Assembly: GCF_003366055.1 (NCBI RefSeq)
Contig: NZ_CP025544.1
Location: forward strand, 541,278-605,277
Length of the DNA: 64,000 nucleotides
Direction of reading: 5' to 3'
From: Candidatus Chromulinivorax destructor
GTDB taxonomy: Bacteria; Babelota; Babeliae; Babelales; Chromulinivoraceae
Below are positions 1 to 64,000 of the stretch, piece by piece. How positions within the stretch are numbered: position 1 is the first letter of the stretch; every line of letters begins with the position of its first letter. The position numbers and the translations under genes were made by a program. Under the pieces are notes generated by a model that did not search any database, was not told the DNA's origin, and saw only the letters and a list, made by a program, of their open reading frames with translations.

Positions 1-131
1 TAAATTTATCGACATTATTGATGCTTTTTGAAATGGTGTACCATTTTTTTTAAGTTCATGAACAACATTCAAAAAAATATATAACTATTGTAAGAATAAC
101 AAAGTGATGTTTTTCTTATAAGATGAAACGA

Positions 132-164
132 TGGCTTCAAAAAAAAGGCTTTTTTTTGAAGCCA
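132..164 (-). terminator. hairpin terminator
   Basis: A near-perfect inverted repeat, GGCTTC plus eight A against eight T plus GAAGCC with a GGC loop, lies just past the stop of the exported protein that ends at 173. It is placed and built like an intrinsic terminator for that minus-strand gene. Confidence 0.6.
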
Positions 165-172
165 AATAAATT

Positions 173-481
173 TTAAGCAATCTCTTCTTGATCTTTATTT
201 TGTTGAGCAAGCCAATCTTCATACAAAGATGAAGCAAAAAATACAGAGTACAAAGTTACGCAAGCCGCTAAAATTTTTTCATCTTTACAATCCATGTTTC
301 TTGTTGCTTCAAATGAATTAACAATAACTTGACCAATACATGTTGCGATTCCGATTGCACAAGCACCTTTTACAGCAGGCCATATGCTAGAAACTATTTT
401 ATAATTTGCTTTATCAAATGCGCTATCTGCAAAAACAGGCATACTTACGAACAACAATGCAGCTAGCATTAGTTTTTTCAT
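173..481 (-). CDS. small exported or membrane protein, unknown function
   Basis: I do not recognise this 102-residue protein. Starting at the ATG at 481, it opens with Lys-Lys and a hydrophobic stretch ending in VFADS, a typical signal peptide with cleavage after Ala-Asp or just before it. A second hydrophobic stretch (about residues 38-52, GACAIGIATCIGQVIV) and a third (about 70-85) could be membrane helices, and four cysteines lie between residues 40 and 75. The tail is acidic and glutamine-rich. The reading frame is open for 48 more codons upstream, but that extension has no signal peptide and runs through the intergenic gap, so I chose the internal start. A hairpin terminator follows the stop. 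Confidence 0.55.
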   Translation of the reverse strand: MKKLMLAALLFVSMPVFADSAFDKANYKIVSSIWPAVKGACAIGIATCIGQVIVNSFEATRNMDCKDEKILAACVTLYSVFFASSLYEDWLAQQNKDQEEIA

Positions 482-579
482 AGAAATTCTTTCACATAAA
501 AATATATAACAATATACCTGTATTGTAATAACTCCTACGCAAAAGTAAAATGGCGGCACCTGTTTTTGGCTTTGTCTTT

Positions 580-1479
580 TTAATGCGTTCGTAACTCTTC
601 TTGATAAAATAAATAGAGTCCACACCCAAGCCCAAGCAAAGCAAAAAGCGATATAGAAGATATCTGATGCCCTAAAAATAATGATGCATACAACATACCA
701 AATGCTGGTTCTAAAAACCCTGCAAATGAAATAAATGTTGGGCTATATCGTTTGAGAAGCGAAGAATAGAGGTTGTAACCAATTGCAGTTAACATGGCAA
801 ATAACAATAACAGCCACCAAAAGCTCTCGGTCAGCTGCATGCTAAAAATAGCATCCCTATCAACCAAAATATTAAGAACTAAGGTTATAGCTCCACCCAC
901 GGTTAACGCCATGCCCGTCAGCAATGATGAGGACACGTGAACAACTTGTGATAACTCTTTGTGTAAAATCCAACCATAAGAAAAGGAAATAATAGCAGCT
1001 GCAAAAACAATATAGCCTGCTAAAGCCATAAACCAGGATACTTGGTTAAAATGGCCATGGTTTGATTCTAATACAATGGGAATTACTGATGCAAAGCCAA
1101 TGGCAAGGCCCAATAATTTTGTTCTGTTAAGTTTTTCATTGTGCAAAAAATAAAGCATGAGTGCCGTAATAAATGGTGAAAGCACGAATAAAAAACATGC
1201 TTTGACAGGGTCAATATACTGCATCCCCCAGGAAAAACCGATGGCAGAAAACGTGTATAAACAAAATGCATAGCTAAAAAAAGATGGTCGAAGTAGTTGG
1301 CGCAACTGCTCCCACACTGAATTTTTATGTTTGGATAAATATAAACTTAATAAAATAATTCCACTGCCAAAAATTCGTGCACCTGCAACAAATAATGGAT
1401 AATGATTCGTCGACATAATTAAACTATTTAAAAACATCGTTCCCGTAAAACAAAGATATAAAAATATAAGTGCTACCAC
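580..1479 (-). CDS. EamA/DMT-family permease
   Basis: This is a 299-residue integral membrane protein with about ten hydrophobic helices, the length and layout of the drug/metabolite transporter (EamA) superfamily, in which two five-helix repeats form the carrier. In repeat 1, RIFGSGIILLSLYLS and the stretch around FLFVLSPFITALMLYFL match the family pattern. In repeat 2, AIGYNLYSSLLKRYSPTFIS and FLEPAFGMLYASLFLG match its closing helices. The start is supported by a strong Shine-Dalgarno (AAAGGGGG, two bases plus ATG). The gene stands alone on the minus strand. Substrate cannot be told from sequence; in an intracellular parasite such carriers often import host metabolites, which is inference only. 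Confidence 0.8.
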   Translation of the reverse strand: MVALIFLYLCFTGTMFLNSLIMSTNHYPLFVAGARIFGSGIILLSLYLSKHKNSVWEQLRQLLRPSFFSYAFCLYTFSAIGFSWGMQYIDPVKACFLFVLSPFITALMLYFLHNEKLNRTKLLGLAIGFASVIPIVLESNHGHFNQVSWFMALAGYIVFAAAIISFSYGWILHKELSQVVHVSSSLLTGMALTVGGAITLVLNILVDRDAIFSMQLTESFWWLLLLFAMLTAIGYNLYSSLLKRYSPTFISFAGFLEPAFGMLYASLFLGHQISSISLFALLGLGCGLYLFYQEELRTH

Positions 1480-1593
1480 ATAACCCCCTTTAGGTTTAAT
1501 AACTATTATTCATAATTATAATTTTTGATTTTTTTAAATACAAGATTATACTCCAATAAACCAACCTAACTTCCAAATAGAAGGAATAGCTCA

Positions 1594-2397
1594 ATGAATC
1601 TAAAATCTATTTTTTTGATACTATCATCTATCGCATGCAACACTATGCATAGCTCGCAGGTTGATGTAACAGCAGAACAAAATCCCCAAGCACCACAAAA
1701 TATCCAAACAACTTCTCAAGAAAAAGCAAAAGTAACCTCATATCTAACACCTCCATCAATAAAGCCTGTAGATGCTACGCCAGCACCTTCAAATTTTTTT
1801 ACAACAGCTGCTTATGGAATTTTAAAACATGCAGGAAAAACAGATTACGAAATATTAATGGACCTTGCTAAATCAGGTACTTTACAAGCTGACTATGCAA
1901 CAAATCGAAGTGAAGCTTTTAATCGATTTAATGCGGCTGCAAGAGAGCGATTTAAAGAGAAAGATTTATTATTAGCTCAGCAACAGGAAAAAATAGCTAA
2001 CCTATTTAGCACTGCAAACAAGATCGACGCTGATTTTGTTTTAGCAAAAGCATTAGCTGCTGAATATTTCACCTTACAAAAAGACGCTCTAGAAAAAACT
2101 TTAAAAAAACAAGCAAATGAAATTGAGCCCGCATTGCGAAAAATAAGAAATGATATTATACAGCAAGCTGACAAAGATTATATTGATGCGCTTGCCAAAC
2201 AATTAGAACATGCACATCACGCTGCATCAAATTGCCAATACCTTTACAGAGAATCTAAAAGCTCAGAGAATTTTACGTTGCAAAAAGATGAGCATTATCA
2301 AAATATTAAAGCATTCTCTGAACTGCTTGCAACTATTAATCAGGACGTAGAAATTGCAGATGATACAAATTTGTATCATCTACCAAAGAAAAAATAA
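1594..2397 (+). CDS. exported coiled-coil protein, unknown function
   Basis: I do not recognise this 267-residue protein. The first ~20 residues (MNLKSIFLILSSIAC) form a signal peptide. SIAC could be a lipobox, which would make it a lipoprotein, but this is not certain. Residues 20-65 are rich in Pro, Gln, Thr and Ala and look disordered. From about residue 95 onward the protein is Ala/Lys/Glu/Gln-rich and strongly helical, probably coiled coil (for example LLAQQQEKIANLF and LEKTLKKQANEIEPALRKI). A GAAGGAA Shine-Dalgarno precedes the ATG, and a clear terminator lies 12 bases after the stop, so it is a single-gene unit. It belongs to the group of short exported helical proteins scattered through this window. 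Confidence 0.6.
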   Translation: MNLKSIFLILSSIACNTMHSSQVDVTAEQNPQAPQNIQTTSQEKAKVTSYLTPPSIKPVDATPAPSNFFTTAAYGILKHAGKTDYEILMDLAKSGTLQADYATNRSEAFNRFNAAARERFKEKDLLLAQQQEKIANLFSTANKIDADFVLAKALAAEYFTLQKDALEKTLKKQANEIEPALRKIRNDIIQQADKDYIDALAKQLEHAHHAASNCQYLYRESKSSENFTLQKDEHYQNIKAFSELLATINQDVEIADDTNLYHLPKKK

Positions 2398-2408
2398 TTA
2401 AATATAGT

Positions 2409-2440
2409 AGGGCTAAAATTTTTAAATTTTAGCCCTATTT
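2409..2440 (+). terminator. intrinsic terminator
   Basis: AGGGCTAAAATT and its complement AATTTTAGCCCT form a 12-bp stem around a 4-base loop, followed by a T-rich run. It ends the exported-protein gene at 1594-2397. Confidence 0.75.
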
Positions 2441-2446
2441 CTCTTT

Positions 2447-2653
2447 CTAGGTTCTGTGAACAAAATTTTTACGAAAGAGTTTTGCCCTACGTTTTCTACG
2501 AAAACTCCGGGAATTTGCTGGCCGGTGGGCCTGATACACTCTTTTTTTAGATAAAAAAGCGTAAAGTGGCCGCCGCCACTCATGTTTCCGGAGATGAGCG
2601 GAGCGATATCGTAGGATTGCATGCTACTTTTAAATTTGGTTAACTCAGCCTAG
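2447..2653 (+). repeat. foldback repeat copy 1 (short form, forward)
   Basis: This 207-bp element begins CTAGGTTCTGTGAAC and ends GTTAACTCAGCCTAG, imperfect terminal inverted repeats. Inside, CCTACG pairs with a later CGTAGG, and CTCCGG with CCGGAG. Local hairpins are GTTTTC-tac-GAAAAC, GGCC-ggtg-GGCC and GTGGC-cgcc-GCCAC. It fills the gap between two exported-protein genes. The open frame across it on the minus strand is not a gene. Confidence 0.85.
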
Positions 2654-2693
2654 TCTTGCTATTGACTCTTTACAATGTTTTATTAAAAAAGCA

Positions 2694-2722
2694 TTGAATA
2701 GTCGTTCTTTTAATTCTATACT
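2694..2722 (+). promoter_or_regulatory. sigma70-type promoter for the gene at 2762
   Basis: TTGAAT (2694-2699), a 17-base spacer and TATACT (2717-2722) make a good consensus promoter. The start codon lies about 40 bases downstream of the -10 box. Confidence 0.55.
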
Positions 2723-2761
2723 GTGCATGAAATAGTACATTATTATTTAAAAGGGGTTTTC

Positions 2762-3457
2762 ATGAAAACATTTCGCATAGCATTAACAGCAGCAATGTTA
2801 CTATCGTTACATGCAACATACTTCTGTATGGAATCAACTGACAAACCTGCCCTTACACGCACATTAAGTCATGATGGAACAAGAAAAGTTCTCACTGGTA
2901 ATAGTGGTGGCTTGTTTGGATCGGGAATAGATACCCTTAATAAATTAGGGCAAGAGTACGCACCAGGCTATGTCTATGCACTTGGATCAGATAAACACGC
3001 TCAAAGTCGCTGGGAAAATGTTGGTAAACATGATATTAAAACTCTAGAGCATGCCTATAAGTATGTTGCAGCTGTACAATCTAAAGGCTGGAACATATCT
3101 GAAGATGCATTAAAACCTTCACGTGATTTAATTAAAACTGATAGAAATAACAAACGGGAACTAAGTGTTAAATCTTTCAATGCACTCAATGAAAAAGGTT
3201 TACAACTTATTTATGCTTCTGCTGAAAGACAAAAACAAAAAAAATCACATACACCTTTAGATTTACAAGACCTTGAGAATCTAAAGAATTTACAAGAACT
3301 CCAAGCTCAAGCTCGTGCGCACAAAGATTTACACAATGCAACATATAAAAAAAATCTTATAACAACACCTATTAACATTCAAAGTATGGATAAAACAACT
3401 CCAGAAACTTATAAAAAACAGATTGAATACTTAGGGAAATTACACTCAAAAAAATAG
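2762..3457 (+). CDS. exported protein, unknown function
   Basis: I do not recognise this 231-residue protein. The ATG at 2762 follows a strong AAAAGGGG Shine-Dalgarno; an upstream ATG in the same frame (2723) lacks one. The N-terminus, MKTFRIALTAAMLLSLHATYF, is a signal peptide. The mature part has a glycine-rich patch (GNSGGLFGSG, about residues 48-57), then a basic, helical, charged region ending in Lys-Lys. An RNA hairpin with a T run follows the stop. With the good promoter at 2694-2722 this is a single-gene unit, probably well expressed. It shares only general style (exported, helical, Lys/Gln-rich) with the other exported proteins here. Confidence 0.6.
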   Translation: MKTFRIALTAAMLLSLHATYFCMESTDKPALTRTLSHDGTRKVLTGNSGGLFGSGIDTLNKLGQEYAPGYVYALGSDKHAQSRWENVGKHDIKTLEHAYKYVAAVQSKGWNISEDALKPSRDLIKTDRNNKRELSVKSFNALNEKGLQLIYASAERQKQKKSHTPLDLQDLENLKNLQELQAQARAHKDLHNATYKKNLITTPINIQSMDKTTPETYKKQIEYLGKLHSKK

Positions 3458-3480
3458 CCTTCTATTTAAATAGATCCAGG

Positions 3481-3511
3481 AAAAAAGCTCTGATTCGTCA
3501 GGGCTTTTTTC
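3481..3511 (+). terminator. intrinsic terminator
   Basis: AAAAAAGCTCTGA, a TTCG tetraloop and TCAGGGCTTTTTT form a stable stem with a T tail 23 bases after the stop of the exported-protein gene. Confidence 0.8.
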
Positions 3512-3566
3512 TTGCCCATGGAAAAAAATATCGAATCTGCTATACTGAGTATGTCGTAATTTTCTT

Positions 3567-4517
3567 ATGCAAAACAAAGTATGTACTATGACAAACCTTA
3601 ATAAAATCAAAATATTACCAGCTCACGAAGCAATTAAGATCGCCGCTGGTGAAGTTGTTGAACGTCCAAGTAATATCATTAAAGAACTTGTTGAAAATAG
3701 CATCGACGCAGGCTCTACAAAAATTACCATCACCGTGCATCAAGCAGGTACATCATTAATTATTATCACGGATAATGGCTGCGGTATGTCGGCAGATGAT
3801 GCAAAATTATCAGTCGCTCAACACGCAACAAGTAAAATTACAACGGTGCATGATCTTGAATCTATTACAACTTTTGGCTTTCGTGGCGAAGCTCTTGCAA
3901 GCATTAACTCTGTAAGCAAACTAAGTATTACGACAAAAACTGAATCAGATCAAACTGGTACTTACATTGCTTGGAGTTTTGGAAATTTAATCGAAGAATC
4001 ATTGCGAACGCATCAAACCGGTACAACCATACAAATTGCTGATCTGTTTGAAAATATTCCTGCCCGTAAAAAATTTCTTAAAAAAAATGAAACTGAATTT
4101 CGAGCAATCGTCACGCTGTTTCAGGCTCTTTGTTTAGACTACCAGTCTATACATTTTCAGCTGTATGATGAACATAAGCTTCATTTTAATTGTCCTGCAG
4201 TTACCAAGCTTATAGATCGCTGCGCACAGCTATTTGATTTTAATTTATATAATAAAATGATACCGCTCACAGAACTAACAAACTCCTTATGCTCAGTTTC
4301 TGGTATTGTTTCGGTTCCTAGTTATTATCGCTATGATCGCAATCAGATTTTTATTTTTGTTAATAATCGCTGGATTAAAAATATCGATATAACCAAAGCA
4401 ATTATGAAAGGCTATGCCGGGCAACTTCCTCCACAAAAATTTCCTGCTGCTGCAATTTTTATTACCTTACCTTCTGACCAGGTTGATGTAAACATTCATC
4501 CAAAAAAGAAGAAATAA
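3567..4517 (+). CDS. mutL: DNA mismatch repair protein MutL, N-terminal part (frame 0)
   Basis: MutL couples mismatch recognition by MutS to strand removal. This part holds the GHKL ATPase and transducer domains: AAGEVVERP, ENSIDAGS (Mg/ATP), DNGCGM, TSKI and GFRGEALASI are all present, and residues ~200-310 match the transducer fold with VNNRW. The frame ends after NIHPKKKK, right inside the conserved MutL motif NVHP-x-K-x-E-x-x-F. If reading slips back one base at the heptamer A-AAA-AAG (4502-4508) the motif is restored as HPKKEEIKF and translation continues to 5530. The start could also be the ATG at 3588 (MTNLNKIKIL), which fits family alignments better. No MutS gene is in the window. Confidence 0.9.
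   Translation: MQNKVCTMTNLNKIKILPAHEAIKIAAGEVVERPSNIIKELVENSIDAGSTKITITVHQAGTSLIIITDNGCGMSADDAKLSVAQHATSKITTVHDLESITTFGFRGEALASINSVSKLSITTKTESDQTGTYIAWSFGNLIEESLRTHQTGTTIQIADLFENIPARKKFLKKNETEFRAIVTLFQALCLDYQSIHFQLYDEHKLHFNCPAVTKLIDRCAQLFDFNLYNKMIPLTELTNSLCSVSGIVSVPSYYRYDRNQIFIFVNNRWIKNIDITKAIMKGYAGQLPPQKFPAAAIFITLPSDQVDVNIHPKKKK
4502..4508 (+). promoter_or_regulatory. A-AAA-AAG slippery heptamer inside mutL
   Basis: The sequence lies in the zero frame as CCA AAA AAG, the exact X-XXY-YYZ phase used for -1 ribosomal frameshifting (as in E. coli dnaX). After a -1 slip the next codons read Glu-Glu-Ile-Lys-Phe and restore the conserved MutL motif. A weak stem (AAGAA / TTCTT) lies just downstream; I see no clear upstream Shine-Dalgarno stimulator. 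A single missing A in the run would give the same picture. Confidence 0.5.
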
Positions 4518-4597
4518 AGTTCTTACATCCAAAAAAAATTGAAGCCGTAATTATCAATAGCTTAAAAGCAACCTTTGAAGAAACAGTCTCTGCCCAG

Positions 4598-5530
4598 ATG
4601 CCAACATCTTTTGCGCAACCAAAAACAACTGCTCAATACCCTGCATTTTCTGTTGAGGTACAAAAATCTCATCAATCTATCAACCCTATCGATATAAAAA
4701 CTTTTAATAATTTTAATTCTTTTGATATTACAGCTGATAAAAACAACTCAATTCCAACAAGTTATAACAGCACCTCTGTCGATACCAAAGTTGAAGAAGA
4801 AACAATAGAATTTACCCCGCCAATGTTTGCATCGCACGCATTTCAAACTCCGGCACAACATCACGATGAAAATATTGAACCAGTGTACGAACAGATAGAA
4901 ATAACACAACATCATGATGCTATTATTATAGGCCAATACAAAACAACCTATATTTTGTTTGAAAAAAATAGCAATTTAGTTTTTGTTGATCAGCATGCGG
5001 CACATGAAAGAATTTTGTACGAACAGTTCAAAAAAAACTTTGCTGATATTGCAACAGTACACCTGATTTTTCCTGAATTTATTAAATTATCATCGCATGA
5101 TATTATGACAATAACACCGTATCTTTCGCTTTTGCGTGATCATGGTATTCATGCAGAACTTTTTTCTGATACACAGCTCATGGTTCAAGCAACACCAGTT
5201 CACCTAAAAAACCAACTGTTACATGAAACAATACAACAAATCATTAGTTGGATTGATACAATCGATGAAAATGACCCTGCAAGAATATCAAACCTGCTCC
5301 ATGAAAAAATTCATACAAAAATGGCATGTTCAGCTGCTATCAAGGCTGGTGAAAAATTAAATTTACAACAAATGCAGCAATTATTAGATGATCTTGCTAG
5401 AATAGAACATCGATACTCATGCCCACATGGTCGCCCAACATTTTGGATCTTGCCAATTGAAGACATTGAAAAAAAATTCAAGCGCGATTATGGAAAAAAA
5501 TCAGAACAATTTTATGATTTTTTATCATAA
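4598..5530 (+). CDS. mutL: DNA mismatch repair protein MutL, C-terminal part (-1 frame)
   Basis: This is the dimerisation and endonuclease half of MutL. The frame is open from 4509, so the ATG at 4598 is only the first methionine and probably not a true start. A low-complexity linker (about 100 residues after the ATG) leads into the C-terminal domain. It has the metal-binding motif DQHA-AH-E-RILY-E, then ACSAAIKAGEKL and CPHGRPT. These mark it as the latent-endonuclease type of MutL found in bacteria without MutH, rather than the E. coli type. Both halves keep every expected motif, which argues that the full protein is made or that the frame break is a sequencing error, rather than an old pseudogene. 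Confidence 0.88.
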   Translation: MPTSFAQPKTTAQYPAFSVEVQKSHQSINPIDIKTFNNFNSFDITADKNNSIPTSYNSTSVDTKVEEETIEFTPPMFASHAFQTPAQHHDENIEPVYEQIEITQHHDAIIIGQYKTTYILFEKNSNLVFVDQHAAHERILYEQFKKNFADIATVHLIFPEFIKLSSHDIMTITPYLSLLRDHGIHAELFSDTQLMVQATPVHLKNQLLHETIQQIISWIDTIDENDPARISNLLHEKIHTKMACSAAIKAGEKLNLQQMQQLLDDLARIEHRYSCPHGRPTFWILPIEDIEKKFKRDYGKKSEQFYDFLS

Positions 5531-5567
5531 GAAATCAATCTTAATATCTACGAAAATCTAATACAAT

Positions 5568-6305
5568 ATGACCTATACTTACTCTCAAATTCCCTGGTTA
5601 CTTTGCCTTATTCTTATTGCGCTTGTTTTTTATTTATACTTACGATTAAGTCAAAATACCCCTGTTATAAAAACAAATAAATTACGAAAAAATATGTCTG
5701 CACAAGAAGCTCTTGACATGCTTTTGCAAGGAAATAATGAATATATTCAAAGTGGGACCTCAGAATTTGACCGCAAATCTGTAGCTCATAGCCAACATCC
5801 ATGTGCAATCATTTTAAGCTGCTCAGATTCACGCGTCTCGCCAGAACTCATATTTAATCAACTTCACGTTGGTAATTTATTTATTGTGCGTAATGCTGGT
5901 AACATCTTAGACGAGATGGTTCTTGGAAGCATTGAATACGGAGTCAAACACCTTGCCTCTCCATTGATTATTGTGCTCGGACATGATCGATGTGAAGCTA
6001 TAAAAGCGACTGTTGAGTCTGTACTTGAAAATCAAATCGAATGCTCAAGCCACATCAAACATATTATTAATATTATGAAACCAACAGCTCAAGATATTAT
6101 TGATGATATGAAAATAGGAACAGAAATCTCTGTAGAAACTAAAAATGAAATTATAAAAAAGACTGCTTTTGCAAATATTCATCGAGTTATGAGTAAAATA
6201 TCTCAAAATTCAGTCATTATATCACAAGCCTTACAAGAAAATAAAATCAAACTCGTTGGAGCTTATTACGATTTAGATCACGGTAATTTACGATTTATCG
6301 ATTAA
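5568..6305 (+). CDS. beta-class carbonic anhydrase, membrane anchored
   Basis: It interconverts CO2 and bicarbonate. The zinc ligands and catalytic dyad of beta carbonic anhydrases are visible: CSDSR with Cys85, Asp87 and Arg89, and GHDRC with His139 and Cys142 (the usual form is GHTxCG). RNAGN and the YGVKHL stretch also fit. Unlike most family members it carries an N-terminal membrane segment (residues 8-26, IPWLLCLILIALVFYLYLR), so the enzyme is anchored or exported. A start at the Met near residue 43 (MSAQEAL) would give a soluble enzyme. The start at 5568 has no clear Shine-Dalgarno. The region between about residues 150 and 210 is longer than usual. A bidirectional terminator follows. 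Confidence 0.88.
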   Translation: MTYTYSQIPWLLCLILIALVFYLYLRLSQNTPVIKTNKLRKNMSAQEALDMLLQGNNEYIQSGTSEFDRKSVAHSQHPCAIILSCSDSRVSPELIFNQLHVGNLFIVRNAGNILDEMVLGSIEYGVKHLASPLIIVLGHDRCEAIKATVESVLENQIECSSHIKHIINIMKPTAQDIIDDMKIGTEISVETKNEIIKKTAFANIHRVMSKISQNSVIISQALQENKIKLVGAYYDLDHGNLRFID

Positions 6306-6307
6306 CT

Positions 6308-6353
6308 AAAAAGGCTCATGAAATTATTATCTAATTTCATGAGCCTTTTTTTA
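6308..6353. terminator. bidirectional terminator
   Basis: AAAAGGCTCATGAAATTA and its complement form a long stem with A and T runs on both sides. It separates the convergent carbonic anhydrase (plus) and Nudix (minus) genes. Confidence 0.85.
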
Positions 6354-6776
6354 TTTTATGTTCCTGACAATCTCTTTAAGTGATGCAAGCAGCGGCTGCA
6401 TTGCATCAAAAACAATAAATTTATCAAGATCTTCAAGATCTATCCAATGTCCCTGCAAAACTTCGACAGGACATAAGTTAATCGAACCTTGCACAGATGC
6501 ACAAAACAACATAACTTCTTTTTGATACGTAACTTTTCCATGCCCTTTATACATAACAAATAATGGTTCTACGGGATAATACGCAACAACAGACAGTCCA
6601 GTTTCTTCAAATAGCTCTCGTTCTGCAGATTCTTTTGCAGATTCATTTTGTTCTGCATGCCCTTTTGGAAAGCTCCAATAACTATTCGTCTGCTGCACAA
6701 CAAAAGATTGCCATCTACCATCTACTTTTTGCAAAGGGATAATTCCATACGAATAGTCTTTTACAAGTGCACTCAT
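6351..6776 (-). CDS. Nudix hydrolase
   Basis: A 141-residue hydrolase of nucleoside diphosphate-linked compounds. The Nudix box is complete: GHAEQNESAKESAERELFEETGL fits G-x5-E-x7-REU-x-EE-x-G-U and carries the Mg-binding glutamates. YSYGIIPL at the N-terminus and SYWSFPKGHAE before the box resemble the diadenosine tetraphosphatase-like branch, though substrate cannot be fixed from sequence. I chose the ATG at 6776 because it overlaps the stop of the upstream membrane-protein gene as ATGA, implying translational coupling. A GTG nine bases further up is less likely. Confidence 0.88.
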   Translation of the reverse strand: MSALVKDYSYGIIPLQKVDGRWQSFVVQQTNSYWSFPKGHAEQNESAKESAERELFEETGLSVVAYYPVEPLFVMYKGHGKVTYQKEVMLFCASVQGSINLCPVEVLQGHWIDLEDLDKFIVFDAMQPLLASLKEIVRNIK

Positions 6777-7744
6777 GATGCACACTCACATGAACTACAA
6801 CTTGGCTTATCAATTGCAGGACAAGCAAGTTGTCTATAGGTGTGAGCTTCTACCAGGTAATACCACACCATGACAAAAACCCAAAACATAAATCTAAAAA
6901 GCGCTGTCAAGATGCTTTGCATCATAATAACCATATCAAGAGACATAACATGAATCAAAAATTGAGAGCTGATATAATCAAAAATATAGCCACCAATAAC
7001 AAAAAGAACTGCGCCACTTACCAAGAATAAAAAGATAGATGTTATTTGAAGTATAGATATTGCAGATAAAAATTTCATTTTACCACAGGTCATATGCAAA
7101 CTTGCTTGTATAGATTTTCTTATACACAGCTTATATTCAAACAGATGCATGCCAACAAATCGAAGCCGTTGATACATATAATTATATATAAACAATGCTC
7201 CAAATAGTAAAACTAACAATAAAAGCGTTGCCCATGCTGAATCCATTGCTTGCAATCCAAGATATTCAAGCCAATTATCATGAAAGTTTACCAACATCAT
7301 CCGTACGAAGAAAAAAGTATAGACCGTTATCATAAAACTAAGAATAGGTCCTTTAATAGAAAAACCTCGCATTGCAGAATCAAAAGCCAGGTCTAAAGCA
7401 TTTTGGATAATAACGATAGGAAATACAATATAAAAAAGCATGTCACAAAGAATTGCGGCAACAAGTTTAAAAATCAATAAAAAAGAACTACAATTCAATG
7501 CTAATTCATAATATTCTTGGCCTAATATATATTCAAAAGGACGTAATCCAAGAAAAACATCAGGAAACGAAATTATAAAGGAACCCGGCAAAAAAATATA
7601 AAAAGATAACAAGGTATATATGAGTGTTTGCAGCCCACAGATGTACAGCCAAGTATTTATATTATTTGCAATATCATAGCGAGCAAGAGCGAAAATTTTC
7701 ATAATCGATTGCCACATATTTTTAAAACTTATAGGTATATTCAT
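6773..7744 (-). CDS. multipass membrane protein with cysteine-rich tail
   Basis: A 323-residue protein with about six hydrophobic helices. The ATG at 7744 follows a perfect AAGGAG Shine-Dalgarno. It is paralogous to the split gene just upstream: both have a helix pair around a conserved segment (here LRFVGMHLFEYKLCIRKSIQASL, there LRVSFIPQILLEQQGSITRAF), which places them near the loosely defined DUF975/YciC-type membrane families. I cannot name a function. The last 16 residues hold four cysteines in a row of short spacings (CPAIDKPSCSSCECAS), which could bind metal or be lipidated. It is translationally coupled to the Nudix gene. Confidence 0.65.
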   Translation of the reverse strand: MNIPISFKNMWQSIMKIFALARYDIANNINTWLYICGLQTLIYTLLSFYIFLPGSFIISFPDVFLGLRPFEYILGQEYYELALNCSSFLLIFKLVAAILCDMLFYIVFPIVIIQNALDLAFDSAMRGFSIKGPILSFMITVYTFFFVRMMLVNFHDNWLEYLGLQAMDSAWATLLLLVLLFGALFIYNYMYQRLRFVGMHLFEYKLCIRKSIQASLHMTCGKMKFLSAISILQITSIFLFLVSGAVLFVIGGYIFDYISSQFLIHVMSLDMVIMMQSILTALFRFMFWVFVMVWYYLVEAHTYRQLACPAIDKPSCSSCECAS

Positions 7745-7763
7745 AGCTCTCCTTATTGTGTTT

Positions 7764-8384
7764 TTATAAATTTTCAGATTCAACTAATGCTTTAAACAGA
7801 TGTGATCTTATAAGCAAGCATAAGGGTGATACAAGATATAATTCAACTACTATGCCACATACAAATAACAATAAAGCATACATAGCAATCACAGCTAATT
7901 CAGGTGTAACCTCAATATTGAATCCAAATTCACGATACATAATATTGAATCCAAATTGCCAAGCAATAAAAATGAAAAAAGGCAATAGTGGCAGTAAGAA
8001 AAATACTCCTTGCAACAAGCTTGATACTATTAACAGCCAAGAGCGATTTTCTGTCAGATTCCAACTTTCATTAAAAGCACGAGTTATTGAACCTTGTTGT
8101 TCTAGTAAAATTTGAGGAATGAAAGAAACTCTTAAAAGAAAATATGCAATCAAAAAATATAAAACCAATGAAACAATAAATATAACTAAATTTGAATTAT
8201 TCACTCCAATATTTGATACACTACTCAAGGATCCTGTAAAAAGTGTTGCCAAAAATAGTTTAAAAGTCCCAGTAGGAATCTTAAACCATGATACCTGACG
8301 ATTATATACAATATCTAATACATTTTTAGTAACAATTGTTGTATACAAAAAAATCATGCCTAATAAAAAATAAAAGCCAAGCAT
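7764..8384 (-). CDS. multipass membrane protein, C-terminal fragment of a split gene
   Basis: This frame encodes about five membrane helices and is the continuation of the N-terminal fragment at 8360-8554. The two frames overlap, and joining them at the six-base A run at 8387-8392 (T run on the coding strand) gives one protein of about 262 residues, close in size and pattern to its downstream paralogue at 6773-7744. One extra T in the run would restore the frame. The internal start MLGFYFLL is therefore unlikely to be real. The gap to the downstream paralogue is only 19 bases, so the two form an operon with the Nudix gene. Confidence 0.6.
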   Translation of the reverse strand: MLGFYFLLGMIFLYTTIVTKNVLDIVYNRQVSWFKIPTGTFKLFLATLFTGSLSSVSNIGVNNSNLVIFIVSLVLYFLIAYFLLRVSFIPQILLEQQGSITRAFNESWNLTENRSWLLIVSSLLQGVFFLLPLLPFFIFIAWQFGFNIMYREFGFNIEVTPELAVIAMYALLLFVCGIVVELYLVSPLCLLIRSHLFKALVESENL

Positions 8385-8554
8385 CCAAAAAATACATACG
8401 CTTTACTCAATAAAGCACATGCAACACAAATATATGTCATCAAAATAGATACAACAATAAAAATTGACGTCAAAGCAAAAAGTGTAAACTTCCATTTTTT
8501 TAAATCAGCCCATGATGTTTGTAGTATTGATACAATTGATAAGTTTTTGTTCAT
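8360..8554 (-). CDS. multipass membrane protein, N-terminal fragment of a split gene
   Basis: A 64-residue fragment starting at MNKNLSIVSILQTSW, with one clear membrane helix (about residues 25-45). Its start resembles that of the downstream paralogue (short polar N-terminus, then W-x-x-[IL]). After AYVFF the frame runs out within ten codons, while the other frame continues with matching membrane sequence to 7764. The break coincides with a run of six T on the coding strand. Unlike the mutL break, the bases around it do not form a good -1 slippery heptamer, so a base-calling error or a true inactivating deletion is more likely than programmed frameshifting. Confidence 0.5.
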   Translation of the reverse strand: MNKNLSIVSILQTSWADLKKWKFTLFALTSIFIVVSILMTYICVACALLSKAYVFFGCLAFIFY

Positions 8555-8624
8555 AATAAAATCCAATAAATTTAGGTGCACGTAATAATTTTTTGAACAT
8601 ACCATATAATGGTAATAAAAAATA

Positions 8625-8828
8625 TTATCGCTTAAATTGATCTTTAAAATAATTTTGAGAATAATAGTACACTGTTCTATCCACAGCAAGCATGCGCAAG
8701 CCTTGCATAATAAAACTAGCACCGACAAGCAAACATACAATTTGAAAAAATAGTTGCCATGCAAAAAATAGTATAAAAAACACACCGACTAACAAATATG
8801 CATATCCTGACATACGATTTGCTACCAT
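8625..8828 (-). CDS. small two-helix membrane protein
   Basis: A 67-residue protein with a hydrophobic stretch at residues 9-30 and another at 30-45, ending in a basic, tyrosine-containing tail. AAGGAG seven bases before the ATG supports the start. It lies 70 bases upstream of the split membrane-protein gene on the same strand and is probably the first gene of that operon. I do not recognise a family. Two-helix proteins of this size are often partners of larger membrane complexes, but nothing here shows which. Confidence 0.5.
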   Translation of the reverse strand: MVANRMSGYAYLLVGVFFILFFAWQLFFQIVCLLVGASFIMQGLRMLAVDRTVYYYSQNYFKDQFKR

Positions 8829-9015
8829 ATAACAACTCCTTACCTCAACTCAATAATTTTTATATAACTATTTTTACTTTTTTATTATAAAGCAATTATA
8901 CAATATTATACCATAGACTCATACGTAACATTTTTTTAAAATAAAAACAGTTGAAATCATTATGTAAATTTGCCATTTTTAAGAATATTTCACCCCTTAA
9001 CAATCGAAAGTCATT

Positions 9016-9597
9016 ATGCATAAAAATCATGAAGAATTTGACGTACCATTAACTGAAGACTTAATGCGTGAACATGGGATTTTAAATAGAATTTTATTAA
9101 TCTACCAAGCTGTTATTGATAAAATTAAATACAAGCAAGAATATCCCCTTTCAGCTTTAGCACAATCAGTTGAAATCATTCAACTGTTTATCGAAGGTCA
9201 TCACGAACGCATGGAAGAAGATTATATTTTTCCATTATTTGAAAAACATAAAAAAGAGCTTACTATTATTGCAACGCTCAAGCAACAACACATTCAAGGG
9301 CGCGAAATAACCGCAAACATACAATCGATATTAGATGGTGACAATGCTCATGATCATGCAGTTCAACTCAAAATAAAGCCCCTGCTTGAACAATTTATTG
9401 ACATGTATCGACCACATGAAGCTCGTGAAGATACAGAAATTTTTCCAATGGTTCGCTCTTTTTTAACTGAAAAAGAATTTGAAGAGCTCAGCGAAAAATT
9501 TGAACAGTTTGAACACCAACTCTTAGGTGAGCATGGTTTAGAAAATATCATGAAAAAAATACATACTATAGAAAAAAATCTCAATATCATATTTTAA
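9016..9597 (+). CDS. hemerythrin HHE domain protein
   Basis: A 193-residue four-helix bundle that should bind a di-iron centre. The ligand motifs are visible in order: REHG (about residue 19), HHERMEED (about 60), a His in KQQHIQGRE (about 95) and HEAREDTEIFP (about 135), repeating the H-x3-E pattern of the HHE family. Related cytosolic proteins sense or store oxygen, iron or nitric oxide; the role in this organism is unknown. The ATG is taken because the N-terminal helix is needed for the first ligand. It stands alone, with a hairpin after the stop followed by foldback repeat copy 2. Confidence 0.85.
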   Translation: MHKNHEEFDVPLTEDLMREHGILNRILLIYQAVIDKIKYKQEYPLSALAQSVEIIQLFIEGHHERMEEDYIFPLFEKHKKELTIIATLKQQHIQGREITANIQSILDGDNAHDHAVQLKIKPLLEQFIDMYRPHEAREDTEIFPMVRSFLTEKEFEELSEKFEQFEHQLLGEHGLENIMKKIHTIEKNLNIIF

Positions 9598-9604
9598 ATA
9601 GCAT

Positions 9605-9648
9605 ACACAACACCTGGATAATAGTTCTTATTACCCAGGTGTTGTGCT
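9605..9648 (+). terminator. terminator-like hairpin
   Basis: ACACAACACCTGG and CCCAGGTGTTGTG pair in a long stem, followed by a moderate T-rich stretch, just after the hemerythrin stop. Confidence 0.6.
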
Positions 9649-9659
9649 CCTTACTCTTG

Positions 9660-9927
9660 AGGTTCTCTAAACCAAATGTGTACGAAAGATTTTTTCCTTA
9701 CATTTTCTATGAAAACTCCCGGAATTTTTTGACCGGCAGGCCTGATGCACTTTTTTTAAATCTTAGTCAGGTTTAATTTCTCAAATTTTGCTTCGTTTTT
9801 TGCATAAATTGACCTAATTTTTCATGAAAAAAGCGTAACGTGGCCGCCGCCACCACTGTTTGCCAAGATGAGCGAAGCGATATCGTAGGATTGTACACAA
9901 GTTTTAAATTTGGTTCACACAGCCTAG
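9660..9927 (+). repeat. foldback repeat copy 2 (long form, forward)
   Basis: This copy has the same ends and inner hairpins as copy 1 but is 268 bp long, because of an extra block of about 70 bp at 9757-9826 between the GGCC hairpin and AAAAAAGCGTAACGTGG. The same block is present in copies 5 and 9. Together with the terminator it fills the 421-bp gap between the hemerythrin gene and the next exported-protein gene. Confidence 0.85.
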
Positions 9928-9951
9928 AAAAAACAATTTGAAGACAATCTC

Positions 9952-9981
9952 TTGAAATATACAGTTCATAAAATATATAAT
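9952..9981 (+). promoter_or_regulatory. sigma70-type promoter for the gene at 10019
   Basis: TTGAAA (9952-9957), an 18-base spacer and a perfect TATAAT (9976-9981). The start codon is 38 bases downstream of the -10 box, with AAAAAGG in between. Confidence 0.6.
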
Positions 9982-10018
9982 ATTTTCATATAGAAATTTT
10001 ATATAAAAAGGCATAAAA

Positions 10019-10912
10019 ATGAATATATATACAAAAACATTGTTTGCGTTCTGTTTTGCTATTTCTTACAGCGCATTATCTATGCATAAAAATGATATGT
10101 TAAATCTTGAGATTAAAGCTCTTAAATCTGAAAATAACTCTTCTGTTTATCAATATTATACAAACAATCAACCCCAATTTTCATTAACATATAACGAAGA
10201 TGAGTCTCAAGTAATCCTCAAGTACGAAACTGCTAACAAACAACCTGTTGAAATACAATTAATACATAGAAACAATACATGCGATCAACGTAATTTTGAA
10301 CAAATGCCTTTTTTTAAAGCTTTAGACCAACTTGATACATCGAAACAAATGCTTGCTTTTAAGCCATTAAGAACACCTCGTCTGTATTCAGAAATAGGAA
10401 TTTATTCAGAATATGGCGTCAACAATACAACTTATTATGATTATAACAACCGCAATAGACGAATTTATTCCCGATCAACCTATGACAATTCAAACTCAAC
10501 CAAAGAAAAATATTTAAATCCTGCTTTTTTTGACCAACCTGAATTTCAAGGTAAAGAAAATACTGTAGTAAATACTGGGTATTCAAACAAAGATTATGGA
10601 ATTATGTTTGAACGAAGTACTAATGAATATGGCAGTATTATAGAAGTTTATTATACGAACGATTCTGATGTTATAACTTTTTATAATCCTTCAAGATTCC
10701 CCCTGTTTCAATTAACTATCAACAACCATGACTATAGCGCTCATCTCACTACTTATAACAAAGATTACCATCTTTTCTCAACGTGCTACACAGTTGAATC
10801 TGTTATAGGGACTCCAAATGATATTGATAACTACAAATTTCAACAAAAGCGACGTCAAGTCAATCTTGCAAATAATGTACATAATAAAAAAATGAAAACG
10901 TCAGCAAATTAA
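10019..10912 (+). CDS. exported protein, unknown function
   Basis: I do not recognise this 297-residue protein. The N-terminus (MNIYTKTLFAFCFAISYSALS) is a signal peptide. The mature part is rich in Tyr, Asn and Thr with alternating polar and aromatic residues, suggesting beta structure (for example YSEIGIYSEYGVNNTTYYDYNN around residues 120-145). The C-terminus turns basic (KKRRQ..., NKKMK). AAAAAGG lies seven bases before the ATG, and a strong promoter is upstream. A strong bidirectional terminator separates it from the convergent beta-barrel gene. Confidence 0.6.
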   Translation: MNIYTKTLFAFCFAISYSALSMHKNDMLNLEIKALKSENNSSVYQYYTNNQPQFSLTYNEDESQVILKYETANKQPVEIQLIHRNNTCDQRNFEQMPFFKALDQLDTSKQMLAFKPLRTPRLYSEIGIYSEYGVNNTTYYDYNNRNRRIYSRSTYDNSNSTKEKYLNPAFFDQPEFQGKENTVVNTGYSNKDYGIMFERSTNEYGSIIEVYYTNDSDVITFYNPSRFPLFQLTINNHDYSAHLTTYNKDYHLFSTCYTVESVIGTPNDIDNYKFQQKRRQVNLANNVHNKKMKTSAN

Positions 10913-10917
10913 TTATT

Positions 10918-10972
10918 TTAAAAAGAAGAGAAGTGATAGTACTGTCAGAGACTATCACTTCTCTTCTTTTTG
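10918..10972. terminator. strong bidirectional terminator
   Basis: AAAAAGAAGAGAAGTGATAGT and its exact complement form a stem of about 20 bp around a 10-base loop, with A and T runs. It ends the exported-protein gene on the plus strand and the beta-barrel gene on the minus strand. Confidence 0.9.
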
Positions 10973-10987
10973 ATTTTTTAATCCCAA

Positions 10988-11578
10988 TTAAAACTCATAA
11001 CCAAAACTCATGCCAAAAACAAAGCCTCCAAGTTGAATATTGCCACCGCTATAAACATTAGGCGTATTTGAATCAATAATTTTATTTTCATACGAATATT
11101 CACCAAAAAAACCCAGTAAAAAATTATCTGCCAGCTGTACATTCAGTCCTGTATTTACAAAGCAACCAATACCTGCACTATTAATAATGCTATCAACATA
11201 CGAAGAATTATTTTCCTGATCAAAGCAAAAATAACGTGGCCCAACTGCAAAAAAATAAGAACATCTTTTACCAAAATTAAATACTGGCCTGAGACCAATA
11301 TCAACAGGTATCACCATGATTTTTGTGCTTTGACCACTATCTAATGCATGACCCCATGCCTCTCGAAATCCGACACTTCCATAAAAATCAAGGTGATCAT
11401 ATACCGGTATCGATGCACTTGCTTGAACTTGAAATCCCCCATGATCATAAATTTGATGCATAGGTTGTGCAGAAAAGAAAAAATAGCCAGGTTTAATCTC
11501 GAGCCAGGAACGTAGATCAGATGCATGCTGCGTTAAAGAACACAGCAATCCAAAAAATACCATAATTTTTTTGTACAT
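10988..11578 (-). CDS. small outer-membrane beta-barrel, partner of the upstream passenger
   Basis: A 196-residue protein with a signal peptide (MYKKIMVFFGLLCSLTQHAS) and about eight amphipathic strands ending in an aromatic residue (MSFGYEF), as in OmpW/OmpA-like barrels. It begins 11 bases after the glycine-rich passenger gene and has its own AAAAGG Shine-Dalgarno, so the two are co-transcribed. It is homologous to the barrel at 34209-34811, which follows a different passenger in the same way: LEIKPGYFF / LEVKGAYFL near the N-terminus, IYDHGG / IYDNGC, and GFVFGMSFGYEF / GALFGAGFGYRF at the end. This repeated pairing suggests a role in exporting or anchoring the passenger; that role is inference. 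Confidence 0.75.
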   Translation of the reverse strand: MYKKIMVFFGLLCSLTQHASDLRSWLEIKPGYFFFSAQPMHQIYDHGGFQVQASASIPVYDHLDFYGSVGFREAWGHALDSGQSTKIMVIPVDIGLRPVFNFGKRCSYFFAVGPRYFCFDQENNSSYVDSIINSAGIGCFVNTGLNVQLADNFLLGFFGEYSYENKIIDSNTPNVYSGGNIQLGGFVFGMSFGYEF

Positions 11579-11589
11579 AGTTCAACCTT

Positions 11590-14121
11590 TTATAATGATG
11601 AAACTGTAACAGTGACTGGTGAACTGACATTACCATCGCTATCAAATGCAACTAACCAATATACGCAAGAAGTACCTGCTGGCCGATTATGATCTTGATA
11701 ACTCAAGGTCGCTGAGCTGACCGTTGCAATCTTTATTTCATCACGGTAGATATAGTAGCCAGTTACTTGTGATGATGAGCTTGCTGCCCATGTTAATTGA
11801 TTATATAACTCATACTGAAATCCAAAATTATTCTTTTTTCCAACGCCTTGAAAGTTAGAAGCTGCTTGTAGAAAACCTAAGAAATTAAATTGAATATACG
11901 TCGGACTACCAACTGGTAAATATGAAAGTGAATAATTTGGAATTTCTCCTGTAAATGAAACTGTATCAAAAGTACCTGTAATACCACTTGAAGTAAGAAT
12001 CGTATACAAGCCTGGCTGAGCATTTTGATCAATAGCAATCTCTAAAACTCCTGCTAACTGTGCAAATCCGGTAACAGAAACTAACGACGTCCCACTGGAA
12101 TCAATTTCGATATGCACAAGGCTTCCCAGCATTTGGCCTGCTGCAGGGCTCAATTGTAAGCTACCAAGTGTCAACGATTCACCTGTATCTGGCCAAATAG
12201 CACCAGAGTTAGCAAAAACAGAACCTGTAAGAGTTCCCATTCCGCTCAATGTTCCTCGCTGTAAACTAAAACTACTATTTCTACAAACATTCATAATTGC
12301 TTGGCTTATAGTTCCATTCACTTTCAAATTTGCATTATTAATCGAGATAGTCCCTTGATAGTCAGTTGTTCCATTATAAACAACAGTTCCATCTCCTCTT
12401 ACATTCACACTGGTACCTTGTCCACCAAAACTCGTATCGTCTACAAATGAAACTTGCTCGCCAAGTGTTAAAATATCATCGCTTTGCAATGCTATCAAAG
12501 TTAAAGATGAGCCTGAACGGAGAAAAATACTATTTCCTAAAGCTGAACCATCTAAGCCACTTGTTGCATCGGGCTGACGACCAATGCCACCAGTCCCTGC
12601 TTGAGTTGTGCAATTTGTTGTAGTAAAAACAGTTGGAATACCAGCAAGGGCTTGAATCGTAAAATTCAAATTACTATCTACAAAAATAGCGCCTCCTAGC
12701 CCACTACCTCCGCCACCTCCACCTCCACCAGAATTTAAACTCACTGTGTTAGCACCTGCACCCCCAGCTCCTCCGCCAAGATTACCTAGATCAGTACCGC
12801 CTAAAGCATTTAAACTATTGGAAGGGCCACCACCGCCTCCACCGCCTCCAGCAGTCGAATTACCACCTGTTGCAGGGGTTGTACCAGATGAATTTGCACC
12901 TCCACCGCCACCGCCTCCGCCAACTCCACCAAAACCACCTTCTACCGTATAATCGGCATCGTAAGCACCTGTCCCAGCTCCACCTCCACCACCGCCGCCA
13001 TAGCCACCAGCTCCAGCTGCTCCATCGATTGAATTTGAACTAGCAGTAGTAACAACTCCTGCCCCTCCACCTCCACCGCCATCAGCACCATTTCCACCTG
13101 ATGGAGTTGCGCTACCTCCCGGTGCAATGATACCTGTAGGCTGCATTCCATTACCTCCGCCAGAACTTCCACCCCCTCCACCTCCAAAAAATCCGGGTGT
13201 AATAGCGCCTCCTCCGCCACCCCCGCCAGCATCATTACCTCCAGTATAGCCACCTGCTCCATCACCAGCAGGATCTAGTAATCCATATCCATTTCCATTT
13301 TGTCCGTCAGTTTGATCTGATCCTCCATGACCTAAATTTGTAGGAGTACCAAGTACAGCCCGAGAACCAATACCGCCACCGCCACTGCCTCCGCCTCCGC
13401 CGCCAGAGGGATTGTCTATTGACACAGTAACATCACCACCGTTACCACCAAAGCCGCCTCCTCCCCCTCCTCCAGTAAAACCAGTTGTTACAACAGATCC
13501 ACCTACACCAGCAAATCCTCCGCCGCCTCCACCACCTTCATCACCAGTCGGAGATACAACAGTAAAAAAACTTCCGCCATCACCGCCGACAGCAGAACAA
13601 TCATAAATCAAAACATTTATCAAGGTGATTGAAGGGTATGAACCATTTAAAAACGATTGAGGCGCATAGATCGCTCCACCTGCACCAAGGCCCCCACCTC
13701 CTCCAGAGATGCCATCTCCTCCTCTTCCACCCTGTGCAATACAATTTTGAAATATCATATTTTGAATCGTAACATTACCCATAGGGATAAAAAACCCAGG
13801 ATAGATATTCTGTCCATCAATAGTAACGGTTGGAGTCAACCCTGAATTTCCAATCGTAATATTTACTGAATTTGCAGAGTTATTGATAATTGGCAAAATT
13901 CCATTCAATTGAATAGTCATTGGAGTATCAAAAACAATTTCATAAGAATCATCTGGACTTGAATTTAATTCTTGATTCATGGTATTTAGACAGTACCTTA
14001 AATCCCCTGCATCTCCCATGTCACCAGGGTTATTATCAGTAGATACTGTTACCTGAAGCGTTGTTAACGCGCACAAAGAATGTGATAGCAACAAAAATAT
14101 CAAATACTTATACTTAAACAT
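11590..14121 (-). CDS. glycine-rich surface protein with C-terminal Fn3-like domain
   Basis: An 843-residue exported protein. After a signal peptide (MFKYKYLIFLLLSHSLCALT), residues 20-125 form a parallel-beta-helix-like segment. Residues ~130-500 are long glycine tracts broken by short motifs, similar in style to PE_PGRS or autotransporter passengers. Residues ~510-745 are again beta-helical and autotransporter-like (GNTISINN-type turns, FDTVSFTGEIP). The last ~88 residues are an Fn3-like domain (QLTWAASSSS, GYYIYRDE, YQDHNRPAGTSCVYWLVAFDSDG). No C-terminal barrel is fused; instead a separate barrel gene follows 11 bases later. The glycine codons make this the most GC-rich stretch of the window, and the proline-rich frames on the opposite strand are artefacts. 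Confidence 0.75.
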   Translation of the reverse strand: MFKYKYLIFLLLSHSLCALTTLQVTVSTDNNPGDMGDAGDLRYCLNTMNQELNSSPDDSYEIVFDTPMTIQLNGILPIINNSANSVNITIGNSGLTPTVTIDGQNIYPGFFIPMGNVTIQNMIFQNCIAQGGRGGDGISGGGGGLGAGGAIYAPQSFLNGSYPSITLINVLIYDCSAVGGDGGSFFTVVSPTGDEGGGGGGGFAGVGGSVVTTGFTGGGGGGGFGGNGGDVTVSIDNPSGGGGGGSGGGGIGSRAVLGTPTNLGHGGSDQTDGQNGNGYGLLDPAGDGAGGYTGGNDAGGGGGGGAITPGFFGGGGGGSSGGGNGMQPTGIIAPGGSATPSGGNGADGGGGGGAGVVTTASSNSIDGAAGAGGYGGGGGGGAGTGAYDADYTVEGGFGGVGGGGGGGGANSSGTTPATGGNSTAGGGGGGGGPSNSLNALGGTDLGNLGGGAGGAGANTVSLNSGGGGGGGGSGLGGAIFVDSNLNFTIQALAGIPTVFTTTNCTTQAGTGGIGRQPDATSGLDGSALGNSIFLRSGSSLTLIALQSDDILTLGEQVSFVDDTSFGGQGTSVNVRGDGTVVYNGTTDYQGTISINNANLKVNGTISQAIMNVCRNSSFSLQRGTLSGMGTLTGSVFANSGAIWPDTGESLTLGSLQLSPAAGQMLGSLVHIEIDSSGTSLVSVTGFAQLAGVLEIAIDQNAQPGLYTILTSSGITGTFDTVSFTGEIPNYSLSYLPVGSPTYIQFNFLGFLQAASNFQGVGKKNNFGFQYELYNQLTWAASSSSQVTGYYIYRDEIKIATVSSATLSYQDHNRPAGTSCVYWLVAFDSDGNVSSPVTVTVSSL

Positions 14122-14189
14122 TACAACAACCTACTCATTTAAAAATTGTACACCTATTTTGTAGCATCATAGTGCATAAAAATTTTTAT

Positions 14190-15062
14190 TCAATTTTTAA
14201 AGAGTGGAAGTTGAGAAAATGCATGATTTTTCTGAACATAATCAGGTCGCATGGCAAAAGCAATCGTTGCGTAGCGAGTTTCATCACTCGATACAACAAT
14301 GTGAGGTGTCGGGTTAATACCAAATTCAGGTAAAAGCACACCAGGAATAAGAAGCATTGAGCTTTGATCCTCTAACCTATAAAAATTTCTTAGGGGTGTA
14401 TTAAAATCGCTGCAACTCAATGACGATGTGTATGGAGCAAGAAGAAGGGATTGATTGTTTGTACTATCAAGAAAAAGAGAAAACACGGTCCCATCATAAT
14501 GTGGTCGACGTGCAATATAGAAAGGAAAATACTTAACAACCTTGAGAAGAATAGGTATAACACCATTGCTATACGCAAATATTGAAGCTACTCCTAATTC
14601 AATTGCCGCTTGCTCAAACACAGCTCCATAGGGATACTGAATATCATAACAAGCTTGAAAAAAATTTATAATTTCTGGAATATTCTTAATCTCTGGATAA
14701 CAAAAACAGATATATTCATGAAAATGAATAGAATAATAAAAAGCTATCTGACCTCTTCCTGTTTTTTTAGATTCATCATACAAACCAAAATAATCGGTAG
14801 AATAGTAGTTTTTTTCTGTTGACCGAATAAACAGTTGTTTTGCCCGAGATAATTTATGCAGCCAGACTGGATGCGTATCAAGAAATTTGATAAATTTATC
14901 AAAATAGTTATAAAGAGCATCAAAAACAACAGAGCCATGTTCTTGATTACACATTTCTCTATAACCATTTTGTATAAACTGTTCTGCAAGTGGCTGCGCA
15001 CTGACAGATTGCATAGCAAAAAAAACAAATACACAGGCAAACAACGTTTTTATTCTCAACAT
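14190..15062 (-). CDS. exported 2OG-Fe(II) oxygenase, IPNS-like
   Basis: The C-terminal half has the pattern of isopenicillin-N-synthase-like 2-oxoglutarate/iron oxygenases. H-x-D in RRPHYDGT (His188, Asp190) and the distal His in PTPHIVV (His254) are the iron ligands. ETRYATIAF (Arg263) takes the place of the R-x-S that binds the co-substrate. Such enzymes hydroxylate or desaturate small molecules or protein side chains. Unusually, it opens with a clear signal peptide (MLRIKTLFACVFVFFAMQSVSA), so it should act in the envelope or outside. The start at 15062 is chosen for that peptide; an upstream Met lies 11 codons earlier. It is 68 bases upstream of the glycine-rich passenger on the same strand. 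Its target is unknown. Confidence 0.65.
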   Translation of the reverse strand: MLRIKTLFACVFVFFAMQSVSAQPLAEQFIQNGYREMCNQEHGSVVFDALYNYFDKFIKFLDTHPVWLHKLSRAKQLFIRSTEKNYYSTDYFGLYDESKKTGRGQIAFYYSIHFHEYICFCYPEIKNIPEIINFFQACYDIQYPYGAVFEQAAIELGVASIFAYSNGVIPILLKVVKYFPFYIARRPHYDGTVFSLFLDSTNNQSLLLAPYTSSLSCSDFNTPLRNFYRLEDQSSMLLIPGVLLPEFGINPTPHIVVSSDETRYATIAFAMRPDYVQKNHAFSQLPLFKN

Positions 15063-15148
15063 ACTTACATCACTTTCTCTATAATTTTTATCCAAAGTTG
15101 CTTTATATTGGTATAAAAATTAAAAAAAGTCTTATCATTTTTATATGA

Positions 15149-15352
15149 GGCTCTGTAGTTCAAATTTTTACTATAGAATTTTACCCTCCGTTTTCTACGA
15201 AAACTCCGGGAATTTGCGGGCCGGTGGGCCTCATGCACTATTTCTTTACATAAAAAAAGCGTAACGTGGCTGCCGCCACCACTGCTTGCCAAGATGAGCG
15301 AAGCGATATCGTAGGTTTTTGTGCACATGTAAATTTGGTTCACACAGCCTAG
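15149..15352 (+). repeat. foldback repeat copy 3 (short form, forward)
   Basis: A 204-bp copy that runs from AGGCTCTGTAGTTCAAATTT to AAATTTGGTTCACACAGCCTAG. It is closest to copy 10 (shared ATTTCTTTACATAAAAAAAGCG and the right-hand GTGCACATGT). It fills the 331-bp gap between the oxygenase gene and the yaiI-like gene. The 92-codon minus-strand frame across it is not a gene. Confidence 0.85.
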
Positions 15353-15393
15353 TTAATCATGATTACTATTGCTACTATGTGCATGTCCTTATT

Positions 15394-15852
15394 TTATCTG
15401 GAAGCATTTCTTTTTATTGACTGAATCATCTCTTCAAATGCCTGTAAGAACTGAGAACGCTTTTGCTTTGAAAAAGCAGCGTTATGACTTGGAGCTAAGC
15501 CTGTTTCACGTAAATAAGTACGCAATTCACGCATTGCTTTTGCAGCACCTATATTATCATTATTAAAAACTTTTCCTGTTGGACTTATTGCACAAGCACT
15601 ATTCTTTAAACAACGATCTGCAAGTAAAATATCTGTGGTTATAACAATATCTCCAGCAGTTATACGCTCGACAATCCAATCATCTGCAGCATCTGCATCA
15701 GCATTAACCTGTACCTTATGCACATTTTCATCCACAGTCATACTCAGATAACTATTGCTTACTAAGTAAACCTGCAAATTATGTCGCTTTGCCACTCGAA
15801 AAATTTCTTCTTTTACTGGGCAAGCATCAGCATCTATATAAATAATTAACAT
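15394..15852 (-). CDS. YaiI/UPF0178 family protein
   Basis: A 152-residue protein of the widespread UPF0178 (DUF188) family. IDADACPVKEEI near the N-terminus, VNADADAADDWI, ITTDILLADRC and the later KAMRELRTYLRETG are all typical, and the length is normal. The fold resembles PIN-type nucleases, with acidic residues at the putative active site, but the cellular role is not established. I chose the ATG at 15852 (MLIIYIDADAC), as in other members, over one seven codons further upstream. It is preceded by AGAAAG. Confidence 0.88.
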   Translation of the reverse strand: MLIIYIDADACPVKEEIFRVAKRHNLQVYLVSNSYLSMTVDENVHKVQVNADADAADDWIVERITAGDIVITTDILLADRCLKNSACAISPTGKVFNNDNIGAAKAMRELRTYLRETGLAPSHNAAFSKQKRSQFLQAFEEMIQSIKRNASR

Positions 15853-15894
15853 GTATAAACTTTCTAATTTCACGTAAAAATCGATACTGTTTTC

Positions 15895-16797
15895 TCAGCA
15901 ATCATTATTCATACTAGTTTTTAATGATAACTCAAGGCCTAAAATATCTTTTACTTGATGAAATGCATCTTTACGAATCCAAAGATACATTTCATTTTTT
16001 TCATGTTTTTTATCATTCCGCCAAGAATTATGGCAAGTAATTTTTTTATCTAATGTACATTTTGATGCTAAAATATTTATGAGATAATCTTCTTCCTGCA
16101 GATTTTCTGACTTGCAAAATAAATACCATGTTTCTTCAGATTGAGTATACAAAATATCTTGATTATCAATTAATTGAGCTTGTTGCCAACCAACCTGAAG
16201 TTTATCTAATATTTCTTGATATTTAGCTTGTAAAATACCTACAGAGCATGGTTGATTATCTTTATAGCCCCACAATGCTAAGCCATTTTCTAAAGATTCG
16301 TTGTTAATATATAATTGATTATTGCTAGATCCAAACGAATGTAAATGCCAATGATTTTCTTTTGGCAAAAGATTATTAGCATTTTTAGTTAACACTTCAA
16401 CAATTCTTACATCATATAAATTCTGACATGGCAAAACTTTTGCAGAACGATTAATACAGCCTTTTCCTGTAAAAATTGGCTGATTTGCAACTCGTGCTGC
16501 TAGTTGAGCATATTGCTCAGCTGCTTGATGCATTGCTGCTAAATAAATTTCAGGAACAACTTGGTATGGTGCTGGATATGTTTTTTCTAGCTTTTCATCA
16601 GTTGTTGATTCTTCTTTTTCTTTCTCTTGTTCTTCTTGAAATCCTTCAGGTCTTGCATGAAACTGATTATCCATAATCTTCCATACAGCATCCATTGCTT
16701 CATAACTACGATATTCTTGTTGATCAAGCCAGACAGGTTCAGGTAATTGTTGATTTCCAATTGCTTTAATTGCATAAAAACTTTCAACACCACACAA
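15895..16797 (-). CDS. C-terminal part of split exported F-box-like protein
   Basis: This frame continues the gene at 16809-17630. It is open from about 16823, so the first start-like codon (TTG at 16797) is probably not used. The sequence following the frame change (Gly-Gln-Gln-Val-Leu-Ile-Lys) joins smoothly. The region is about 300 residues, hydrophilic, with a highly charged Glu/Lys patch (about residues 55-70) and alternating sequence afterwards including several Trp and Cys residues. I recognise no domain here. The downstream gene on the same strand, yaiI-like, is 42 bases away. Confidence 0.5.
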   Translation of the reverse strand: MCGVESFYAIKAIGNQQLPEPVWLDQQEYRSYEAMDAVWKIMDNQFHARPEGFQEEQEKEKEESTTDEKLEKTYPAPYQVVPEIYLAAMHQAAEQYAQLAARVANQPIFTGKGCINRSAKVLPCQNLYDVRIVEVLTKNANNLLPKENHWHLHSFGSSNNQLYINNESLENGLALWGYKDNQPCSVGILQAKYQEILDKLQVGWQQAQLIDNQDILYTQSEETWYLFCKSENLQEEDYLINILASKCTLDKKITCHNSWRNDKKHEKNEMYLWIRKDAFHQVKDILGLELSLKTSMNNDC

Positions 16798-16808
16798 ACT
16801 ACTTTTAA

Positions 16809-17630
16809 TTAAAACTTGTTGTCCTTTTTTTCTTCCATTACATCTTTTGAAATTTCTTCAAAGCAATCTTTAAATAATTGTTGGTCTTTACGATCTACGA
16901 TTATTTCTTTTTTTTGCTCATAATACCTAACACCATCTCTTAAAGAATCACTATGAGATATTTCTTGAAAATAAGCTGTTATGTTTTTTAACAATTCTTG
17001 AGAAATCATGTTAAATCCAAAGCCTCCAGGAAGCAACCCTCCTTCAAATAAAGTAACTCTTCCCCATGGGGTACATAATCTATCTGGATATATATCGATA
17101 ACGAGCATTAATCCTTGCTGCGTTTGGTCTTCAAAAGGATTAACCCCTGGACATGCTTCTTGTCCATCATAAAGACTCACTCCATAAGGTTTTACTTGCT
17201 CGCTAATTTCTTTGCATATTACAAAAACCTCTTGCACCACTTTAAATAATTCATAATCACCAGAATCATGAACATATTTCTTTAACCATGCCTGACCACC
17301 TTTAGTTTTAATTTTTGCTGCAACATCTAAAGGCGACATTACAAAACGTTTGGCTAAAGATTCTATTAACAGATTTGTTGCAACAACGCTATGCACTGTT
17401 TCATAAAGCTTTTTATTAACGCTTGCAAGCCTGCTAACATTCTTCATAACAATAGGAAAGTCTGCTTCATTTACAAAACCATGCGTTCCTATCTGATGAT
17501 TAAGATGACCACAAATAAGTCCTATAATTTTTGGTGGCATGGCATCTAGATTTAGTTTTTGTTCAAGCTGAGCAGGGTAAATCAAGTATCCCGTAAACAA
17601 CAAAAACATCGCTCGTAATTTTTTATACAT
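16809..17630 (-). CDS. exported F-box-like protein, N-terminal part
   Basis: A 273-residue frame. Residues 1-20 (MYKKLRAMFLLFTGYLIYPA) are a signal peptide. Residues ~28-80 resemble an F-box: LDAMPPKIIGLICGHL, then after an insertion VSRLASVNKKLYETV, matching the LP-x-E-I-x3-I-x2-x-L and R-x-V-x-K-x-W-x2-[LV] pattern. F-box proteins recruit host ubiquitin ligase in several amoeba-associated bacteria; that role here is inference. The rest is unassigned. The frame ends shortly after an A-AAA-AAG heptamer, and a -1 slip there would fuse it to the 15895-16797 frame to give about 580 residues. Confidence 0.5.
   Translation of the reverse strand: MYKKLRAMFLLFTGYLIYPAQLEQKLNLDAMPPKIIGLICGHLNHQIGTHGFVNEADFPIVMKNVSRLASVNKKLYETVHSVVATNLLIESLAKRFVMSPLDVAAKIKTKGGQAWLKKYVHDSGDYELFKVVQEVFVICKEISEQVKPYGVSLYDGQEACPGVNPFEDQTQQGLMLVIDIYPDRLCTPWGRVTLFEGGLLPGGFGFNMISQELLKNITAYFQEISHSDSLRDGVRYYEQKKEIIVDRKDQQLFKDCFEEISKDVMEEKKDNKF
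16824..16830 (-). promoter_or_regulatory. A-AAA-AAG slippery heptamer in the F-box-like gene
   Basis: On the coding strand the zero frame reads GAA AAA AAG GAC, placing A-AAA-AAG in the right phase for a -1 slip into GGA CAA CAA. The zero frame stops four codons later (AAC AAG TTT TAA). The A run is seven long; one more A would also fuse the frames. It is the same arrangement as in mutL. Confidence 0.45.
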
Positions 17631-17760
17631 TATAAAGTTCTTATGTTAAAAAAATGATAATTTTATATATTTTTTGATAGTATCAAAATTAATTAAATTA
17701 AAAAATAAAAACGGTAAAAGAGAATAAGAGAAAATTAAGAACCTGATGAATTTTGGACAA

Positions 17761-17800
17761 AAAAAAGAAGCAATATTACATTTCTGTACTATTGCTTCTT
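17761..17800 (-). terminator. terminator of the tRNA transcript
   Basis: GAAGCAATA and TATTGCTTC form a 9-bp stem. On the minus strand it is followed by a T run, about 35 bases after the tRNA-Glu gene. Confidence 0.65.
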
Positions 17801-17833
17801 ATATTTTAACATGACACCATACTTAGAAAAATA

Positions 17834-17911
<78 letters not shown>

Positions 17912-17916
17912 ATACA

Positions 17917-17992
17917 TGGTGAGTCGCGTTGGAATCGAACCAACGACCCACAGCTTAAAAGGCTGTTGCTCTACCGACTGAGCTAGCGACTC
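17917..17992 (-). tRNA. tRNA-Lys (TTT)
   Basis: A complete 76-base cloverleaf. The acceptor GAGTCGC pairs with GCGACTC, the D arm is GCTCAGTCGGTAGAGC, the anticodon stem ACAGC/GCTGT encloses CTTTTAA (anticodon TTT), the T arm is GTTGG-TTCGATT-CCAAC, and CCA is encoded. It is the first gene of the Lys-Glu tRNA pair. Confidence 0.96.
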
Positions 17993-18089
17993 ACAAATTT
18001 CAAATTCTAAAGAAAGAAAAAAGCACTTATACCTAAATGCTACTAATAGAATATATTTCTGTGACGATATTGTCAACACTTATTTTAAA

Positions 18090-19442
18090 TTAATTTAAAA
18101 TTAAGTAGGCTATATAACAATATATGAAGATTCCAAGAATGTCCATAATTGTTGCAAGGAAAGGTCCAGCTGAAAAAGCAGGGTCAATATTAAATTTTTT
18201 AAGTAATACTGGCAGTACGGATCCAAATAAAACTGATGCAAAAACAATAATGCCAAGCGACAAACTGACAACAACGCTTCCCCAGAAAAATTGATGATAC
18301 GCATATACACGAGCAAAAGCAACAAGTGCCAAAAGAATCGATAATGAAAACCCTATAAAAAATTCTCTGCGCAATATTTTGTTGATATTTGAATCATTAA
18401 TATCACCTGATGACATACCTTGAATAATAATTGCTGAAGTTTGACCACTTGTGTTTCCTGCTGTGCTGACAAGCATTGCAATAAATGAAACTAAAAAAGC
18501 AGATAAAGTTGCTTCATAACTACCAAGAATAACGCTGGTTAAAGACTCAACTAACAGCAAAATAACTAAAAGAATTCCGCGACGTAAAATAATACTTGCT
18601 GATGATGTTTCAAAGTACGACTGACTTACATAAGACCCAGCCATTTTATGAACGTCTTCTTGAGCTTCTCGCTGTAAGACATCAACAAGCGTTTCACCGG
18701 TAATAACCCCAAGCAAAAAATTGTGTTCGTTAACAACAGGAGCTGTTACCGTACGATAATGCGCCATCTTGTTTGCAATCTCTTCTTGATCTTGATCAAC
18801 TTCTGCAATAAATGGAACTTGTCGTAAAATTGAGCGTAATTGAGTTTCTGGACTTTTTAATAAAAGATCTTCAAGTTTAATTAACCCTACCAGTCGATTT
18901 TCTTCATCTGTTACATAAATATTACGATGTAAATCTCTACGAGGGCGAAGCCTTGGTAACAATGCAACACTTTTTGCTACGGTAAAATTTTGCATCAACG
19001 TAATCACGTCAACATTCATAATCCCACCAGCAGAATCTGGAGCAAATTGCATCAATGATAACACCTGTTCTCGATCTTTTTTGTGGAGAATATCAAGACA
19101 CGTTGCTAATTCTTCATCTGATAAAAGATCAAAAAGATCGGTAATCTGATCGGCATGAGAATTTTTAAGTAAATTTGATTTATCAGCACTATTTAATGCT
19201 GACAAAACAGTTCTCATTAAAGCAGTCTGTAATTCATAAAATACAGAAATTTGCATTTCTGGCTTTAACAGCAAAAAAAGCTTAACACTATATTCAGACT
19301 CAAGACTATTCATCAACTGAGCTATATCTGCGTAGTGGGCCAAATTCATCTGACCAATTAAAATTTTACTGCGTGTTGATTCATGCAGCACAACTTCTTG
19401 AATATGAGTTGCAATGTTATCTAAAATAGTTGTACTGATCAT
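18090..19442 (-). CDS. mgtE: magnesium transporter MgtE
   Basis: A 450-residue Mg2+ channel of the inner membrane. The domains are in the usual order: N-terminal MgtE_N helices to about residue 125 (LFDLLSDEELATCLDIL, DREQVLSLM), two CBS domains (~130-255, including DSAGGIMNVDV) and five membrane helices. Family hallmarks are STAGNTSGQTSA, and DPAFSAGPFLATIMDILG in the last part, which lines the ion path. Cytosolic Mg2+ sensed by the N and CBS domains closes the channel in known members. I chose the ATG at 19442 (MISTTILD) because GGAG lies six bases upstream; two Met codons five positions earlier are possible. It ends 97 bases before the tRNA pair. Confidence 0.95.
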   Translation of the reverse strand: MISTTILDNIATHIQEVVLHESTRSKILIGQMNLAHYADIAQLMNSLESEYSVKLFLLLKPEMQISVFYELQTALMRTVLSALNSADKSNLLKNSHADQITDLFDLLSDEELATCLDILHKKDREQVLSLMQFAPDSAGGIMNVDVITLMQNFTVAKSVALLPRLRPRRDLHRNIYVTDEENRLVGLIKLEDLLLKSPETQLRSILRQVPFIAEVDQDQEEIANKMAHYRTVTAPVVNEHNFLLGVITGETLVDVLQREAQEDVHKMAGSYVSQSYFETSSASIILRRGILLVILLLVESLTSVILGSYEATLSAFLVSFIAMLVSTAGNTSGQTSAIIIQGMSSGDINDSNINKILRREFFIGFSLSILLALVAFARVYAYHQFFWGSVVVSLSLGIIVFASVLFGSVLPVLLKKFNIDPAFSAGPFLATIMDILGIFIYCYIAYLILN

Positions 19443-19590
19443 ACAAATCTCCATCATTAATACAGATATAGAAAGAGTGGATTATAGCGGCAACATTATT
19501 TGCCAATTTGACTTTAGTTTAACCTTGACATACATTAAAAATAAATGCAAGAAAAGCTCCTACAAATAGTATATTAAGGCCTTGTTACGG

Positions 19591-19596
19591 TATAAT
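19591..19596 (+). promoter_or_regulatory. probable -10 box for the rluD-type gene
   Basis: A perfect TATAAT 23 bases upstream of the start codon. The -35 region at the proper distance is poor, so this is tentative. Confidence 0.35.
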
Positions 19597-19618
19597 TTAA
19601 CCAACGAAAAAACAGCTC

Positions 19619-20590
19619 ATGAACAATGATCCAGTAATTCAAGAAAATGACAGCTTTTCAATCAAAATTTCTTGTATGCAAGCAGGACAGAGAATTGATA
19701 TTTTTCTATCTGAAAAGTTTCCTATGTTTTCTCGTACACTTGTAAAAAAATTACTTAATAATCAACAAGTATTGATTAACAAATTTACAACCGCAAAGCC
19801 AAGCTATATGCTTAAAGAAGATGACGTTATCACCCTGCTATCAATTCCCATGCCAATGACGCGAGCAGCAAAAGAAGTTCCTGATAATCTTGGGATTACG
19901 ATTGTAGCACGACACGATGATTTTTTGATTATTAATAAACCTGCTGGAGTTGTTGTTCACCCTCCTCAAGAAACCTACGCAGGTATTGCTCTGACCGATT
20001 GGCTCATTAAAGAATTTCCGCAGATTATATACGCTGGGCAAAAAGAACGGCCTGGCATTGTGCATAGACTCGATCGTAATACCTCGGGTATTATGATTAT
20101 TGCATTAACTGATCAAGCTCATACAACATTCAGTAAAATGTTTAAAAACAGAGAAATACAAAAAACTTACATAGCCCTTGTCATGGGTCATCCTGAACAA
20201 ACTGGTTCAATCGATTACGTTATCAGCCGCCACCCCGTTCACAAAAATATGATGCATGCAACACCTGGCATATCCGAAAGTGGCCAAGCTCGCGATGCAC
20301 TGACCAACTACAAAGTTTTACAATATTTTGATACCTATAGCCTGGTGCAAGTTAAGCCAAAGACTGGCAGAACGCATCAAATTCGTGTCCATTTTAAAGC
20401 GCTTGGTCATGCCCTGCTTGGTGATACTGTCTACGGATTAAAATCAAAAAAATTACCGTATCATGCTCTGCACGCACAAAGTCTTGAATTTGTTTACCAA
20501 GGTGTTGCGTACTCTTTTACAACAAAAATTGATGCGAAGTTGCAGGAAATTATCGACACAAGCATTCCTCTTAAAGAAAATCCCCTGTAA
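19619..20590 (+). CDS. RluD-type 23S rRNA pseudouridine synthase
   Basis: A 323-residue RluA/RluD-family enzyme. Residues ~20-80 are an S4 RNA-binding domain (RIDIFLSEKF, RTLVKKLL, VLINKF). The catalytic domain follows, with IINKPAGVVVHP, the active-site Asp in HRLDRNTSG (about residue 152), KTYIALVMG, and KTGRTHQIRVH near the end. RluD isomerises uridines in helix 69 of 23S rRNA; the S4 domain and length favour RluD over RluA, but the exact site is not provable here. No strong Shine-Dalgarno is seen before the ATG. Confidence 0.9.
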   Translation: MNNDPVIQENDSFSIKISCMQAGQRIDIFLSEKFPMFSRTLVKKLLNNQQVLINKFTTAKPSYMLKEDDVITLLSIPMPMTRAAKEVPDNLGITIVARHDDFLIINKPAGVVVHPPQETYAGIALTDWLIKEFPQIIYAGQKERPGIVHRLDRNTSGIMIIALTDQAHTTFSKMFKNREIQKTYIALVMGHPEQTGSIDYVISRHPVHKNMMHATPGISESGQARDALTNYKVLQYFDTYSLVQVKPKTGRTHQIRVHFKALGHALLGDTVYGLKSKKLPYHALHAQSLEFVYQGVAYSFTTKIDAKLQEIIDTSIPLKENPL

Positions 20591-20640
20591 AGATAATTAT
20601 TTATACAGATCGTTGATTATTTCTATACTAATTATGCATA

Positions 20641-20670
20641 CTGAAAATAAAAAGCGCTCTTTATTTTCAG
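20641..20670 (+). other. leader hairpin between rluD-type gene and next gene
   Basis: CTGAAAATAAA and TTTATTTTCAG form an 11-bp stem with an 8-base loop. No T run follows, so it may be a weak terminator or part of the next gene's leader. Confidence 0.45.
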
Positions 20671-20695
20671 ACATGTTATAAAAAAGGTAGAATAT

Positions 20696-21538
20696 ATGAA
20701 AAATTTAATGATACTGATGAGCTTGCTATGTACAACTCAACTCAGTTATGCTCCAGAGGCTGCAGAAATTGACAAATCATCAGAACAAAATAATAAAGCA
20801 AAAACAGAATCTGCTGCTGAAAAAAATCAGCGTGAAGCAAAAGAATACGAACAGTCACAAGCAGCAAAGTCAAGTACTCCTCAAGCTAAACCTCTTGAAA
20901 AATCATTACAGCAAGGTGAATCCTCATCAACATCAACATCAAATCAATCATCAGGGTCAATAAATCTTGGAGACCCATCACAAGCAAATCAAGCTTCAGA
21001 ATCAAGCGTTACTCAATCTACTCAAATAGCAACACAAACAGTTTCTGAACCAGGTTGGTTTATGGGCAAAAGTAAAAATACAACCGTAACAGCTCATCCT
21101 GGTGGAATTCATCATATTACCGAGACGACAGTAAACAATGGTTTTCTTGGATTTGGCAAATCAAAAACTTCAACAACTGAAATATATAAAGATTTAGAAT
21201 CACAATATCCCGACCTCAACAAAAAAAGCGCAAATGAAATCAAAAAATATGTAAAAGATAATAAAACAAGTCTTAAAGATAACCTCCAGTTTGAAATCAA
21301 AAAAAATTACGAAAGCCTGGACAAAGATAGTCAAAGCTCAGGAACTATTAAAGACTTGCAAAATAAAGCAAATTACAATGCTACTTTTAATTCAAAAGGC
21401 CAAGCTATACGAGCTAAAAACCAAGCAACTGGTGATTTTCATGAAAAGCCAAGTTCTATATTGAATCAACAATCAACACCAACAAACTCTACTACTGGAT
21501 ACACTATGCCAAAACAATCTGCTCAAATTGCAGGATAA
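20696..21538 (+). CDS. exported Ser/Gln/Lys-rich protein, unknown function
   Basis: A 280-residue protein with a signal peptide (MKNLMILMSLLCTTQLSYA). The mature N-terminus starts with PEA. It resembles the start of the exported protein at 39945-40835 (MKNLKIVLSMFLMCALQLMA then PEA), followed in both by a long disordered Lys/Glu/Ala/Gln region, so the two look related. Residues ~60-110 are Ser/Thr/Gln-rich and ~115-175 have a Gly/Phe pattern (NNGFLGFGKSK). The C-terminal third is helical and charged. I recognise no family. A bidirectional terminator follows. Confidence 0.6.
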   Translation: MKNLMILMSLLCTTQLSYAPEAAEIDKSSEQNNKAKTESAAEKNQREAKEYEQSQAAKSSTPQAKPLEKSLQQGESSSTSTSNQSSGSINLGDPSQANQASESSVTQSTQIATQTVSEPGWFMGKSKNTTVTAHPGGIHHITETTVNNGFLGFGKSKTSTTEIYKDLESQYPDLNKKSANEIKKYVKDNKTSLKDNLQFEIKKNYESLDKDSQSSGTIKDLQNKANYNATFNSKGQAIRAKNQATGDFHEKPSSILNQQSTPTNSTTGYTMPKQSAQIAG

Positions 21539-21556
21539 ATAGTAAATTTATGCATT

Positions 21557-21602
21557 AAAAAAGAGGTCATGAATAAATTATTTATTCATGACCTCTTTTT
21601 TA
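21557..21602. terminator. bidirectional terminator
   Basis: AAAAAAGAGGTCATGAATAAAT and its complement form a long stem flanked by A and T runs, between the convergent exported-protein (plus) and PLD-like (minus) genes. Confidence 0.9.
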
Positions 21603-21613
21603 TTAAAAGTATA

Positions 21614-22135
21614 TTACTGCAAACGCTGCTTTAATTGCATAAATCTATCGACATATTTATTAATAGCTTGCACATCATCAATAATAAGCACATTTTCATC
21701 ATTGTATTGTGTTCCGCGTATCGTACAATTCCACGACCCTGTCCAAAGTAAAGGAGCATTATCTTGATTACACCCAAACACAAAAAATTTATGGTGCATT
21801 AATGGCATCGTGTACGGATTAAACTCTTGCGTTCTATGAACAAACACGGGAACTCCTGCCTCTTGCAAAAATTTACCTTTGCCACACGTACACATTGAGA
21901 CTTGGTCGATAATCATCTGAACATCAACACCACGTTTTTTAGCATCAATTAATGCTTGAGATATTTTTTTATCAGTCAGCATGTATACAGCTCCATAGAT
22001 AGAGCTCTTTTCAGCTACAATTCTCTCAATAAGCAATGCTGTTAAGTTATCTCCAGGTGCAAAAAACGCTTTACAATATGACTCAACATAACTTGCCTGC
22101 AAAAACATACCGAGTATCAAAATATACCGTCTCAT
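21614..22135 (-). CDS. exported phospholipase D-like protein with altered HKD motif
   Basis: A 173-residue single-domain PLD-superfamily protein with a signal peptide (MRRYILILGMFLQASYV). It matches the Nuc/MitoPLD group: YGAVYMLTDKKISQALIDAKKRGVDVQMIID, then MPLMHHKFFVFG, LLWTGSWNCT and NDENVLII. The HKD motif (H-x-K-x4-D) reads HHKFFVFG, with Gly in place of Asp, so either the motif is degenerate or activity is reduced. Nuc-type enzymes work as dimers cleaving nucleic acid or phospholipid phosphodiesters. The start at 22135 overlaps the tamB stop as ATGA, so translation is probably coupled to tamB, placing it with outer-membrane biogenesis. Confidence 0.75.
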   Translation of the reverse strand: MRRYILILGMFLQASYVESYCKAFFAPGDNLTALLIERIVAEKSSIYGAVYMLTDKKISQALIDAKKRGVDVQMIIDQVSMCTCGKGKFLQEAGVPVFVHRTQEFNPYTMPLMHHKFFVFGCNQDNAPLLWTGSWNCTIRGTQYNDENVLIIDDVQAINKYVDRFMQLKQRLQ

Positions 22136-24891
22136 GAAAACTTCCATCGCATTTCTACCTCTCCGCCATACGTACTTGGACCATCTTTTATTGCCCGAAC
22201 TGTTACATCATCAGTTAATGCATAATCAGCTTCAAAAATCGTATCCTCAAGCTGCATTAAGTTTGAATCAATGCGGCCATGAAGTCGATCAGTTGCATCA
22301 ATTTCAATTACACCACGGACACCTCCTCGTCCTGTTTGATTCGTAAATTGAGGATAAATACGAACATTTTTAAACGACTGCAACAATCGATTAAAAATAA
22401 TATCTAACTTAGATTTAGAAATCGCTGGTCCAAATATAATTTCATGTAATTTTTGCATAAACATAGCAGGCATAACTGCAGAAAGCGAGCTGTCTTGAGA
22501 ACCAATAAGCAGCAATGAAATAATTTGCTCTTCACTTAAGTGTGGTGAAGAATCAAAATGAATCTGCTGATCCATAACAGTTCCCGTTGCTCGCATGGTA
22601 ATGTTGTATCGTTTAATTTTACCTTTTGCAACAAACTCAAGCATTGGTTCTGATGAATTTTTTGGCATAATCAGAACATGCCCATGGGTAATAAACAATG
22701 ATTTATAGGGGAATTTTAACTCGCCTGCAACAATATCAATTGTTCCAGCTACTTCTGGCTGCTTAACGTTGTTGGTAATATGAAAATCTAAATGAGCTGT
22801 TGCTTGCAAGAAAGACGTTTCAATCGTTATAGGATCTTTTGTCTGAATAGAAATATCAAGATCACAGTTTTCTTGACGAGGCTGCGAAGAATTAAGAGAA
22901 CCAAGCAAATGGTCCTGAAATTCAGCCGAAAAAATATTTCCTTGTAATTGCGTCTTATCCAAGATCAAATTTCCTTGCAAAACAGGATCTTTATCATCAC
23001 GTAATGACAAAAAAATCCGACCTGACAACACTCCAAAAATTCCTTTATACCAACTAATAAGAACACTATCTAAAAACATCGGGGCATGCAAAAATGTAAG
23101 CTTAGATTGACTGTCTAACTGAGCTACAGCATGATCACAATAAATTTTACCTTCGTATAAATTTGCAACAAGATTTTGAACGCTCAAAGACTTATCCATA
23201 AAATTTAATTGCGCTGCAGCTTTAAAACTTTGCATCACATTATACAAAGATGGGATTCTAATATGCGCATCGTGCGTCTGTACATCAGCAAAATAAGTTC
23301 CTTGATGCAAGTAACCGCTCATATCAATCTTACCGGGCTGAGAAAAGCTTGATTTATACTCATCAGGCAGCATATTTTTAATACAATTAAACCCAAGAAA
23401 ACCTACCGTTTTATCTAATTCTTGATCATCTTCATGAAAGTCTAAAAATGTTTCGTCTTTTGTATAATACTTGAGTGAAATAAGGTGAGGTGTTGGCGCA
23501 AAAGCTACTATTGATTCAAATTTTTGATCTAAAAAATTTCCTTGCAATGTAATTTGTTCCGCATCGCATGTAAAGCTACCTTTAATGTGAGCTTGTTCAT
23601 CAAGTTTAATGCTTTCAAGTGAAAAATTATAACTCCCCTGTAAATTATCAAGTGACTTTGTTAATTGAGCAGTAATCATTCCTTTTTTTTCAGGCATCTT
23701 CCAATAACTTGTCCACCACGGTGAAAGTTGAACGCTGTTAATTGCATCAAGTTTCCATGAGGTTTCTGTCGGTGTTGATGTTCCGTAAAACACACAAGTA
23801 GAACCTACAAATAACTTTGTTGCATACCCAATTTTTTCTTTATAAAAAGTTAAAAATGCACGTTCAAGAAGCGTATTATTTTTATATGCTATATTCTGCA
23901 CTTGCAACTTTCCCTGTAATCCAGAACTTACATCCAGTAAATTTCCCATGACCGTTAAGGTTGCATTGCCTGACAAATCTGGAATAACAACTTCATCAAC
24001 TACTAATAGCTGCAGCAGCTCAGTTGCAATGGTAATAGAACAGGTCACAGGAATAGCATGCTCTTTGAGTCGAAATTTTAAAGGCTCAATAATAAAAGAC
24101 TGATCATCGTTTGAGATAATACATGCTCCACGACTTTCATAAATATCTCCTTTAAGAAAACATGCTCCTTTTTCTTGGAGTTGGGGAATTGATAATCGAC
24201 AATCTACTCGTGCATAAATTTTACGAAGATCGTGATCGTAAGGAAAAACAAACATACAATTACCAAAAAAATTCTCGATAATTTTTATGCCTTTATACTC
24301 AAAATTCCCATCAATCGTATATAATTTTGTATGAATACCATCAGAATCTCGGCTCATTTCAAAATTATACTCATAATTTACGTGTATATCACCTGAGCTA
24401 TCTTGCACAATAAATTGCCCTTGCTGAATTGCAATAAAATCAAAACTGAACGGGCCTGCAATTTCCCCACTCAACATCTTAGATAAGGTCTCATAAAAAT
24501 ATGATTTTCCATCACGTTGCTCCTCATGCACAACAACTTGTTCAAAAAAACTATGACATGAAAATATGCCGGTCCATAAAAAATGGCCCCATGAAGAAAA
24601 TATATGAAAATTATCTGCATATAGCGACCAACCATGATGTGAATTTGATGGCATAATTGTCACATGACGAAATTTAATATCAAGTGACAAAAGATCAATG
24701 CTTGCAAGCTCTCCTTCCCAATGACAATCAAAATCGTTTTTAAACATATTCTGCACCGATCGCTTAATTTCTTGGTGCACAACTTCACTTCGAGATGCAA
24801 AAAATAATGCTATAGAACACGCAAGTACGCACCCTAATAAAATTTTTAATAGCACCATAACTGATCGGTACAAAATATATCGTAAATTCAT
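22132..24891 (-). CDS. tamB: TamB-like translocation and assembly module protein
   Basis: A 919-residue AsmA/TamB-type protein. An N-terminal membrane anchor (about residues 10-32, SVMVLLKILLGCVLACSIALFF) is followed by a long beta-rich, repeat-like region, and the last ~300 residues match the TamB (DUF490) domain: VAGTIDIVAGELKFPYKSL, LEFVAKGKIKRYNITMRATGT, SEEQIISLLLIG, FEADYALTDDVTVRA and a C-terminal aromatic end (MRWKFS). TamB spans the periplasm, helping outer-membrane proteins fold or moving phospholipids to the outer membrane. No TamA/BamA gene is in the window. It is the first gene of an operon with the PLD-like protein. The length is somewhat below that of E. coli TamB (about 1,260). 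Confidence 0.88.
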   Translation of the reverse strand: MNLRYILYRSVMVLLKILLGCVLACSIALFFASRSEVVHQEIKRSVQNMFKNDFDCHWEGELASIDLLSLDIKFRHVTIMPSNSHHGWSLYADNFHIFSSWGHFLWTGIFSCHSFFEQVVVHEEQRDGKSYFYETLSKMLSGEIAGPFSFDFIAIQQGQFIVQDSSGDIHVNYEYNFEMSRDSDGIHTKLYTIDGNFEYKGIKIIENFFGNCMFVFPYDHDLRKIYARVDCRLSIPQLQEKGACFLKGDIYESRGACIISNDDQSFIIEPLKFRLKEHAIPVTCSITIATELLQLLVVDEVVIPDLSGNATLTVMGNLLDVSSGLQGKLQVQNIAYKNNTLLERAFLTFYKEKIGYATKLFVGSTCVFYGTSTPTETSWKLDAINSVQLSPWWTSYWKMPEKKGMITAQLTKSLDNLQGSYNFSLESIKLDEQAHIKGSFTCDAEQITLQGNFLDQKFESIVAFAPTPHLISLKYYTKDETFLDFHEDDQELDKTVGFLGFNCIKNMLPDEYKSSFSQPGKIDMSGYLHQGTYFADVQTHDAHIRIPSLYNVMQSFKAAAQLNFMDKSLSVQNLVANLYEGKIYCDHAVAQLDSQSKLTFLHAPMFLDSVLISWYKGIFGVLSGRIFLSLRDDKDPVLQGNLILDKTQLQGNIFSAEFQDHLLGSLNSSQPRQENCDLDISIQTKDPITIETSFLQATAHLDFHITNNVKQPEVAGTIDIVAGELKFPYKSLFITHGHVLIMPKNSSEPMLEFVAKGKIKRYNITMRATGTVMDQQIHFDSSPHLSEEQIISLLLIGSQDSSLSAVMPAMFMQKLHEIIFGPAISKSKLDIIFNRLLQSFKNVRIYPQFTNQTGRGGVRGVIEIDATDRLHGRIDSNLMQLEDTIFEADYALTDDVTVRAIKDGPSTYGGEVEMRWKFS

Positions 24892-24950
24892 ACTATAACT
24901 TTTTTAAGATAATTTCTTACTATACACACTAACAACTTCAATTACGTACA

Positions 24951-25125
24951 ACAAAATTACAAGGACCTACGATATCGCTGTGCTCATCTCCGGAAATATG
25001 GGCGGCGGCGGCCGCTATACGCTTTTTTAGTTTAAAAAATAGTGCATCAGGCCCACCGGCTTCAATACTCCCGAAGTTTTTGTAAAAAATGTAGGGCAAA
25101 TCCCCATCGTAAAAATTTGATGTAC
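24951..25125 (-). repeat. foldback repeat copy 4 (degenerate, reverse)
   Basis: About 175 bp. The core is clear (ACGATATCGCTGTGCTCATCTCCGG, GGCGGCGGC, TAGTGCATCAGGCCCACCGG, TTTTTGTAAAAAATGTAGGGC), but the outer inverted repeats are badly eroded. It looks the oldest of the ten copies. It lies between tamB and the end of the GspE/PilB gene. Confidence 0.7.
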
Positions 25126-25160
25126 AAAATTTACATACTGGTTTTTCATCTACAACTAGA

Positions 25161-26870
25161 TTAAAGTTCAGTGTCTTCTTGTAAGGTTGCAACTGATAAC
25201 ACTTCTTCAATCGTGGTTAAACCAAGTTCAATCTTCCATGCACCGTCCTGAATTAATAACTTCATGCCATCATGCTGAGCCTGCGCGCGCAAAACGTTCG
25301 CATCAGCTTTTTCGATAACCAAACGAGCAAGCGCATTACTCATAACCATGATTTCAAATACAGGCATACGCCCTTTATACCCAATACCTAAACACTTATC
25401 GCACCCAACAGGTTTATAAAATGTTACAGTTTTTGCATGAGGAGAAGTCATTCCAATAGAATGTATCATCTCTGCTGTTGGAGTATATTGTTCTTTACAA
25501 TTTTCACACAGTTTACGAACAAGTCTCTGAGCTATAACAGCAAGCACTGATGATGATATTAAAAATGGCTCAACACCCATATCGATAAGTCGAGTAATTG
25601 TTGCAGGAGCATTATTGGTGTGAATCGTACTTAATACTAAGTGACCAGTTAACGCTGCTTGAACTGCAATTTGTGCAGTCTCTACGTCACGCGTCTCACC
25701 GATCATCACGATATCTGGATCTTGTCGCAAAATAGAACGTAATGCTGAGGCAAAAGTAAAGCCAATTTTGTTTTGAACTTGCACTTGATTTATACCAGTA
25801 ATTTGATATTCAACCGGATCTTCAACGGTAATAATATTAACGTCTGGTGAATTTAATCGTGAAACAATTGAATATAATGTTGTTGTTTTACCAGAACCTG
25901 TTGGACCAGATACAAAAATAATTCCGTTTGGTTTTTGAATAACATCTTTAATAATTTTTGCATTGTGCTCACTTAACCCAAGATCTTCAAGCGATGCAAA
26001 AGCTTTACTCTTATCAAGTAAACGCATCACGATTCGCTCACCATGCATGACGGGTAAAACAGAAACCCGAATATCAAAAAATTTATCTGAAACTTTAATT
26101 TCGATGCGACCATCTTGTGGCATACGTTTTTCGGCAATGTTTAAATTTGCCATAATTTTAAGACGAGATATTAAAGCACCTTGAATTCGTTTTGGTGGAG
26201 AAAATGCAAGATACATGATTCCATCAACACGGTAACGAACTGCAACATCTTTTTCAAATGGCTCAATGTGAATATCAGAAGCACCCCGTTTTACAGCCTG
26301 AAAAAGAATGTGATTAACCAGCTTAACCACCGGTGCTTGCGCGCCTGCATTTAAAATATCTTGATCTTCGATCTGTCCAAGGTCTAAACCATTTTCTAAA
26401 ATATTGGTATCTTCTTCAAGATCCTCCATCATTTTTTTAGCACCTTCAAGCGGATAGTAACGATTGATACCATCAATAATAGTTCCTGCTGTTGCAAGAG
26501 CGATTGGTGCATCTTTTGCAAGTAACATCGATAGTTCATCGATAGAAGCTAAATTTAAAGGATCTACGACTAAAATCGTTATTTTGCCTGCAAGCATAAT
26601 GGGCATAATAATATTTTGCCGTAAAAAATTAAACTGAACCTTTGCTAACAATTCAGGATCAGCCATCTCTTCAGTTACAAATTCTATAAATGGTAATGAG
26701 TAATTTTTTGCGTATGCTTTTGCTAAATCTTGTGATGTAATTAATTTATTACTCAGTAAATATGTTTCTAAAGATTCATGAGCTTGCTCTGCATTTTTCA
26801 TCAGCTCTTCTTTATTTTGATGCGCAAGCAATCCCATATCTTCTAGTATTTTCCACATGTCATGTATCAT
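25161..26870 (-). CDS. GspE/PilB-type secretion ATPase
   Basis: A 569-residue hexameric ATPase that powers type II secretion or type IV pilus assembly from the cytosolic face. The N-terminal domain (to ~140) is the T2SSE_N/MshEN type. ATPase motifs are Walker A GPTGSGKT (322-329), the Asp box EDPVEYQITGINQ, Walker B DPDIVMIGE (384-392) and the His box STIHTNNAPATITRL. A zinc site has C455-x2-C458 and C490-x2-C493. The Shine-Dalgarno AAGGAT, six bases before the ATG, supports the start. No other pilus or T2SS gene is adjacent, so GspE and PilB cannot be told apart; a type IV pilus-like competence system is a reasonable guess. Confidence 0.88.
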   Translation of the reverse strand: MIHDMWKILEDMGLLAHQNKEELMKNAEQAHESLETYLLSNKLITSQDLAKAYAKNYSLPFIEFVTEEMADPELLAKVQFNFLRQNIIMPIMLAGKITILVVDPLNLASIDELSMLLAKDAPIALATAGTIIDGINRYYPLEGAKKMMEDLEEDTNILENGLDLGQIEDQDILNAGAQAPVVKLVNHILFQAVKRGASDIHIEPFEKDVAVRYRVDGIMYLAFSPPKRIQGALISRLKIMANLNIAEKRMPQDGRIEIKVSDKFFDIRVSVLPVMHGERIVMRLLDKSKAFASLEDLGLSEHNAKIIKDVIQKPNGIIFVSGPTGSGKTTTLYSIVSRLNSPDVNIITVEDPVEYQITGINQVQVQNKIGFTFASALRSILRQDPDIVMIGETRDVETAQIAVQAALTGHLVLSTIHTNNAPATITRLIDMGVEPFLISSSVLAVIAQRLVRKLCENCKEQYTPTAEMIHSIGMTSPHAKTVTFYKPVGCDKCLGIGYKGRMPVFEIMVMSNALARLVIEKADANVLRAQAQHDGMKLLIQDGAWKIELGLTTIEEVLSVATLQEDTEL

Positions 26871-26987
26871 ACAAAATCCTTATAGAGTTCCTGTCTATCA
26901 AATTAAAACTACGAAAAAAATAAGCATACGATTTTATATAAAATAGAGCGCGTATTTTAATCACACAACCACTCAATGGCAAGCTTG

Positions 26988-27018
26988 GTGAAGTTTTCAT
27001 AGAAAACGTAGGACAAAA
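26988..27018. repeat. possible foldback repeat remnant
   Basis: GAAGTTTTCATAGAAAACGTAGGACAAAAA resembles the inner GGAGTTTTCGTAGAAAACGTAGGG segment of the foldback repeats. Nothing of the rest of the element is left. The 290-bp gap around it otherwise holds only the upstream region of bamD. Confidence 0.35.
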
Positions 27019-27161
27019 ATAGCATGAAGTCACACAAACTTATACCACTATTTTTCAGTTCCAGGGCACCGTCTTGCATAAAACAAGCTGTATGCTATGC
27101 TAATTGTATTAAATGTAGTGTAGTCTATCACGTGCAAAAAAAATATAAAAAAAGGTTTTTC

Positions 27162-28028
27162 GTGAACAATAAGAAATATTTTACCTATCTTTCGGTTGTC
27201 AGCCTTCTTTGCACTTATCATAACCTTATGACGATAGAAAAAAAAGCTGAACAATCATCAACGCAAACTACTCACATAACGCCAAATATGTCAATTGAAA
27301 CAGCAGAAATCGGCGTTCAAGAATCGGTAACTCCTAAAAAAAGAAGTGGAGTTTTCAACAGAATGATGCCTGGTCCGTACTGCCCTCATCAAAGCGTTCC
27401 TATACGAAAAATGACGTTGAAACATCTTAATGATATTTATGAGTACAGTGAACATCACAAAGTTGACATTAACGTTCTTACCAACGTATTAGAACGTCTT
27501 ATCTCTCTGTCTGATAACCATGCTGGTGTAAAAAAATATAAATTACAGTATGCAGACTCTCATTTTGCGATGAATCATTTAGAAATTGCTGCTACGTATT
27601 ACGAAGATTTTGCAACCCTGTACCCATCAAGTAACGAAGCTATTTACGCAGCATTTAAATCTATTGGTTGCATGTTTCAGCTATCGCTCAGCCCAGATCG
27701 TGATCAAACCAACACAAAAAAAACTATTGCACTTGCAAAAACATTCTTAAAAGAACACCCAGGTCATGAGCTTAATGCAGAGGTTGAAGAGATTATAGCA
27801 ACCTGCTATACACGACTTTTTGATCATGAAGTGTATGTTTTTAACTATTATGTTAAAAGAAAAAAGTTTCCATCAGCTCGCTTACGACTTGATTTTTTTT
27901 CAAAAACATTTGAAGGTTTAATTGATAACCTTGAAGTCAAAGTTCAAGCGCTTACCAAACAACTTGAGCTTGCGATAACGCCAGTTAAAGTTGATAAAAA
28001 AACATACGTCCATAAATTTCTTGGGTAA
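27162..28028 (+). CDS. bamD: BamD-like outer-membrane assembly protein
   Basis: A TPR protein of the BAM complex that inserts beta-barrels into the outer membrane. The frame starts at an ATG at 27024, but its first 46 residues look non-coding. I prefer GTG at 27162, where AAAAAAGG is six bases upstream, giving 288 residues. Residues ~1-25 form a signal sequence with LLC near a possible lipobox. BamD features follow: AATYYEDFATLYPSSNEAIYA, the DQTNTKKTIALAKTFLKEHPG repeat, and IIATCYTRLFDHEVYVFNYYVKRKKFPSARLRL. The stop and the yraN start overlap as TAATG, so the two are coupled. The other BAM subunits are outside the window. Confidence 0.85.
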   Translation: MNNKKYFTYLSVVSLLCTYHNLMTIEKKAEQSSTQTTHITPNMSIETAEIGVQESVTPKKRSGVFNRMMPGPYCPHQSVPIRKMTLKHLNDIYEYSEHHKVDINVLTNVLERLISLSDNHAGVKKYKLQYADSHFAMNHLEIAATYYEDFATLYPSSNEAIYAAFKSIGCMFQLSLSPDRDQTNTKKTIALAKTFLKEHPGHELNAEVEEIIATCYTRLFDHEVYVFNYYVKRKKFPSARLRLDFFSKTFEGLIDNLEVKVQALTKQLELAITPVKVDKKTYVHKFLG

Positions 28029-28411
28029 TGAATAATCGATCATTTGGTGATGCAGGCGAACAATTTGTCGTGCAATACCTACAAAAGAACGGCTTTGCTG
28101 TGAAAGCAGTTAATTACCGTAAATTTTTTGGTGAAATCGATATCATTGCCTGTAAAAAAGAGCTGTATGTCTTTGTCGAAGTTAAAACTCGTAAATCTGT
28201 AACTATGCCAATGGGTCAACTTATCAGTCGACCAAAACAACAAAAGATCATCAAAACTGCTCAGACATTTATTGTTGAACAAAAACTACAAGACTATGTC
28301 TATCGATTTGACGTTGCGCTCGTATCAGTTGACGGTACAGGATTTTGCCTTGAGTATATTGAAAACGCTTTTACCAAACCAGAACATGCTTATGCAAACA
28401 ACAGCTACTAA
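28028..28411 (+). CDS. yraN: YraN/UPF0102 family nuclease-like protein
   Basis: A 127-residue protein of the UPF0102 family (PD-(D/E)xK nuclease-like fold). Motifs are GDAGEQFVVQYLQKNGF, NYRKFFGEIDIIA and LYVFVEVKTRKS, the latter two carrying the acidic and Lys residues of the nuclease core. Its role is unproved; in many genomes it lies next to replication and repair or cell-envelope genes. It is translationally coupled to bamD upstream and overlaps cdsA downstream. Confidence 0.9.
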   Translation: MNNRSFGDAGEQFVVQYLQKNGFAVKAVNYRKFFGEIDIIACKKELYVFVEVKTRKSVTMPMGQLISRPKQQKIIKTAQTFIVEQKLQDYVYRFDVALVSVDGTGFCLEYIENAFTKPEHAYANNSY

Positions 28412-29066
28412 AAATAACGCTCTCCTGAGAATTATCACCGGCATAGTCCTTGGTGCAATTTTTTGCACCACTTTTTTTTATTGCCCGTCTCAACTATTTT
28501 CTCTACTGCTCGCATCAATTCTTACCATCATTGTTATCGCAGAATGGAAAAATATATTCCCGGTCAACAGCGTCTATTTTTGGGCAATTCTTCCATTCTA
28601 CCCAATTGCACCATTTTGTATGTTGATATATCTCAACGAATCCCCAACCTATAAAATATTAGTTTTGTATCTGTTTATACTCGTTTTTACGTTTGATAGC
28701 GCATCATATTTGTTTGGTAAAATGTACGGAAAAACTAAAATTATACCTTCCATTAGCCCTGGTAAATCATGGCAAGGAGCTATCGGCGGCTACTGCATAG
28801 CAACCCTTGTTTTTATAGCTATCAGCTGGAATAACAATAAATATATTGATCTGCAAACTGCTTGTGTAGTCAGCGCATGTATTTGCATCATTGCATTTGC
28901 TGGAGACATTTTTGAATCGTACCTGAAACGCTGTGCTAAAATTAAAGACTCAAGTAATCTGTTGCCTGGTCATGGCGGCTTTCTTGATCGATTCGATGCG
29001 ATTATGGCAGTTTCGGTATTTTTCTTTTATTACAAAGTTTATCTACTTGCACTCTTAGCACATTAA
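28386..29066 (+). CDS. cdsA: phosphatidate cytidylyltransferase CdsA
   Basis: A 226-residue membrane enzyme that makes CDP-diacylglycerol from phosphatidic acid and CTP. It has six or so membrane helices. Two signature regions are clear: DSASYLFGKMYGKTKIIPSISPGKSWQGAIGG, and KRCAKIKDSSNLLPGHGGFLDRFDAI, the PROSITE CdsA pattern with its metal-binding Asp residues. The start could be either of two nearby ATGs at 28386 or 28392, both inside the end of yraN. It is somewhat short for the family (usually ~270). This shows the cell makes its own phospholipid headgroups. Confidence 0.9.
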   Translation: MLMQTTATKNNALLRIITGIVLGAIFCTTFFYCPSQLFSLLLASILTIIVIAEWKNIFPVNSVYFWAILPFYPIAPFCMLIYLNESPTYKILVLYLFILVFTFDSASYLFGKMYGKTKIIPSISPGKSWQGAIGGYCIATLVFIAISWNNNKYIDLQTACVVSACICIIAFAGDIFESYLKRCAKIKDSSNLLPGHGGFLDRFDAIMAVSVFFFYYKVYLLALLAH

Positions 29067-29073
29067 TTGAATA

Positions 29074-29121
29074 CAAAAAGAGCGCAACCACTATCAAAAA
29101 GTGTATCGCGCTCTTTTTGTA
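29074..29121. terminator. bidirectional terminator
   Basis: ACAAAAAGAGCGC and GCGCTCTTTTTGT form a 13-bp stem with a long loop. It serves cdsA (plus) and hisS (minus). Confidence 0.85.
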
Positions 29122-29144
29122 ATTCTAAAATTAAAATTTAGATG

Positions 29145-30401
29145 TTAGCGTATCGCTGCAAAGAAATCTGCTAAATCGGCTTGAGAAACTTTGTCATCTT
29201 TACCAGTTATCATGTTTTTTATCGTCACATAATTACCAGCTTGTTCATCATCGCCAATCACCGCAACATACATTGCCTGTAATTTGTTTGCTTTGCGTAT
29301 TTTGCTTTTTAATGATGCTTCATCAAGCAACACATCGACACAAACACCTGCTGCCTGTAAACTGTCAGCAATCAGTAACGCGGTGCCATTCTGCTGAGCC
29401 TGACATGGTACAATGCACACCAAAGAGCGTTTTGGAATCTCAAATTTTGCTTGTTGATCTTCAAGTAGCATCAATAATCGTTCAACGCCAATGCCTGCTC
29501 CTACGGCCGGAACTTGTTCTTTGCTGCCAAGTTGTGTTGCAAGAGTATCATAACGACCACCACCACAAAATGTATTTTGAGCGCCAAGTGTTGTGCCAAT
29601 AAATTCAAATACCGTTTTGTTGTAATAATCAAGTCCACGAACTAGGTATGGGTTATGCGTAAATGTTACGGATAATTGATGTAACTGCTGACACAATAAC
29701 TCCCATTCACGTTTGCTGTCGGGCGTTAAATGATCAACAATTTGTGGTGCCGTTTTGTACAGGTTGCTACAGGTCTCATTTTTGCAATCAAACACTCGTA
29801 AAATATTGGTGTCTTTTCGTTGGATGCACGTTGCACATAAAATTGCTTCATGCGTTGTCAAAAATTCATACAAATGAGCTTTAAAAATATCGCGATCTTC
29901 TTGCTGGCCTAAAAAGTTAATCTGGAGAACATAATTTTCGATCGATAGTTTTTCTGCAAACAACGTATCAAGCATGCTGATAAAAAATGCATCGTACATG
30001 ACTGAGCTTGTTCCCAGTGATTCGATACTCACCTGATGAAACTGACGGTAACGACCTTTTTGTGGGCGTTCATAGCGAAAAACTGGTCCATACGAAAACA
30101 CTTTCCACGGCAAAACCAATGAACCTTGTTGTTCTACAAAAGCTCGAACAGTCCCTGCTGTCATCTCTGGACGCAGACAAATCTGTTCACGATCACTTTT
30201 TGACTCGACCGTAAACATTTCTTTGCCAACCACATCAGTTGCAATACCAAGTCCACGTTCAAACAAAGTAGTCGATTCTATAATAGGGGTCGAAATTTGT
30301 TGAAAATTATAATTTGCAAGATGCTGCATAACGATTTGCAGGACACCTTGTACAAATCGAGAGTCTAAATTATCTTGCGTACCTTTAATTCGAAAAAACA
30401 T
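29145..30401 (-). CDS. hisS: histidyl-tRNA synthetase
   Basis: A 418-residue class II aminoacyl-tRNA synthetase that charges tRNA-His. Motif 1 region residues, motif 2 (FRYERPQKGRYRQFHQ) and motif 3 (GAGIGVERLLMLLE) are present. Histidine-specific segments are RPEMTAGTVRAF, LVRGLDYYNKTVFEF and GGGRYDTL. The anticodon-binding domain is the last ~90 residues. AAAGGA lies six bases before the ATG. It forms a single-gene unit between a divergent outer-membrane protein and the convergent cdsA. Confidence 0.96.
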   Translation of the reverse strand: MFFRIKGTQDNLDSRFVQGVLQIVMQHLANYNFQQISTPIIESTTLFERGLGIATDVVGKEMFTVESKSDREQICLRPEMTAGTVRAFVEQQGSLVLPWKVFSYGPVFRYERPQKGRYRQFHQVSIESLGTSSVMYDAFFISMLDTLFAEKLSIENYVLQINFLGQQEDRDIFKAHLYEFLTTHEAILCATCIQRKDTNILRVFDCKNETCSNLYKTAPQIVDHLTPDSKREWELLCQQLHQLSVTFTHNPYLVRGLDYYNKTVFEFIGTTLGAQNTFCGGGRYDTLATQLGSKEQVPAVGAGIGVERLLMLLEDQQAKFEIPKRSLVCIVPCQAQQNGTALLIADSLQAAGVCVDVLLDEASLKSKIRKANKLQAMYVAVIGDDEQAGNYVTIKNMITGKDDKVSQADLADFFAAIR

Positions 30402-30552
30402 AAAAAATCCTTTATATCAAAGCTATTTGGTTCACATTATACCATAAGCAGCTTGTAATCAACAATAAATATAAAAATATATGTTGACGACCTTACATAA
30501 AAATTGCTAGAAAAGAAGGTATAAAATTAAGTCTTAAAATTTTCAAATCATA

Positions 30553-30621
30553 ATGACCCACCAAAGGAGGAACTCACTCAACAGTTTTCATAGAATTTTT
30601 GAACGTACTGATCTATTGTAA
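30553..30621 (+). other. possible leader peptide upstream of the major OMP gene
   Basis: ATG at 30553 opens a 22-residue frame (MTHQRRNSLNSFHRIFERTDLL) that ends 21 bases before the OMP start. Inside it lies a strong Shine-Dalgarno-like AAAGGAGG with no start codon at the right distance. The leader may control OMP translation. It may also be chance. Confidence 0.25.
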
Positions 30622-30642
30622 TAAAAAAGGATAAGGATTATT

Positions 30643-32667
30643 ATGAAAAAAGTTATAGCTTTGAGTATTGCAACCTGTTTTGCATTCTCAGCTTATGCAG
30701 AGCAACAAATCGTTGCTACTGGTAAAACATTCAACAACATCACACCAATATTCCAATCAGCTTCTCCAGAAAGAGTTTCTCTTTTTGCTTCGATTCCAGA
30801 ATCAAGAGCTGGTCATCGTGCAAACTTTAACGGCGATTTTCAAGTTGTTGTTCTTGGTGGTCGTAACACCAGCCGATCAGAAGCTGCTCAATACTACTTC
30901 CCTGCAACAGCAAACGGCGTAATCACATTTAATGCTTCAGTTGATGCTGCAAACTCAGGAACAGATACCCTACAAACATACTGGTCAGGTGCACAAGAAG
31001 AAACATTTGGTACTGGGACAATAACTCCTGCTAACTTCAGTGGTACTGGTGTTGGTGCTATTGGTTATAATACTGCAACTGGCGCTGGCGCTCAAGCAGG
31101 TACAGCTATAACTGTTGCTCCCGACTTAACTGCAGCACCTGCAAATAGTTTTGGTTTTGGTACAACAAATACAGCTGTTACTGGTGCTATAACAGCTGGA
31201 CAAGTTGTTAGAAATAATACAACAGCTAACGCAATTACAAATGCTAGTGCTCTTCAAACCGCAACACCTGGAACTTTTGCTCCTTTCGATCTTTCAACTG
31301 TTGCAGCATTTGCTGATGCTGATGTTGTTGCTGGTGATTTTAATCTTGATACCAACAGAAATACTGCAATTGTTCGTCCATGGAACTTTGGCATCGGTTA
31401 TGCTCCAAACGTACAATTTGGTGCTACTCTTGCTGAATCTGCTTTTGTCAGCACCATTGCTCCTGAACTAGAACGTTCTTTCTGGGGTATTGGCGCAACG
31501 TGGAAGCAAATCTTATCTGACAAAGATACAGGTTTTTGGCTTGAACTTTCTACAGCGTTACAAGGCGTTAAGATGAATATGAATCTTAATGAAGAAGTTT
31601 TAACTGAATTAACTGCAAACCCTTATGAAGAACCAACAACAAGCCAAACAACATGGGCTGATTCATGGGGTGCTGATAATGGTTATGCTACGTCAGACAT
31701 TACAACAATAACACAAGCGTTTGCTCAAGATGCATGGTTATACGGTAAAATCGATGGTGCACAAAGTGTAACACGTCTAGCTGATATCGAATTTAAAGTT
31801 GGTTACCAATTTATCTGTGAAGATAACGTGTTAACAAACGGTTTTCTTGGTTTAGTTATTCCAACAGGTAACAAAGCGACTGCAGAATACATGGCTGAGC
31901 CAATTGTTGGTAACGGTTTCCACTTTGGTTTAATGGCTGGTGGTACATACGAAATCCAATTGAATTCAAGCGAACGTACAAGATGGTCTATGCGTGCTGA
32001 TTCATGCTACCGTTACTTATTCAAGAACACACAAGTTCGTTCATTTGATACAAACAATGGTAACTGGTCACGTTATATGTATGTGTGGGATAACTACGCA
32101 GCGGAACAACTATCTGAGGTAACTCCAAATGCTCCAACTATGCGTTCATACACACCTGGTATTAACGTATTTACCCAAGAAGTTAACGTTACTCCACAAG
32201 GCCAAATCCGCTTTAACCAAGCTTTAGTCCTAGAAGCTGGTGCATTTAAAGTAGAAGCTGGTTGGAACACATTCATCCGTCAAGATGAGTTAGTAACATT
32301 GGTTAACGAATGGCAAGATAACACAGTTGTATATGCTGATGCTTCTAACAACTTGTATTCTTTATACAACGCAAACAGAACTATCTATAACGATGCTTAC
32401 CAAAGTTCACCAGTAGCTGCAACAACACCTGATGCTGCAAGCTTAGCTCGTTACGAAGCTGCTGCTGTGCAAGCTTCTGATCTTAACCTGAGTGGATCAG
32501 CTGCTTCATGGTCATTAATGACAAACACCCCATACTTAGTTGCTGGTTATGGTTTTGGTGAAGATCATTCAAGCATTTTAAGCATTGGTGGATCATTTGA
32601 ATATTCAGCATCAAATGATTACTTAAGCACATGGATGCTATTTGGTAAATTTAGCTTCACATTTTAA
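30643..32667 (+). CDS. major outer-membrane beta-barrel protein
   Basis: A 674-residue porin-like protein. The signal peptide (MKKVIALSIATCFAFSAYA) is followed by many amphipathic strands and a C-terminal strand ending in Phe (WMLFGKFSFTF), the signal read by the BAM machinery. Residues ~90-220 are an Ala/Thr/Gly/Asn-rich insert, probably an external loop or plug. Codons are more regular and GC-containing than in neighbours (for example GCT, GGT), fitting high expression. The start has a good AAGGAT Shine-Dalgarno. I cannot match it to a named porin, so substrates are unknown; by size and signal it is likely the main OMP of this cell. Confidence 0.75.
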   Translation: MKKVIALSIATCFAFSAYAEQQIVATGKTFNNITPIFQSASPERVSLFASIPESRAGHRANFNGDFQVVVLGGRNTSRSEAAQYYFPATANGVITFNASVDAANSGTDTLQTYWSGAQEETFGTGTITPANFSGTGVGAIGYNTATGAGAQAGTAITVAPDLTAAPANSFGFGTTNTAVTGAITAGQVVRNNTTANAITNASALQTATPGTFAPFDLSTVAAFADADVVAGDFNLDTNRNTAIVRPWNFGIGYAPNVQFGATLAESAFVSTIAPELERSFWGIGATWKQILSDKDTGFWLELSTALQGVKMNMNLNEEVLTELTANPYEEPTTSQTTWADSWGADNGYATSDITTITQAFAQDAWLYGKIDGAQSVTRLADIEFKVGYQFICEDNVLTNGFLGLVIPTGNKATAEYMAEPIVGNGFHFGLMAGGTYEIQLNSSERTRWSMRADSCYRYLFKNTQVRSFDTNNGNWSRYMYVWDNYAAEQLSEVTPNAPTMRSYTPGINVFTQEVNVTPQGQIRFNQALVLEAGAFKVEAGWNTFIRQDELVTLVNEWQDNTVVYADASNNLYSLYNANRTIYNDAYQSSPVAATTPDAASLARYEAAAVQASDLNLSGSAASWSLMTNTPYLVAGYGFGEDHSSILSIGGSFEYSASNDYLSTWMLFGKFSFTF

Positions 32668-32706
32668 CTAACGACTGTTTGATGTTTTCAACAGTCTAAA
32701 AAAATA

Positions 32707-32740
32707 CCCGCTTACCTGTTCATGATACATGGTAAGCGGG
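32707..32740 (+). terminator. hairpin after the major OMP gene
   Basis: CCCGCTTACC and GGTAAGCGGG pair in a 10-bp stem with a 14-base loop. There is no clear T run, so it may be a 3' stability hairpin rather than a full terminator. Confidence 0.5.
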
Positions 32741-32789
32741 AACTATAATAAATTATGAGATAGTTTTTAATACAAGAAAGATATCGACT

Positions 32790-33521
32790 ATGAAAATCAC
32801 AAAAAAATTGATGATTGCAGCAGGATTATTCTTCCAACTATCAAACTTACAAGCTGATTTAGACGTCAACCAAAAGCAATCGTTTAATGATGCACTTGGA
32901 AAACTTAACAATCCTCAAGCTGACAGTTTATCAATTAAAGATGCTAAAGCAAAAGTAGATGCTCTTAATATACAAGATGCAGCTGTTTCTGATTCACTCA
33001 AGTTATATTTAACAACTAATACTATTACTCCAAGTAGTAAAAAAGCAGCATTTCCAAAAGCAGATTTAGATAGCATCAAACAAAAAAAAGATGACGATAT
33101 AAAAAAATCTCGTCCAGTAGCTACTCCAGCTCAAGAAGATACTCGTGACGCGGACCTTGATGCTGCAAATGAAAGAGCTGACAAAGCTGAAGCTGCTCAA
33201 CAAGAAGCTGAAAATAAAGTTACTCAATTAGAAGCTAAATTTGCTGCACTAGAAAAAAAAGTTGCTGAATCTGACAGCGATATTAAAAAACTTGTTGATG
33301 CTGCAAAAGATAAACACGGCGCTGATAAATATATTCCGTTAGCTCAAAAAGCTGCTGAATCACTAAAAGCTGCTATTGAATCTATTAATGATGCAACAGA
33401 ACAAGAAGCCGTAAGAAAAGCTGTGCAAGCTGTTTTAGCTCCTCAAGCTCCTGCTGCTGCATCTGCTCAATCAGGTGTAAATTTAGGTCGTTTAGGCAAA
33501 AAAGCTCGTCGTAAAGCGTAA
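32790..33521 (+). CDS. exported coiled-coil protein, unknown function
   Basis: A 243-residue exported protein: signal peptide MKITKKLMIAAGLFFQLSNLQA, then a helical mature part. Residues ~110-175 are a strong coiled coil of heptads (DAANERADKAEAAQQEAENKVTQLEAKFAALEKKVAE). Another Ala-rich helix follows (AAESLKAAIESINDATEQEAVRKAVQAVL), then an Ala/Pro linker and a basic end (GKKARRKA). It follows the major OMP gene by 122 bases on the same strand and may be co-transcribed through the hairpin. An OmpA-to-peptidoglycan tether or a surface stalk are possible but unproved roles. Confidence 0.65.
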   Translation: MKITKKLMIAAGLFFQLSNLQADLDVNQKQSFNDALGKLNNPQADSLSIKDAKAKVDALNIQDAAVSDSLKLYLTTNTITPSSKKAAFPKADLDSIKQKKDDDIKKSRPVATPAQEDTRDADLDAANERADKAEAAQQEAENKVTQLEAKFAALEKKVAESDSDIKKLVDAAKDKHGADKYIPLAQKAAESLKAAIESINDATEQEAVRKAVQAVLAPQAPAAASAQSGVNLGRLGKKARRKA

Positions 33522-33551
33522 AAATAGAGATTACGCTGTTTACATTTTACT

Positions 33552-33583
33552 AAAAAAGAGAGGTATAAAAACCTCTCTTTTTT
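33552..33583 (+). terminator. intrinsic terminator
   Basis: AAAAAAGAGAGGT and ACCTCTCTTTTTT form a 12-bp stem with a T tail. A near-identical hairpin lies at 34142-34189. Confidence 0.85.
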
Positions 33584-33630
33584 ATTTAGTATCAAAATGC
33601 ATAGATTACTAATTACATCGCTACCCAAAG

Positions 33631-33900
33631 CTAGGTCCTGTGAACCAAATTTTTATTTTAGAGATTTACCCTACGTTTTTTACAAAAACTCCGGGAATCG
33701 GCAGGCCAGTGCGCCTGATGCACTTTTTTTTAAATCTTAGCCAAGTTTAATTTTTTAAAGTTTGCTTCGTTTTTTGCATAGATTGACGTAGTTTTTCATT
33801 AAAAAAGCGTAACGTGGCCGCCGCCACCACTCTTTCCGGAGATGAGCGAAGCGATATCGTAGGTTTTTGTGCACATGTAAATTTAGTTCACACAGCCTAG
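33631..33900 (+). repeat. foldback repeat copy 5 (long form, forward)
   Basis: A 270-bp copy from CTAGGTCCTGTGAACCAAATTT to AAATTTAGTTCACACAGCCTAG with the ~70-bp insert block at about 33731-33802. It is very close to copy 2. It sits in the 687-bp gap between the coiled-coil protein and the beta-barrel gene, with a terminator on each side and a remnant of barrel-gene sequence at 33949-33996. Confidence 0.88.
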
Positions 33901-33948
33901 CACTCATTTAAAAATCTCAAGATGTCATTGCATGCATGCATAGATAAC

Positions 33949-33996
33949 TGAATTAAAATCGAATCTAACAAACGAATAATCGATAAGCATATGACC
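33949..33996 (-). pseudogene. remnant of beta-barrel gene sequence
   Basis: CTGAATTAAAATCGAATCTAACAAACGAATAATCGATAA is nearly identical to 34294-34331 inside the neighbouring barrel gene (34209-34811). Past this block the match fades. It is a short remnant of a duplicated barrel gene. Together with the duplicated terminator hairpins on each side it points to a local duplication. Confidence 0.55.
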
Positions 33997-34141
33997 AATT
34001 CATAATGTCAACAATTAGGTAAAATTTAACAACTTTGCAAGACTCAGTACAATTCTCTTCTTTATTTTGAGCTCATACAGCTTTACCCAGATACCATGGC
34101 GTAAGATATTATTTTAAATTTTTTGATAAAAGTATATATCA

Positions 34142-34189
34142 TGACAAATAAAAAGAGAGGTCTAAAAAACCTCTCTTTTTATTTGTCAG
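34142..34189 (-). terminator. terminator of the barrel gene
   Basis: TGACAAATAAAAAGAGAGGT pairs with ACCTCTCTTTTTATTTGTCA in a 20-bp stem, 19 bases after the minus-strand barrel gene. Confidence 0.85.
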
Positions 34190-34208
34190 ATTAATATTCT
34201 ATAGATTT

Positions 34209-34811
34209 TTAATTAAATCTATATCCAAACCCTGCGCCAAATAATGCTCCATTCAAAATCGCATCTTGCCGTTGCACAGGTGCATTTGCAGCTGAATTAA
34301 AATCAAATGTAACAAACGAATAATCGATAAACAGATCAATAAATAAAGAATGTGTAATATCGATAATTGCACCAAATTTAGCAATGCCGCCAAGGCTCCA
34401 AGCTGCAGTTCTTTCATCAGTTAAAAATGTTGACGAATCGATCGTACGCAAATAGGTTGGCTGAGCACCTAAACCAACATAGATATCGCAATGATCACAA
34501 CATTCAATGAAATATTTTAGCCCAAATCCAAAATTTAATGAGAAAAACTGGGATGGAGTTGCAAATATCGGTGTTATACCAGACTTATTAAAAAAATCTA
34601 TACTGGTAAAAGCATAAATATTGTGAGTAATTTCCGCAGTTGCTTCAAGCCCAACTTCTCCACAACCATTGTCATAAATAGCTTTAAATGTATCATCAGT
34701 TGATAAAAAATATGCGCCTTTTACTTCAAGCAAAACATCTTTTGCTTGTAATCCAATTGTCATTGTTCCTACTAAAAAACCTGCTAATAGTATCGATTTA
34801 AAATTTTTCAT
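34209..34811 (-). CDS. small outer-membrane beta-barrel, partner of the YVTN passenger
   Basis: A 200-residue protein with a signal peptide (MKNFKSILLAGFLVGTMTIGLQA) and about eight beta strands ending in GFGYRFN. It is homologous to the barrel at 10988-11578: shared LEVKGAYFL, IYDNG, FGFGLKYF and GALFGAGFGYRF patterns. It starts 12 bases after the YVTN-protein stop with GAGAGG before its ATG, mirroring the first module. The most economical explanation is a two-gene unit that has been duplicated with different passengers. Its possible role in surface export or anchoring is inference. Confidence 0.75.
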   Translation of the reverse strand: MKNFKSILLAGFLVGTMTIGLQAKDVLLEVKGAYFLSTDDTFKAIYDNGCGEVGLEATAEITHNIYAFTSIDFFNKSGITPIFATPSQFFSLNFGFGLKYFIECCDHCDIYVGLGAQPTYLRTIDSSTFLTDERTAAWSLGGIAKFGAIIDITHSLFIDLFIDYSFVTFDFNSAANAPVQRQDAILNGALFGAGFGYRFN

Positions 34812-34823
34812 ACAAAGCCTCTC

Positions 34824-36161
34824 TTAATTATTTTTAACCGTAAGAACAGAAACAGAAATCGCTGATGACTCCGCATCATCTGCATCAACTGATGTTACAT
34901 AGTAAGTATACGTTGTACCAGGAATACGATTGTGATCATAAAAAACTAACGAACCATTCGCAGAAACAGTACCAGCTAAAACTGTTAAGCCTGCATCACG
35001 ATACACATTATACGATACTGGAGTTGAACCCGATTCTGGAGCTGTCCAGCTGATCGTATTAATATAATCAGTTTGGGTAAAGAACACGTTACTTTGTGAT
35101 ACGCCAGTGATGGTAGCTGGGGGTAAAATGGTTATAAACGTATAGGTTTGAGAAATGTTTGAACTTTGTGCAGTTGAATATAGGTATGGAGAGTTAGGAA
35201 CAAATGCTACCATTCTTGGGTTTCCTAAGTTAAAACTGTTATTATTTACAGTGCCTGTTAATGTATCTGTTGCTACATCCATAATTAAAATTTCATTGTT
35301 ACTTAAATTTGCTATATATCCTGTTGTTCCATCTGAACTAATAACAATTCCAAATGGACGAGAAGGGTTAGTTGATCCTTGATTCACGATTCCTGGAGAA
35401 GATGGCGTATCTAAATTTGTTGTATCAACCACATATATATTATAAACACCAGTATTTTGCTCATAACCTGTTACATACAGTTTTGAACTGTCAAGCGCAA
35501 ATACCATCTGACCACCATTGGTATTTCCCAAAGATAATGAAAGATCTAATGCTATCCCTGCTGTGTATGTTAAACCATCACCTGAAATAGCATAAGGCGT
35601 TAATACACCTGAATAATTAATTACATACAGATAGCTACCATCAGGACTTAACACACAACTACAAGTATTTCCTGTCCCTGTAATTGTTTGCACAACTGTA
35701 TTATTTGATGTATCGATAACTGATACCGTAGCTGCTGCGCTATTAACAACATACGCCAAAGTTCCTGCATCATTGATAATAATCCATGTTGGAGATGCTC
35801 CGACAGCAATAGGACTTCCAACTACCGTATTATCTGATGTTTGAATTACTGATACGGTGTTATTACCAGAATTTGCTACGTACACAAAATTTCCATCTGG
35901 CGTAACAGCAACTCCATAAGGACTTGCTCCAACAGTAATGTTACTTGTAATAGCATTATCTGATGTTTGTATGACTGATACCGTATTGTTAGCATTATTT
36001 GCTGCATATACATATTGACCATTTGGTGTAACAGCTATTCCCCATGTTTCAGACGGCATTGCTATTTGATCTACTACCGTATTATCCGCTGATGAATAAA
36101 CCAGCTCAGCTACTGAAAGTGCTAAGCACATCAACGATATTTTTGAAAATGTCTTTAACAT
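34824..36161 (-). CDS. exported YVTN beta-propeller protein with C-terminal Fn3-like domain
   Basis: A 445-residue exported protein. After the signal peptide (MLKTFSKISLMCLALSVAEL) come seven or so YVTN-family blades of about 42 residues (for example VSVIQTSDNAITSNITVGASPYGVAVTPDGNFVYVANSG), which form a beta-propeller often used for surface binding. The last ~90 residues form an Fn3-like domain (INTISWTAPE, YNVYRDAG, YDHNRIPGTTYTYYVTSVDADDAESS) homologous to that of the glycine-rich protein at 11590-14121. AAAAAGGAG precedes the ATG at 36161. The partner barrel gene follows 12 bases later. Confidence 0.8.
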   Translation of the reverse strand: MLKTFSKISLMCLALSVAELVYSSADNTVVDQIAMPSETWGIAVTPNGQYVYAANNANNTVSVIQTSDNAITSNITVGASPYGVAVTPDGNFVYVANSGNNTVSVIQTSDNTVVGSPIAVGASPTWIIINDAGTLAYVVNSAAATVSVIDTSNNTVVQTITGTGNTCSCVLSPDGSYLYVINYSGVLTPYAISGDGLTYTAGIALDLSLSLGNTNGGQMVFALDSSKLYVTGYEQNTGVYNIYVVDTTNLDTPSSPGIVNQGSTNPSRPFGIVISSDGTTGYIANLSNNEILIMDVATDTLTGTVNNNSFNLGNPRMVAFVPNSPYLYSTAQSSNISQTYTFITILPPATITGVSQSNVFFTQTDYINTISWTAPESGSTPVSYNVYRDAGLTVLAGTVSANGSLVFYDHNRIPGTTYTYYVTSVDADDAESSAISVSVLTVKNN

Positions 36162-36263
36162 TTCACTCCTTTTTAGTATGAAAAAATTATATATCCCGTA
36201 TAAACTAGACATATTTTATTTTAATTCAAGCTTTCAGGTGCGATATATGCAAAAAATAATAAC

Positions 36264-36297
36264 AAAAAAGGGCAGCTTAAAAGCTGCCCTTTTTTAC
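36264..36297 (-). terminator. secA terminator
   Basis: AAAAAGGGCAGCTT and AAGCTGCCCTTTTTT form a 14-bp stem with a two-base loop and T tail, 14 bases after the secA stop. The plus strand also has a T run. Confidence 0.9.
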
Positions 36298-36310
36298 GTT
36301 CTACAATAAT

Positions 36311-38848
36311 TTACACTTGTCCACAACATTTCTTGTATTTCTTACCTGAATTACAAGAACAGTCATCGTTGCGACCAACGCGTGAATCATCTTTTTGTGC
36401 CGGTTGCCCAGTACCTGATGTATCAGACGAAGAGATCATCTTAATTTCTTCAAGCTCTTTTTCGCGCTTTCTTTCTAACTGTTGAGAGTTAAAGTGCTCT
36501 GGTTTTAAGTGGAAAATGTGATGGACGATATCCGCACGAATATTACGCATCATGTCTTCAAACATGATGTATGATTCACGTTTGTATTCGATTAAAGGAT
36601 TTTTTTGGCCCCAACCACGAAGTCCAATACCTTCTTTTAAATGATCAATGTTAACCATATGTTGCTTCCAAGCTTGGTCAATAGTTTCAAGCATCAACCA
36701 TTTTTCTGCACGTTGCATCACTTCTTTGCTGCTGTTATCACGATATGCAGCATACGATTTCAGCAAGAATTCAACTAAAGCACGCTCAAGATCGTCACTA
36801 TTAGTTTTGCCTGCTACTGCTTGTTCAAGAGCTGCTCTGTCTAAACCAGTCATGCTCACGATTTTTGTAACAACATCTAAGCATTGAGCTGGAGTTATCA
36901 TGCGATCAGGGCAATGGAATGCAACCATGTCTTGTACCATCGCATTAATAAAGTCGCGAACAACTTCATAAATCTGGTCAGCATCTTTGAGCACATCTTG
37001 GCGAATGCTAAAAATAACATGGCGATGTTGGTTTAATACGTCATCGTATTCGATTAAATGTTTACGAATTTCAAAATTATGTTTTTCAACTTTTTCTTGA
37101 GAACGTTCAATTAATTTTGAAACTGTACGCGATTCAATTTGTTCATCTTCAGCCATACCAGCACGTTGCATATAGGTTTTCATGCTATCACCAGCAAAGA
37201 TACGAATCAAATCATCTTCAAGTGAAATGTAGAAACGAGATTCGCCTGGATCCCCTTGACGACCAGAACGACCACGAAGCTGATTGTCGATACGACGACT
37301 TTCGTGACGCTCAGTTCCTAAAACATACAGGCCACCAGCAGCAATTGATTCTGGATTCAGTTTAATATCGGTTCCACGACCAGCCATGTTGGTTGCAATC
37401 GTTACGGCACCATAGTTGCCTGCATGCGCAATAATTTCAGCTTCACGAGCATGGTTTTTTGCGTTTAATACATTATGAGGGACGCGAGCTGCAGTCAGCA
37501 CATCACTTAATCTTTCAGATTTTTCAACGGCAACGGTACCAATTAAAACTGGCTGACCTTTTTTGTGGCGCTCAATAACATCTTTTGCTATTTCAGCAAA
37601 TTTTGCACGCTCTGTTAAAAAGATTAAATCATTTTTATCAAGACGTTGCATTTTTTTATTCGTTGGAATTGCAACAACATCAAGTCTGTAAATTTTCATA
37701 AATTCTTCAGCTTCAGTCATTGCAGTACCGGTCATACCTGCAAGCTTGGTATAGAGCCGGAAGAAGTTTTGCAACGTGATTGATGCAAGTGTTTGTGTTT
37801 CTTTTTCGATCTGCACATCTTCTTTAGCTTCAATTGCTTGATGCAAACCATCACTATAGCGACGACCAGATAAAATACGACCAGTAAATTCGTCAACAAT
37901 CAACACTTCGCCATCGCGAACTACGTAATCAAAATCACGTTTAAAAATAATATTTGCTTTTAATGCCTGCATAATATGATGCAAGATGCTGATATTTTCA
38001 ATTGCATATAAATTTGCAATACGTAAACGTTTTTCAACTTTATCGTGACCAACTTCAGTCAATAATACTGAACGTTCTTTTTCATCAAGTTCGTAGTCTA
38101 CACCACGCTCTAAGTTGCTCACTGCTTGTTGTGTTATGGTATATAAATTTGAAGACGTTTCAGATCCGCCAGAAATAATTAATGGGGTACGAGCTTCATC
38201 AATTAAAATTGAGTCGCACTCATCGATAATTGCAAAGTTTAATTTACGTTGCACATAATCTTCGTAACGAAATTTCATGTTATCACGAAGATAATCAAAT
38301 CCAAGTTCATTGTTTGTTGCGTATAAAATATCTGAATTATAAGCATTTTTGCGATCGATATCATTTAAATCATGCGTTAATACCGCAACAGAAAGTCCTA
38401 AGAATTCATAGAAAGGACGTGCCCACTGCGCATCACGTTTTGCAAGATAATCGTTGACGGTGACTAAGTGAGAACCTTTTCCTGATAATGCGTTTAAATA
38501 CAGAGCCAATGTTGCTGTTAAAGTTTTCCCTTCACCTGTTTTCATCTCAGAAATTTTTCCTTGATGCAACACAATCGCACCCATCAGCTGAACGTCAAAT
38601 GGACGCATTCCAAAAACTCTCCATGCAGCTTCACGAGCTAGTGCATACGCTTCTGGTAAAATTTCATCTAACGATTGACCATTCTTTACACGTTGGCGTA
38701 AATCTTTTGAAAGTTCTTGCAGTTGTTCATCTGACGATGACTTCATGCGAGTTTCTAAATTATTAATTGCATCAACTAACGGTTGCAGTTGCTTAACCGC
38801 TCGGTCATTAGCTGTCCCAAATATTTGAGCCAATACATTTGTTATCAT
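36311..38848 (-). CDS. secA: preprotein translocase ATPase SecA
   Basis: An 845-residue motor that pushes unfolded proteins through SecYEG. Helicase motifs are clear: MKTGEGKTLTATL (Walker A), DECDSILIDEARTPLIISG (Walker B with DEAD variant), ATNMAGRGTDI and LRGRSGRQGDPGESRFY. The C-terminal zinc domain is present (RNDDCSCNSGKKYKKCC), which binds SecB or ribosomes. The many exported proteins in this window would rely on it. AAGGATGAATA precedes the ATG. It is 23 bases downstream of pgeF, so the two form an operon. Confidence 0.97.
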   Translation of the reverse strand: MITNVLAQIFGTANDRAVKQLQPLVDAINNLETRMKSSSDEQLQELSKDLRQRVKNGQSLDEILPEAYALAREAAWRVFGMRPFDVQLMGAIVLHQGKISEMKTGEGKTLTATLALYLNALSGKGSHLVTVNDYLAKRDAQWARPFYEFLGLSVAVLTHDLNDIDRKNAYNSDILYATNNELGFDYLRDNMKFRYEDYVQRKLNFAIIDECDSILIDEARTPLIISGGSETSSNLYTITQQAVSNLERGVDYELDEKERSVLLTEVGHDKVEKRLRIANLYAIENISILHHIMQALKANIIFKRDFDYVVRDGEVLIVDEFTGRILSGRRYSDGLHQAIEAKEDVQIEKETQTLASITLQNFFRLYTKLAGMTGTAMTEAEEFMKIYRLDVVAIPTNKKMQRLDKNDLIFLTERAKFAEIAKDVIERHKKGQPVLIGTVAVEKSERLSDVLTAARVPHNVLNAKNHAREAEIIAHAGNYGAVTIATNMAGRGTDIKLNPESIAAGGLYVLGTERHESRRIDNQLRGRSGRQGDPGESRFYISLEDDLIRIFAGDSMKTYMQRAGMAEDEQIESRTVSKLIERSQEKVEKHNFEIRKHLIEYDDVLNQHRHVIFSIRQDVLKDADQIYEVVRDFINAMVQDMVAFHCPDRMITPAQCLDVVTKIVSMTGLDRAALEQAVAGKTNSDDLERALVEFLLKSYAAYRDNSSKEVMQRAEKWLMLETIDQAWKQHMVNIDHLKEGIGLRGWGQKNPLIEYKRESYIMFEDMMRNIRADIVHHIFHLKPEHFNSQQLERKREKELEEIKMISSSDTSGTGQPAQKDDSRVGRNDDCSCNSGKKYKKCCGQV

Positions 38849-38871
38849 TATTCATCCTTATATAAAACAGC

Positions 38872-39579
38872 TTAATGAAGCGATATAAGCGTTATCTGTC
38901 TACGAGCTTTTTCTTTTTCTCTTCGATATGAACACAATGATGTAGTGCATATTGTGCATACATTATAGGTAGTGTATATGTTCTTGGCTTTGATGCCAAG
39001 ATTTCTTGCAATAATTGAGGTGAAAATGGTCGAGTTAAAGAAGATCTTGCTGTTTTTTTTGATAAAAGCAGCTTGAATATCACCATATTGTTTAAAGTTA
39101 TCTATAAAATCTAAGCTTACTTGGTAACAACAGTCTCCTGCAGCTGGCCCAAAATAGATCTGCAGGTCATGTGTACGGGTCGCAAACTCTTTAAGCATGC
39201 TTTCAATAGCAATAGCAAAAATATTTGCTGCACAGCCCTTCCAGCCTGCGTGAACGATACCTGCGCTATGCGTTACCGGGTCATAGATAACAATTGGCAA
39301 GCAATCTGCAGTCAAAACACCAATACCATATTTTTTTTTGTTCGTAATAATAAAGTCACCTGATTGCTCTAAAAATTGATCTCTAGAGTCTTTACCCGTA
39401 ATCACGACACCTTGTACACCATGATTTTGTTGTACAAAAATCATCTGCTCAGCGCCAACCTGCTGAGCAATAACTTGCAAAACAGGAGTCATGTTTTTTT
39501 GAGCAATATCATTCGTAGCAAGACTTTGTGATGCATCACCAAAATAGATCGTAATTTTTTCAGTTAAATGAATAGCCAT
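38872..39579 (-). CDS. pgeF: peptidoglycan editing factor PgeF (YfiH, LACC1 family)
   Basis: A 235-residue protein of the YfiH/DUF152 family. Hallmarks in order are QQNHGVQG, SGDFIIT, TADCLPIVI, HAGWKG, GPAAGDCCYQV and the C-terminal CTxxxCSYRREKEKARRQITLI with conserved Cys and His residues at the metal or nucleophile site. Members clear wrongly incorporated Ser from peptidoglycan precursors or act as purine nucleoside phosphorylases; which applies here is not decidable. It implies the cell makes peptidoglycan, in line with alr and ftsQAZ. ATG at 39579 is preferred over one 18 bases upstream. Confidence 0.9.
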   Translation of the reverse strand: MAIHLTEKITIYFGDASQSLATNDIAQKNMTPVLQVIAQQVGAEQMIFVQQNHGVQGVVITGKDSRDQFLEQSGDFIITNKKKYGIGVLTADCLPIVIYDPVTHSAGIVHAGWKGCAANIFAIAIESMLKEFATRTHDLQIYFGPAAGDCCYQVSLDFIDNFKQYGDIQAAFIKKNSKIFFNSTIFTSIIARNLGIKAKNIYTTYNVCTICTTSLCSYRREKEKARRQITLISLH

Positions 39580-39712
39580 AAAATAGCAATCTTTCATGCA
39601 TGAATAGATAGAAAAATCTTTACACCGGCAAAGATCTTTCTATCATACAAAGTCATTCATATATTTCAATAGACTTTTTCATAACCTATACAAGATAATA
39701 GAACTTTTATTT

Positions 39713-39914
39713 TAGGCTGTGTGAAGCAAATTTACATGTGTATAAAATCCTACGATATTGGTGTGCTCATCTCCGGAAACATCCCTGGCCAGGGCAACTT
39801 TACGCTTTTTAAGTTTAAAAAATAGTACATCAAGCCACCTGCCAGCAAATTCCCGGAGTTTTAGTAGAAAACGTAGAGTAAAACTTGAGAGTTAAAATTT
39901 GGCTCTCTCAACCG
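39713..39914 (-). repeat. foldback repeat copy 6 (short form, reverse)
   Basis: About 200 bp from TAGGCTGTGTGAAGCAAATTT to AAATTTGGCTCTCTCAACC. The GTGGC-GCC hairpin of other copies is replaced by a different palindrome, CCCTGGCCAGGG, so the inner stem has changed sequence but kept the capacity to pair. It fills the 347-bp gap between pgeF and the exported-protein gene. Confidence 0.8.
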
Positions 39915-39944
39915 AATCTTCAATTGTTGGTAAACTGCAACTCA

Positions 39945-40835
39945 TTAAGGAAATAATCCTGGTTCAGATTCTGATTTTACGGATTTAGGTCGTGGACTTA
40001 ACTTGCTTTTATTCCTTAGTATAGCTTGCTCTTTTAATTCCTCAGGAGTCTTGTAATCTTTAATTTGAGCCTTGATATCTTGACTAAATTCTTTTAGATA
40101 ACTTTGCACCTGGCTATGATCAAATTCAATATTATTTTTTTTCAAAGTGATTGAAATTTCATCAATTACTGTTTGAAGAGATTGCGCTATTGGTTCAATT
40201 TCTTTTCGCACATCAGCTTTAAAAGTTTCTTCGCTGTATCTATACGTACCGGTATCAGGATTATAAGATTTAATGAATTCTTGTTGAAGTTTATCGATTT
40301 TTGAACGAGCATCTTGCAATTGTTTATTAAGATTTTTAATACTTTTTTTCGATGAATTTAATTTTGTTTGGACCTCATCTGGCAAATTCGAAAAAAGTGT
40401 ATCTGTAATTTGTTGAAATTTATACGATATGTAGTTAATAAAATCTTGAGGAGTATCAAATTTTTTATCATGAATATCTTGAATTTTTTTCAATGCATCC
40501 TGATCTACCAAGGAATCGCTTACATCAAACGTTACATCTGAAGTCGGTGTCTGCTGCTCACCTGTTGTTGATTCTGTGCCATTTTTATCACCTTGTTTTT
40601 TTGTAACAGAAGTTGAATTACTCTCTTTAAGAGCATCGTTTAGTAATTTTTGAGCTGTTGCGTCATGCTCAGTTTTTGCACGGGCATCTTTTTCGGCTTT
40701 TGTTTCTTTAGCATAAGGATCCTTAGCCTGACCTGTTTCTCCTTCAAGTTTTCCAGATTTAACAGGAGCTTCAGGCGCCATTAATTGCAATGCACACATT
40801 AAAAACATAGATAATACTATTTTTAGATTTTTCAT
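39945..40835 (-). CDS. exported helical protein, unknown function
   Basis: A 296-residue protein with a signal peptide (MKNLKIVLSMFLMCALQLMA) and mature N-terminus PEAPVKSG. Like the exported protein at 20696-21538 it has a long Lys/Glu/Asp/Thr-rich disordered stretch (to about residue 110) and then a helical region (DALKKIQDIHDKKF, LNKQLQDARSKIDKLQQEF, QSLQTVIDEISITLKKN), probably coiled coil. The tail is basic and Pro/Ser-rich. I recognise no family. AAGAG precedes the ATG. Confidence 0.6.
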   Translation of the reverse strand: MKNLKIVLSMFLMCALQLMAPEAPVKSGKLEGETGQAKDPYAKETKAEKDARAKTEHDATAQKLLNDALKESNSTSVTKKQGDKNGTESTTGEQQTPTSDVTFDVSDSLVDQDALKKIQDIHDKKFDTPQDFINYISYKFQQITDTLFSNLPDEVQTKLNSSKKSIKNLNKQLQDARSKIDKLQQEFIKSYNPDTGTYRYSEETFKADVRKEIEPIAQSLQTVIDEISITLKKNNIEFDHSQVQSYLKEFSQDIKAQIKDYKTPEELKEQAILRNKSKLSPRPKSVKSESEPGLFP

Positions 40836-40871
40836 ACATACTCTTTTTTATATAATTTTTTTAATTACTTA

Positions 40872-40902
40872 AAAACCCCGTAAGTTAATTTACGGGGTTT
40901 AT
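40872..40902 (-). terminator. terminator after ftsZ
   Basis: AAACCCCGTAA and TTACGGGGTTT form an 11-bp stem. It lies between the end of ftsZ and the start of the exported-protein gene on the same strand. Confidence 0.7.
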
Positions 40903-40949
40903 TATATTCTATAAAAATAGAGATGCGTAATCATAGAGTTATAGATTTT

Positions 40950-42233
40950 TTATTCCATTGGTTCTAAATACGACTCTTCAACTTTTGGTCGTCGTAAAAA
41001 TGCAGGAACATCAAGTGAATCTTGCTCATACCGGTTATTAAATGAATATATATTTTGTTGTGGTGTATGATCTTTTTCATGATGTGCAGGCATTATCACT
41101 TGCTCAACTAATTGAGGTGCCCCATCAACTCGTTGTAAGTATTCACTATACACAGGAATCACTTGTTCTGGAGCTTTAAGTTTGTGCTCAACAGGCTCTT
41201 CTCCTTTTATCTTAAGGTCAAGCATTTGGTCTGCAGGAATTTCAGCCTTAGTTGCGTATGCTAAAGGATTTTCAAATCCTGTTGCAATCACCGAGACAGA
41301 AACTTTATCTCCCATGCTTGGATCAATAACTGAGCCTAAAATAATATGAGCATTTTCATTTGATTCATCATAAATGACCGATGCTGCATCATTAATTTCG
41401 TGAAGCGATAAACTTAATCCACCCGTAATATTAACTAAAATGCCGCGAGCTTTTTTCATATCCATATTTTCAATGAGATTCGACGAAATTGCCTGCTGCG
41501 CTGCAACACGAGCTCTATCATGACCTTGAGCTGACCCAGCGCCCATCATAGCAAGACCCATGCCCTTCATGATTGCTCGCAAATCAGCAAAATCAACATT
41601 AATATGACCTGGCTGTGTCACAATATCCGTAATACTTTTTACTGAGTGAATCAGCAACTGATCAATCATTGCAAATGATTCAATCATAGTCACTGAGCGG
41701 TCAACAACATCGAGTAATTTTTGATTTGGAATAATGATTAACGTATCAACTTCTTTACGTAACTGCTCAATAGCTTCTTGAGCGACCATCATGCGACGAC
41801 GACCTTCAAATCCAAATGGCTTTGTTACCACCGCAATTGATAAAATGCCACGTTCTTTTAATGCTTTTGCAATAACAGGAGCTCCACCTGAGCCAGTTCC
41901 TCCGCCCATACCTGCAGCAATAAATACAATGTCTGCATCGCCAATTGCTTCCATAATTCGCTCAAGATCTTCTTCTGTTGCGCGACGACCTAAATCAGGG
42001 TTAGCGCCTGAACCAAGTCCTTTGGTAGATTTTTTACCAAGTTGAATCTTTTTTAATGCATTTGAATGGTATAAAGCTTGAGAGTCAGTATTGGTAACAA
42101 TAAAATCAATATGCTGTAAATCTGAACTAATCATACTATTAACGGTATTTCCACCAGCTCCACCAACCCCAACAACTTTAATAGAAAGAATGACGTCACT
42201 TTTTAATTCGTGTTCTTTATCAAACTCAATCAT
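40950..42233 (-). CDS. ftsZ: cell division GTPase FtsZ
   Basis: A 427-residue tubulin homologue that forms the division ring. The GTP-binding signature GMGGGTGSGGAPV is at about residues 108-120, with GVGGAGGNTVN at the N-terminus and NPDLGRRA after it; T7-loop residues appear in VNVDFADLRAIM. The C-terminal linker is about 70 residues and ends in a recognisable FtsA-binding peptide (DVPAFLRRPK). The ATG at 42233 has a good AAAGGAG Shine-Dalgarno; an upstream Met ten codons earlier has none. In most bacteria ftsZ follows ftsA directly; here 1.9 kb with an ankyrin gene and two foldback repeats separates them. Confidence 0.97.
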   Translation of the reverse strand: MIEFDKEHELKSDVILSIKVVGVGGAGGNTVNSMISSDLQHIDFIVTNTDSQALYHSNALKKIQLGKKSTKGLGSGANPDLGRRATEEDLERIMEAIGDADIVFIAAGMGGGTGSGGAPVIAKALKERGILSIAVVTKPFGFEGRRRMMVAQEAIEQLRKEVDTLIIIPNQKLLDVVDRSVTMIESFAMIDQLLIHSVKSITDIVTQPGHINVDFADLRAIMKGMGLAMMGAGSAQGHDRARVAAQQAISSNLIENMDMKKARGILVNITGGLSLSLHEINDAASVIYDESNENAHIILGSVIDPSMGDKVSVSVIATGFENPLAYATKAEIPADQMLDLKIKGEEPVEHKLKAPEQVIPVYSEYLQRVDGAPQLVEQVIMPAHHEKDHTPQQNIYSFNNRYEQDSLDVPAFLRRPKVEESYLEPME

Positions 42234-42426
42234 CACAGCTCCTTTAATAGCCTTTATATACAAAAATCATAGAATAGCTCATAGCCTGTCCTATTAAGAA
42301 TGCTTTTGTAAAGAATATATAAAAAAATAGTTGATTAAGATGATTCTTGCATACTTATAGATAAAAATTTTGTGAGTTTATTACAAGGTTTTTGCCTACA
42401 ACTTACTCTGCCTTATTAAATTTTGA

Positions 42427-42632
42427 TAGGCTGCATAAACTAAATTTAAAATTAAGATACAAGCCTTGCATATCGCTTTGCTGATCTCCGGAAATATCGG
42501 TGGCGGCGGCCAGTTTACGCTTTTTTCATGTAAAAAATAGTGCCTTAGGCAGACCAGCCAGCAATTTCCCGGGAGTTTTCGTAAAAAACGTAAGGTAAAA
42601 CTTGAGAATGAAAAATTGAGAAACTCAACCTA
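42427..42632 (-). repeat. foldback repeat copy 7 (short form, reverse)
   Basis: A 206-bp copy with ends TAGGCTGCATAAACTAAATTT and AAATTGAGAAACTCAACCTA. It shares CTTTTTTCATGTAAAAAATAGTGCC with copy 8 on the other side of the ankyrin gene, in the same orientation. It occupies most of the 505-bp gap between ftsZ and the ankyrin gene. Confidence 0.85.
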
Positions 42633-42738
42633 AGCTAAAAATATATAATTAAAAACCCAGATCATGTTTTCTTTTTGAGTATTATGTTATTATAAAAATA
42701 TAGATTTATTTCCAGTTTTAATTTTATAGGAATGGCAT

Positions 42739-43071
42739 ATGAAAAAAAATAGAAATCATTATCTGAATTTTTGTTTGACTATCTCTCAAATAGTATCTGC
42801 ATCTGCAATGGATAAAGATACTCATGATGATTATAACTATGCAAAAAACCAACCATATCTTAATAAATATATTACAAATGAAGCAAGTCTTGGTATTAAT
42901 AAAAATACTGTTCCCTCACTAGAAGATATTCAAGGCGTAACATTTGTTGAGCGACTCATTGCTAACATTGATAAAAACATTGATTTAACTACTGCAGACT
43001 TTGAATACTTACAATCAAAAATTAAAATAAATCCTTCTCTTTTTTGCATGAAGTTTATGATTCATCTTTAG
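42739..43071 (+). CDS. exported ankyrin protein, N-terminal part
   Basis: A 110-codon frame starting with a signal-like sequence (MKKNRNHYLNFCLTISQIVSASA) and a short helical region. It ends in a frame that stops after FMIHL, while the other frame, 43044-43820, continues with a smooth join (LFLHEVYDSSLDEDV) if one T is added to the six-T run at 43040-43045. The break is therefore a single-base event. The coding strand does not offer a good slippery heptamer here, so a sequencing error or true inactivation is more likely than programmed slippage. Confidence 0.5.
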   Translation: MKKNRNHYLNFCLTISQIVSASAMDKDTHDDYNYAKNQPYLNKYITNEASLGINKNTVPSLEDIQGVTFVERLIANIDKNIDLTTADFEYLQSKIKINPSLFCMKFMIHL

Positions 43072-43820
43072 ATGAAGACGTGGACTCTCATCTCATAGAA
43101 CTATTATTTAAAGCTATAATTCAGAATAAACCTCAAATGATTGAGCTTGCGACTCTTCTTGATGTTAACGATGTTAATTTAGATCTATTTTGCCCATTCC
43201 CAGTAGAACATATAGTAAGAACTCATCATTCATCATCTCTAGATAGTATTGATGTAAAAACTAAAATAGACGATGAAACTTATCCAGAGACAGCTTTATG
43301 CACTGCTGTTCGTTGCAATAATAGAGAAATCATAAATCTCTTACTGAGCAAAGGTTTTGATATCAATTTAAATGGAATGGGTTGTTTTGAGGGAATATGC
43401 TTGCATCATGCATCTTTTTTAAATAATCCATCTATGATCAGGTTCTTACTGAGCAAAGGCGCTACAATAAATATAGTTGATGACAACAAAGAAAATTCAT
43501 TGCATAAAGCATTGCGTAATGGTCAAACAAAGACTGACAATGGCCAAAAACTAGAACAAACAATCTTAACTCTGCTGGATGCCGGAATAAATGTAAATGC
43601 TCAAAATGAAGATGGTGATACTCCTTTACTTTTGGCAATTCTATATAAAGAGTTCAACATTATTCCTTTATTATTATCCTATAAAGCAGATCCAAAAATT
43701 AAAAACAATGCTCAGATATCTGCTTTTGATGTTGCATGTAAATTTGAATATAAAGACATGATCAATCTATTTTTAAAAGAGCAGGCAACAAACAAAAGAA
43801 AAAGAGCTGAAAGTATATAA
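43044..43820 (+). CDS. ankyrin repeat protein, C-terminal part
   Basis: About 258 codons with four or five ankyrin repeats: ETALCTAVRCNNREIINLLLSKGFDIN, a second repeat with LHHASFLNNPSMIRFLLSKGATIN, ENSLHKALRNGQ..., QTILTLLDAGINVNAQNEDGDTPLLLAILYKEFNIIPLLLSYKADP and a partial last repeat ending FLKEQ. Ankyrin repeats bind proteins, and in amoeba-associated bacteria exported ones often target host factors; that role here is inference. The start at TTG 43044 is unlikely to be real, since the frame is the continuation of the 42739 gene. The gene is on the plus strand, opposite to ftsZ and ftsA, and is bracketed by foldback repeats 7 and 8. Confidence 0.65.
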   Translation: MHEVYDSSLDEDVDSHLIELLFKAIIQNKPQMIELATLLDVNDVNLDLFCPFPVEHIVRTHHSSSLDSIDVKTKIDDETYPETALCTAVRCNNREIINLLLSKGFDINLNGMGCFEGICLHHASFLNNPSMIRFLLSKGATINIVDDNKENSLHKALRNGQTKTDNGQKLEQTILTLLDAGINVNAQNEDGDTPLLLAILYKEFNIIPLLLSYKADPKIKNNAQISAFDVACKFEYKDMINLFLKEQATNKRKRAESI

Positions 43821-43835
43821 ATTTCAATAAAATTT

Positions 43836-44038
43836 AAGCTTTATGAATCAAATTTAAAAGTAGCATAGAACTTGCGATATCGCTTTGCTCATCTCCGGAA
43901 ATATTGGTTTCCAGGGCCACTTTACGCTTTTTTCATGTAAAAAATAGTGCCTCAGGCCCACCGACCAAAAAATTCCTGGAGTTTTTGTAAAAAACGTAGA
44001 GTCAATCTTTAACGTAAAAAATTGGTTCACAGAACCTA
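43836..44038 (-). repeat. foldback repeat copy 8 (short form, reverse)
   Basis: A 203-bp copy beginning TAAGCTTTATGAATCAAATTT and ending AAATTGGTTCACAGAACCTAA. The 43835-44040 gap beyond it holds only the end of the ankyrin gene. Together with copy 7 in the same orientation it brackets the ankyrin gene. Confidence 0.85.
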
Positions 44039-44115
44039 ACATTGTATCTACATTCTCAAAAGTGATACAAAAATATTAGATTATATTTTTGTATCACTTT
44101 TTATTTGATGAGCTC

Positions 44116-45348
44116 TTAGAAAAAATCAGAGACCCATGATTTCATTCTTATAAAAATTTTATGTAGTAACGGTCCTTGCATTGAGTTCATCGTGGTATGC
44201 TTTGATGTTCTCAACGCAAACATTAATAAACCATATCCTGTTGCATACATTGGATTTTGTAATGAGTCTGGAATAATTTGATCTTTTTTTGGCACACCTA
44301 TACGCACAGGCATAGATAAAATATCTTGCGCAAGTTCATCAATTCCTTGCAAGAGTGATCCACCACCCGTAATGACTAACCCGGTTGTCATAAAATGCTG
44401 TAAATCTGAACTTTGTATCTCATGGTTAACCATAAAAAATAACTCTTGAGCGCGCGCTTGCAAAATAAACCCAATATGCTCTTTCGTTGCAAGTTCAGTT
44501 TGTCCACCTTGTGCCATGACTACCTGCACTTCACCTTGAGTCTTTGTCGAGTCAAAACCAACATAACCAGCCTGATGCTTAATACGCTCTGCATCACCAA
44601 TATTTGCACGTAATCCAACAGCTACGTCATTGGTAAAATGATTTCCTGCAATAGGAATAACTTTGGTAAATCGAATTGTTCCGTTTTGATACACTGCAAA
44701 GTCTGATGTTCCTCCACCAATATCTAAGACGCCAACACCAAGCTTACGTTCATCGATACTCAATACACCATCAGCTGATGCAAGTTGCTCAAGAACAATA
44801 TCTTGAACTTTAATGCCAACCATTTCACAGCATTTTACTAAGTTTTGAATTGATGCAACAGACCCTGTAACTAAATGAACAACAACTTCTAACCTAACGC
44901 CATGAAGACCTATTGGATTTTCAATCTTATCTTGCCCATCAACCATAAAATACTGTGGCAACACATGCAGAACTTTTTGACCTTTTTCGATCTGAACAGC
45001 TTTTGCCGCAGCTAAAACGGTATCAATATCTTCTTGCGTAACTGACGATCGTTTAATTGGCACAGCACCACTTGAATTAAACGACTGGATATGACTTCCA
45101 GAAATTCCAATATATGCAGACTCTATTTCACATTCCGCCATCAATTGTGCTTCATCTACAGCTTGCTTAATTGACGAAACTGTTTTTGCTATATCAACAA
45201 CAACGCCTTTATTAAGTCCATACGAAGGCGCTCGACCAACACCTAAAATTTCAACTTTATCATGGCTTAATTTACGAGCAATTAAAACACAAATTTTTGT
45301 TGTGCCAATATCAATAGCTGTAATTATATTTGAAAAAACTTTTCCCAT
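44116..45348 (-). CDS. ftsA: cell division protein FtsA
   Basis: A 410-residue actin-like protein that ties FtsZ filaments to the membrane. ATP-binding motifs are TAIDIGTTKICVLI (phosphate 1), VGVLDIGGGTSDFAV (phosphate 2) and LVITGGGSLLQGIDEL (adenosine). The C-terminal helix is short and amphipathic (IRMKSWVSDFF), as in other FtsA membrane anchors. I chose the ATG at 45348 (MGKVFSN), preceded by a strong AAGGGGGGG Shine-Dalgarno that overlaps the ftsQ stop; a GTG two codons upstream is possible. It forms an operon with ftsQ. Confidence 0.95.
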   Translation of the reverse strand: MGKVFSNIITAIDIGTTKICVLIARKLSHDKVEILGVGRAPSYGLNKGVVVDIAKTVSSIKQAVDEAQLMAECEIESAYIGISGSHIQSFNSSGAVPIKRSSVTQEDIDTVLAAAKAVQIEKGQKVLHVLPQYFMVDGQDKIENPIGLHGVRLEVVVHLVTGSVASIQNLVKCCEMVGIKVQDIVLEQLASADGVLSIDERKLGVGVLDIGGGTSDFAVYQNGTIRFTKVIPIAGNHFTNDVAVGLRANIGDAERIKHQAGYVGFDSTKTQGEVQVVMAQGGQTELATKEHIGFILQARAQELFFMVNHEIQSSDLQHFMTTGLVITGGGSLLQGIDELAQDILSMPVRIGVPKKDQIIPDSLQNPMYATGYGLLMFALRTSKHTTMNSMQGPLLHKIFIRMKSWVSDFF

Positions 45349-45350
45349 CT

Positions 45351-46094
45351 TCACCCCCCCTTATTTGTAGAAAATAGAACGATTTGTTGATCAAATCTAA
45401 GATCGCAGACCCAGGTGATATTATTTTTGCATGGTTTACCACGCTTATCTTTACAAGGCTTGTCGATAATTTGTCCCCGTAATTTTCGACACTCCCCAAT
45501 ATCTTGCATCGTTGGCGGTCGAGCATAGTCGACAAGCAACGAAAGGTCATCCCCATTTTTTTGGTCAAGCCAAACATTATATTTGCCAACCCAACGAATT
45601 GAGAAATCTTGCAAAATAGGATCTGATAACGACCCAACAAACTTTATTAAACGATCAATATCTTTATGATGAAGTGTGCCATCGTAGGTCACATTTTCAA
45701 GCTGAGAAATTAATTTATTTTCAAATACAGTTTTGTCAAAAATTTGACCCTGCTCAGAAAGAACAAACGAATCATTAACCATAAACATTGGCTGATACGC
45801 TTGAATCGTAAAATTAAGTTGATCAGGATTTTGCATATCAACAATAATTGATCTGATTGCAGAAAATTGTGATTCAATTGATGGTAACAAGGATGCTGGC
45901 TTTTTATTTTCTTTATATGCCGTATCAATAAAAGATTTGATCTCAGCTTTCATAGCCTGAGAAAAATTTGAATCTAATGTAAATGAACAGTCATCAGGAT
46001 ACACTAACGTCATATCTGGCTTGTGCTGATGACGTAACCACAAGCAGAGTCCAATGAAAGCAAACGCTATCATTACTTTTTTAAATGCTGTCAT
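45351..46094 (-). CDS. ftsQ: cell division protein FtsQ-like
   Basis: A 247-residue single-span membrane protein (helix at about residues 7-19) with a periplasmic part resembling FtsQ/DivIB. The POTRA-like region gives SIESQFSAIRSIIVDMQNPDQLNFTIQAYQPMFMVNDSFVLSEQGQIFD, and the end has DLRFDQQIVL, matching the conserved FtsQ C-terminus. FtsQ links the division ring to the septal wall synthases. Sequence identity to known FtsQ is low, so position before ftsA is part of the case. The ATG at 46094 has GGGGGG before it; the frame is open upstream but without support. Confidence 0.75.
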   Translation of the reverse strand: MTAFKKVMIAFAFIGLCLWLRHQHKPDMTLVYPDDCSFTLDSNFSQAMKAEIKSFIDTAYKENKKPASLLPSIESQFSAIRSIIVDMQNPDQLNFTIQAYQPMFMVNDSFVLSEQGQIFDKTVFENKLISQLENVTYDGTLHHKDIDRLIKFVGSLSDPILQDFSIRWVGKYNVWLDQKNGDDLSLLVDYARPPTMQDIGECRKLRGQIIDKPCKDKRGKPCKNNITWVCDLRFDQQIVLFSTNKGG

Positions 46095-46195
46095 ATGCCC
46101 CCCTATCCAGCAAAAAATTACTCCTTTTTGTATACTAATTATCGATTTCAATAGTCAATAATCTCAAATAAAAAGAGGGTTATGTTGCTTGATAG

Positions 46196-46236
46196 GAAAA
46201 AAAGGCCCCTCCTAGAGGCAGGAGCGAACCTTTTTT
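46196..46236 (-). terminator. terminator-like hairpin
   Basis: AAAAAAAGG pairs with CCTTTTTT around an inner CTCCT-agaggc-AGGAG stem. It is 22 bases after the end of the small gene at 46259 and 100 bases upstream of ftsQ on the same strand. Confidence 0.7.
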
Positions 46237-46258
46237 ACTTTTTTATTTTTACAAAATT

Positions 46259-46693
46259 TTATTGTTTCTTGGGAGATATATAAAAATAAGCGCGAGAATC
46301 TTTTACTGCTAAAACTTCACGTACACACTCTTGCCACTCTTTGAATAACACGGGGTCAACTAATTTATTTTTACTAAAATTGCGTATGTTATATTGTAAA
46401 AAAATCATGTCATTTTCTATATCTTCTGTACCTAAAAAATCTTCTAAATAAAGTCCCATAGCTATAAAAGCTTGCTCTATAGTTACTTTTTTATAAGTCT
46501 GTATTTTTATAACTTGAGATAAAGATTTAAGCCAAATTTCCCACATTATAGAATCAATCATATGCTTATTTTTTAAAAAACTCATGTTAGTTAATACTGT
46601 CGCAAGGTCACTTGATGGCTTATGATCAAAATATCTTTGCAATAATCTAGCAACAGCATTAAAACTTTGTAATTTTGTTAATTTTTTCTGCAT
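46259..46693 (-). CDS. probable CDI-type immunity protein
   Basis: A 144-residue soluble helical protein. The segment TIEQAFIAMGLYLEDFL and the end DPVLFKEWQECVREVL fit a pattern I recall from toxin immunity proteins of the CdiI type (AM-x-x-[FY]LE followed by DP-x3-[EW]W-x2-[CA]V). It is the third gene of a group that starts with a probable polymorphic toxin (47417-49960), with a 215-residue protein in between, which supports the role. The exact family name should be checked. It has no signal peptide, as expected for a cytosolic inhibitor. Confidence 0.5.
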   Translation of the reverse strand: MQKKLTKLQSFNAVARLLQRYFDHKPSSDLATVLTNMSFLKNKHMIDSIMWEIWLKSLSQVIKIQTYKKVTIEQAFIAMGLYLEDFLGTEDIENDMIFLQYNIRNFSKNKLVDPVLFKEWQECVREVLAVKDSRAYFYISPKKQ

Positions 46694-46756
46694 TACAATA
46701 AAATCCTGTGTTTTTAATTTCTCTAATGCATAAATCTCTAAATTTTAGTTGATTTT

Positions 46757-47404
46757 TTACCATTGCAATCTCTTATATGCTTTTTGATAACTTTCTTCAG
46801 ATTCATAAAAGCTTCTATGAAATTTAAGCGCTTGATTGAGCCACTCAAGAGCAATACAATGAGGAATTATTCGGCGCACTAATGGTTTAAAGTCTTTAAT
46901 AAATTCATCAAAAGGTATAAATTCAGATTCACTTGGTTTATCATCTAATGCAAGAAAATGCCATGGATAATCTTTTGTGAATTCAAAGATAATATTATTA
47001 TAATTGTCATTATACATCCATGCAGAAACAAGAGGATTAGCATCTCCAAAAGTAGTACAAATTTGATAATCTAAACCAACCCAATAGCTACTAGAATTAT
47101 TGGATGCTGGAACTTTAAAAAACCCAGTTTTATCTTGATAATACCTATTTTGCATGAGTCCTAAATTTTGTGAAATCGACTCATGTAATTGTAATTTGCC
47201 CTCAATTGCTTTTTTCAAACATATAATAAAAGGCTCGAATATTTCACTTACAGACTCTTGCCCAATGCATATTTGATAGTCGTCATACACAAAATATAAT
47301 TTAATCATGTCGCAGCATAAACTTATTTTATCAATATCATGACCATGACCTGAAATAATTTTAATATACTCAGATGTTGATAATGAAAATATTAATTCTT
47401 TCAT
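46757..47404 (-). CDS. unknown protein, possible immunity factor
   Basis: A 215-residue protein with no signal peptide. It starts 12 bases after the toxin gene, so the two are in one operon. It is aromatic- and Asp/Glu-rich, with IIFEFTKDYPWHFLALDD and YWVGLDYQICTTFGDANPLVSAWMYND as its most conserved-looking parts, an alpha/beta style seen in several immunity proteins. I recognise no family with certainty. Position directly behind a toxin gene is the main argument for its role. Confidence 0.45.
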   Translation of the reverse strand: MKELIFSLSTSEYIKIISGHGHDIDKISLCCDMIKLYFVYDDYQICIGQESVSEIFEPFIICLKKAIEGKLQLHESISQNLGLMQNRYYQDKTGFFKVPASNNSSSYWVGLDYQICTTFGDANPLVSAWMYNDNYNNIIFEFTKDYPWHFLALDDKPSESEFIPFDEFIKDFKPLVRRIIPHCIALEWLNQALKFHRSFYESEESYQKAYKRLQW

Positions 47405-47416
47405 AATATAACCAAT

Positions 47417-49960
47417 TTAATCTTCTTGTTTAGTTAACTTTTTTGATGTGCTATCTTTCATAAAACCTTGCTCAACTAATGCATCTTTCACTTTTTGGGG
47501 TAAAGTCGTTATATCTTCTACAATATAACCATGATAAATATCTTCTTCTTCATACTTTAAAATTACAACTTTACCATCCTGAACAGCTACACGCTGAGTT
47601 GATTTTTCAACAGAAAATGAATTATCCAAAGCATCTTGTCCATCTCGTGGAGGCTTTCCTATATGATCTGGACTGTTTGGATGATGCTTTGGAGATGGTC
47701 GATACGTTCCATGAGGCGCTTTAGAATTATTATTATTCTGCTCTTTATTTCGATTTGCCTGCAAAATAAAATCATCAGGATCTTGGTTGCCATGAGAACC
47801 GCACCCAGGAGAATCTTTATCTAAATCTGGGGCAGCTGGATCAGATTGACCACATCCAGTTGATTTTGATTCTGGTTCATCAGTTGGACCATGAGCAGTA
47901 TCAGTAGGTCCTTGCTGTGGAGTCGTTGGTGTTGTCAAGGTTGTTGGGGTTTGCAATTCATCAGTTACTCCTCCACAACCACTATTTGGTGAAGGCGTTT
48001 GTGGTGTACTGTCCATAGGAGTCGAATCTGATGAAGATTCTGAAGTCGAATTCGTTGTTGATTGATTGCCTGAATTATTATCAATTTGATTACAAGAAGG
48101 AGTATCTTTTGATGAGACTGGTTTTGTTGCGTTTGTAATAATCGTATGATTACGTGAATAATTTGTGATTACCCATCTATTATTCTCTTTATCTAAAGTC
48201 CAGGAATAACCTTTTACATCATAATAACAACCATCATTACCTCGTAAAGGTTTACCATCTTTAGATAATGCAGCCTGAAAAGTTTCCGCTGAAGAGCTAA
48301 CCGGAAAATAAGCAGAATGATCTGGAAGAAGATCATAAATTTCAGGAGTTGGAAGATTCTTTTCAATAGTACTTAAGACTTTATCAACTTCTGCCTGCTT
48401 TTTTGCAGCAGCAGCTTGAATGGCTGGCTGATTATTTTTGACATAGTCAGCCACCTTTGCTTTAACATCTGGTGCAGAATATAAATAATTCTCCATACCA
48501 TACATAGGCGGTATCTCATGCACATCATGAGAATTTCTTGGAATAAGGTATAATCTTTGAGATCCATTATTTTCAAGCACAACAAGAAGTTGGCACTGCC
48601 TCCCGTCATACTCTATAGGAATCAAACGCGCATCTAAAATATCATCTTGCTTAACAGCTCCCAAAGATCCAATATTAATAGCTTTCTCAAGAGAATATGC
48701 TAAATCTCGCGAATATTTTTCTAATTGATCAAGAACTGATCTTTCTTCAGGTGTCAATTTTTTATAATTTCTTGCCTGCTGTATATAGTCAAAAATAAAT
48801 TCTCTATTTTGATACATAAAGCTTCCGGCAAGAATTCCTACTCCAATAGGTCCTGCAAAAGTTCCTAGAAGAGACTCTAAAATATATGCTTCTGCCAACA
48901 CAACACTTGTTGCCATTATCCTTTTTTGCTCAGAATATTCATTGATTGCATAACTATCGCAATTAAGATTTTCAAGAAAAGAAAAAATATCTTCTAAGTA
49001 TTTTTCATGCTGAGCTTGATAGGTATTTTCTATATTATTTTTGTCTGAATGCCTTGCAATAACTCGCTCTTTATCTCGTGTATCTATGTTGATAAAAGCA
49101 ATAAGTGCCTGTACCAGCTCATCAAATATTTTTTCTTTTTCTTTGCTTGCCCCAGGTTCTAATAATTTTGCAATAACTTGACTGAAAAAAATATACGCCT
49201 GTATCTTTTTTTCTTTTTGAGCTTTTTCTATATCAGTTAATTGATATGATTTTTTATTTTTATATAAAAAATGCCGATTTTCTTTTTCATACAAAGCATG
49301 CGCGGTAAAAAAAGCTTTTATTTCTTCACACTGCTTACGATAAACAAGATTTTTTGTAAGCTCTTCTGGTTCTATAACAGACTGTTTTGTTTGTTTAGTT
49401 CTATCGATCTGCGCTTTCTCTTGGGTGTCTTGTATAAAAAAACTTGCTCCAACAATAAAAAATCCTGCTCCAAGTGCAAGTGGCGCTGATAATACTAGAC
49501 CACTTGTTGCAAGACCGTATATACAAGCTGCAGCTGCCATTGCAGAATAATCTACACCTGCTTGAAGTGAGGTTACTGGAGGAGATTGTCGATCTTCATC
49601 ATGATCATCAGAATCACGATCATCTTTTGATGTGTCAGATTGCTGACCTGGGGCTAATTCAAACCATGTACCAGATGAGTGCTTTGCTGTAGGATTACTT
49701 TTTTCTTTTTCTTTTGAACGCTTTAAAGCAACAACCCTATCAGCAACGCGAGAACCCCGTGGTGCTATATAAGGAGTTTTCTTAGGAGAATTTGTTGAAT
49801 TGGTTTGTTCAATCGGGGCAATAAAAGTCTTATCTGGAATACTTTTATTGATCTGATTACATACATTTTTATTTTTTGTAATATTTTTATTAAATTTTTC
49901 AGTTGCTTGCAATGAAAAAAAACAGACCAAAATCATGCATAGAGATAACAGCTTCTTCAT
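47417..49960 (-). CDS. exported polymorphic toxin-like protein
   Basis: An 847-residue protein. The signal peptide MKKLLSLCMILVCFFSLQA starts at the ATG at 49960; a further open frame upstream lies in foldback repeat 9 and is not coding. Residues ~130-175 hold hydrophobic stretches (AAACIYGLATSGLVLSAPLALGAGFFIVG), probably two membrane or pore-forming helices, then a helical domain (~200-520). Residues ~620-740 are a Ser/Thr/Pro/Gly-rich linker with repeated Gly-Cys-Gly. The last ~100 residues (HGTYRPSPKHHPNSPDHIGKPPRDGQDALDNS, then RVAVQDGKVVIL and HGYIVEDITTLPQKVKDAL) resemble a polymorphic toxin tip. Two candidate immunity genes follow. Whether the target is rivals or host is unknown. Confidence 0.55.
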   Translation of the reverse strand: MKKLLSLCMILVCFFSLQATEKFNKNITKNKNVCNQINKSIPDKTFIAPIEQTNSTNSPKKTPYIAPRGSRVADRVVALKRSKEKEKSNPTAKHSSGTWFELAPGQQSDTSKDDRDSDDHDEDRQSPPVTSLQAGVDYSAMAAAACIYGLATSGLVLSAPLALGAGFFIVGASFFIQDTQEKAQIDRTKQTKQSVIEPEELTKNLVYRKQCEEIKAFFTAHALYEKENRHFLYKNKKSYQLTDIEKAQKEKKIQAYIFFSQVIAKLLEPGASKEKEKIFDELVQALIAFINIDTRDKERVIARHSDKNNIENTYQAQHEKYLEDIFSFLENLNCDSYAINEYSEQKRIMATSVVLAEAYILESLLGTFAGPIGVGILAGSFMYQNREFIFDYIQQARNYKKLTPEERSVLDQLEKYSRDLAYSLEKAINIGSLGAVKQDDILDARLIPIEYDGRQCQLLVVLENNGSQRLYLIPRNSHDVHEIPPMYGMENYLYSAPDVKAKVADYVKNNQPAIQAAAAKKQAEVDKVLSTIEKNLPTPEIYDLLPDHSAYFPVSSSAETFQAALSKDGKPLRGNDGCYYDVKGYSWTLDKENNRWVITNYSRNHTIITNATKPVSSKDTPSCNQIDNNSGNQSTTNSTSESSSDSTPMDSTPQTPSPNSGCGGVTDELQTPTTLTTPTTPQQGPTDTAHGPTDEPESKSTGCGQSDPAAPDLDKDSPGCGSHGNQDPDDFILQANRNKEQNNNNSKAPHGTYRPSPKHHPNSPDHIGKPPRDGQDALDNSFSVEKSTQRVAVQDGKVVILKYEEEDIYHGYIVEDITTLPQKVKDALVEQGFMKDSTSKKLTKQED

Positions 49961-50073
49961 AAGTGATTTTCGATAAAAAAGTAGAAATAATGTATATAAA
50001 CTGTATGTAAAATTGAACTTTTTTAACAAATAAGTCAAATATAAAAACTTGTATATACAGCTACCAATCAATA

Positions 50074-50342
50074 CTAAGCTGTGTGAATCAAATTTAAAAG
50101 TCGTGTACAATCCTACGATATCGCTTCGCTCATCTCCGGAAGCAGTAGTGGCGGCAGCCACGTTACGCTTTTTTTATGAAAAACTACGTCAATCTATGTA
50201 AAAAACGAAATAAACTTTGAGAAATTAAACCTGGCTAAGATTTAAAAAGAGTGCATCTGGCCCACTGGCCTGCAAATTCCCGGAGTTTTTGTAAAAAACG
50301 TAGGGTAAAAATCTTTAGTAAAAATTTGGTTCACAGAACCTA
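50074..50342 (-). repeat. foldback repeat copy 9 (long form, reverse)
   Basis: A 269-bp copy from CTAAGCTGTGTGAATCAAATTT to AAATTTGGTTCACAGAACCTA, with the insert block at about 50174-50254. Together with a terminator it accounts for the 557-bp gap upstream of the toxin gene. Its right end GGTTC-aca-GAACC is itself a short palindrome. Confidence 0.88.
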
Positions 50343-50430
50343 CAATGACTATGAGAGTTTAAATTTTAAGGCTTACAAATAATTGTTTCTATTCATCACA
50401 ACAAAAGGTAAATCCATAGATTTTTATGTG

Positions 50431-50496
50431 CAAAAAAGCATCTTTTTTACATTGCCAACTACAAAAGCTGAACAACAAAAAAAGATGCTTTTTTTA
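50431..50496 (-). terminator. terminator after the exported 177-residue protein
   Basis: AAAAAAGCATCTTTTTT and AAAAAAAGATGCTTTTTTT pair over a long loop, with a T run on both strands. Confidence 0.7.
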
Positions 50497-50517
50497 TAAC
50501 TATATTTTTTAATTTTT

Positions 50518-51051
50518 TTAAAAAATCTCTTGTACTGTTATTTGAAACTTATTAAATCGAATTGTAAAATCATCATACGATTGCACAAGACGTTTTTTAG
50601 AATCTATAGAAATAGAAGTATCATTACTATCTAAACAATTTTTAAATGCAACTAAAGACGGCTGGCAAGGACAAACCTCTAAATAAACACAAAAGAGCTC
50701 CTGGCAAGCAGCTGCAAGAGCAATAAAATCAAGCTCAATATATAAATATTCTTGATGCTCAGTAATTTGCTCAGATATAACGTTCATTAATTGATCTGCA
50801 CCTGTAACACCTTCTTCAATGATCGTACCATTCATCATTAAAAACAGATCAACAATCTGCTGAATCTCTTGAATATCATGATACATGACTGACGTTACTT
50901 GCTTGAGACTTTGCCAATCAACAATTTTTGATTGCGCAGCCAAACAAATTCCTGACTCATAAAAAAAAGCTTGATCTTGCGGTGCATAATCTGTGAAAAC
51001 CGCATGCATCATTGAACTTACACTTAGTAGTATAAACAACCACTTCTTCAT
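50518..51051 (-). CDS. exported helical protein, unknown function
   Basis: A 177-residue exported protein with a signal peptide (MKKWLFILLSVSSMMHAVF). The rest is helical and acidic, with four cysteines (LAAACQELFCVYLEVCPCQPSL, about residues 115-135). I recognise no family. It follows the rlmB-type gene by 46 bases on the same strand, so the two may share a transcript. A terminator lies 21 bases after the stop. Confidence 0.55.
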   Translation of the reverse strand: MKKWLFILLSVSSMMHAVFTDYAPQDQAFFYESGICLAAQSKIVDWQSLKQVTSVMYHDIQEIQQIVDLFLMMNGTIIEEGVTGADQLMNVISEQITEHQEYLYIELDFIALAAACQELFCVYLEVCPCQPSLVAFKNCLDSNDTSISIDSKKRLVQSYDDFTIRFNKFQITVQEIF

Positions 51052-51097
51052 AACAATACAACTCCCTTAAAAACTCTCTCTATTTTAATAACTTTTA

Positions 51098-51835
51098 CTA
51101 AATCTTTTTAAGCTGCAAACCAATTGAATACATCAAAATTCCAGCAGCAACTGATGCATTGTAAGAAATATCAGGACGACGCTGAGGTAATAATATTTTT
51201 GTACCCATTTTTGCTACATCTGCAGAAATTCCATGCTCTTCGTTTCCAATAACTAACACAGCTGGATCTTTAAATGTAAAATTTGCAACGCTTTCTGTTC
51301 CGCCAAGTGTCGCACAATAAATGTTATAACCAGACTTTTTTAGTTCAAATAAAGCTGCTTTTACTGATGCTGCAAGATAAATTGGTAAATGAAGCGCTAA
51401 GCCAGCTGATGCTTTAAAAGCTGCTGGAGTTAACGAAGCTGCATTTGATCGAACTAAAATAACACCATCGACACCCGTGCAGTAAGCTGATCGTAAAATA
51501 GCACCTAAATTACGAACATCCTGAACTTCGTCAAGCACAACTATAAATTTATGTTTATCTGGGGTGAATATAGCTTGTGTAAATGGAAATTCTGACACAA
51601 ATGCAATGATCCCTTGGTGATCTTTTGAACCAGCAACATTATCAAGTGTTTCACGAGTTACTAATGAAACTTGAATATGATTTGGAATTATTTTTGATAA
51701 AGCTGTCCATGATTTAATTGGATTTTTTAGCGTATAAATAGCGCCAATTTTAAGTCGCTTTGAGTGTAAAAGCTCAGTGACAGGATGAACACCATAGATG
51801 ATGTTTGTATATTTAATTGGTTGTTTTTTTTTCAT
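51098..51835 (-). CDS. rlmB: TrmH/RlmB-type rRNA 2'-O-methyltransferase
   Basis: A 245-residue SpoU-family enzyme. An N-terminal substrate-binding domain (IIYGVHPVTELLHS) leads into the knotted SAM-binding domain: motif 1 DEVQDVRNLGAILRSAYCTGVDGVIL, motif 2 AVLVIGNEEHGIS and motif 3 ILLPQRRPDISYNASVAAGILMY, with the catalytic Asn and Ser. RlmB methylates G2251 in 23S rRNA; TrmH would act on tRNA. The N-terminal domain and length favour RlmB. I chose the ATG at 51835 (MKKKQP); one seven codons upstream is possible. Confidence 0.87.
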   Translation of the reverse strand: MKKKQPIKYTNIIYGVHPVTELLHSKRLKIGAIYTLKNPIKSWTALSKIIPNHIQVSLVTRETLDNVAGSKDHQGIIAFVSEFPFTQAIFTPDKHKFIVVLDEVQDVRNLGAILRSAYCTGVDGVILVRSNAASLTPAAFKASAGLALHLPIYLAASVKAALFELKKSGYNIYCATLGGTESVANFTFKDPAVLVIGNEEHGISADVAKMGTKILLPQRRPDISYNASVAAGILMYSIGLQLKKI

Positions 51836-51901
51836 AAGATTCCGCTCATCCGCCAAAGTTTTTCACAACGGCTTCATTTGATTTAATTTGAAAATAGATA
51901 G

Positions 51902-51930
51902 ATTATATCAAGCTTACTGCATCTACTAAA
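51902..51930 (-). promoter_or_regulatory. promoter for the rlmB-type gene
   Basis: On the minus strand, TTTAGT (51925-51930), a 17-base spacer and TATAAT (51902-51907) form a promoter 67 bases upstream of the start. Confidence 0.45.
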
Positions 51931-52009
51931 CGGCGTCAATTTGCAATTAATAAAAAATAAAATCAGCAAAAAATAGATTAAAAACTGATATTTTTTTACA
52001 CTAAACAGT

Positions 52010-53161
52010 ATGAAAAAACTCTTCAACAAAACTCCACAAATCTTTTCCGATTCAGGCATTGTAACCACACCAGACTTACTTAAAAACTGGATCGAATTAA
52101 GCAAGTCTGCTGCAACAGCAAATGCTCAGCAATTTCAGCAGTGGCTTGGACCTGTGACAAAGATATCTGCAGTATTAAAATCAAATGCTTACGGACATGG
52201 ACTTATTGCAATGGCTACTCTTTATGATGAGTGTGATGCTATTGCAACATTGTCAGTTATTAATCTTTACGAAGCTGTTCAACTTCGCCAACATGGTATT
52301 AAAAAAACAATTTTGGTTATTGGATATCTTGATGCAGCCTACGACCTTATCGTCAAATATGACATCCATGTTGTCATCTACGACCTATTGCTCGCAGAAC
52401 AATTAAACGAAGTTGGTAAAAAATACAACACTCAGATTATTGTTCATATAAAATTTGATAGCGGCATGCATCGACTTGGAATTCTTCCTGATAACCTGGA
52501 TCAATTTATACAAGAACTTAAAAAATTACCTTTTATTACTATTCAAGGAATTTTTTCTCACTTTGCCCAAAGTTACATTGCTACAACAACACATCATCAA
52601 GAAGATGTCTTTGTTATCGCAACTCATTATGGATTACAAACCCATATTTCTAATTCTCATGGCACCTTGACTGCACATCATAAAAACTATACTTTTGCAC
52701 GCATAGGCATTGGTCTGTATGGCTATCTTCAAAAATATGATCAAGATGTTCAAAACATGCTTAAACCTGTATTATCATTAAAAACAAGAATTCTTCAAAT
52801 CAAACAGGTCAAAGCAGGATCTTTTATAGGATACGACGCTACGTACCAAGCTCCAACTGATATCACGATTGCAATCATAGCAATTGGTTACGCTGAAGGG
52901 CTTGATGCTCGCTTGTCAAATTGCGGATCAGTTATGATTAACGATCAATTTGCTCCCATTATTGGCAGAGTGTGCATGAATTTAACCATTGTTAATATCA
53001 GCTCTATACAAAATTGTAGCGTAGGACAGGTAGTAACCGTGCTTGGATCTGAAAAGAATTTATCAATAAGCGCGTATGATTGGTCGGCTCTCACGCAAGC
53101 GAGTGCTTATAATCATCTAACTAAAATTTCGTCATCTCTTGTTAAAATTATTGTTGATTAA
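52010..53161 (+). CDS. alr: alanine racemase
   Basis: A 383-residue PLP enzyme that makes D-alanine for peptidoglycan. The PLP-binding Lys is in AVLKSNAYGHG (Lys57). The second catalytic residue, Tyr, is in SFIGYDATYQAP (about residue 270). GYAEGLDARLSN and IIGRVCMNLTIV complete the family pattern, with Asn in place of the usual Asp in the GRV-x-MD segment. It is read divergently from the rlmB-type gene. With pgeF, ftsQAZ and SecA it shows that the cell keeps a peptidoglycan-dependent division system. Confidence 0.93.
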   Translation: MKKLFNKTPQIFSDSGIVTTPDLLKNWIELSKSAATANAQQFQQWLGPVTKISAVLKSNAYGHGLIAMATLYDECDAIATLSVINLYEAVQLRQHGIKKTILVIGYLDAAYDLIVKYDIHVVIYDLLLAEQLNEVGKKYNTQIIVHIKFDSGMHRLGILPDNLDQFIQELKKLPFITIQGIFSHFAQSYIATTTHHQEDVFVIATHYGLQTHISNSHGTLTAHHKNYTFARIGIGLYGYLQKYDQDVQNMLKPVLSLKTRILQIKQVKAGSFIGYDATYQAPTDITIAIIAIGYAEGLDARLSNCGSVMINDQFAPIIGRVCMNLTIVNISSIQNCSVGQVVTVLGSEKNLSISAYDWSALTQASAYNHLTKISSSLVKIIVD

Positions 53162-53242
53162 TTTTTTATCATATAAAAAATTGCATAAAAAATTCATATA
53201 AACGCTTGCACCATAAAAAACGCCGTACAAAATTGACAACTA

Positions 53243-53272
53243 TTGATTTTCTTAACATCATTGTGATAAAAT
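53243..53272 (+). promoter_or_regulatory. possible promoter for the small exported protein
   Basis: TTGATT (53243-53248), 18 bases, TAAAAT (53267-53272), with a TGTG just upstream of the -10 box. A TTGACA ten bases further upstream is too far away. Confidence 0.35.
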
Positions 53273-53311
53273 TTTTTCAGATATGATTCTAAATAAAAAA
53301 AGGAGATCACT

Positions 53312-53695
53312 ATGAAAAAAAATCTATACGCAATGCTTTTAGTTGTAGCTGTTGGATCAATAGCTAATGTACAAGCAGGTTGTTCATCATGTAAAAAAAC
53401 AACAGTTCAAGTCTCTTCAGACTCAGGCAAAGTATCTTCATCAACAGCTGAATATAAAGACAGAATGCATAACATTGAAGAATGCATTAAATCAGTAAAA
53501 GATAAAGCATTAGGCAAAAAGAAATCAGCTTCGCTTGCAGAATTGACAACAATTGAAGCAAAAGTTGATGACTTTGCTCAAGATACATTCCGTGATGCAA
53601 ATGATAAATTTAACATGCATGCTAAACATGTTCGTAAATTAAGATCTGAACTAAAACATGCTCGTGAATACGTAAAGAAAAATGGTATTAACTAA
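53312..53695 (+). CDS. small exported helical protein, unknown function
   Basis: A 127-residue protein with a signal peptide (MKKNLYAMLLVVAVGSIANVQA) cut before GCSSCKK; the two cysteines near the mature start may form a disulfide or bind lipid, though VQAGC is not a perfect lipobox. The rest is charged and helical with short heptads (YKDRMHNIEECIKSVKDKALGKKK, FNMHAKHVRKLRSELKHAREYVKKN). A very strong AAAAAAGGAGA Shine-Dalgarno suggests high expression. I recognise no family. Confidence 0.6.
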   Translation: MKKNLYAMLLVVAVGSIANVQAGCSSCKKTTVQVSSDSGKVSSSTAEYKDRMHNIEECIKSVKDKALGKKKSASLAELTTIEAKVDDFAQDTFRDANDKFNMHAKHVRKLRSELKHAREYVKKNGIN

Positions 53696-53730
53696 TACAA
53701 GCAATGCGCTCTAGTTAAGAATCAAATCAA

Positions 53731-53770
53731 TGAGAGCCCCAATATTATATTATTGAGGGCTCAATTTTTT
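53731..53770 (+). terminator. intrinsic terminator
   Basis: TGAGAGCCC and GGGCTCA pair, with AATA-TTATT continuing the stem, followed by six T. It ends the small exported-protein gene. Confidence 0.65.
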
Positions 53771-53791
53771 AATTTCAAAAAAGGAAAAAAT

Positions 53792-54262
53792 ATGAAAAAT
53801 ATCAACGCGTATCATATACTCATGTTACTTATGGTAACAACAACATCAACAAGTCTTATGTCAATGAATCAACTTCGCAAAAGTGTAAACTCAACAGCTC
53901 ATAGCGCTACATCAGCAGCAAGTAATGCAGTTGGTCAGGCAACAAATGCAATTGAAAACAATGTTGTTAATCCAATTGAAAATAATGTAATTCACCCAAC
54001 TCAGAAAATTGGTGAATCTGTTGTAGAACATAGCAAAGAAGCTATTAAAACAGCAGAAGAAGCTGTTGATACAACAGGCAAAATAATTAAAGCATTACCT
54101 TCAATTATCAGAGAGCTTTCAGATATTATGAAAGATCTTCAAAATATTATCAATACAGGAATGGCATCTGCTCAAGCTACATCTGCAGCAATGAACCCTC
54201 TTACAAAAGAGATGTCTCAGTCGATTGGAAAACTACAAGAAACTATATCTCATCTGATATAA
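53792..54262 (+). CDS. exported amphipathic-helix protein, unknown function
   Basis: A 156-residue exported protein. The ATG at 53792 follows AAAAAAGG; the frame is open 13 codons further up without support. After a signal peptide (MKNINAYHILMLLMVTTTSTSLMS), the mature part is a row of Ala/Ser/Thr/Asn-rich amphipathic helices with 11-residue-like repeats (TAHSATSAASNAVGQATNAIENNVVNPIENNVIHPTQK), similar in look to apolipoprotein or LEA-like proteins. Hydrophobic positions recur regularly to the end. The family is unknown. A terminator follows. Confidence 0.55.
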   Translation: MKNINAYHILMLLMVTTTSTSLMSMNQLRKSVNSTAHSATSAASNAVGQATNAIENNVVNPIENNVIHPTQKIGESVVEHSKEAIKTAEEAVDTTGKIIKALPSIIRELSDIMKDLQNIINTGMASAQATSAAMNPLTKEMSQSIGKLQETISHLI

Positions 54263-54284
54263 TCTCATTGTACATGGTATCTTA

Positions 54285-54318
54285 TATGGCTGGTTGTTAT
54301 ATAACAATCAGCCATTTT
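54285..54318 (+). terminator. intrinsic terminator
   Basis: ATGGCTGGTTGTTA and TAACAATCAGCCAT pair in a 14-bp stem with one mismatch, followed by T-rich sequence. Confidence 0.75.
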
Positions 54319-54428
54319 TATATCCTGCTATCAGATAAAAATAATAATTTCAAGTCTTATAAAAACTTAATCTTGCCTTATACTTATATTTCATCCACAA
54401 ATTTATAGTAGATTACAAGGCATACAAA

Positions 54429-55133
54429 ATGTTTATTGTTGAAGGAAATATTGGCACGGGCAAATCAACGTTCTTAAAAGCGTTGCAACATTCTTTATCA
54501 AACGTTATTGTTACCCTTGAAGCTGTTGATTATTGGCAAAACGAATCAACAGGGCAATCTATTTTACAAAATTTCTATGAATCCCCACACCGTTGGGCAT
54601 ATACAATGGAAACACTTGCTTTAAAAGTTCGTATTCCAGAGCATATCAAACAACAAGCATCAAGCTTGCCAAATATTGTTGAACGATCAATCTATTCAGG
54701 TTATCATTGCTTTGCTCACAACAGCTTTGAGCAAGGTTATCTTAATCAGTTAGAATGGAATATTTACAATAGCTGGTTTAATTTTTCAACTGCTAAACGT
54801 TGCTTAGCCCCTACAGGTTTTATTTACCTACAAGCTGATCCAAAAATTTCTTATCAACGCACCGTTGAACGCCAAAGGGAAGCTGAAAACTCAATTTCAT
54901 TTGAATATTTACAGCAAATTCACGATAAACACGAAGCTTTTTTAATTCACAAACAAAACATCCATCCTTCAATCATGCATGTGCCTGTTTTAGTTTTAGA
55001 TTGTAATTACGATATCGTTCATGATAATAACAAACTATTGCAATACGTAGAACTTGTTAAAGATTTTATCAAAACTCACAGTCAACATCATGTTGAGTTA
55101 CAAATTTTACAACCACTGCATAAAAATCTATAA
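54429..55133 (+). CDS. deoxynucleoside kinase
   Basis: A 234-residue kinase of the dNK/dGK/TK2 family that phosphorylates deoxynucleosides for DNA synthesis. The P-loop is GNIGTGKS (residues 6-13), near EAVDYWQNE. ERSIYSGYHCFA holds the family's E-R-S pattern, and QRTVERQREAE the lid with its arginines. It has no signal peptide. Salvage fits an organism that takes nucleosides from its host. Bacterial members are known (for example in Bacillus and Mycoplasma), so a eukaryotic origin is not required. A weak Shine-Dalgarno precedes the ATG. Confidence 0.88.
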   Translation: MFIVEGNIGTGKSTFLKALQHSLSNVIVTLEAVDYWQNESTGQSILQNFYESPHRWAYTMETLALKVRIPEHIKQQASSLPNIVERSIYSGYHCFAHNSFEQGYLNQLEWNIYNSWFNFSTAKRCLAPTGFIYLQADPKISYQRTVERQREAENSISFEYLQQIHDKHEAFLIHKQNIHPSIMHVPVLVLDCNYDIVHDNNKLLQYVELVKDFIKTHSQHHVELQILQPLHKNL

Positions 55134-55206
55134 CATTCAATCGTAAATTTCCCTGCTCCTGCCCACCAAAAAGTTTTCTTATAGAAAAACAATAGATTAA
55201 AATCAT

Positions 55207-55235
55207 TGATTCTAGCAAGTCAAACATGGTACAAT
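55207..55235 (+). promoter_or_regulatory. sigma70-type promoter for the gene at 55267
   Basis: TTGATT (55207-55212), a 17-base spacer and TACAAT (55230-55235), about 30 bases before the start codon. Confidence 0.55.
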
Positions 55236-55266
55236 GTTTCATATTGAAATTAATAAGGAGTTTTCT

Positions 55267-56061
55267 ATGAAAAAATTTAATAAAAACATTTTTAAAATGT
55301 TACTCTTACTGGCAGTTGGCAATTCATCACACATGATTTTGACGATGGAAGAAGATAATTATGATGAAGAATATGAATTTTTCCATGTGTCAATGCCATC
55401 GTATCAACAATCGGATCTTGATGCTACAGCAGATATAGATTCAGACAATGACTCAGTTTCATCAGAACATAGTGATTCAAGTTATGTTTTTGAAAAAGTA
55501 TATTACAACCCACATCAACTTGATGTAAGTTCTTACGAAATCGACAATGATCAAGAAGATGAATCACCTTTTGTAGAAGGCATTGCCTACACAAGCCCAG
55601 ATACTTTTGTTCTTACAGAAGTTGTAAAACTTGATGAGCAATCAATTCCAGTTGATTTTTACAGTTCAGAACATAAACGCAAAACAGCTGCTCATAATAT
55701 CATCCAAGGTATTCTTGCGAGACTAGAAGCAACAGACCGTGATCTTAATCAAACAGAACATCAATTAGATAGCCTTGAAAAGGCTTCCCATAAAGATGTC
55801 ACCATGCAAGAAAAATCATTACAATTAATTGAACAAGATATTGATGAAGCGACAGACGAATTAGCAGCTGTTGCATCAAATATTCGTGTGCTTGCACATT
55901 CAACAGATAAATCTGTTAAAGGACAATTTGACAAAGCTCAGGGTACTATAACACGATCACACAATAAAGCTGTTAATGATTTAGAAAAGGTAAGAAAAAA
56001 ATTACAGAATCAGTCTAAAAAAATTAATAGAAAAATTAAAAAAACACTCAAAATTAAGTAA
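55267..56061 (+). CDS. exported acidic and coiled-coil protein, unknown function
   Basis: A 264-residue protein with a signal peptide (MKKFNKNIFKMLLLLAVGNSSHM). Residues ~25-125 are very acidic and Ser/Asp/Glu-rich (EEDNYDEEYEF, DIDSDNDSVSSEHSDSS), probably disordered. From ~135 on it is a coiled coil (ILARLEATDRDLNQTEHQLDSLEKA, DLEKVRKKLQNQSKKINRKIKKTLKIK), ending strongly basic. The charge separation is unusual. AATAAGGAG precedes the ATG. I recognise no family. Confidence 0.6.
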   Translation: MKKFNKNIFKMLLLLAVGNSSHMILTMEEDNYDEEYEFFHVSMPSYQQSDLDATADIDSDNDSVSSEHSDSSYVFEKVYYNPHQLDVSSYEIDNDQEDESPFVEGIAYTSPDTFVLTEVVKLDEQSIPVDFYSSEHKRKTAAHNIIQGILARLEATDRDLNQTEHQLDSLEKASHKDVTMQEKSLQLIEQDIDEATDELAAVASNIRVLAHSTDKSVKGQFDKAQGTITRSHNKAVNDLEKVRKKLQNQSKKINRKIKKTLKIK

Positions 56062-56076
56062 ATATAATTTCTTAAT

Positions 56077-56111
56077 AAAAAAGTACCCAGTCTAAACTGG
56101 GTACTTTTTTT
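56077..56111 (+). terminator. intrinsic terminator
   Basis: AAAAAAGTACCCAG and CTGGGTACTTTTTT form a 14-bp stem with a six-base loop and T run. Confidence 0.9.
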
Positions 56112-56126
56112 ACTATAAATATCTTT

Positions 56127-56332
56127 AAGTTGAGTAAACCAAATTTTTACTCTAAAGATTTACCCTACATTTTCTACGAAAACTCCGGGAATTTGCTAGC
56201 CGGTTGGCCTCATGCACTATTTCTTTACATAAAAAAAAGCGTAACGTGGCCGCTGCCACAATTGTTTGCCAAGATGAGTGAAGCGATACCATAGGTTTTT
56301 GTGCACATGTAAATTTGGTTCACGCAGCCTAG
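56127..56332 (+). repeat. foldback repeat copy 10 (short form, forward)
   Basis: A 206-bp copy close to copy 3, ending AAATTTGGTTCACGCAGCCTAG. It stops five bases before the stop codon of the neighbouring minus-strand gene (56337), so it lies immediately downstream of that gene. Its left end is next to a terminator. Confidence 0.88.
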
Positions 56333-56336
56333 GCTG

Positions 56337-57248
56337 TTATAAACTCAACCGAATTTTTTCTTGGTACAAATTTCGTGCAAGCGTATCTAAATAAATACCA
56401 ATCGTTACATCGTGACTTTTTTCACCGACCGTCTCAACCGTAAAGTCATGAGGTAACAAAGTTTTTGCTACAGAATCTTGGTAGCAAACATACGGTTGAT
56501 TAGATATCACTAAACAACTCCCTACAACTGGATTTAATTTCATCCATTCTATAACAGTATCACCTGTTGTTGGGCGAGCCAATGCACCATTTTTTGTGAT
56601 TTTCATAGGAGCGTTTATCAATACCACAGGTATGTGGTCCATATTTTCAGGTTTTTTTATAGTATCATATACAAATTGCATAAGTTCAGCTTCTGTTGCT
56701 GGCACAGCAGCTGAATCTTTAAAATTATAGTCACGTTGTAATGCTGTAATTTCTGCATCAGTTAAAGGCCGAGCTCCCGATAAAATCACTACGTTATCAA
56801 ACCGAACACCCTGCTTGCATAATTGTATAGCATATTGCAATCTGCTTGCAATGCGGTCATAGGCAGCACCCATTAACAATACATAATCATATTGTTGCTG
56901 TTGAGGAACAATTTCATCAACGAGGTGTAACTTATGAAATAGATCAAAAAAATCATTTTGATTTGCAACATTTGTATCAACAATATCCCATCGTTCACAA
57001 CCTTCTTTTCGCATCCACCCGGAGTCTGCTTTTTGCGTTGCCTGAACTATCGAAGCTAACGAACCATCATGTTCAATATCAGTTAATGATAATAACTGTA
57101 ATAAGACATCAGTTGGATGCCCTTGTTCATTAACAATACTTTTATTGCATGTTTCTTGAACTACTGATTCATGATTTTTATTCATCGTAGCTATACCTGC
57201 ACCAATAAACAATGTCAGCGCGAATAAAACTAACTTTTTATTTTTCAT
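56337..57248 (-). CDS. exported YdcF/ElyC (DUF218)-like protein
   Basis: A 303-residue exported protein with a signal peptide (MKNKKLVLFALTLFIGAGIATM). The middle (YDYVLLMGAAYDRIASRLQYAIQLCKQGVRFDNVVILSGARPLTDAE) matches the DUF218 pattern: a hydrophobic strand, a tandem of Arg residues and ILSGAR in place of the usual ISGG. AVPATEAELM and the later LVISNQPYVCYQDSVAKTLLP also fit. Members include E. coli ElyC and SanA, implicated in envelope integrity; the biochemical activity is unproved. The family fit is moderate. The stop is five bases from foldback repeat 10. Confidence 0.5.
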   Translation of the reverse strand: MKNKKLVLFALTLFIGAGIATMNKNHESVVQETCNKSIVNEQGHPTDVLLQLLSLTDIEHDGSLASIVQATQKADSGWMRKEGCERWDIVDTNVANQNDFFDLFHKLHLVDEIVPQQQQYDYVLLMGAAYDRIASRLQYAIQLCKQGVRFDNVVILSGARPLTDAEITALQRDYNFKDSAAVPATEAELMQFVYDTIKKPENMDHIPVVLINAPMKITKNGALARPTTGDTVIEWMKLNPVVGSCLVISNQPYVCYQDSVAKTLLPHDFTVETVGEKSHDVTIGIYLDTLARNLYQEKIRLSL

Positions 57249-57256
57249 ATATTTTT

Positions 57257-58453
57257 TTAAGTTAAAGTAAATATTCTATGTTTACCAACTTTTATAGTCA
57301 TACCTACACGCCATGCAATTTCAGCTTTAAATTCTAAAACTGTTACACCATCACATGACACAGCACCTGATTCTATTAAGCGCTTACCATCAGATGTTGA
57401 TGCGATTGCACCAAGCTCTTTTAACAAGTCTATAATCCATATTGGATTACTTATAGTTGAAGGCAAGGCAACAGGCTTACCTTGTGATAAATCTTTTTTC
57501 TGAAACAGTGCAATAAAGTTTTCTTGCGCTGCAACAGCTTGCTGCTCAGACCAAAACTCTTGAATAATGTTATAAGCCATCTGTTTTTTTAAATCCATAG
57601 GATGAACTTTTTGCTCAGCTACATTGTTTTTCATAGTTTGAATGTCTTGATCAGATACTGATAACAACAAACTATAATAACGCCACATTAATGTATCGGA
57701 TATCGACATTAATTTACCATACGCATCTGATGGCTGGTCAGTTAATCCAATATAATTACCAAGTGATTTTGACATTTTTTCAACGCCATCAAGACCTTCT
57801 AGTAATGGAGTTGTTAAAATTACTTGAGGTGATTTCCCATACTGCTCTTGTAAAAATCTTCCACATAATAAATTAAATGTCTGATCTGTTCCACCAAGCT
57901 CTACGTCTGCATCAAGTGCTACTGAATCATATCCTTGCATAATTGGATACAATAATTCATGCAACGCAATAGGCTGTTGATTGCTCATACGTTTTGCAAA
58001 ATCATCACGTTCAAGTAGGCGCGCAACCGTAACTTTTGCACAAAGCTGAATTGTGTCACTAAATGATAACTTTGATAACCAGGTCGAGTTATACTCGATA
58101 CGAACTTTTGCGGGGTCTAAAATTCGTTCAATTTGCTCAAAATAAGTTTTTGAATTTTTTTCAATATCTGCAACTGACAATGGTGGACGAGTTTTTGATT
58201 TCCCCGTTGGATCACCAATAGCAGCAGTGTAATCTCCAATTAAAAAAATAACCTCATGCCCAAGATCTTGAAATTGGCGCATTTTTCTCAATACAACCGC
58301 ATGACCTAAGTGTAAGTCTGGTGCAGTTGGATCCATACCTAACTTAATTTTTAATTTTTTACCAGTTTCTAACTTTTTTTTCAGTAATCCTGCTGGCAAA
58401 CAATCAACAGTTCCTTGTTGCAATAGTTGTAATGTTTTTTCGATTTGATCCAT
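57257..58453 (-). CDS. tyrS: tyrosyl-tRNA synthetase
   Basis: A 398-residue class I synthetase that charges tRNA-Tyr. The HIGH motif is HLGHA in [23 protein letters not shown] is intact ([14 protein letters not shown], about residue 233), and [18 protein letters not shown] is typical of the TyrRS type that has the short insertion. The C-terminal S4 domain ([21 protein letters not shown]) ends the protein. Its start overlaps the stop of the M50-like gene as TAATG. Confidence 0.96.
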
Positions 58454-59151
58454 TATAATAATCCCACTTTCAAAAGAAGTTGTTGTAACACATCAATGAT
58501 GATGTATACAAAAGTAACAAGTAACGGCTGTATAATAAAAAGTGCCAATGAAAGAACAAGGCATCCTATAATAATTTTTTGGAATGATAATTCTTGAAAT
58601 CTTGGTAGATAAAAATGAAATATATATTTAAAAATACCAAGTACACAATGGAAAACAAATAACATTAAATTTTGTTGATACATAAAAAATAACAACCCAA
58701 GAATTGATTCAACAAACGATGATGGATGAATTGTCAAAGCTGGATGAGCTGTATGTATGTTAAACAAACCCATGCTTGCACCAAGAATAGTAACGACCAT
58801 CAAAAGAACTAAATTACCAAGAGCTCTGCCCATAAATTCAACAAATGCTCGCAGCTTAAGATTTTTACCATACATGGTATCAGGTAACAAAGGAATATAA
58901 CGGCCCCATGCAGGGATAATACCAAAAGGTAACAAATTAGCATAAAACAAATTCCACAAGACTGCTGCAAATCCAAAGACATTAAAATGGTCTAAGGGAT
59001 TAAAACTTAAAAAGCCTAACTGCTCTGGTGTATCATCCCCCATTTTTTTTGCAATATAGGATTCAAACCAACCGGTAAAAGTAACAGTTACAATATATGA
59101 CAGGAAAGCAATAATAATCAGTTGCAAATTGCGTATAAGATCTAAATTCAT
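58453..59151 (-). CDS. M50/site-2-protease-like membrane protein without zinc ligands
   Basis: A 232-residue membrane protein with five or six helices. The first helix and following loop align with the core of bacterial M50 proteases: [41 protein letters not shown] corresponds to xxHExxHAxxAxxxGDxTPxxxGRLTLNPLxHIDPxG. The zinc motif HExxH is replaced by TGWFE, and the later Asp of H-x-D by Asn. So the fold is kept while the catalytic metal site is lost: a probable pseudoprotease. The remaining helices match the family length. The start at 59151 has AAGGAAGGA before it. It is coupled to tyrS. Confidence 0.65.
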
Positions 59152-59326
59152 TAAAAATCCTTCCTTAGAAGTGAAAATATGTACCCTATCAAAATACCAT
59201 AAAAAAATGAGATACCAAAATGAGAACTGAGATATCCCCAATTTTTGAAAGATCTCTTATTCTGTAGTAAGCTAAAATTCTATAGTTATTTTACCAACAA
59301 AAAAAGACTTTGAATCGAAATATACC

Positions 59327-61783
59327 ATGGAAAAACGATACGACCATACCAGTCAAGATCAACAGGCTCGCGAGATTTGGCAAAAAAACGATACGTACAC
59401 AAAAAATTCACATCAATCTAAAAATTTCACCATAGACACACCACCTCCAACAGTCTCTGGTTCTTTACATATTGGGCACATTTTTTCTTATACACAAGCT
59501 GACATCATAGCCCGATACAAACGTATGACGGGTCATAACGTATTTTATCCATTTGGATTTGACTGCAACGGTCTTGCTACCGAACGTTTTGTAGAAAAAA
59601 AACATAAAACTGGCGTAGCAAAACTTGGTCGCGAAAAATTCATTGAACTATGCCTTTCGACAACTGAAGAGATGAAAATCGAATTCGTTCAATTGTGGCG
59701 CACTATCGGTATTTCAGCTGATTTTGAAAAAACATACTCAACTATTGGCAAAAAAGAGCAAAAAATATCACAAGAATCGTTTGTTCGTTTATTTCACAAA
59801 AAACATCTGTATTTAAAAAATGAGCCTGCATTATACTGCACCTCGTGCAGAACAAGTGTTGCTCAAGCTGAGTTAGATGACAAAGAAGTTGCAACAACTT
59901 TTAATGATATTGAATTTACAACATCGACAGGCATCAAAGTCGTTATAGCTACCACACGCCCAGAATTGCTTCCATCATGCGTTGCAGTTATGTACAACCC
60001 TGAAGACGAACGCTACCAACAACTTGCAGGACAAACTGCTATCGTACCAATTTACGGCAATGAAGTTCCTTTCCTTGCAGATGAAAGTGTGAGTATTACC
60101 AAAGGAACTGGTCTTGTTATGTGTTGTACCTTTGGTGACAAAACTGACATAGAATGGTTTAAAAAATTCAACTTACCTTACAAGCAATCAATTGGTTTTG
60201 ATGGCCGCTGGGCAGAACATACAGGCCCTCTTGCAGGTCTTAAAGTTTTAGAAGCTCGTCAAACAATTTTACAACTGCTTGAAGAGTTTAATCTTGTTCT
60301 TACCAAAAAAAATATCAGTCATAATGTAAACGTTCATGAGCGTTGTAAAAATGAAATTGAGTACGTTGTTTTACCCCAATGGTTTATCAACGTGGTAAGC
60401 AATAAAACAAAATTCTTAGAGCTTGCTGACCAAATAACCTGGTCGCCTGCATTTATGAAAACTCGGTACATCGACTGGGTAGAAAATTTAAGTTGGGACT
60501 GGTGTATTTCTCGTCAACGTGTATTTGGAATTCCATTTCCTGTGTGGTATTGCCAAGATTGCGACAAAGTTTTAGTTGCAGACATTGAGCAATTACCACT
60601 TGATCCTCAAGAAACTACCTATAAAAATGGTGCTTGTGATGGCTGTGGTAGCAAAAACTTACGCCCAGAAAAAGATGTTATGGACACCTGGAATACGTCA
60701 TCAATTACCCCATACATTGTGCAACAACTCTATTACGACAATGATGAATCTCCATTTGAAACAAACCCAGACTTTATTCCGATGAGCATGCGTCCACAAG
60801 CTCATGATATTATTAGAACGTGGGCTTTTTACACGATTATTAAAGCATGGATGCATAGCGAAAAAACACCATGGAAAGAGATTGTCATCTCTGGTTTTGT
60901 GTTAAGTGAACAAAAAGAGAAAATCTCAAAATCACAAGGCAACAGTCCAACAGAGCCATCAGTCTTAGTCAACCAATTTGCACCTGATGCTATTCGTTAC
61001 TGGACTGCTACAGGCACCCTTGGTTATGACATTGCATTCTCAATTGATCAGATTAAAACTGGCCAAAAACTCATGACAAAACTATGGAATGCCTTTAGTT
61101 TTATCAACATGCACATGGAAGATTATCATCATGTATCTGTAGCAACTACAGAACTTGGTGTGGTTAACCAATGGATGCTTGACGCTTCAACAACTATGTT
61201 AGAAAAATATACCGCAGCTCTTGATAAAAATGAGTTTGGTGCAGCTTTACAAGCAGTAGAAAAACTTTTCTGGAGCGATTTCTGTGATAACTATCTTGAA
61301 ATTATTAAAGATCAATTCTTTAAACCAGAAAACTATACTCCAGAGCAAGTACAAGCTACTCGCTGGACGCTCTTTGCTGTAGGATTAAGAATTTTGCAAT
61401 GTTACGCTCCATACTTGCCACACATCACTGAAAATATTTATCAACGAATATTTAAGTCAGTTGTGGGCAAAAGTTCATTGCATATCACACAGTTGCAACA
61501 CAACATGCACCCTGTTGATACTGATAATAACGCTGCGATGGAAAAAATCTTAGAAGTTATTACAACGGTCAGAAAACTTAAAACTGAACAACAGTTATCA
61601 TTAAAAACTGAACTTACCGTCTTAACCTTAGATGAAAGTTTAAACTATATTTTTGCTGATCAAGAAAATATTATTAAAGGTGTTACAACAGCCAAAGAAA
61701 TTGCTTATGCATCAAACATAACAAATTCAGTGCTCTTGCAAACGAACGAAACCTGGTCAGCTCAAGTTACAGTGAGCTTATAA
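59327..61783 (+). CDS. valS: valyl-tRNA synthetase
   Basis: An 818-residue class I synthetase that charges tRNA-Val. HIGH is intact in PPPTVSGSLHIGH (48-51), the ValRS signature with the FDCNGLATER that follows, and KMSKS reads KISKS (about residue 533, EKISKSQGN). The editing CP1 domain is present (TTRPELLPSCVAVMYN). A zinc-like C-x2-C pair is visible (YCTSCRT; YCQDCDK and CDGCGSK). It is somewhat shorter than the E. coli enzyme (951 residues), mainly at the C-terminal coiled coil. A terminator follows. Confidence 0.94.
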   Translation: MEKRYDHTSQDQQAREIWQKNDTYTKNSHQSKNFTIDTPPPTVSGSLHIGHIFSYTQADIIARYKRMTGHNVFYPFGFDCNGLATERFVEKKHKTGVAKLGREKFIELCLSTTEEMKIEFVQLWRTIGISADFEKTYSTIGKKEQKISQESFVRLFHKKHLYLKNEPALYCTSCRTSVAQAELDDKEVATTFNDIEFTTSTGIKVVIATTRPELLPSCVAVMYNPEDERYQQLAGQTAIVPIYGNEVPFLADESVSITKGTGLVMCCTFGDKTDIEWFKKFNLPYKQSIGFDGRWAEHTGPLAGLKVLEARQTILQLLEEFNLVLTKKNISHNVNVHERCKNEIEYVVLPQWFINVVSNKTKFLELADQITWSPAFMKTRYIDWVENLSWDWCISRQRVFGIPFPVWYCQDCDKVLVADIEQLPLDPQETTYKNGACDGCGSKNLRPEKDVMDTWNTSSITPYIVQQLYYDNDESPFETNPDFIPMSMRPQAHDIIRTWAFYTIIKAWMHSEKTPWKEIVISGFVLSEQKEKISKSQGNSPTEPSVLVNQFAPDAIRYWTATGTLGYDIAFSIDQIKTGQKLMTKLWNAFSFINMHMEDYHHVSVATTELGVVNQWMLDASTTMLEKYTAALDKNEFGAALQAVEKLFWSDFCDNYLEIIKDQFFKPENYTPEQVQATRWTLFAVGLRILQCYAPYLPHITENIYQRIFKSVVGKSSLHITQLQHNMHPVDTDNNAAMEKILEVITTVRKLKTEQQLSLKTELTVLTLDESLNYIFADQENIIKGVTTAKEIAYASNITNSVLLQTNETWSAQVTVSL

Positions 61784-61813
61784 AATAGCTCAGTAGATAG
61801 TAAGAAATACCTC

Positions 61814-61849
61814 AAAGAAAAGGGAGCTTTATAAGCTCCCTTTTCTTTA
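61814..61849. terminator. bidirectional terminator
   Basis: AAAGAAAAGGGAGCTT and AAGCTCCCTTTTCTTT form a 16-bp stem with a four-base loop. It separates the convergent valS and the edge gene. Confidence 0.9.
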
Positions 61850-61853
61850 AAAT

Positions 61854-64000
61854 TCAGTCTTGATTGTAGATAGCTTTTATTAAAAGTATATTTGAAGCTA
61901 CTATTGATTTTTTAAAGTCATTAAAAATAAAAGTATCATCTATTTTAAGCTTTTTTTTTACCGGCTCTTCTTGTTCTTGCCCTGTAAATTTTTCAAATGA
62001 ATCACCTACAAATAAACTTTCAAATAGCTTATTAGTATAATCTTGATCAAAATTCAAATCTTTATATGCAGCTGTATTGATAATACCTAATTTTATTCCA
62101 TTTTTTTTCATATTCGTAAGAGCTTTTCCACTTATTTGAGCAACAACTTGCTGCAATAATTGATTATAAAGGTCTTTTGTAATACCAACTTCAGGCGTTA
62201 CGGTGTTGCCATTTGCTAGCATTTCAAGATATTCTTTGTATGTTTTACCACCACGCAATGCTATAAACAATATTGAATCATCGTCTTCAGCTTGCGTCCC
62301 TTTGATATGTTTATGCAACTTTACATACTCAGATTCATTAACAGCTCCCTGAGTACTTTGCTGAGCAATATCCTCAAGCTTCATGAGTTTTACAACATCA
62401 TCCATACCAATCATTCCTCCAGATGGGGATTGTATTCCTGCTGGCCCAACAGCTCTCCAACCATCAACAAAAGAATTTTTTGTTGCATTAAAAACTTTAA
62501 GCATCGAAGTTGCTGTTACTTGTATTTTTTCTTGTGCGATATAATCTTTCATAGCCTTTATAATTGATGCTGGTATATTTTTACCATCTTCTTGAACTTG
62601 CTCATGTATTGCACTCAAATCTTTTTTAATAACTCCAAAATCGATTCCTGCAAACAACTGTAAAAGAGCCGCTCTCATAATTTCAACATTCTCAGGATCT
62701 TGCAAATCTTTAAGCTCTTTATTGATAACGACCTTATAGCCTTCTTTTTCATCAAAAAAATATACTGCATTAAATGCAGCCTGAAATGCGCTCATAGGAG
62801 CCGGATACAGATTAAGCATAATTTTTTTTGTGCCATCCATTTTAAACTTCATAGATTCAATAATAGAAATAGCTTTATCATACACAGCTTTTGCTGCAAG
62901 TATGACTTGTTCTTGTCTATATAAAGTCTGTGTAACATGTGGATATTTATTAGTAAGGGGAACCAATCTATAAACACCTGTACTCACAACTTTTGGTTGC
63001 AAGCAATTTTGCAATTCAACGACTAAATTTGCCCATTGAGCTGATAAAGGATCAATAACAATATCGACTGAAGTACCTTTATACTCATTTGCTTTGACAA
63101 GCCATGCATCACCAAAAGATTCCGGTTTTTTCATAGCTTTTTTTGCATCAAAAGATCCATTAAATAAAGCTATAGCTTCTTGAATTTTATTTTTCTGAGT
63201 TATGCAATAATCGTTTTCAGCGCACAACGTCATAAAATATTGCTTGACTTGCTCTGGTTGCAAATTTCTTTCAAGATTTTTGATCAGACTCGTTGTATCA
63301 CCTTGCTCAGTCATAACAAGGTCGTATAGTTGCTTGCTATTTTTTCCAACAATACTGACCGATTCTTTGTTAACAACTATCTCTAAAGGCATGACAACCT
63401 GGCTGTCTGAAGTTTTAATATCAGCTTGCTTAACTGATGCAACTAAAACTTCAAGATACTCTACATATGATTTTTGATGAGCAATTGCTGTGTCTAAAAT
63501 TGTCTTTGCTTGCTGCCCTATTAAAGTTCCTTGAGTTGAAAGCGGACTTGCTGTTGCAAGCGCACCATTCTCATACGTATCTTTAAACACAAATGTCCAT
63601 TCATGGGCCTGTTGTGATGGAGCTATTATAACTATTTTTTTTGATGCATTATCTGCAACTGGTTTTATATCAACAGCGCGTAAACTTCTCACCTGATCTT
63701 GTATCATTTGGGGCATAATTCGTGCAACATCTAAATTTAAACTAAACATTTTATCGTCTTTATACATAGCTGATTGAGCTAATTTCATATAATCAATAAT
63801 TTGTTGAGGTGTTTTTCCTACGTAGACATCAGGAGCCCATGCAGTTGTTGCAGACAATAAAATAGCATGATTAATAGCTTGGACATAATTATCAGGAGTT
63901 GTATGTGCAGGCGCTACGAGATCTATAAATTTTGAATATTCAAAAAAAGAATCGGTATCATCAGATTCATCAAGATGTTGAATCTCTGTATACACATCTT
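61854..64000 (-). CDS. large protein of unknown function, incomplete at window edge
   Basis: The frame runs out of the window, so the N-terminus and start are missing; at least 714 residues are present. I recognise no family. The sequence is mixed helical and soluble, with recurrent Asp/Lys/Gln patterns, ATVAQ-type helices and some conserved-looking motifs (GPAGIQSPSGGMIGMDDVVKL; LRGGKTYKEYLEMLANGNTVTP). There are no membrane spans and no repeats obvious by eye. It might be exported like many neighbours, but this cannot be judged without the start. It ends in ...LLIKAIYNQD, just after the shared terminator with valS. Confidence 0.5.
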   Translation of the reverse strand, partial: DVYTEIQHLDESDDTDSFFEYSKFIDLVAPAHTTPDNYVQAINHAILLSATTAWAPDVYVGKTPQQIIDYMKLAQSAMYKDDKMFSLNLDVARIMPQMIQDQVRSLRAVDIKPVADNASKKIVIIAPSQQAHEWTFVFKDTYENGALATASPLSTQGTLIGQQAKTILDTAIAHQKSYVEYLEVLVASVKQADIKTSDSQVVMPLEIVVNKESVSIVGKNSKQLYDLVMTEQGDTTSLIKNLERNLQPEQVKQYFMTLCAENDYCITQKNKIQEAIALFNGSFDAKKAMKKPESFGDAWLVKANEYKGTSVDIVIDPLSAQWANLVVELQNCLQPKVVSTGVYRLVPLTNKYPHVTQTLYRQEQVILAAKAVYDKAISIIESMKFKMDGTKKIMLNLYPAPMSAFQAAFNAVYFFDEKEGYKVVINKELKDLQDPENVEIMRAALLQLFAGIDFGVIKKDLSAIHEQVQEDGKNIPASIIKAMKDYIAQEKIQVTATSMLKVFNATKNSFVDGWRAVGPAGIQSPSGGMIGMDDVVKLMKLEDIAQQSTQGAVNESEYVKLHKHIKGTQAEDDDSILFIALRGGKTYKEYLEMLANGNTVTPEVGITKDLYNQLLQQVVAQISGKALTNMKKNGIKLGIINTAAYKDLNFDQDYTNKLFESLFVGDSFEKFTGQEQEEPVKKKLKIDDTFIFNDFKKSIVASNILLIKAIYNQD

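What the first reader, a model, noticed from the sequence alone, without database searches (positions are those of the whole stretch)
2447..56332. A family of ten intergenic foldback elements with terminal inverted repeats
Ten copies (2447-2653, 9660-9927, 15149-15352, 24951-25125, 33631-33900, 39713-39914, 42427-42632, 43836-44038, 50074-50342, 56127-56332), five in each orientation, share ends of the form CTAGGCTGTGTGAACCAAATTT and its complement. The whole element reads as one long imperfect inverted repeat: CCTACG pairs with CGTAGG, CTCCGG with CCGGAG, with nested hairpins GTTTTC-tac-GAAAAC, GGCC-ggtg-GGCC, GTGGC-cgcc-GCCAC. No copy lies in a gene; together they fill nearly every gap over 300 bp. 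They look like MITEs or a structured intergenic RNA. I see no transposase and no open frame shared by the copies.
Basis: seen in the sequence. Interest (0 to 1): 0.85.

Follow-up and report, generated by a model that had tools for sequence, protein, structure and literature searches.

The report
Mobile elements sharing one folded core
A bacterium that parasitises protists carries about 150 copies of a tiny gene-free jumping DNA element, and its relatives carry the same hairpin-rich core inside quite different transposon ends, as if one folded module keeps changing which transposase moves it.

Summary
The ten copies are real. A covariance model built from them finds 148 copies in the 1,174,272-bp genome (Chromulinavorax destructans, Dependentiae) and copies in the two other sampled genomes of the genus, but not beyond it. 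In this genome they are MITEs. Their ends (TAGGTTSTGTGAACCAAATTT, in a YTA|..|TAR context) match those of IS5-family insertion sequences in related genomes. This genome has no intact IS of that kind.

The unexpected part is the interior. A ~135-nt core made of two stacked four-way junctions (stems P1, H1, P2, H4; then P2, H2, P3, H3) recurs in at least five sets of unrelated terminal inverted repeats across three genomes. One shell type leaves 8-bp target duplications. Two elements join the left half of one type to the right half of another, and one of these has a perfect 8-bp duplication. Covariation of the named pairs (summed score 570) far exceeds a tree-aware null (maximum 128 in 200) and slid controls (28-99).

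"MITE" is therefore supported, and the pairing is under constraint. A strand-specific intergenic RNA is not shown: there is no gene-orientation bias (30 same, 33 opposite) and no Rfam match. What the core does remains inference. I favour a DNA-level fold that aids mobilisation by various transposases.

The parts
2449..2653 (+). S1 element, short form; core 2484-2618; flanks YTA..TAR
   Evidence: R1 and R2 CM matches, E 2.1e-65 and 2.0e-41
9660..9927 (+). S1 element, long form (~63-bp insert in P3 loop); core 9695-9892
15148..15352 (+). S1 element; core 15183-15318; GCCAAG variant of the 3' strand of P2
24937..25132 (-). S1 element with degenerate ends; core 24963-25097
33633..33900 (+). S1 element, long form; core 33668-33866
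39712..39914 (-). S1 element; core 39746-39879
42426..42631 (-). S1 element; core 42462-42596
43834..44037 (-). S1 element; core 43868-44002
50074..50341 (-). S1 element, long form; core 50109-50306; overlaps the 5' extension (upstream GTG) of ORF 47417..50161 by 88 bp
56127..56332 (+). S1 element; core 56162-56298; GCCAAG variant

Best explanation
The copies are a MITE family (shell S1). It was mobilised in the past by an IS5-family DDE transposase that inserts at YTAR and duplicates TA. The cognate IS is no longer intact in this genome, so the copies are now probably immobile relics of bursts. What unites them with elements in sister species is not the ends but a ~135-nt quasi-palindromic core, which folds into hairpin arms around two stacked four-way junctions. 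Shown: the same core occurs in at least five shells with unrelated ends, at least one of which transposed with 8-bp duplications. Shown: half-element chimeras exist, so recombination inside the core can join it to new ends. Shown: the pairing is constrained. Inferred: the core is kept because its folding (cruciform or single-strand hairpins) shortens the distance between the ends and makes the element a good substrate for whichever transposase its ends recruit, so selection acts on mobility rather than on a host function.
For: 148 copies in the genome. Ends match IS5-family ISs: a complete 862-bp IS in G007, with a transposase matching NF033580 at 7.6e-78; collapsed copies at contig ends in G001 and G003; an exact 21/21 end beside a transposase remnant in G034 (L054). 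YTA|GG..CC|TAR context: 36/39 Y and 35/39 R. Unrelated shells around one core in G001 and G002. 8-bp TSD in G002: at least 7 of 8 matching in 9/19 copies, against 4/342 crossed flanks. Chimeras L103 (TSD 8/8) and L115. Covariation: 570 against a null maximum of 128. MFE of L110 equals the proposed double-junction fold, z -3.9. No gene-orientation or fork-orientation bias.
Against: No single pair passes an individual tree-aware E<0.05. The alignment was fitted to the structure. P2 is lost or altered in shells S2 and S5. The autonomous partners of shells S3-S5 were not identified, and no IS66 transposase was found. The mobility role of the core is not tested. Terminal branches show WC to G.U more often than to A.C (122:79), which hints at an RNA on one strand.
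Confidence: 0.66

Rival explanations
1. The core is a functional RNA transcribed from one strand, a mobile sRNA or cis-regulatory module, and the transposon shells only spread it.
For: Compensatory pairs in all four hairpins; paired columns change less than unpaired ones even on terminal branches, ratio 0.76; excess of WC to G.U over A.C on terminal branches, 122:79, p 0.003.
Against: No excess on internal branches (41:47); no orientation bias relative to genes (30:33); core is quasi-palindromic, so the antisense strand also matches the model; no Rfam match; no expression data.
Confidence: 0.22
2. An ordinary IS5-derived MITE. The interior is inert filler inherited from one founder, and the palindromic structure is a passive inverted duplication. 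Different ends in sister species reflect ordinary end divergence or chance recombination.
For: High copy number, intergenic location, decayed copies with mean pairwise identity 81%; terminal branches break pairs as often as internal ones.
Against: Ends of S1, S2, S3, S4 and S5 are distinct and one has a different TSD length, while hairpin stems were rewritten on both sides with pairing kept (H1 TTTTC/GAAAA, GTTGC/GCAAC, ATTGC/GCAAT, ATTTCC/GGAAAT); summed covariation far above null.
Confidence: 0.2
3. The core is a bidirectional transcription insulator or terminator that makes insertions harmless and so lets the element spread.
For: Strong GC hairpin followed by a T-tract on the element's minus strand, scored as terminator-like in all three copies scanned; symmetric design; mild shortage between divergent genes (6/87 against 40/348).
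Against: The T-tract is missing in shells S3b, S4 and S5; spacing of 7-10 nt is long for an intrinsic terminator; enrichment between convergent genes is mild (18/87 against 48/348).
Confidence: 0.12

Closest known systems
IS5 family (IS427-like, NF033580 transpos_IS5_3) and its MITEs
   Same: Ends and TA-type target context match ISs with this transposase in sister genomes; short and non-coding. The IS427 subgroup label rests on my own knowledge of TA duplication, not on a test here
   Different: The same interior also occurs in shells that do not have these ends; I did not find the interior inside any IS
RUP, Correia/NEMIS and ERIC bacterial MITEs (reviewed in PMC2229807)
   Same: 100-200 bp, TIRs, TA termini, foldback transcripts; two length classes from an internal insert, as in Correia
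   Different: A conserved core with branched junctions, shared between several unrelated end types, was not seen in the passages of that review that I read
CIR elements of Caulobacter and Brucella (PMC2229807)
   Same: Small repeats with more than one hairpin arm, conserved in structure
   Different: Two arms and a linker, with a GANTC methylation motif; no multiple TIR shells reported in the passages read

Membership tests
MITE | Short, no coding capacity | tested here: met
   205 or 268 bp; no shared open frame, longest stretch median 55 codons
MITE | Terminal inverted repeats | tested here: met
   about 21-bp TIR in intact copies
MITE | Target site duplication | tested here: inconclusive
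   S1: TA at both ends within YTAR, consistent with a TA duplication, but 2 bp cannot be separated from the ends without empty sites. Shell S3 in G002: 8-bp TSD met
MITE | Ends match an autonomous element | tested here: met
   IS5-family ISs in G007, G001, G003, G020 and G034; met in relatives, not in this genome
IS5-derived MITE | Intact cognate transposase in the same genome (not required for relic MITEs) | tested here: not met
   No PF01609 or PF13358 match; one decayed 27%-identity transposase remnant without such ends
Structured non-coding RNA family | Covariation beyond phylogeny | tested here: met
   As a set; not for individual pairs
Structured non-coding RNA family | Transcription as a discrete RNA on a defined strand | not testable with these tools
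   No RNA data; indirect strand tests mixed
Known Rfam family | Match at gathering score | tested here: not met
IS66-driven MITE (for shell S3) | IS66 transposase in host | tested here: not met
   PF03050 absent from all 8 genomes of the family; G002 is only 85% complete

The most novel reading that the evidence does not exclude
A structured nucleic-acid module (two stacked four-way junctions) acts as a selfish unit in its own right. It persists through a bacterial genus by repeatedly acquiring, through recombination inside its palindromic core, new terminal repeats that recruit different DDE transposases.
Probability: 0.35. Interest if true: 0.78.

Novelty: new variant of a known kind. Interest (0 to 1): 0.6.

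Why it matters
MITEs are usually defined by their ends, and their interiors are treated as filler. Here the interior is what is conserved, and the ends change. If that holds, non-autonomous elements can switch transposase, which would explain how they outlive their parent IS, and bacteria would have a tractable case of selection on the fold of a mobile element. It is also a prominent, apparently undescribed repeat in the Chromulinavorax genome: about 148 copies, roughly 2-3% of the genome.

Tried and rejected
Kissing interaction between loops GGTG (H2) and CGCC (H3): complementary by sequence, but the loops do not covary (Fisher p 0.68). IS630-type source (PF13358) because of the TA context: absent from this genome, and the ISs with matching ends are IS5-type. 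IS66 as driver of shell S3 because of GTAA ends and an 8-bp TSD: no transposase found. Known RNA family: none. Spread beyond the genus: R1 and R2 over 101 phylum genomes find only the three genus members; the weak R1 matches in G003 and G007 are just IS-type ends. Pattern hits of the core in six unrelated bacteria do not match R2. Viral contigs: none. Insertion bias relative to the replication fork: none (78:69).

Full report
OBSERVATION. The ten copies exist as described, five in each orientation. The window is G000:C1:541278-605277 of a single 1,174,272-base contig. A covariance model from the ten copies (R1) finds 148 matches at E<=0.01 in the genome. This is probably a lower bound, since only 150 candidates were scored. 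Exactly ten lie in the window. The end motif with up to 3 mismatches occurs 106 times, against 0 for the reversed-pattern control. Two corrections: nine of 110 examined copies overlap a predicted ORF by more than 30 bp, and 51 of 80 gaps above 300 bp hold a copy, not nearly all. No frame is open across the copies.

MOBILITY. Among 39 copies with both ends intact, the ends read YTA|GG...CC|TAR: 36/39 pyrimidine on the left, 35/39 purine on the right. Neighbouring copies can share the TA. This genome has no match to DDE_Tnp_1 (PF01609) or DDE_3 (PF13358). Sister genomes do. In G007 an 862-bp IS (L012:701-1562) has the ends TAGGTTCTGTGAAC and TAGGCTCTGTGAACAAAATTT, and a transposase that matches NF033580 IS5 family at 7.6e-78, plus PF01609 and PF13340. 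G001 (same genus) and G003 show ends TAGGCTCTGTGAACCAATTTT and TAGGTTCTGTGAACCAAATTA at contig ends, as expected of multi-copy ISs collapsed in assembly. G034 has an exact 21-base match beside a transposase remnant. The only related transposase trace here is a decayed one at 282667-283083 (27% identity, two stops, no such ends). So S1 is a relic MITE of an IS5-type element. Mean pairwise identity is 81%, with best pairs at 98.5%. Copies rise in number from origin to terminus (13, 16, 21, 29, 35, 33 by sixths; ter half 97 against 50, p 1e-4), using the origin given in PMC6561590.

THE SURPRISE. In the genus, the interior travels with other ends. S1: TAGGTTSTGTGAACC (C. destructans; also G001 L086). 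S2: TAGGTTCYGTTGAGTTTT (at least five copies here at 95-97.5% identity; one in G001, about 91-93%). ISs with IS5-type transposases carry S2-like ends in G001 and G046. S3/S3b: GTAACTACTCAG...CTGATTAGTTAC (G002). S4: TATAGGGATCACATTTTGA (G002). S5: TAGATCTCTTTCAAAA (G002). L087 in G001 may be a sixth type. S3 copies have 8-bp target duplications: 9 of 19 match at 7 or 8 of 8 positions, against 4 of 342 crossed flank pairs. One S4 copy, L110, has TATGTGCTA on both sides. The S1/S2 and S3 shells therefore belong to transposases with different staggering. L103 has a left half like S3 (85%) and a right half like S3b (84%), and an 8/8 target duplication, so the recombinant moved as a unit. L115 joins S3b (87%) to S5 (91%). 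G002 is a MAG (JR-MC-A-240519-91), so L115 needs long-read confirmation.

THE CORE. The core-only model R2 was given this fold: P1 CCTACG/CGTAGG; H1; P2 CTCCGGGA/TTCCGGAG; H4 closing the first four-way junction with P1, H1 and P2; and H2, P3 and H3 forming a second inside P2. It matches 139 places here, 44 in G002 and 5 in G001, and none in other genera of the family or in the rest of 101 phylum genomes. The minimum-energy fold of L110, a diverged S4 core not used to build the model, is this fold (-53.9 kcal/mol, z -3.9). Across 124 non-overlapping copies H1, H2, H3 and H4 all show changes on both sides with pairing kept, e.g. H1 TTTTC/GAAAA, GTTGC/GCAAC, ATTGC/GCAAT. The summed APC-corrected score over the 38 pairs is 570, against a maximum of 128 in 200 simulations that keep tree and column change counts, and 28-99 when partners are slid. 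Ten of the top 40 column pairs are named pairs, against at most 2 in the null. Limits: no pair is significant alone, the alignment was fitted to the fold, and P2 is changed in S2 and S5.

HOW IT MAY WORK. Paired columns change less than unpaired ones, more so on internal branches (0.60) than on terminal ones (0.76), and the difference holds for GC and AT columns apart. That suits selection mainly on lineages that keep moving, with looser constraint afterwards. There is no preference for gene direction (30 same, 33 opposite) or fork direction (78:69). A strand-specific RNA is weakly suggested only by WC to G.U over A.C on terminal branches (122:79), not on internal ones (41:47). The core is quasi-palindromic, so its antisense also matches the model. 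I therefore favour a DNA-level role: arms extruded from single-stranded or supercoiled DNA bring the ends together and serve any transposase that reads those ends. Shown: mobility, shared core, chimeras, pairing constraint. Inferred: that folding helps mobility, and that core recombination is how new ends are gained.

KNOWN OR NEW. Bacterial MITEs with foldback transcripts and TA termini are well known (PMC2229807). Searches of the genome paper for transposons, intergenic or insertion sequences found nothing on such repeats, and literature searches found no description of this family, within the limits of that library. I file S1 as a new MITE family of the IS5 kind, and the core with interchangeable shells as a new variant of the MITE kind.

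Noticed in passing
G000 73386, 197330, 243360, 766229, 784509 (L020, L025, L027, L187, L186): Second, younger MITE family S2 with ends TAGGTTCCGTTGAG, 95-97.5% identical, same core with P2 altered
   Followed up: yes
G000:282667-283083 (L185): Decayed IS5-like transposase remnant, the only related transposase trace found in this genome
   Followed up: partly
G000 whole chromosome: Copy density rises steadily from origin to terminus (13 to about 35 per sixth)
   Followed up: partly
window 9695-9892, 33668-33866, 50109-50306: Long form: ~63-bp insert in the P3 loop (TTAAATCTTAG..GACGTAGTTTTTCAT), in 17 of 73 near-full-length copies; origin unknown
   Followed up: no
window 15148-15352, 56127-56332, 9660-9927; L091, L108, L109: Alternative CCGGAG or GCCAAG at the 3' strand of P2 recurs in several shells and species, as if exchanged between elements
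   Followed up: no
L047 1295 (G001:C1 about 86771): End TAGACCTCTTTTAAAA, like shell S5, lies about 200 bp from a DDE_Tnp_1 fragment: possible parent IS of S5
   Followed up: no
G000:79403 and 175365: Partial, very diverged core-like stretches with different hairpins (E 7-9 in nhmmer, so possibly chance); may be older families
   Followed up: no

Follow-up and report, generated by a model that had tools for sequence, protein, structure and literature searches.

A C-terminal Fn3-like tag paired with a small outer-membrane barrel on varied exported proteins of Dependentiae and Chlamydiota

Several described systems place large exported proteins at the outer membrane with the help of a beta-barrel. 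In type IX secretion, type-B CTD proteins are anchored by PorP/SprF-like barrels (PMC9143113); the barrel is commonly encoded directly downstream of the protein it serves, and orphan substrates are served by an orphan barrel (PMC12618676). Type V secretion likewise joins a large beta-rich passenger to an outer-membrane barrel, which in type Va is a PF03797 domain at the C-terminus of the passenger and in two-partner secretion (type Vb) is a 16-stranded, POTRA-bearing partner of a passenger with an N-terminal TPS domain. How surface proteins are fixed in Dependentiae and in environmental Chlamydiota, both endosymbionts or parasites, is largely unknown, and most of these organisms cannot be engineered.

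Candidatus Chromulinavorax destructans SeV1 is a Dependentiae parasite whose host is the flagellate Spumella (PMC6561590). From its closed genome of 1,174,272 bp we analyzed one stretch of 64,000 nucleotides (G000:C1:541278-605277), hereafter the window. Two modules lie in the window and a third lies outside it. In all three, an exported passenger, either Gly-rich or a beta-propeller, carries a C-terminal tag and is followed 11-21 nt on by a barrel gene; the tag is an Fn3-like domain of ~95 aa and the barrel is an eight-stranded, OmpA/OmpW-type protein of ~200 aa. Their features are given below in window positions, except for module 3.

10988-11578, minus strand: module 1 partner barrel, 196 aa, with a signal peptide, of the eight-stranded OmpA/OmpW type, aromatic end FGYEF
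11590-14121, minus strand: module 1 passenger, 843 aa, exported, Gly-rich, with C-terminal tag
12688-13731, minus strand: Gly-rich stretch of the module 1 passenger (residues ~131-478), low complexity
11593-11868, minus strand: module 1 Fn3-like tag, C-terminal, passenger residues ~752-843
11788-11832, minus strand: tag-specific N-terminal hairpin of module 1, NNFGFQYELYNQLTW, mostly outside generic Fn3 coverage and a two-strand hairpin in models of homologues
14190 to about 15062-15095, minus strand: gene upstream of the Gly-rich passenger, for an exported protein of ~290 aa with a signal peptide and invariant HxD...H...R
34209-34811, minus strand: module 2 partner barrel, 200 aa
34824-36212, with an internal ATG at 36161, minus strand: module 2 passenger, a YVTN/lactonase-type beta-propeller with C-terminal tag
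34827-35135, minus strand: module 2 Fn3-like tag, C-terminal
G000:C1:295828-297837: module 3, outside the window, comprising propeller, tag and barrel, with a gap of 21 nt

The initial annotation had read the first module as a Gly-rich exported protein of 843 residues with an Fn3-like end, followed 11 bases on by a barrel gene, and the second as a different passenger with the same C-terminal domain and a homologous barrel in the same order and spacing. Both descriptions hold. The open reading frames of module 1 are separated by 11 nt and those of module 2 by 12 nt; the two barrels are homologous over their full length (BLASTP E 3e-8), and the two passengers, dissimilar in their bodies, are homologous only in the C-terminal ~100 residues (34% identity over 101 aa, E 7e-11). 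The Gly-rich stretch of the module 1 passenger matched no Pfam or NCBIfam domain. The annotation's count of two modules is right for the window and too low for the genome, in which whole-genome profile searches found exactly three open-frame tags and three barrels. A fourth, weak tag match in the genome was rejected because it contains stops, and a gene pair of similar spacing in the window (47417-50161 with 46757-47404) was rejected as a further module because it did not match the whole-genome tag and barrel profiles. Homologues of the module 1 passenger with the same layout were found in Dependentiae (L070, L074, L081 and L086) and in Chlamydiota (L250-L256). Elsewhere in the window, MutL appears by eye to be split into two frames (3567-4517 and 4598-5530, plus strand) beside a lysine/A-rich run, for which a frameshift, an assembly error and slippage are options.

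With type V secretion the modules share a large beta-rich passenger and an outer-membrane barrel, and the Gly-rich passenger resembles, by eye, the beta-helical passengers of autotransporters. However, the passengers described here end in the tag rather than in a PF03797 barrel, the 8-stranded barrel is encoded as a protein of its own, and the signal common to the passengers is an Fn3-like domain at their C-terminus. The module proteins showed neither a POTRA nor a TPS domain, and the barrel has only ~200 aa and 8 strands, in agreement with the earlier remark that it is small, unlike POTRA-bearing two-partner barrels, and that the shared element sits at the passenger's end. With the type-B CTD and SprF of type IX secretion, the modules share a C-terminal domain on varied exported passengers, a cognate barrel gene directly downstream, and several paralogous pairs per genome together with orphan substrates; in that system the barrel serves as the surface anchor, and the same is proposed for the tag-barrel pair. 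The type IX barrel is 14-stranded and of the FadL type, whereas the one described here is 8-stranded and of the OmpA/OmpW type, and the tag is a different domain from the CTD. Among 33 tags there was no match to the CTD families TIGR04131, TIGR04183, PF13585 or PF18962 (Pfam and NCBIfam, E ≤ 0.1), and among 25 barrels none to PorP/SprF (TIGR03519). SprA/Sov (TIGR04189) had zero matches in 87 Dependentiae genomes, with control genomes equally silent. By analogy, the tag-barrel pair appears to follow the same logic as type-B CTD and SprF, orphans included, using unrelated parts. We found no description of such a module in the open-access full-text literature.

The tag is a specialized Fn3 domain. 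PF00041 matched 7 of 33 tags weakly, and the modeled fold is the seven-stranded sandwich that is common to generic bacterial Fn3 domains. When compared with solved structures, the tag profile matched Fn3 domains such as those of chitinase and NagJ only from profile position 19-28 on, with five of the eight matches beginning at position 26-28, so that the N-terminal hairpin of the tag is essentially private to the tag family. The hairpin carries the motif N-x-F-x-T-Q-x-D-x-x-N, which reads NNFGFQYELYN in the Gly-rich lineage, and forms two long strands in both AlphaFold2 models described below (module 2 and L086). Unlike generic Fn3 domains, the tag adds this conserved hairpin (NxF.TQxDxxN), an almost exclusively C-terminal placement (115 of 118 tags end ≤12 residues from the C-terminus) and a linkage to the barrel. 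A generic Fn3 domain found in unrelated contexts, the possibility that the initial annotation had held against its own proposal, is not what we observe, given the private hairpin and a position that is almost always that of the last domain. Fn3 repeats of genome G072, which are internal to a large protein in a setting that looks phage-tail-like by eye, were set aside as generic.

The barrel matched PF13505 in 16 of 25 cases (best 4.4e-9) and OmpW in 7 of 25, mostly weakly. AlphaFold2 models of homologous barrels have eight strands, and their best PDB folds in Foldseek were OmpA, OmpW, OmpX and Ail. Fold and strand number are thus those of the small-barrel families (PF13505, PF03922 and PF01389), from which the partner barrel differs in being dedicated to tagged exported proteins and in its weak sequence similarity. 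An aromatic residue occupies one of the last two positions in 139 of 148 barrels; an aromatic C-terminal residue is a trait of BAM substrates. As an eight-stranded barrel offers no pore for the passenger, an anchor or receiver is a likelier role than a translocator. We consider it highly improbable that the small barrel itself exports the passenger, with BAM or as an oligomer, and with the tag as a signal for secretion: strict adjacency recalls two-partner and T9SS type-B organization (PMC12618676), and the genome has no classical autotransporter barrel (PF03797), but OmpA/OmpX/OmpW-type eight-stranded folds have no channel for a chain, and a barrel of 200 residues has neither POTRA nor plug domain. 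PF03797 barrels were seen in 5 of 87 Dependentiae genomes, none of them with a tag-barrel module, in what are small numbers.

To what extent do tag and barrel occur together elsewhere? Among 101 Dependentiae genomes, barrels were found in 19 and tags in 19, with both in 16, only a barrel in 3, only a tag in 3 and neither in 79. Among 234 Chlamydiota genomes, barrels were found in 110 and tags in 106, with both in 93, only a barrel in 17, only a tag in 13 and neither in 111. The two parts therefore co-occur in two phyla, and, as the initial annotation had proposed to check, homologous barrels in other genomes do follow genes with Fn3-like ends. In the fetched neighborhoods, 18 of 26 unique Dependentiae barrels lay directly behind a tagged gene, for which chance gives P < 1e-29 even assuming a tag on 1% of genes. 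The same was true of 50 of the 122 unique Chlamydiota barrels fetched; a further 8 preceded a tagged gene, 7 lay beside one on the opposite strand, 5 were within 3.5 kb of one and 2 were at a sequence end, leaving 50 with no tagged gene nearby. Across both phyla, 68 of 148 unique barrels are directly downstream of a tagged gene (median gap 9 nt, overlaps frequent, gap ≤30 nt in 57 of the 68), 9 more are in front of one and 7 adjoin one on the opposite strand. Tag-barrel pairing is real, widespread and far beyond chance. Its geometry varies: in L097 a propeller-tag gene overlaps the barrel gene by 41 nt, and in L101 the two genes are divergent. A scan for close relatives of the tag, with one genome per species, returned ten loci, all in Dependentiae-type records or in Chlamydiota (three loci), with L097 and L101 among them; because the scan patterns were narrow, the phylum range of the module may be wider. 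No barrel was found on the plasmids searched.

Orphans comprise the 50 Chlamydiota barrels noted above and many tags without a linked partner. In the Chlamydiota genome G195 we detected 12 tags, and no barrel at E ≤ 1e-3, which may reflect diverged barrels or another partner for the tag. At two loci (L060:139-1875 and L061:4379-6148, both minus strand), tagless beta-propeller proteins are followed ~15 nt on by a divergent barrel, possibly a tagless variant of the module.

Because the passenger and barrel genes of module 2 are in frame, natural read-through, with the stop TAA read as Q, yields a single chain; we modeled this chain as tag, linker with signal peptide, and barrel. AlphaFold2 returned a pLDDT of 93.1 and a pTM of 0.83 for module 2, and a pLDDT of 90.6 and a pTM of 0.82 for the read-through chain of L086, the in-frame relative closest to module 1, in which the linker is disordered (residues 104-121 below pLDDT 50). 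From the pTM formula, an unplaced tag would be expected to give 0.57-0.61, and at most 0.72 under generous assumptions; the observed values equal a placement error of roughly 3 Å, with docking read from pTM alone in artificially tethered single chains that share largely the same alignment rows. The tag is thus predicted to sit firmly on the barrel in two lineages, and specific recognition is well supported by computation. This prediction of the tag-barrel complex had been suggested by the initial annotation, which saw in the Fn3-like tag the recognition signal of a display system; the models of both lineages agree with recognition, and display is a step that we infer.

Adjacent or overlapping genes are frequently just co-expressed, and both parts of the module resemble common families, as would be expected if an exported protein ending in an ordinary Fn3 domain and an OmpA/OmpW-like protein were co-inherited in a co-regulated operon and never touched. 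Such an arrangement seems to us distinctly unlikely, as tag and barrel stay paired while passenger bodies swap, the tag is specifically C-terminal with a hairpin of its own, and for two lineages AlphaFold gives it a firm position relative to the barrel. Tag distances and barrel distances were correlated across 43 verified pairs (Mantel r 0.69 overall, and 0.73 and 0.78 within the two phyla; mean after shuffling ≤0.07). The barrel tree groups the Gly-rich module of the window with Dependentiae and chlamydial Gly-rich modules and with five chlamydial modules that have other passengers (100/99), and places the other two barrels of this genome elsewhere; the tag tree divides in the same way except for two long-branch rows. 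Since both trees have this deep split and passengers vary within a group, what is inherited as a unit seems to be the pair and not the species or the passenger. The agreement of trees and distances is compatible with contact between tag and barrel, yet joint inheritance without contact would also give it. Covariation between tag and barrel columns was above that of shuffled pairs and, counted by eye, involved the tag hairpin in 19 of the 30 top-ranking pairs; it was discarded as evidence of contact because it largely mirrors the lineage split.

On which face of the membrane might the tag dock? In the barrel alignment, extracellular loop 1 (L1, conservation score 0.44) is conserved like the strands (0.42), whereas turns T1, T2 and T3 score 0.28, 0.26 and 0.33 and loop L4 is lowest at 0.21; the pattern is alike in linked and orphan barrels. 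The periplasmic turns are poorly conserved and have only 2-4 residues, which leaves little specific surface there. From this difference between loop 1 and the turns, docking is probably on the outer face. If the tag instead docked on the periplasmic side, the passengers would stay in the periplasm, attached to the inner face of the outer membrane, no translocator would be required for such large proteins, and the signal peptides on both genes would be accounted for; the AlphaFold outputs do not reveal the docking face. We nonetheless judge this unlikely in view of the short, variable turns and the conserved loop 1, and very large Gly-rich or repeat passengers would be typical of surface proteins.

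The explanation that we favor, and consider reasonably probable, is that a cognate tag-barrel pair tethers interchangeable passengers to the outer membrane and holds them on its surface. The barrel would be inserted into the outer membrane via the usual Sec and BAM route, and the passenger would reach the periplasm through Sec, cross the outer membrane, for which the genome's two secretins offer one candidate route, and be held there non-covalently through docking of its tag. One conserved base of tag and barrel could in this way present Gly-rich, beta-propeller and other passengers. We infer both the surface display and the export route. Secretins are present in 84 of 87 Dependentiae genomes, and none was found in the module-bearing genome G017; type IV pilus proteins and a pulD channel have been reported for Chromulinavorax (PMC6561590). 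Between modules 1 and 2 there are, by eye, a TamB/DUF490-like gene (22132-24891, minus strand) and a gene for a GspE/PilB-type ATPase (25161-26870, minus strand), both candidates for envelope export. A broader reading, possible though in our view somewhat doubtful, is that of a self-standing presentation system in which a dedicated eight-stranded barrel receives and reads a specialized C-terminal tag, and which arose separately from type V and type IX secretion, was passed between Dependentiae and Chlamydiota, and may have its own delivery route.

That tag and barrel occur in two unrelated intracellular bacterial groups points to a hitherto undescribed means of attaching varied proteins to the outer membrane. 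It would be a second and unrelated solution to the task that CTD and SprF fulfil in type IX secretion. Candidate surface proteins could be listed from genome sequence by their tag, with about 1-12 of them in each tag-bearing genome of our set, and surface display would become a testable prediction.

Finally, the exported ~290-aa protein is encoded upstream of the Gly-rich passenger not only in the window but also in L070, L074, L081 and the chlamydial loci L250-L256; in L086 the contig ends at this point. We found no Pfam or PDB relative of this protein. It is 50-58% identical across phyla, with HxD, H and R invariant, and the spacing of HxD...H...R is presumably that of 2-oxoglutarate/Fe(II) oxygenases. 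Within a set of 87 Dependentiae genomes, full-length copies are confined to those with a Gly-rich tagged passenger, and partial matches were seen in two others. With this conserved gene upstream, module 1 is a three-gene cassette common to both phyla.
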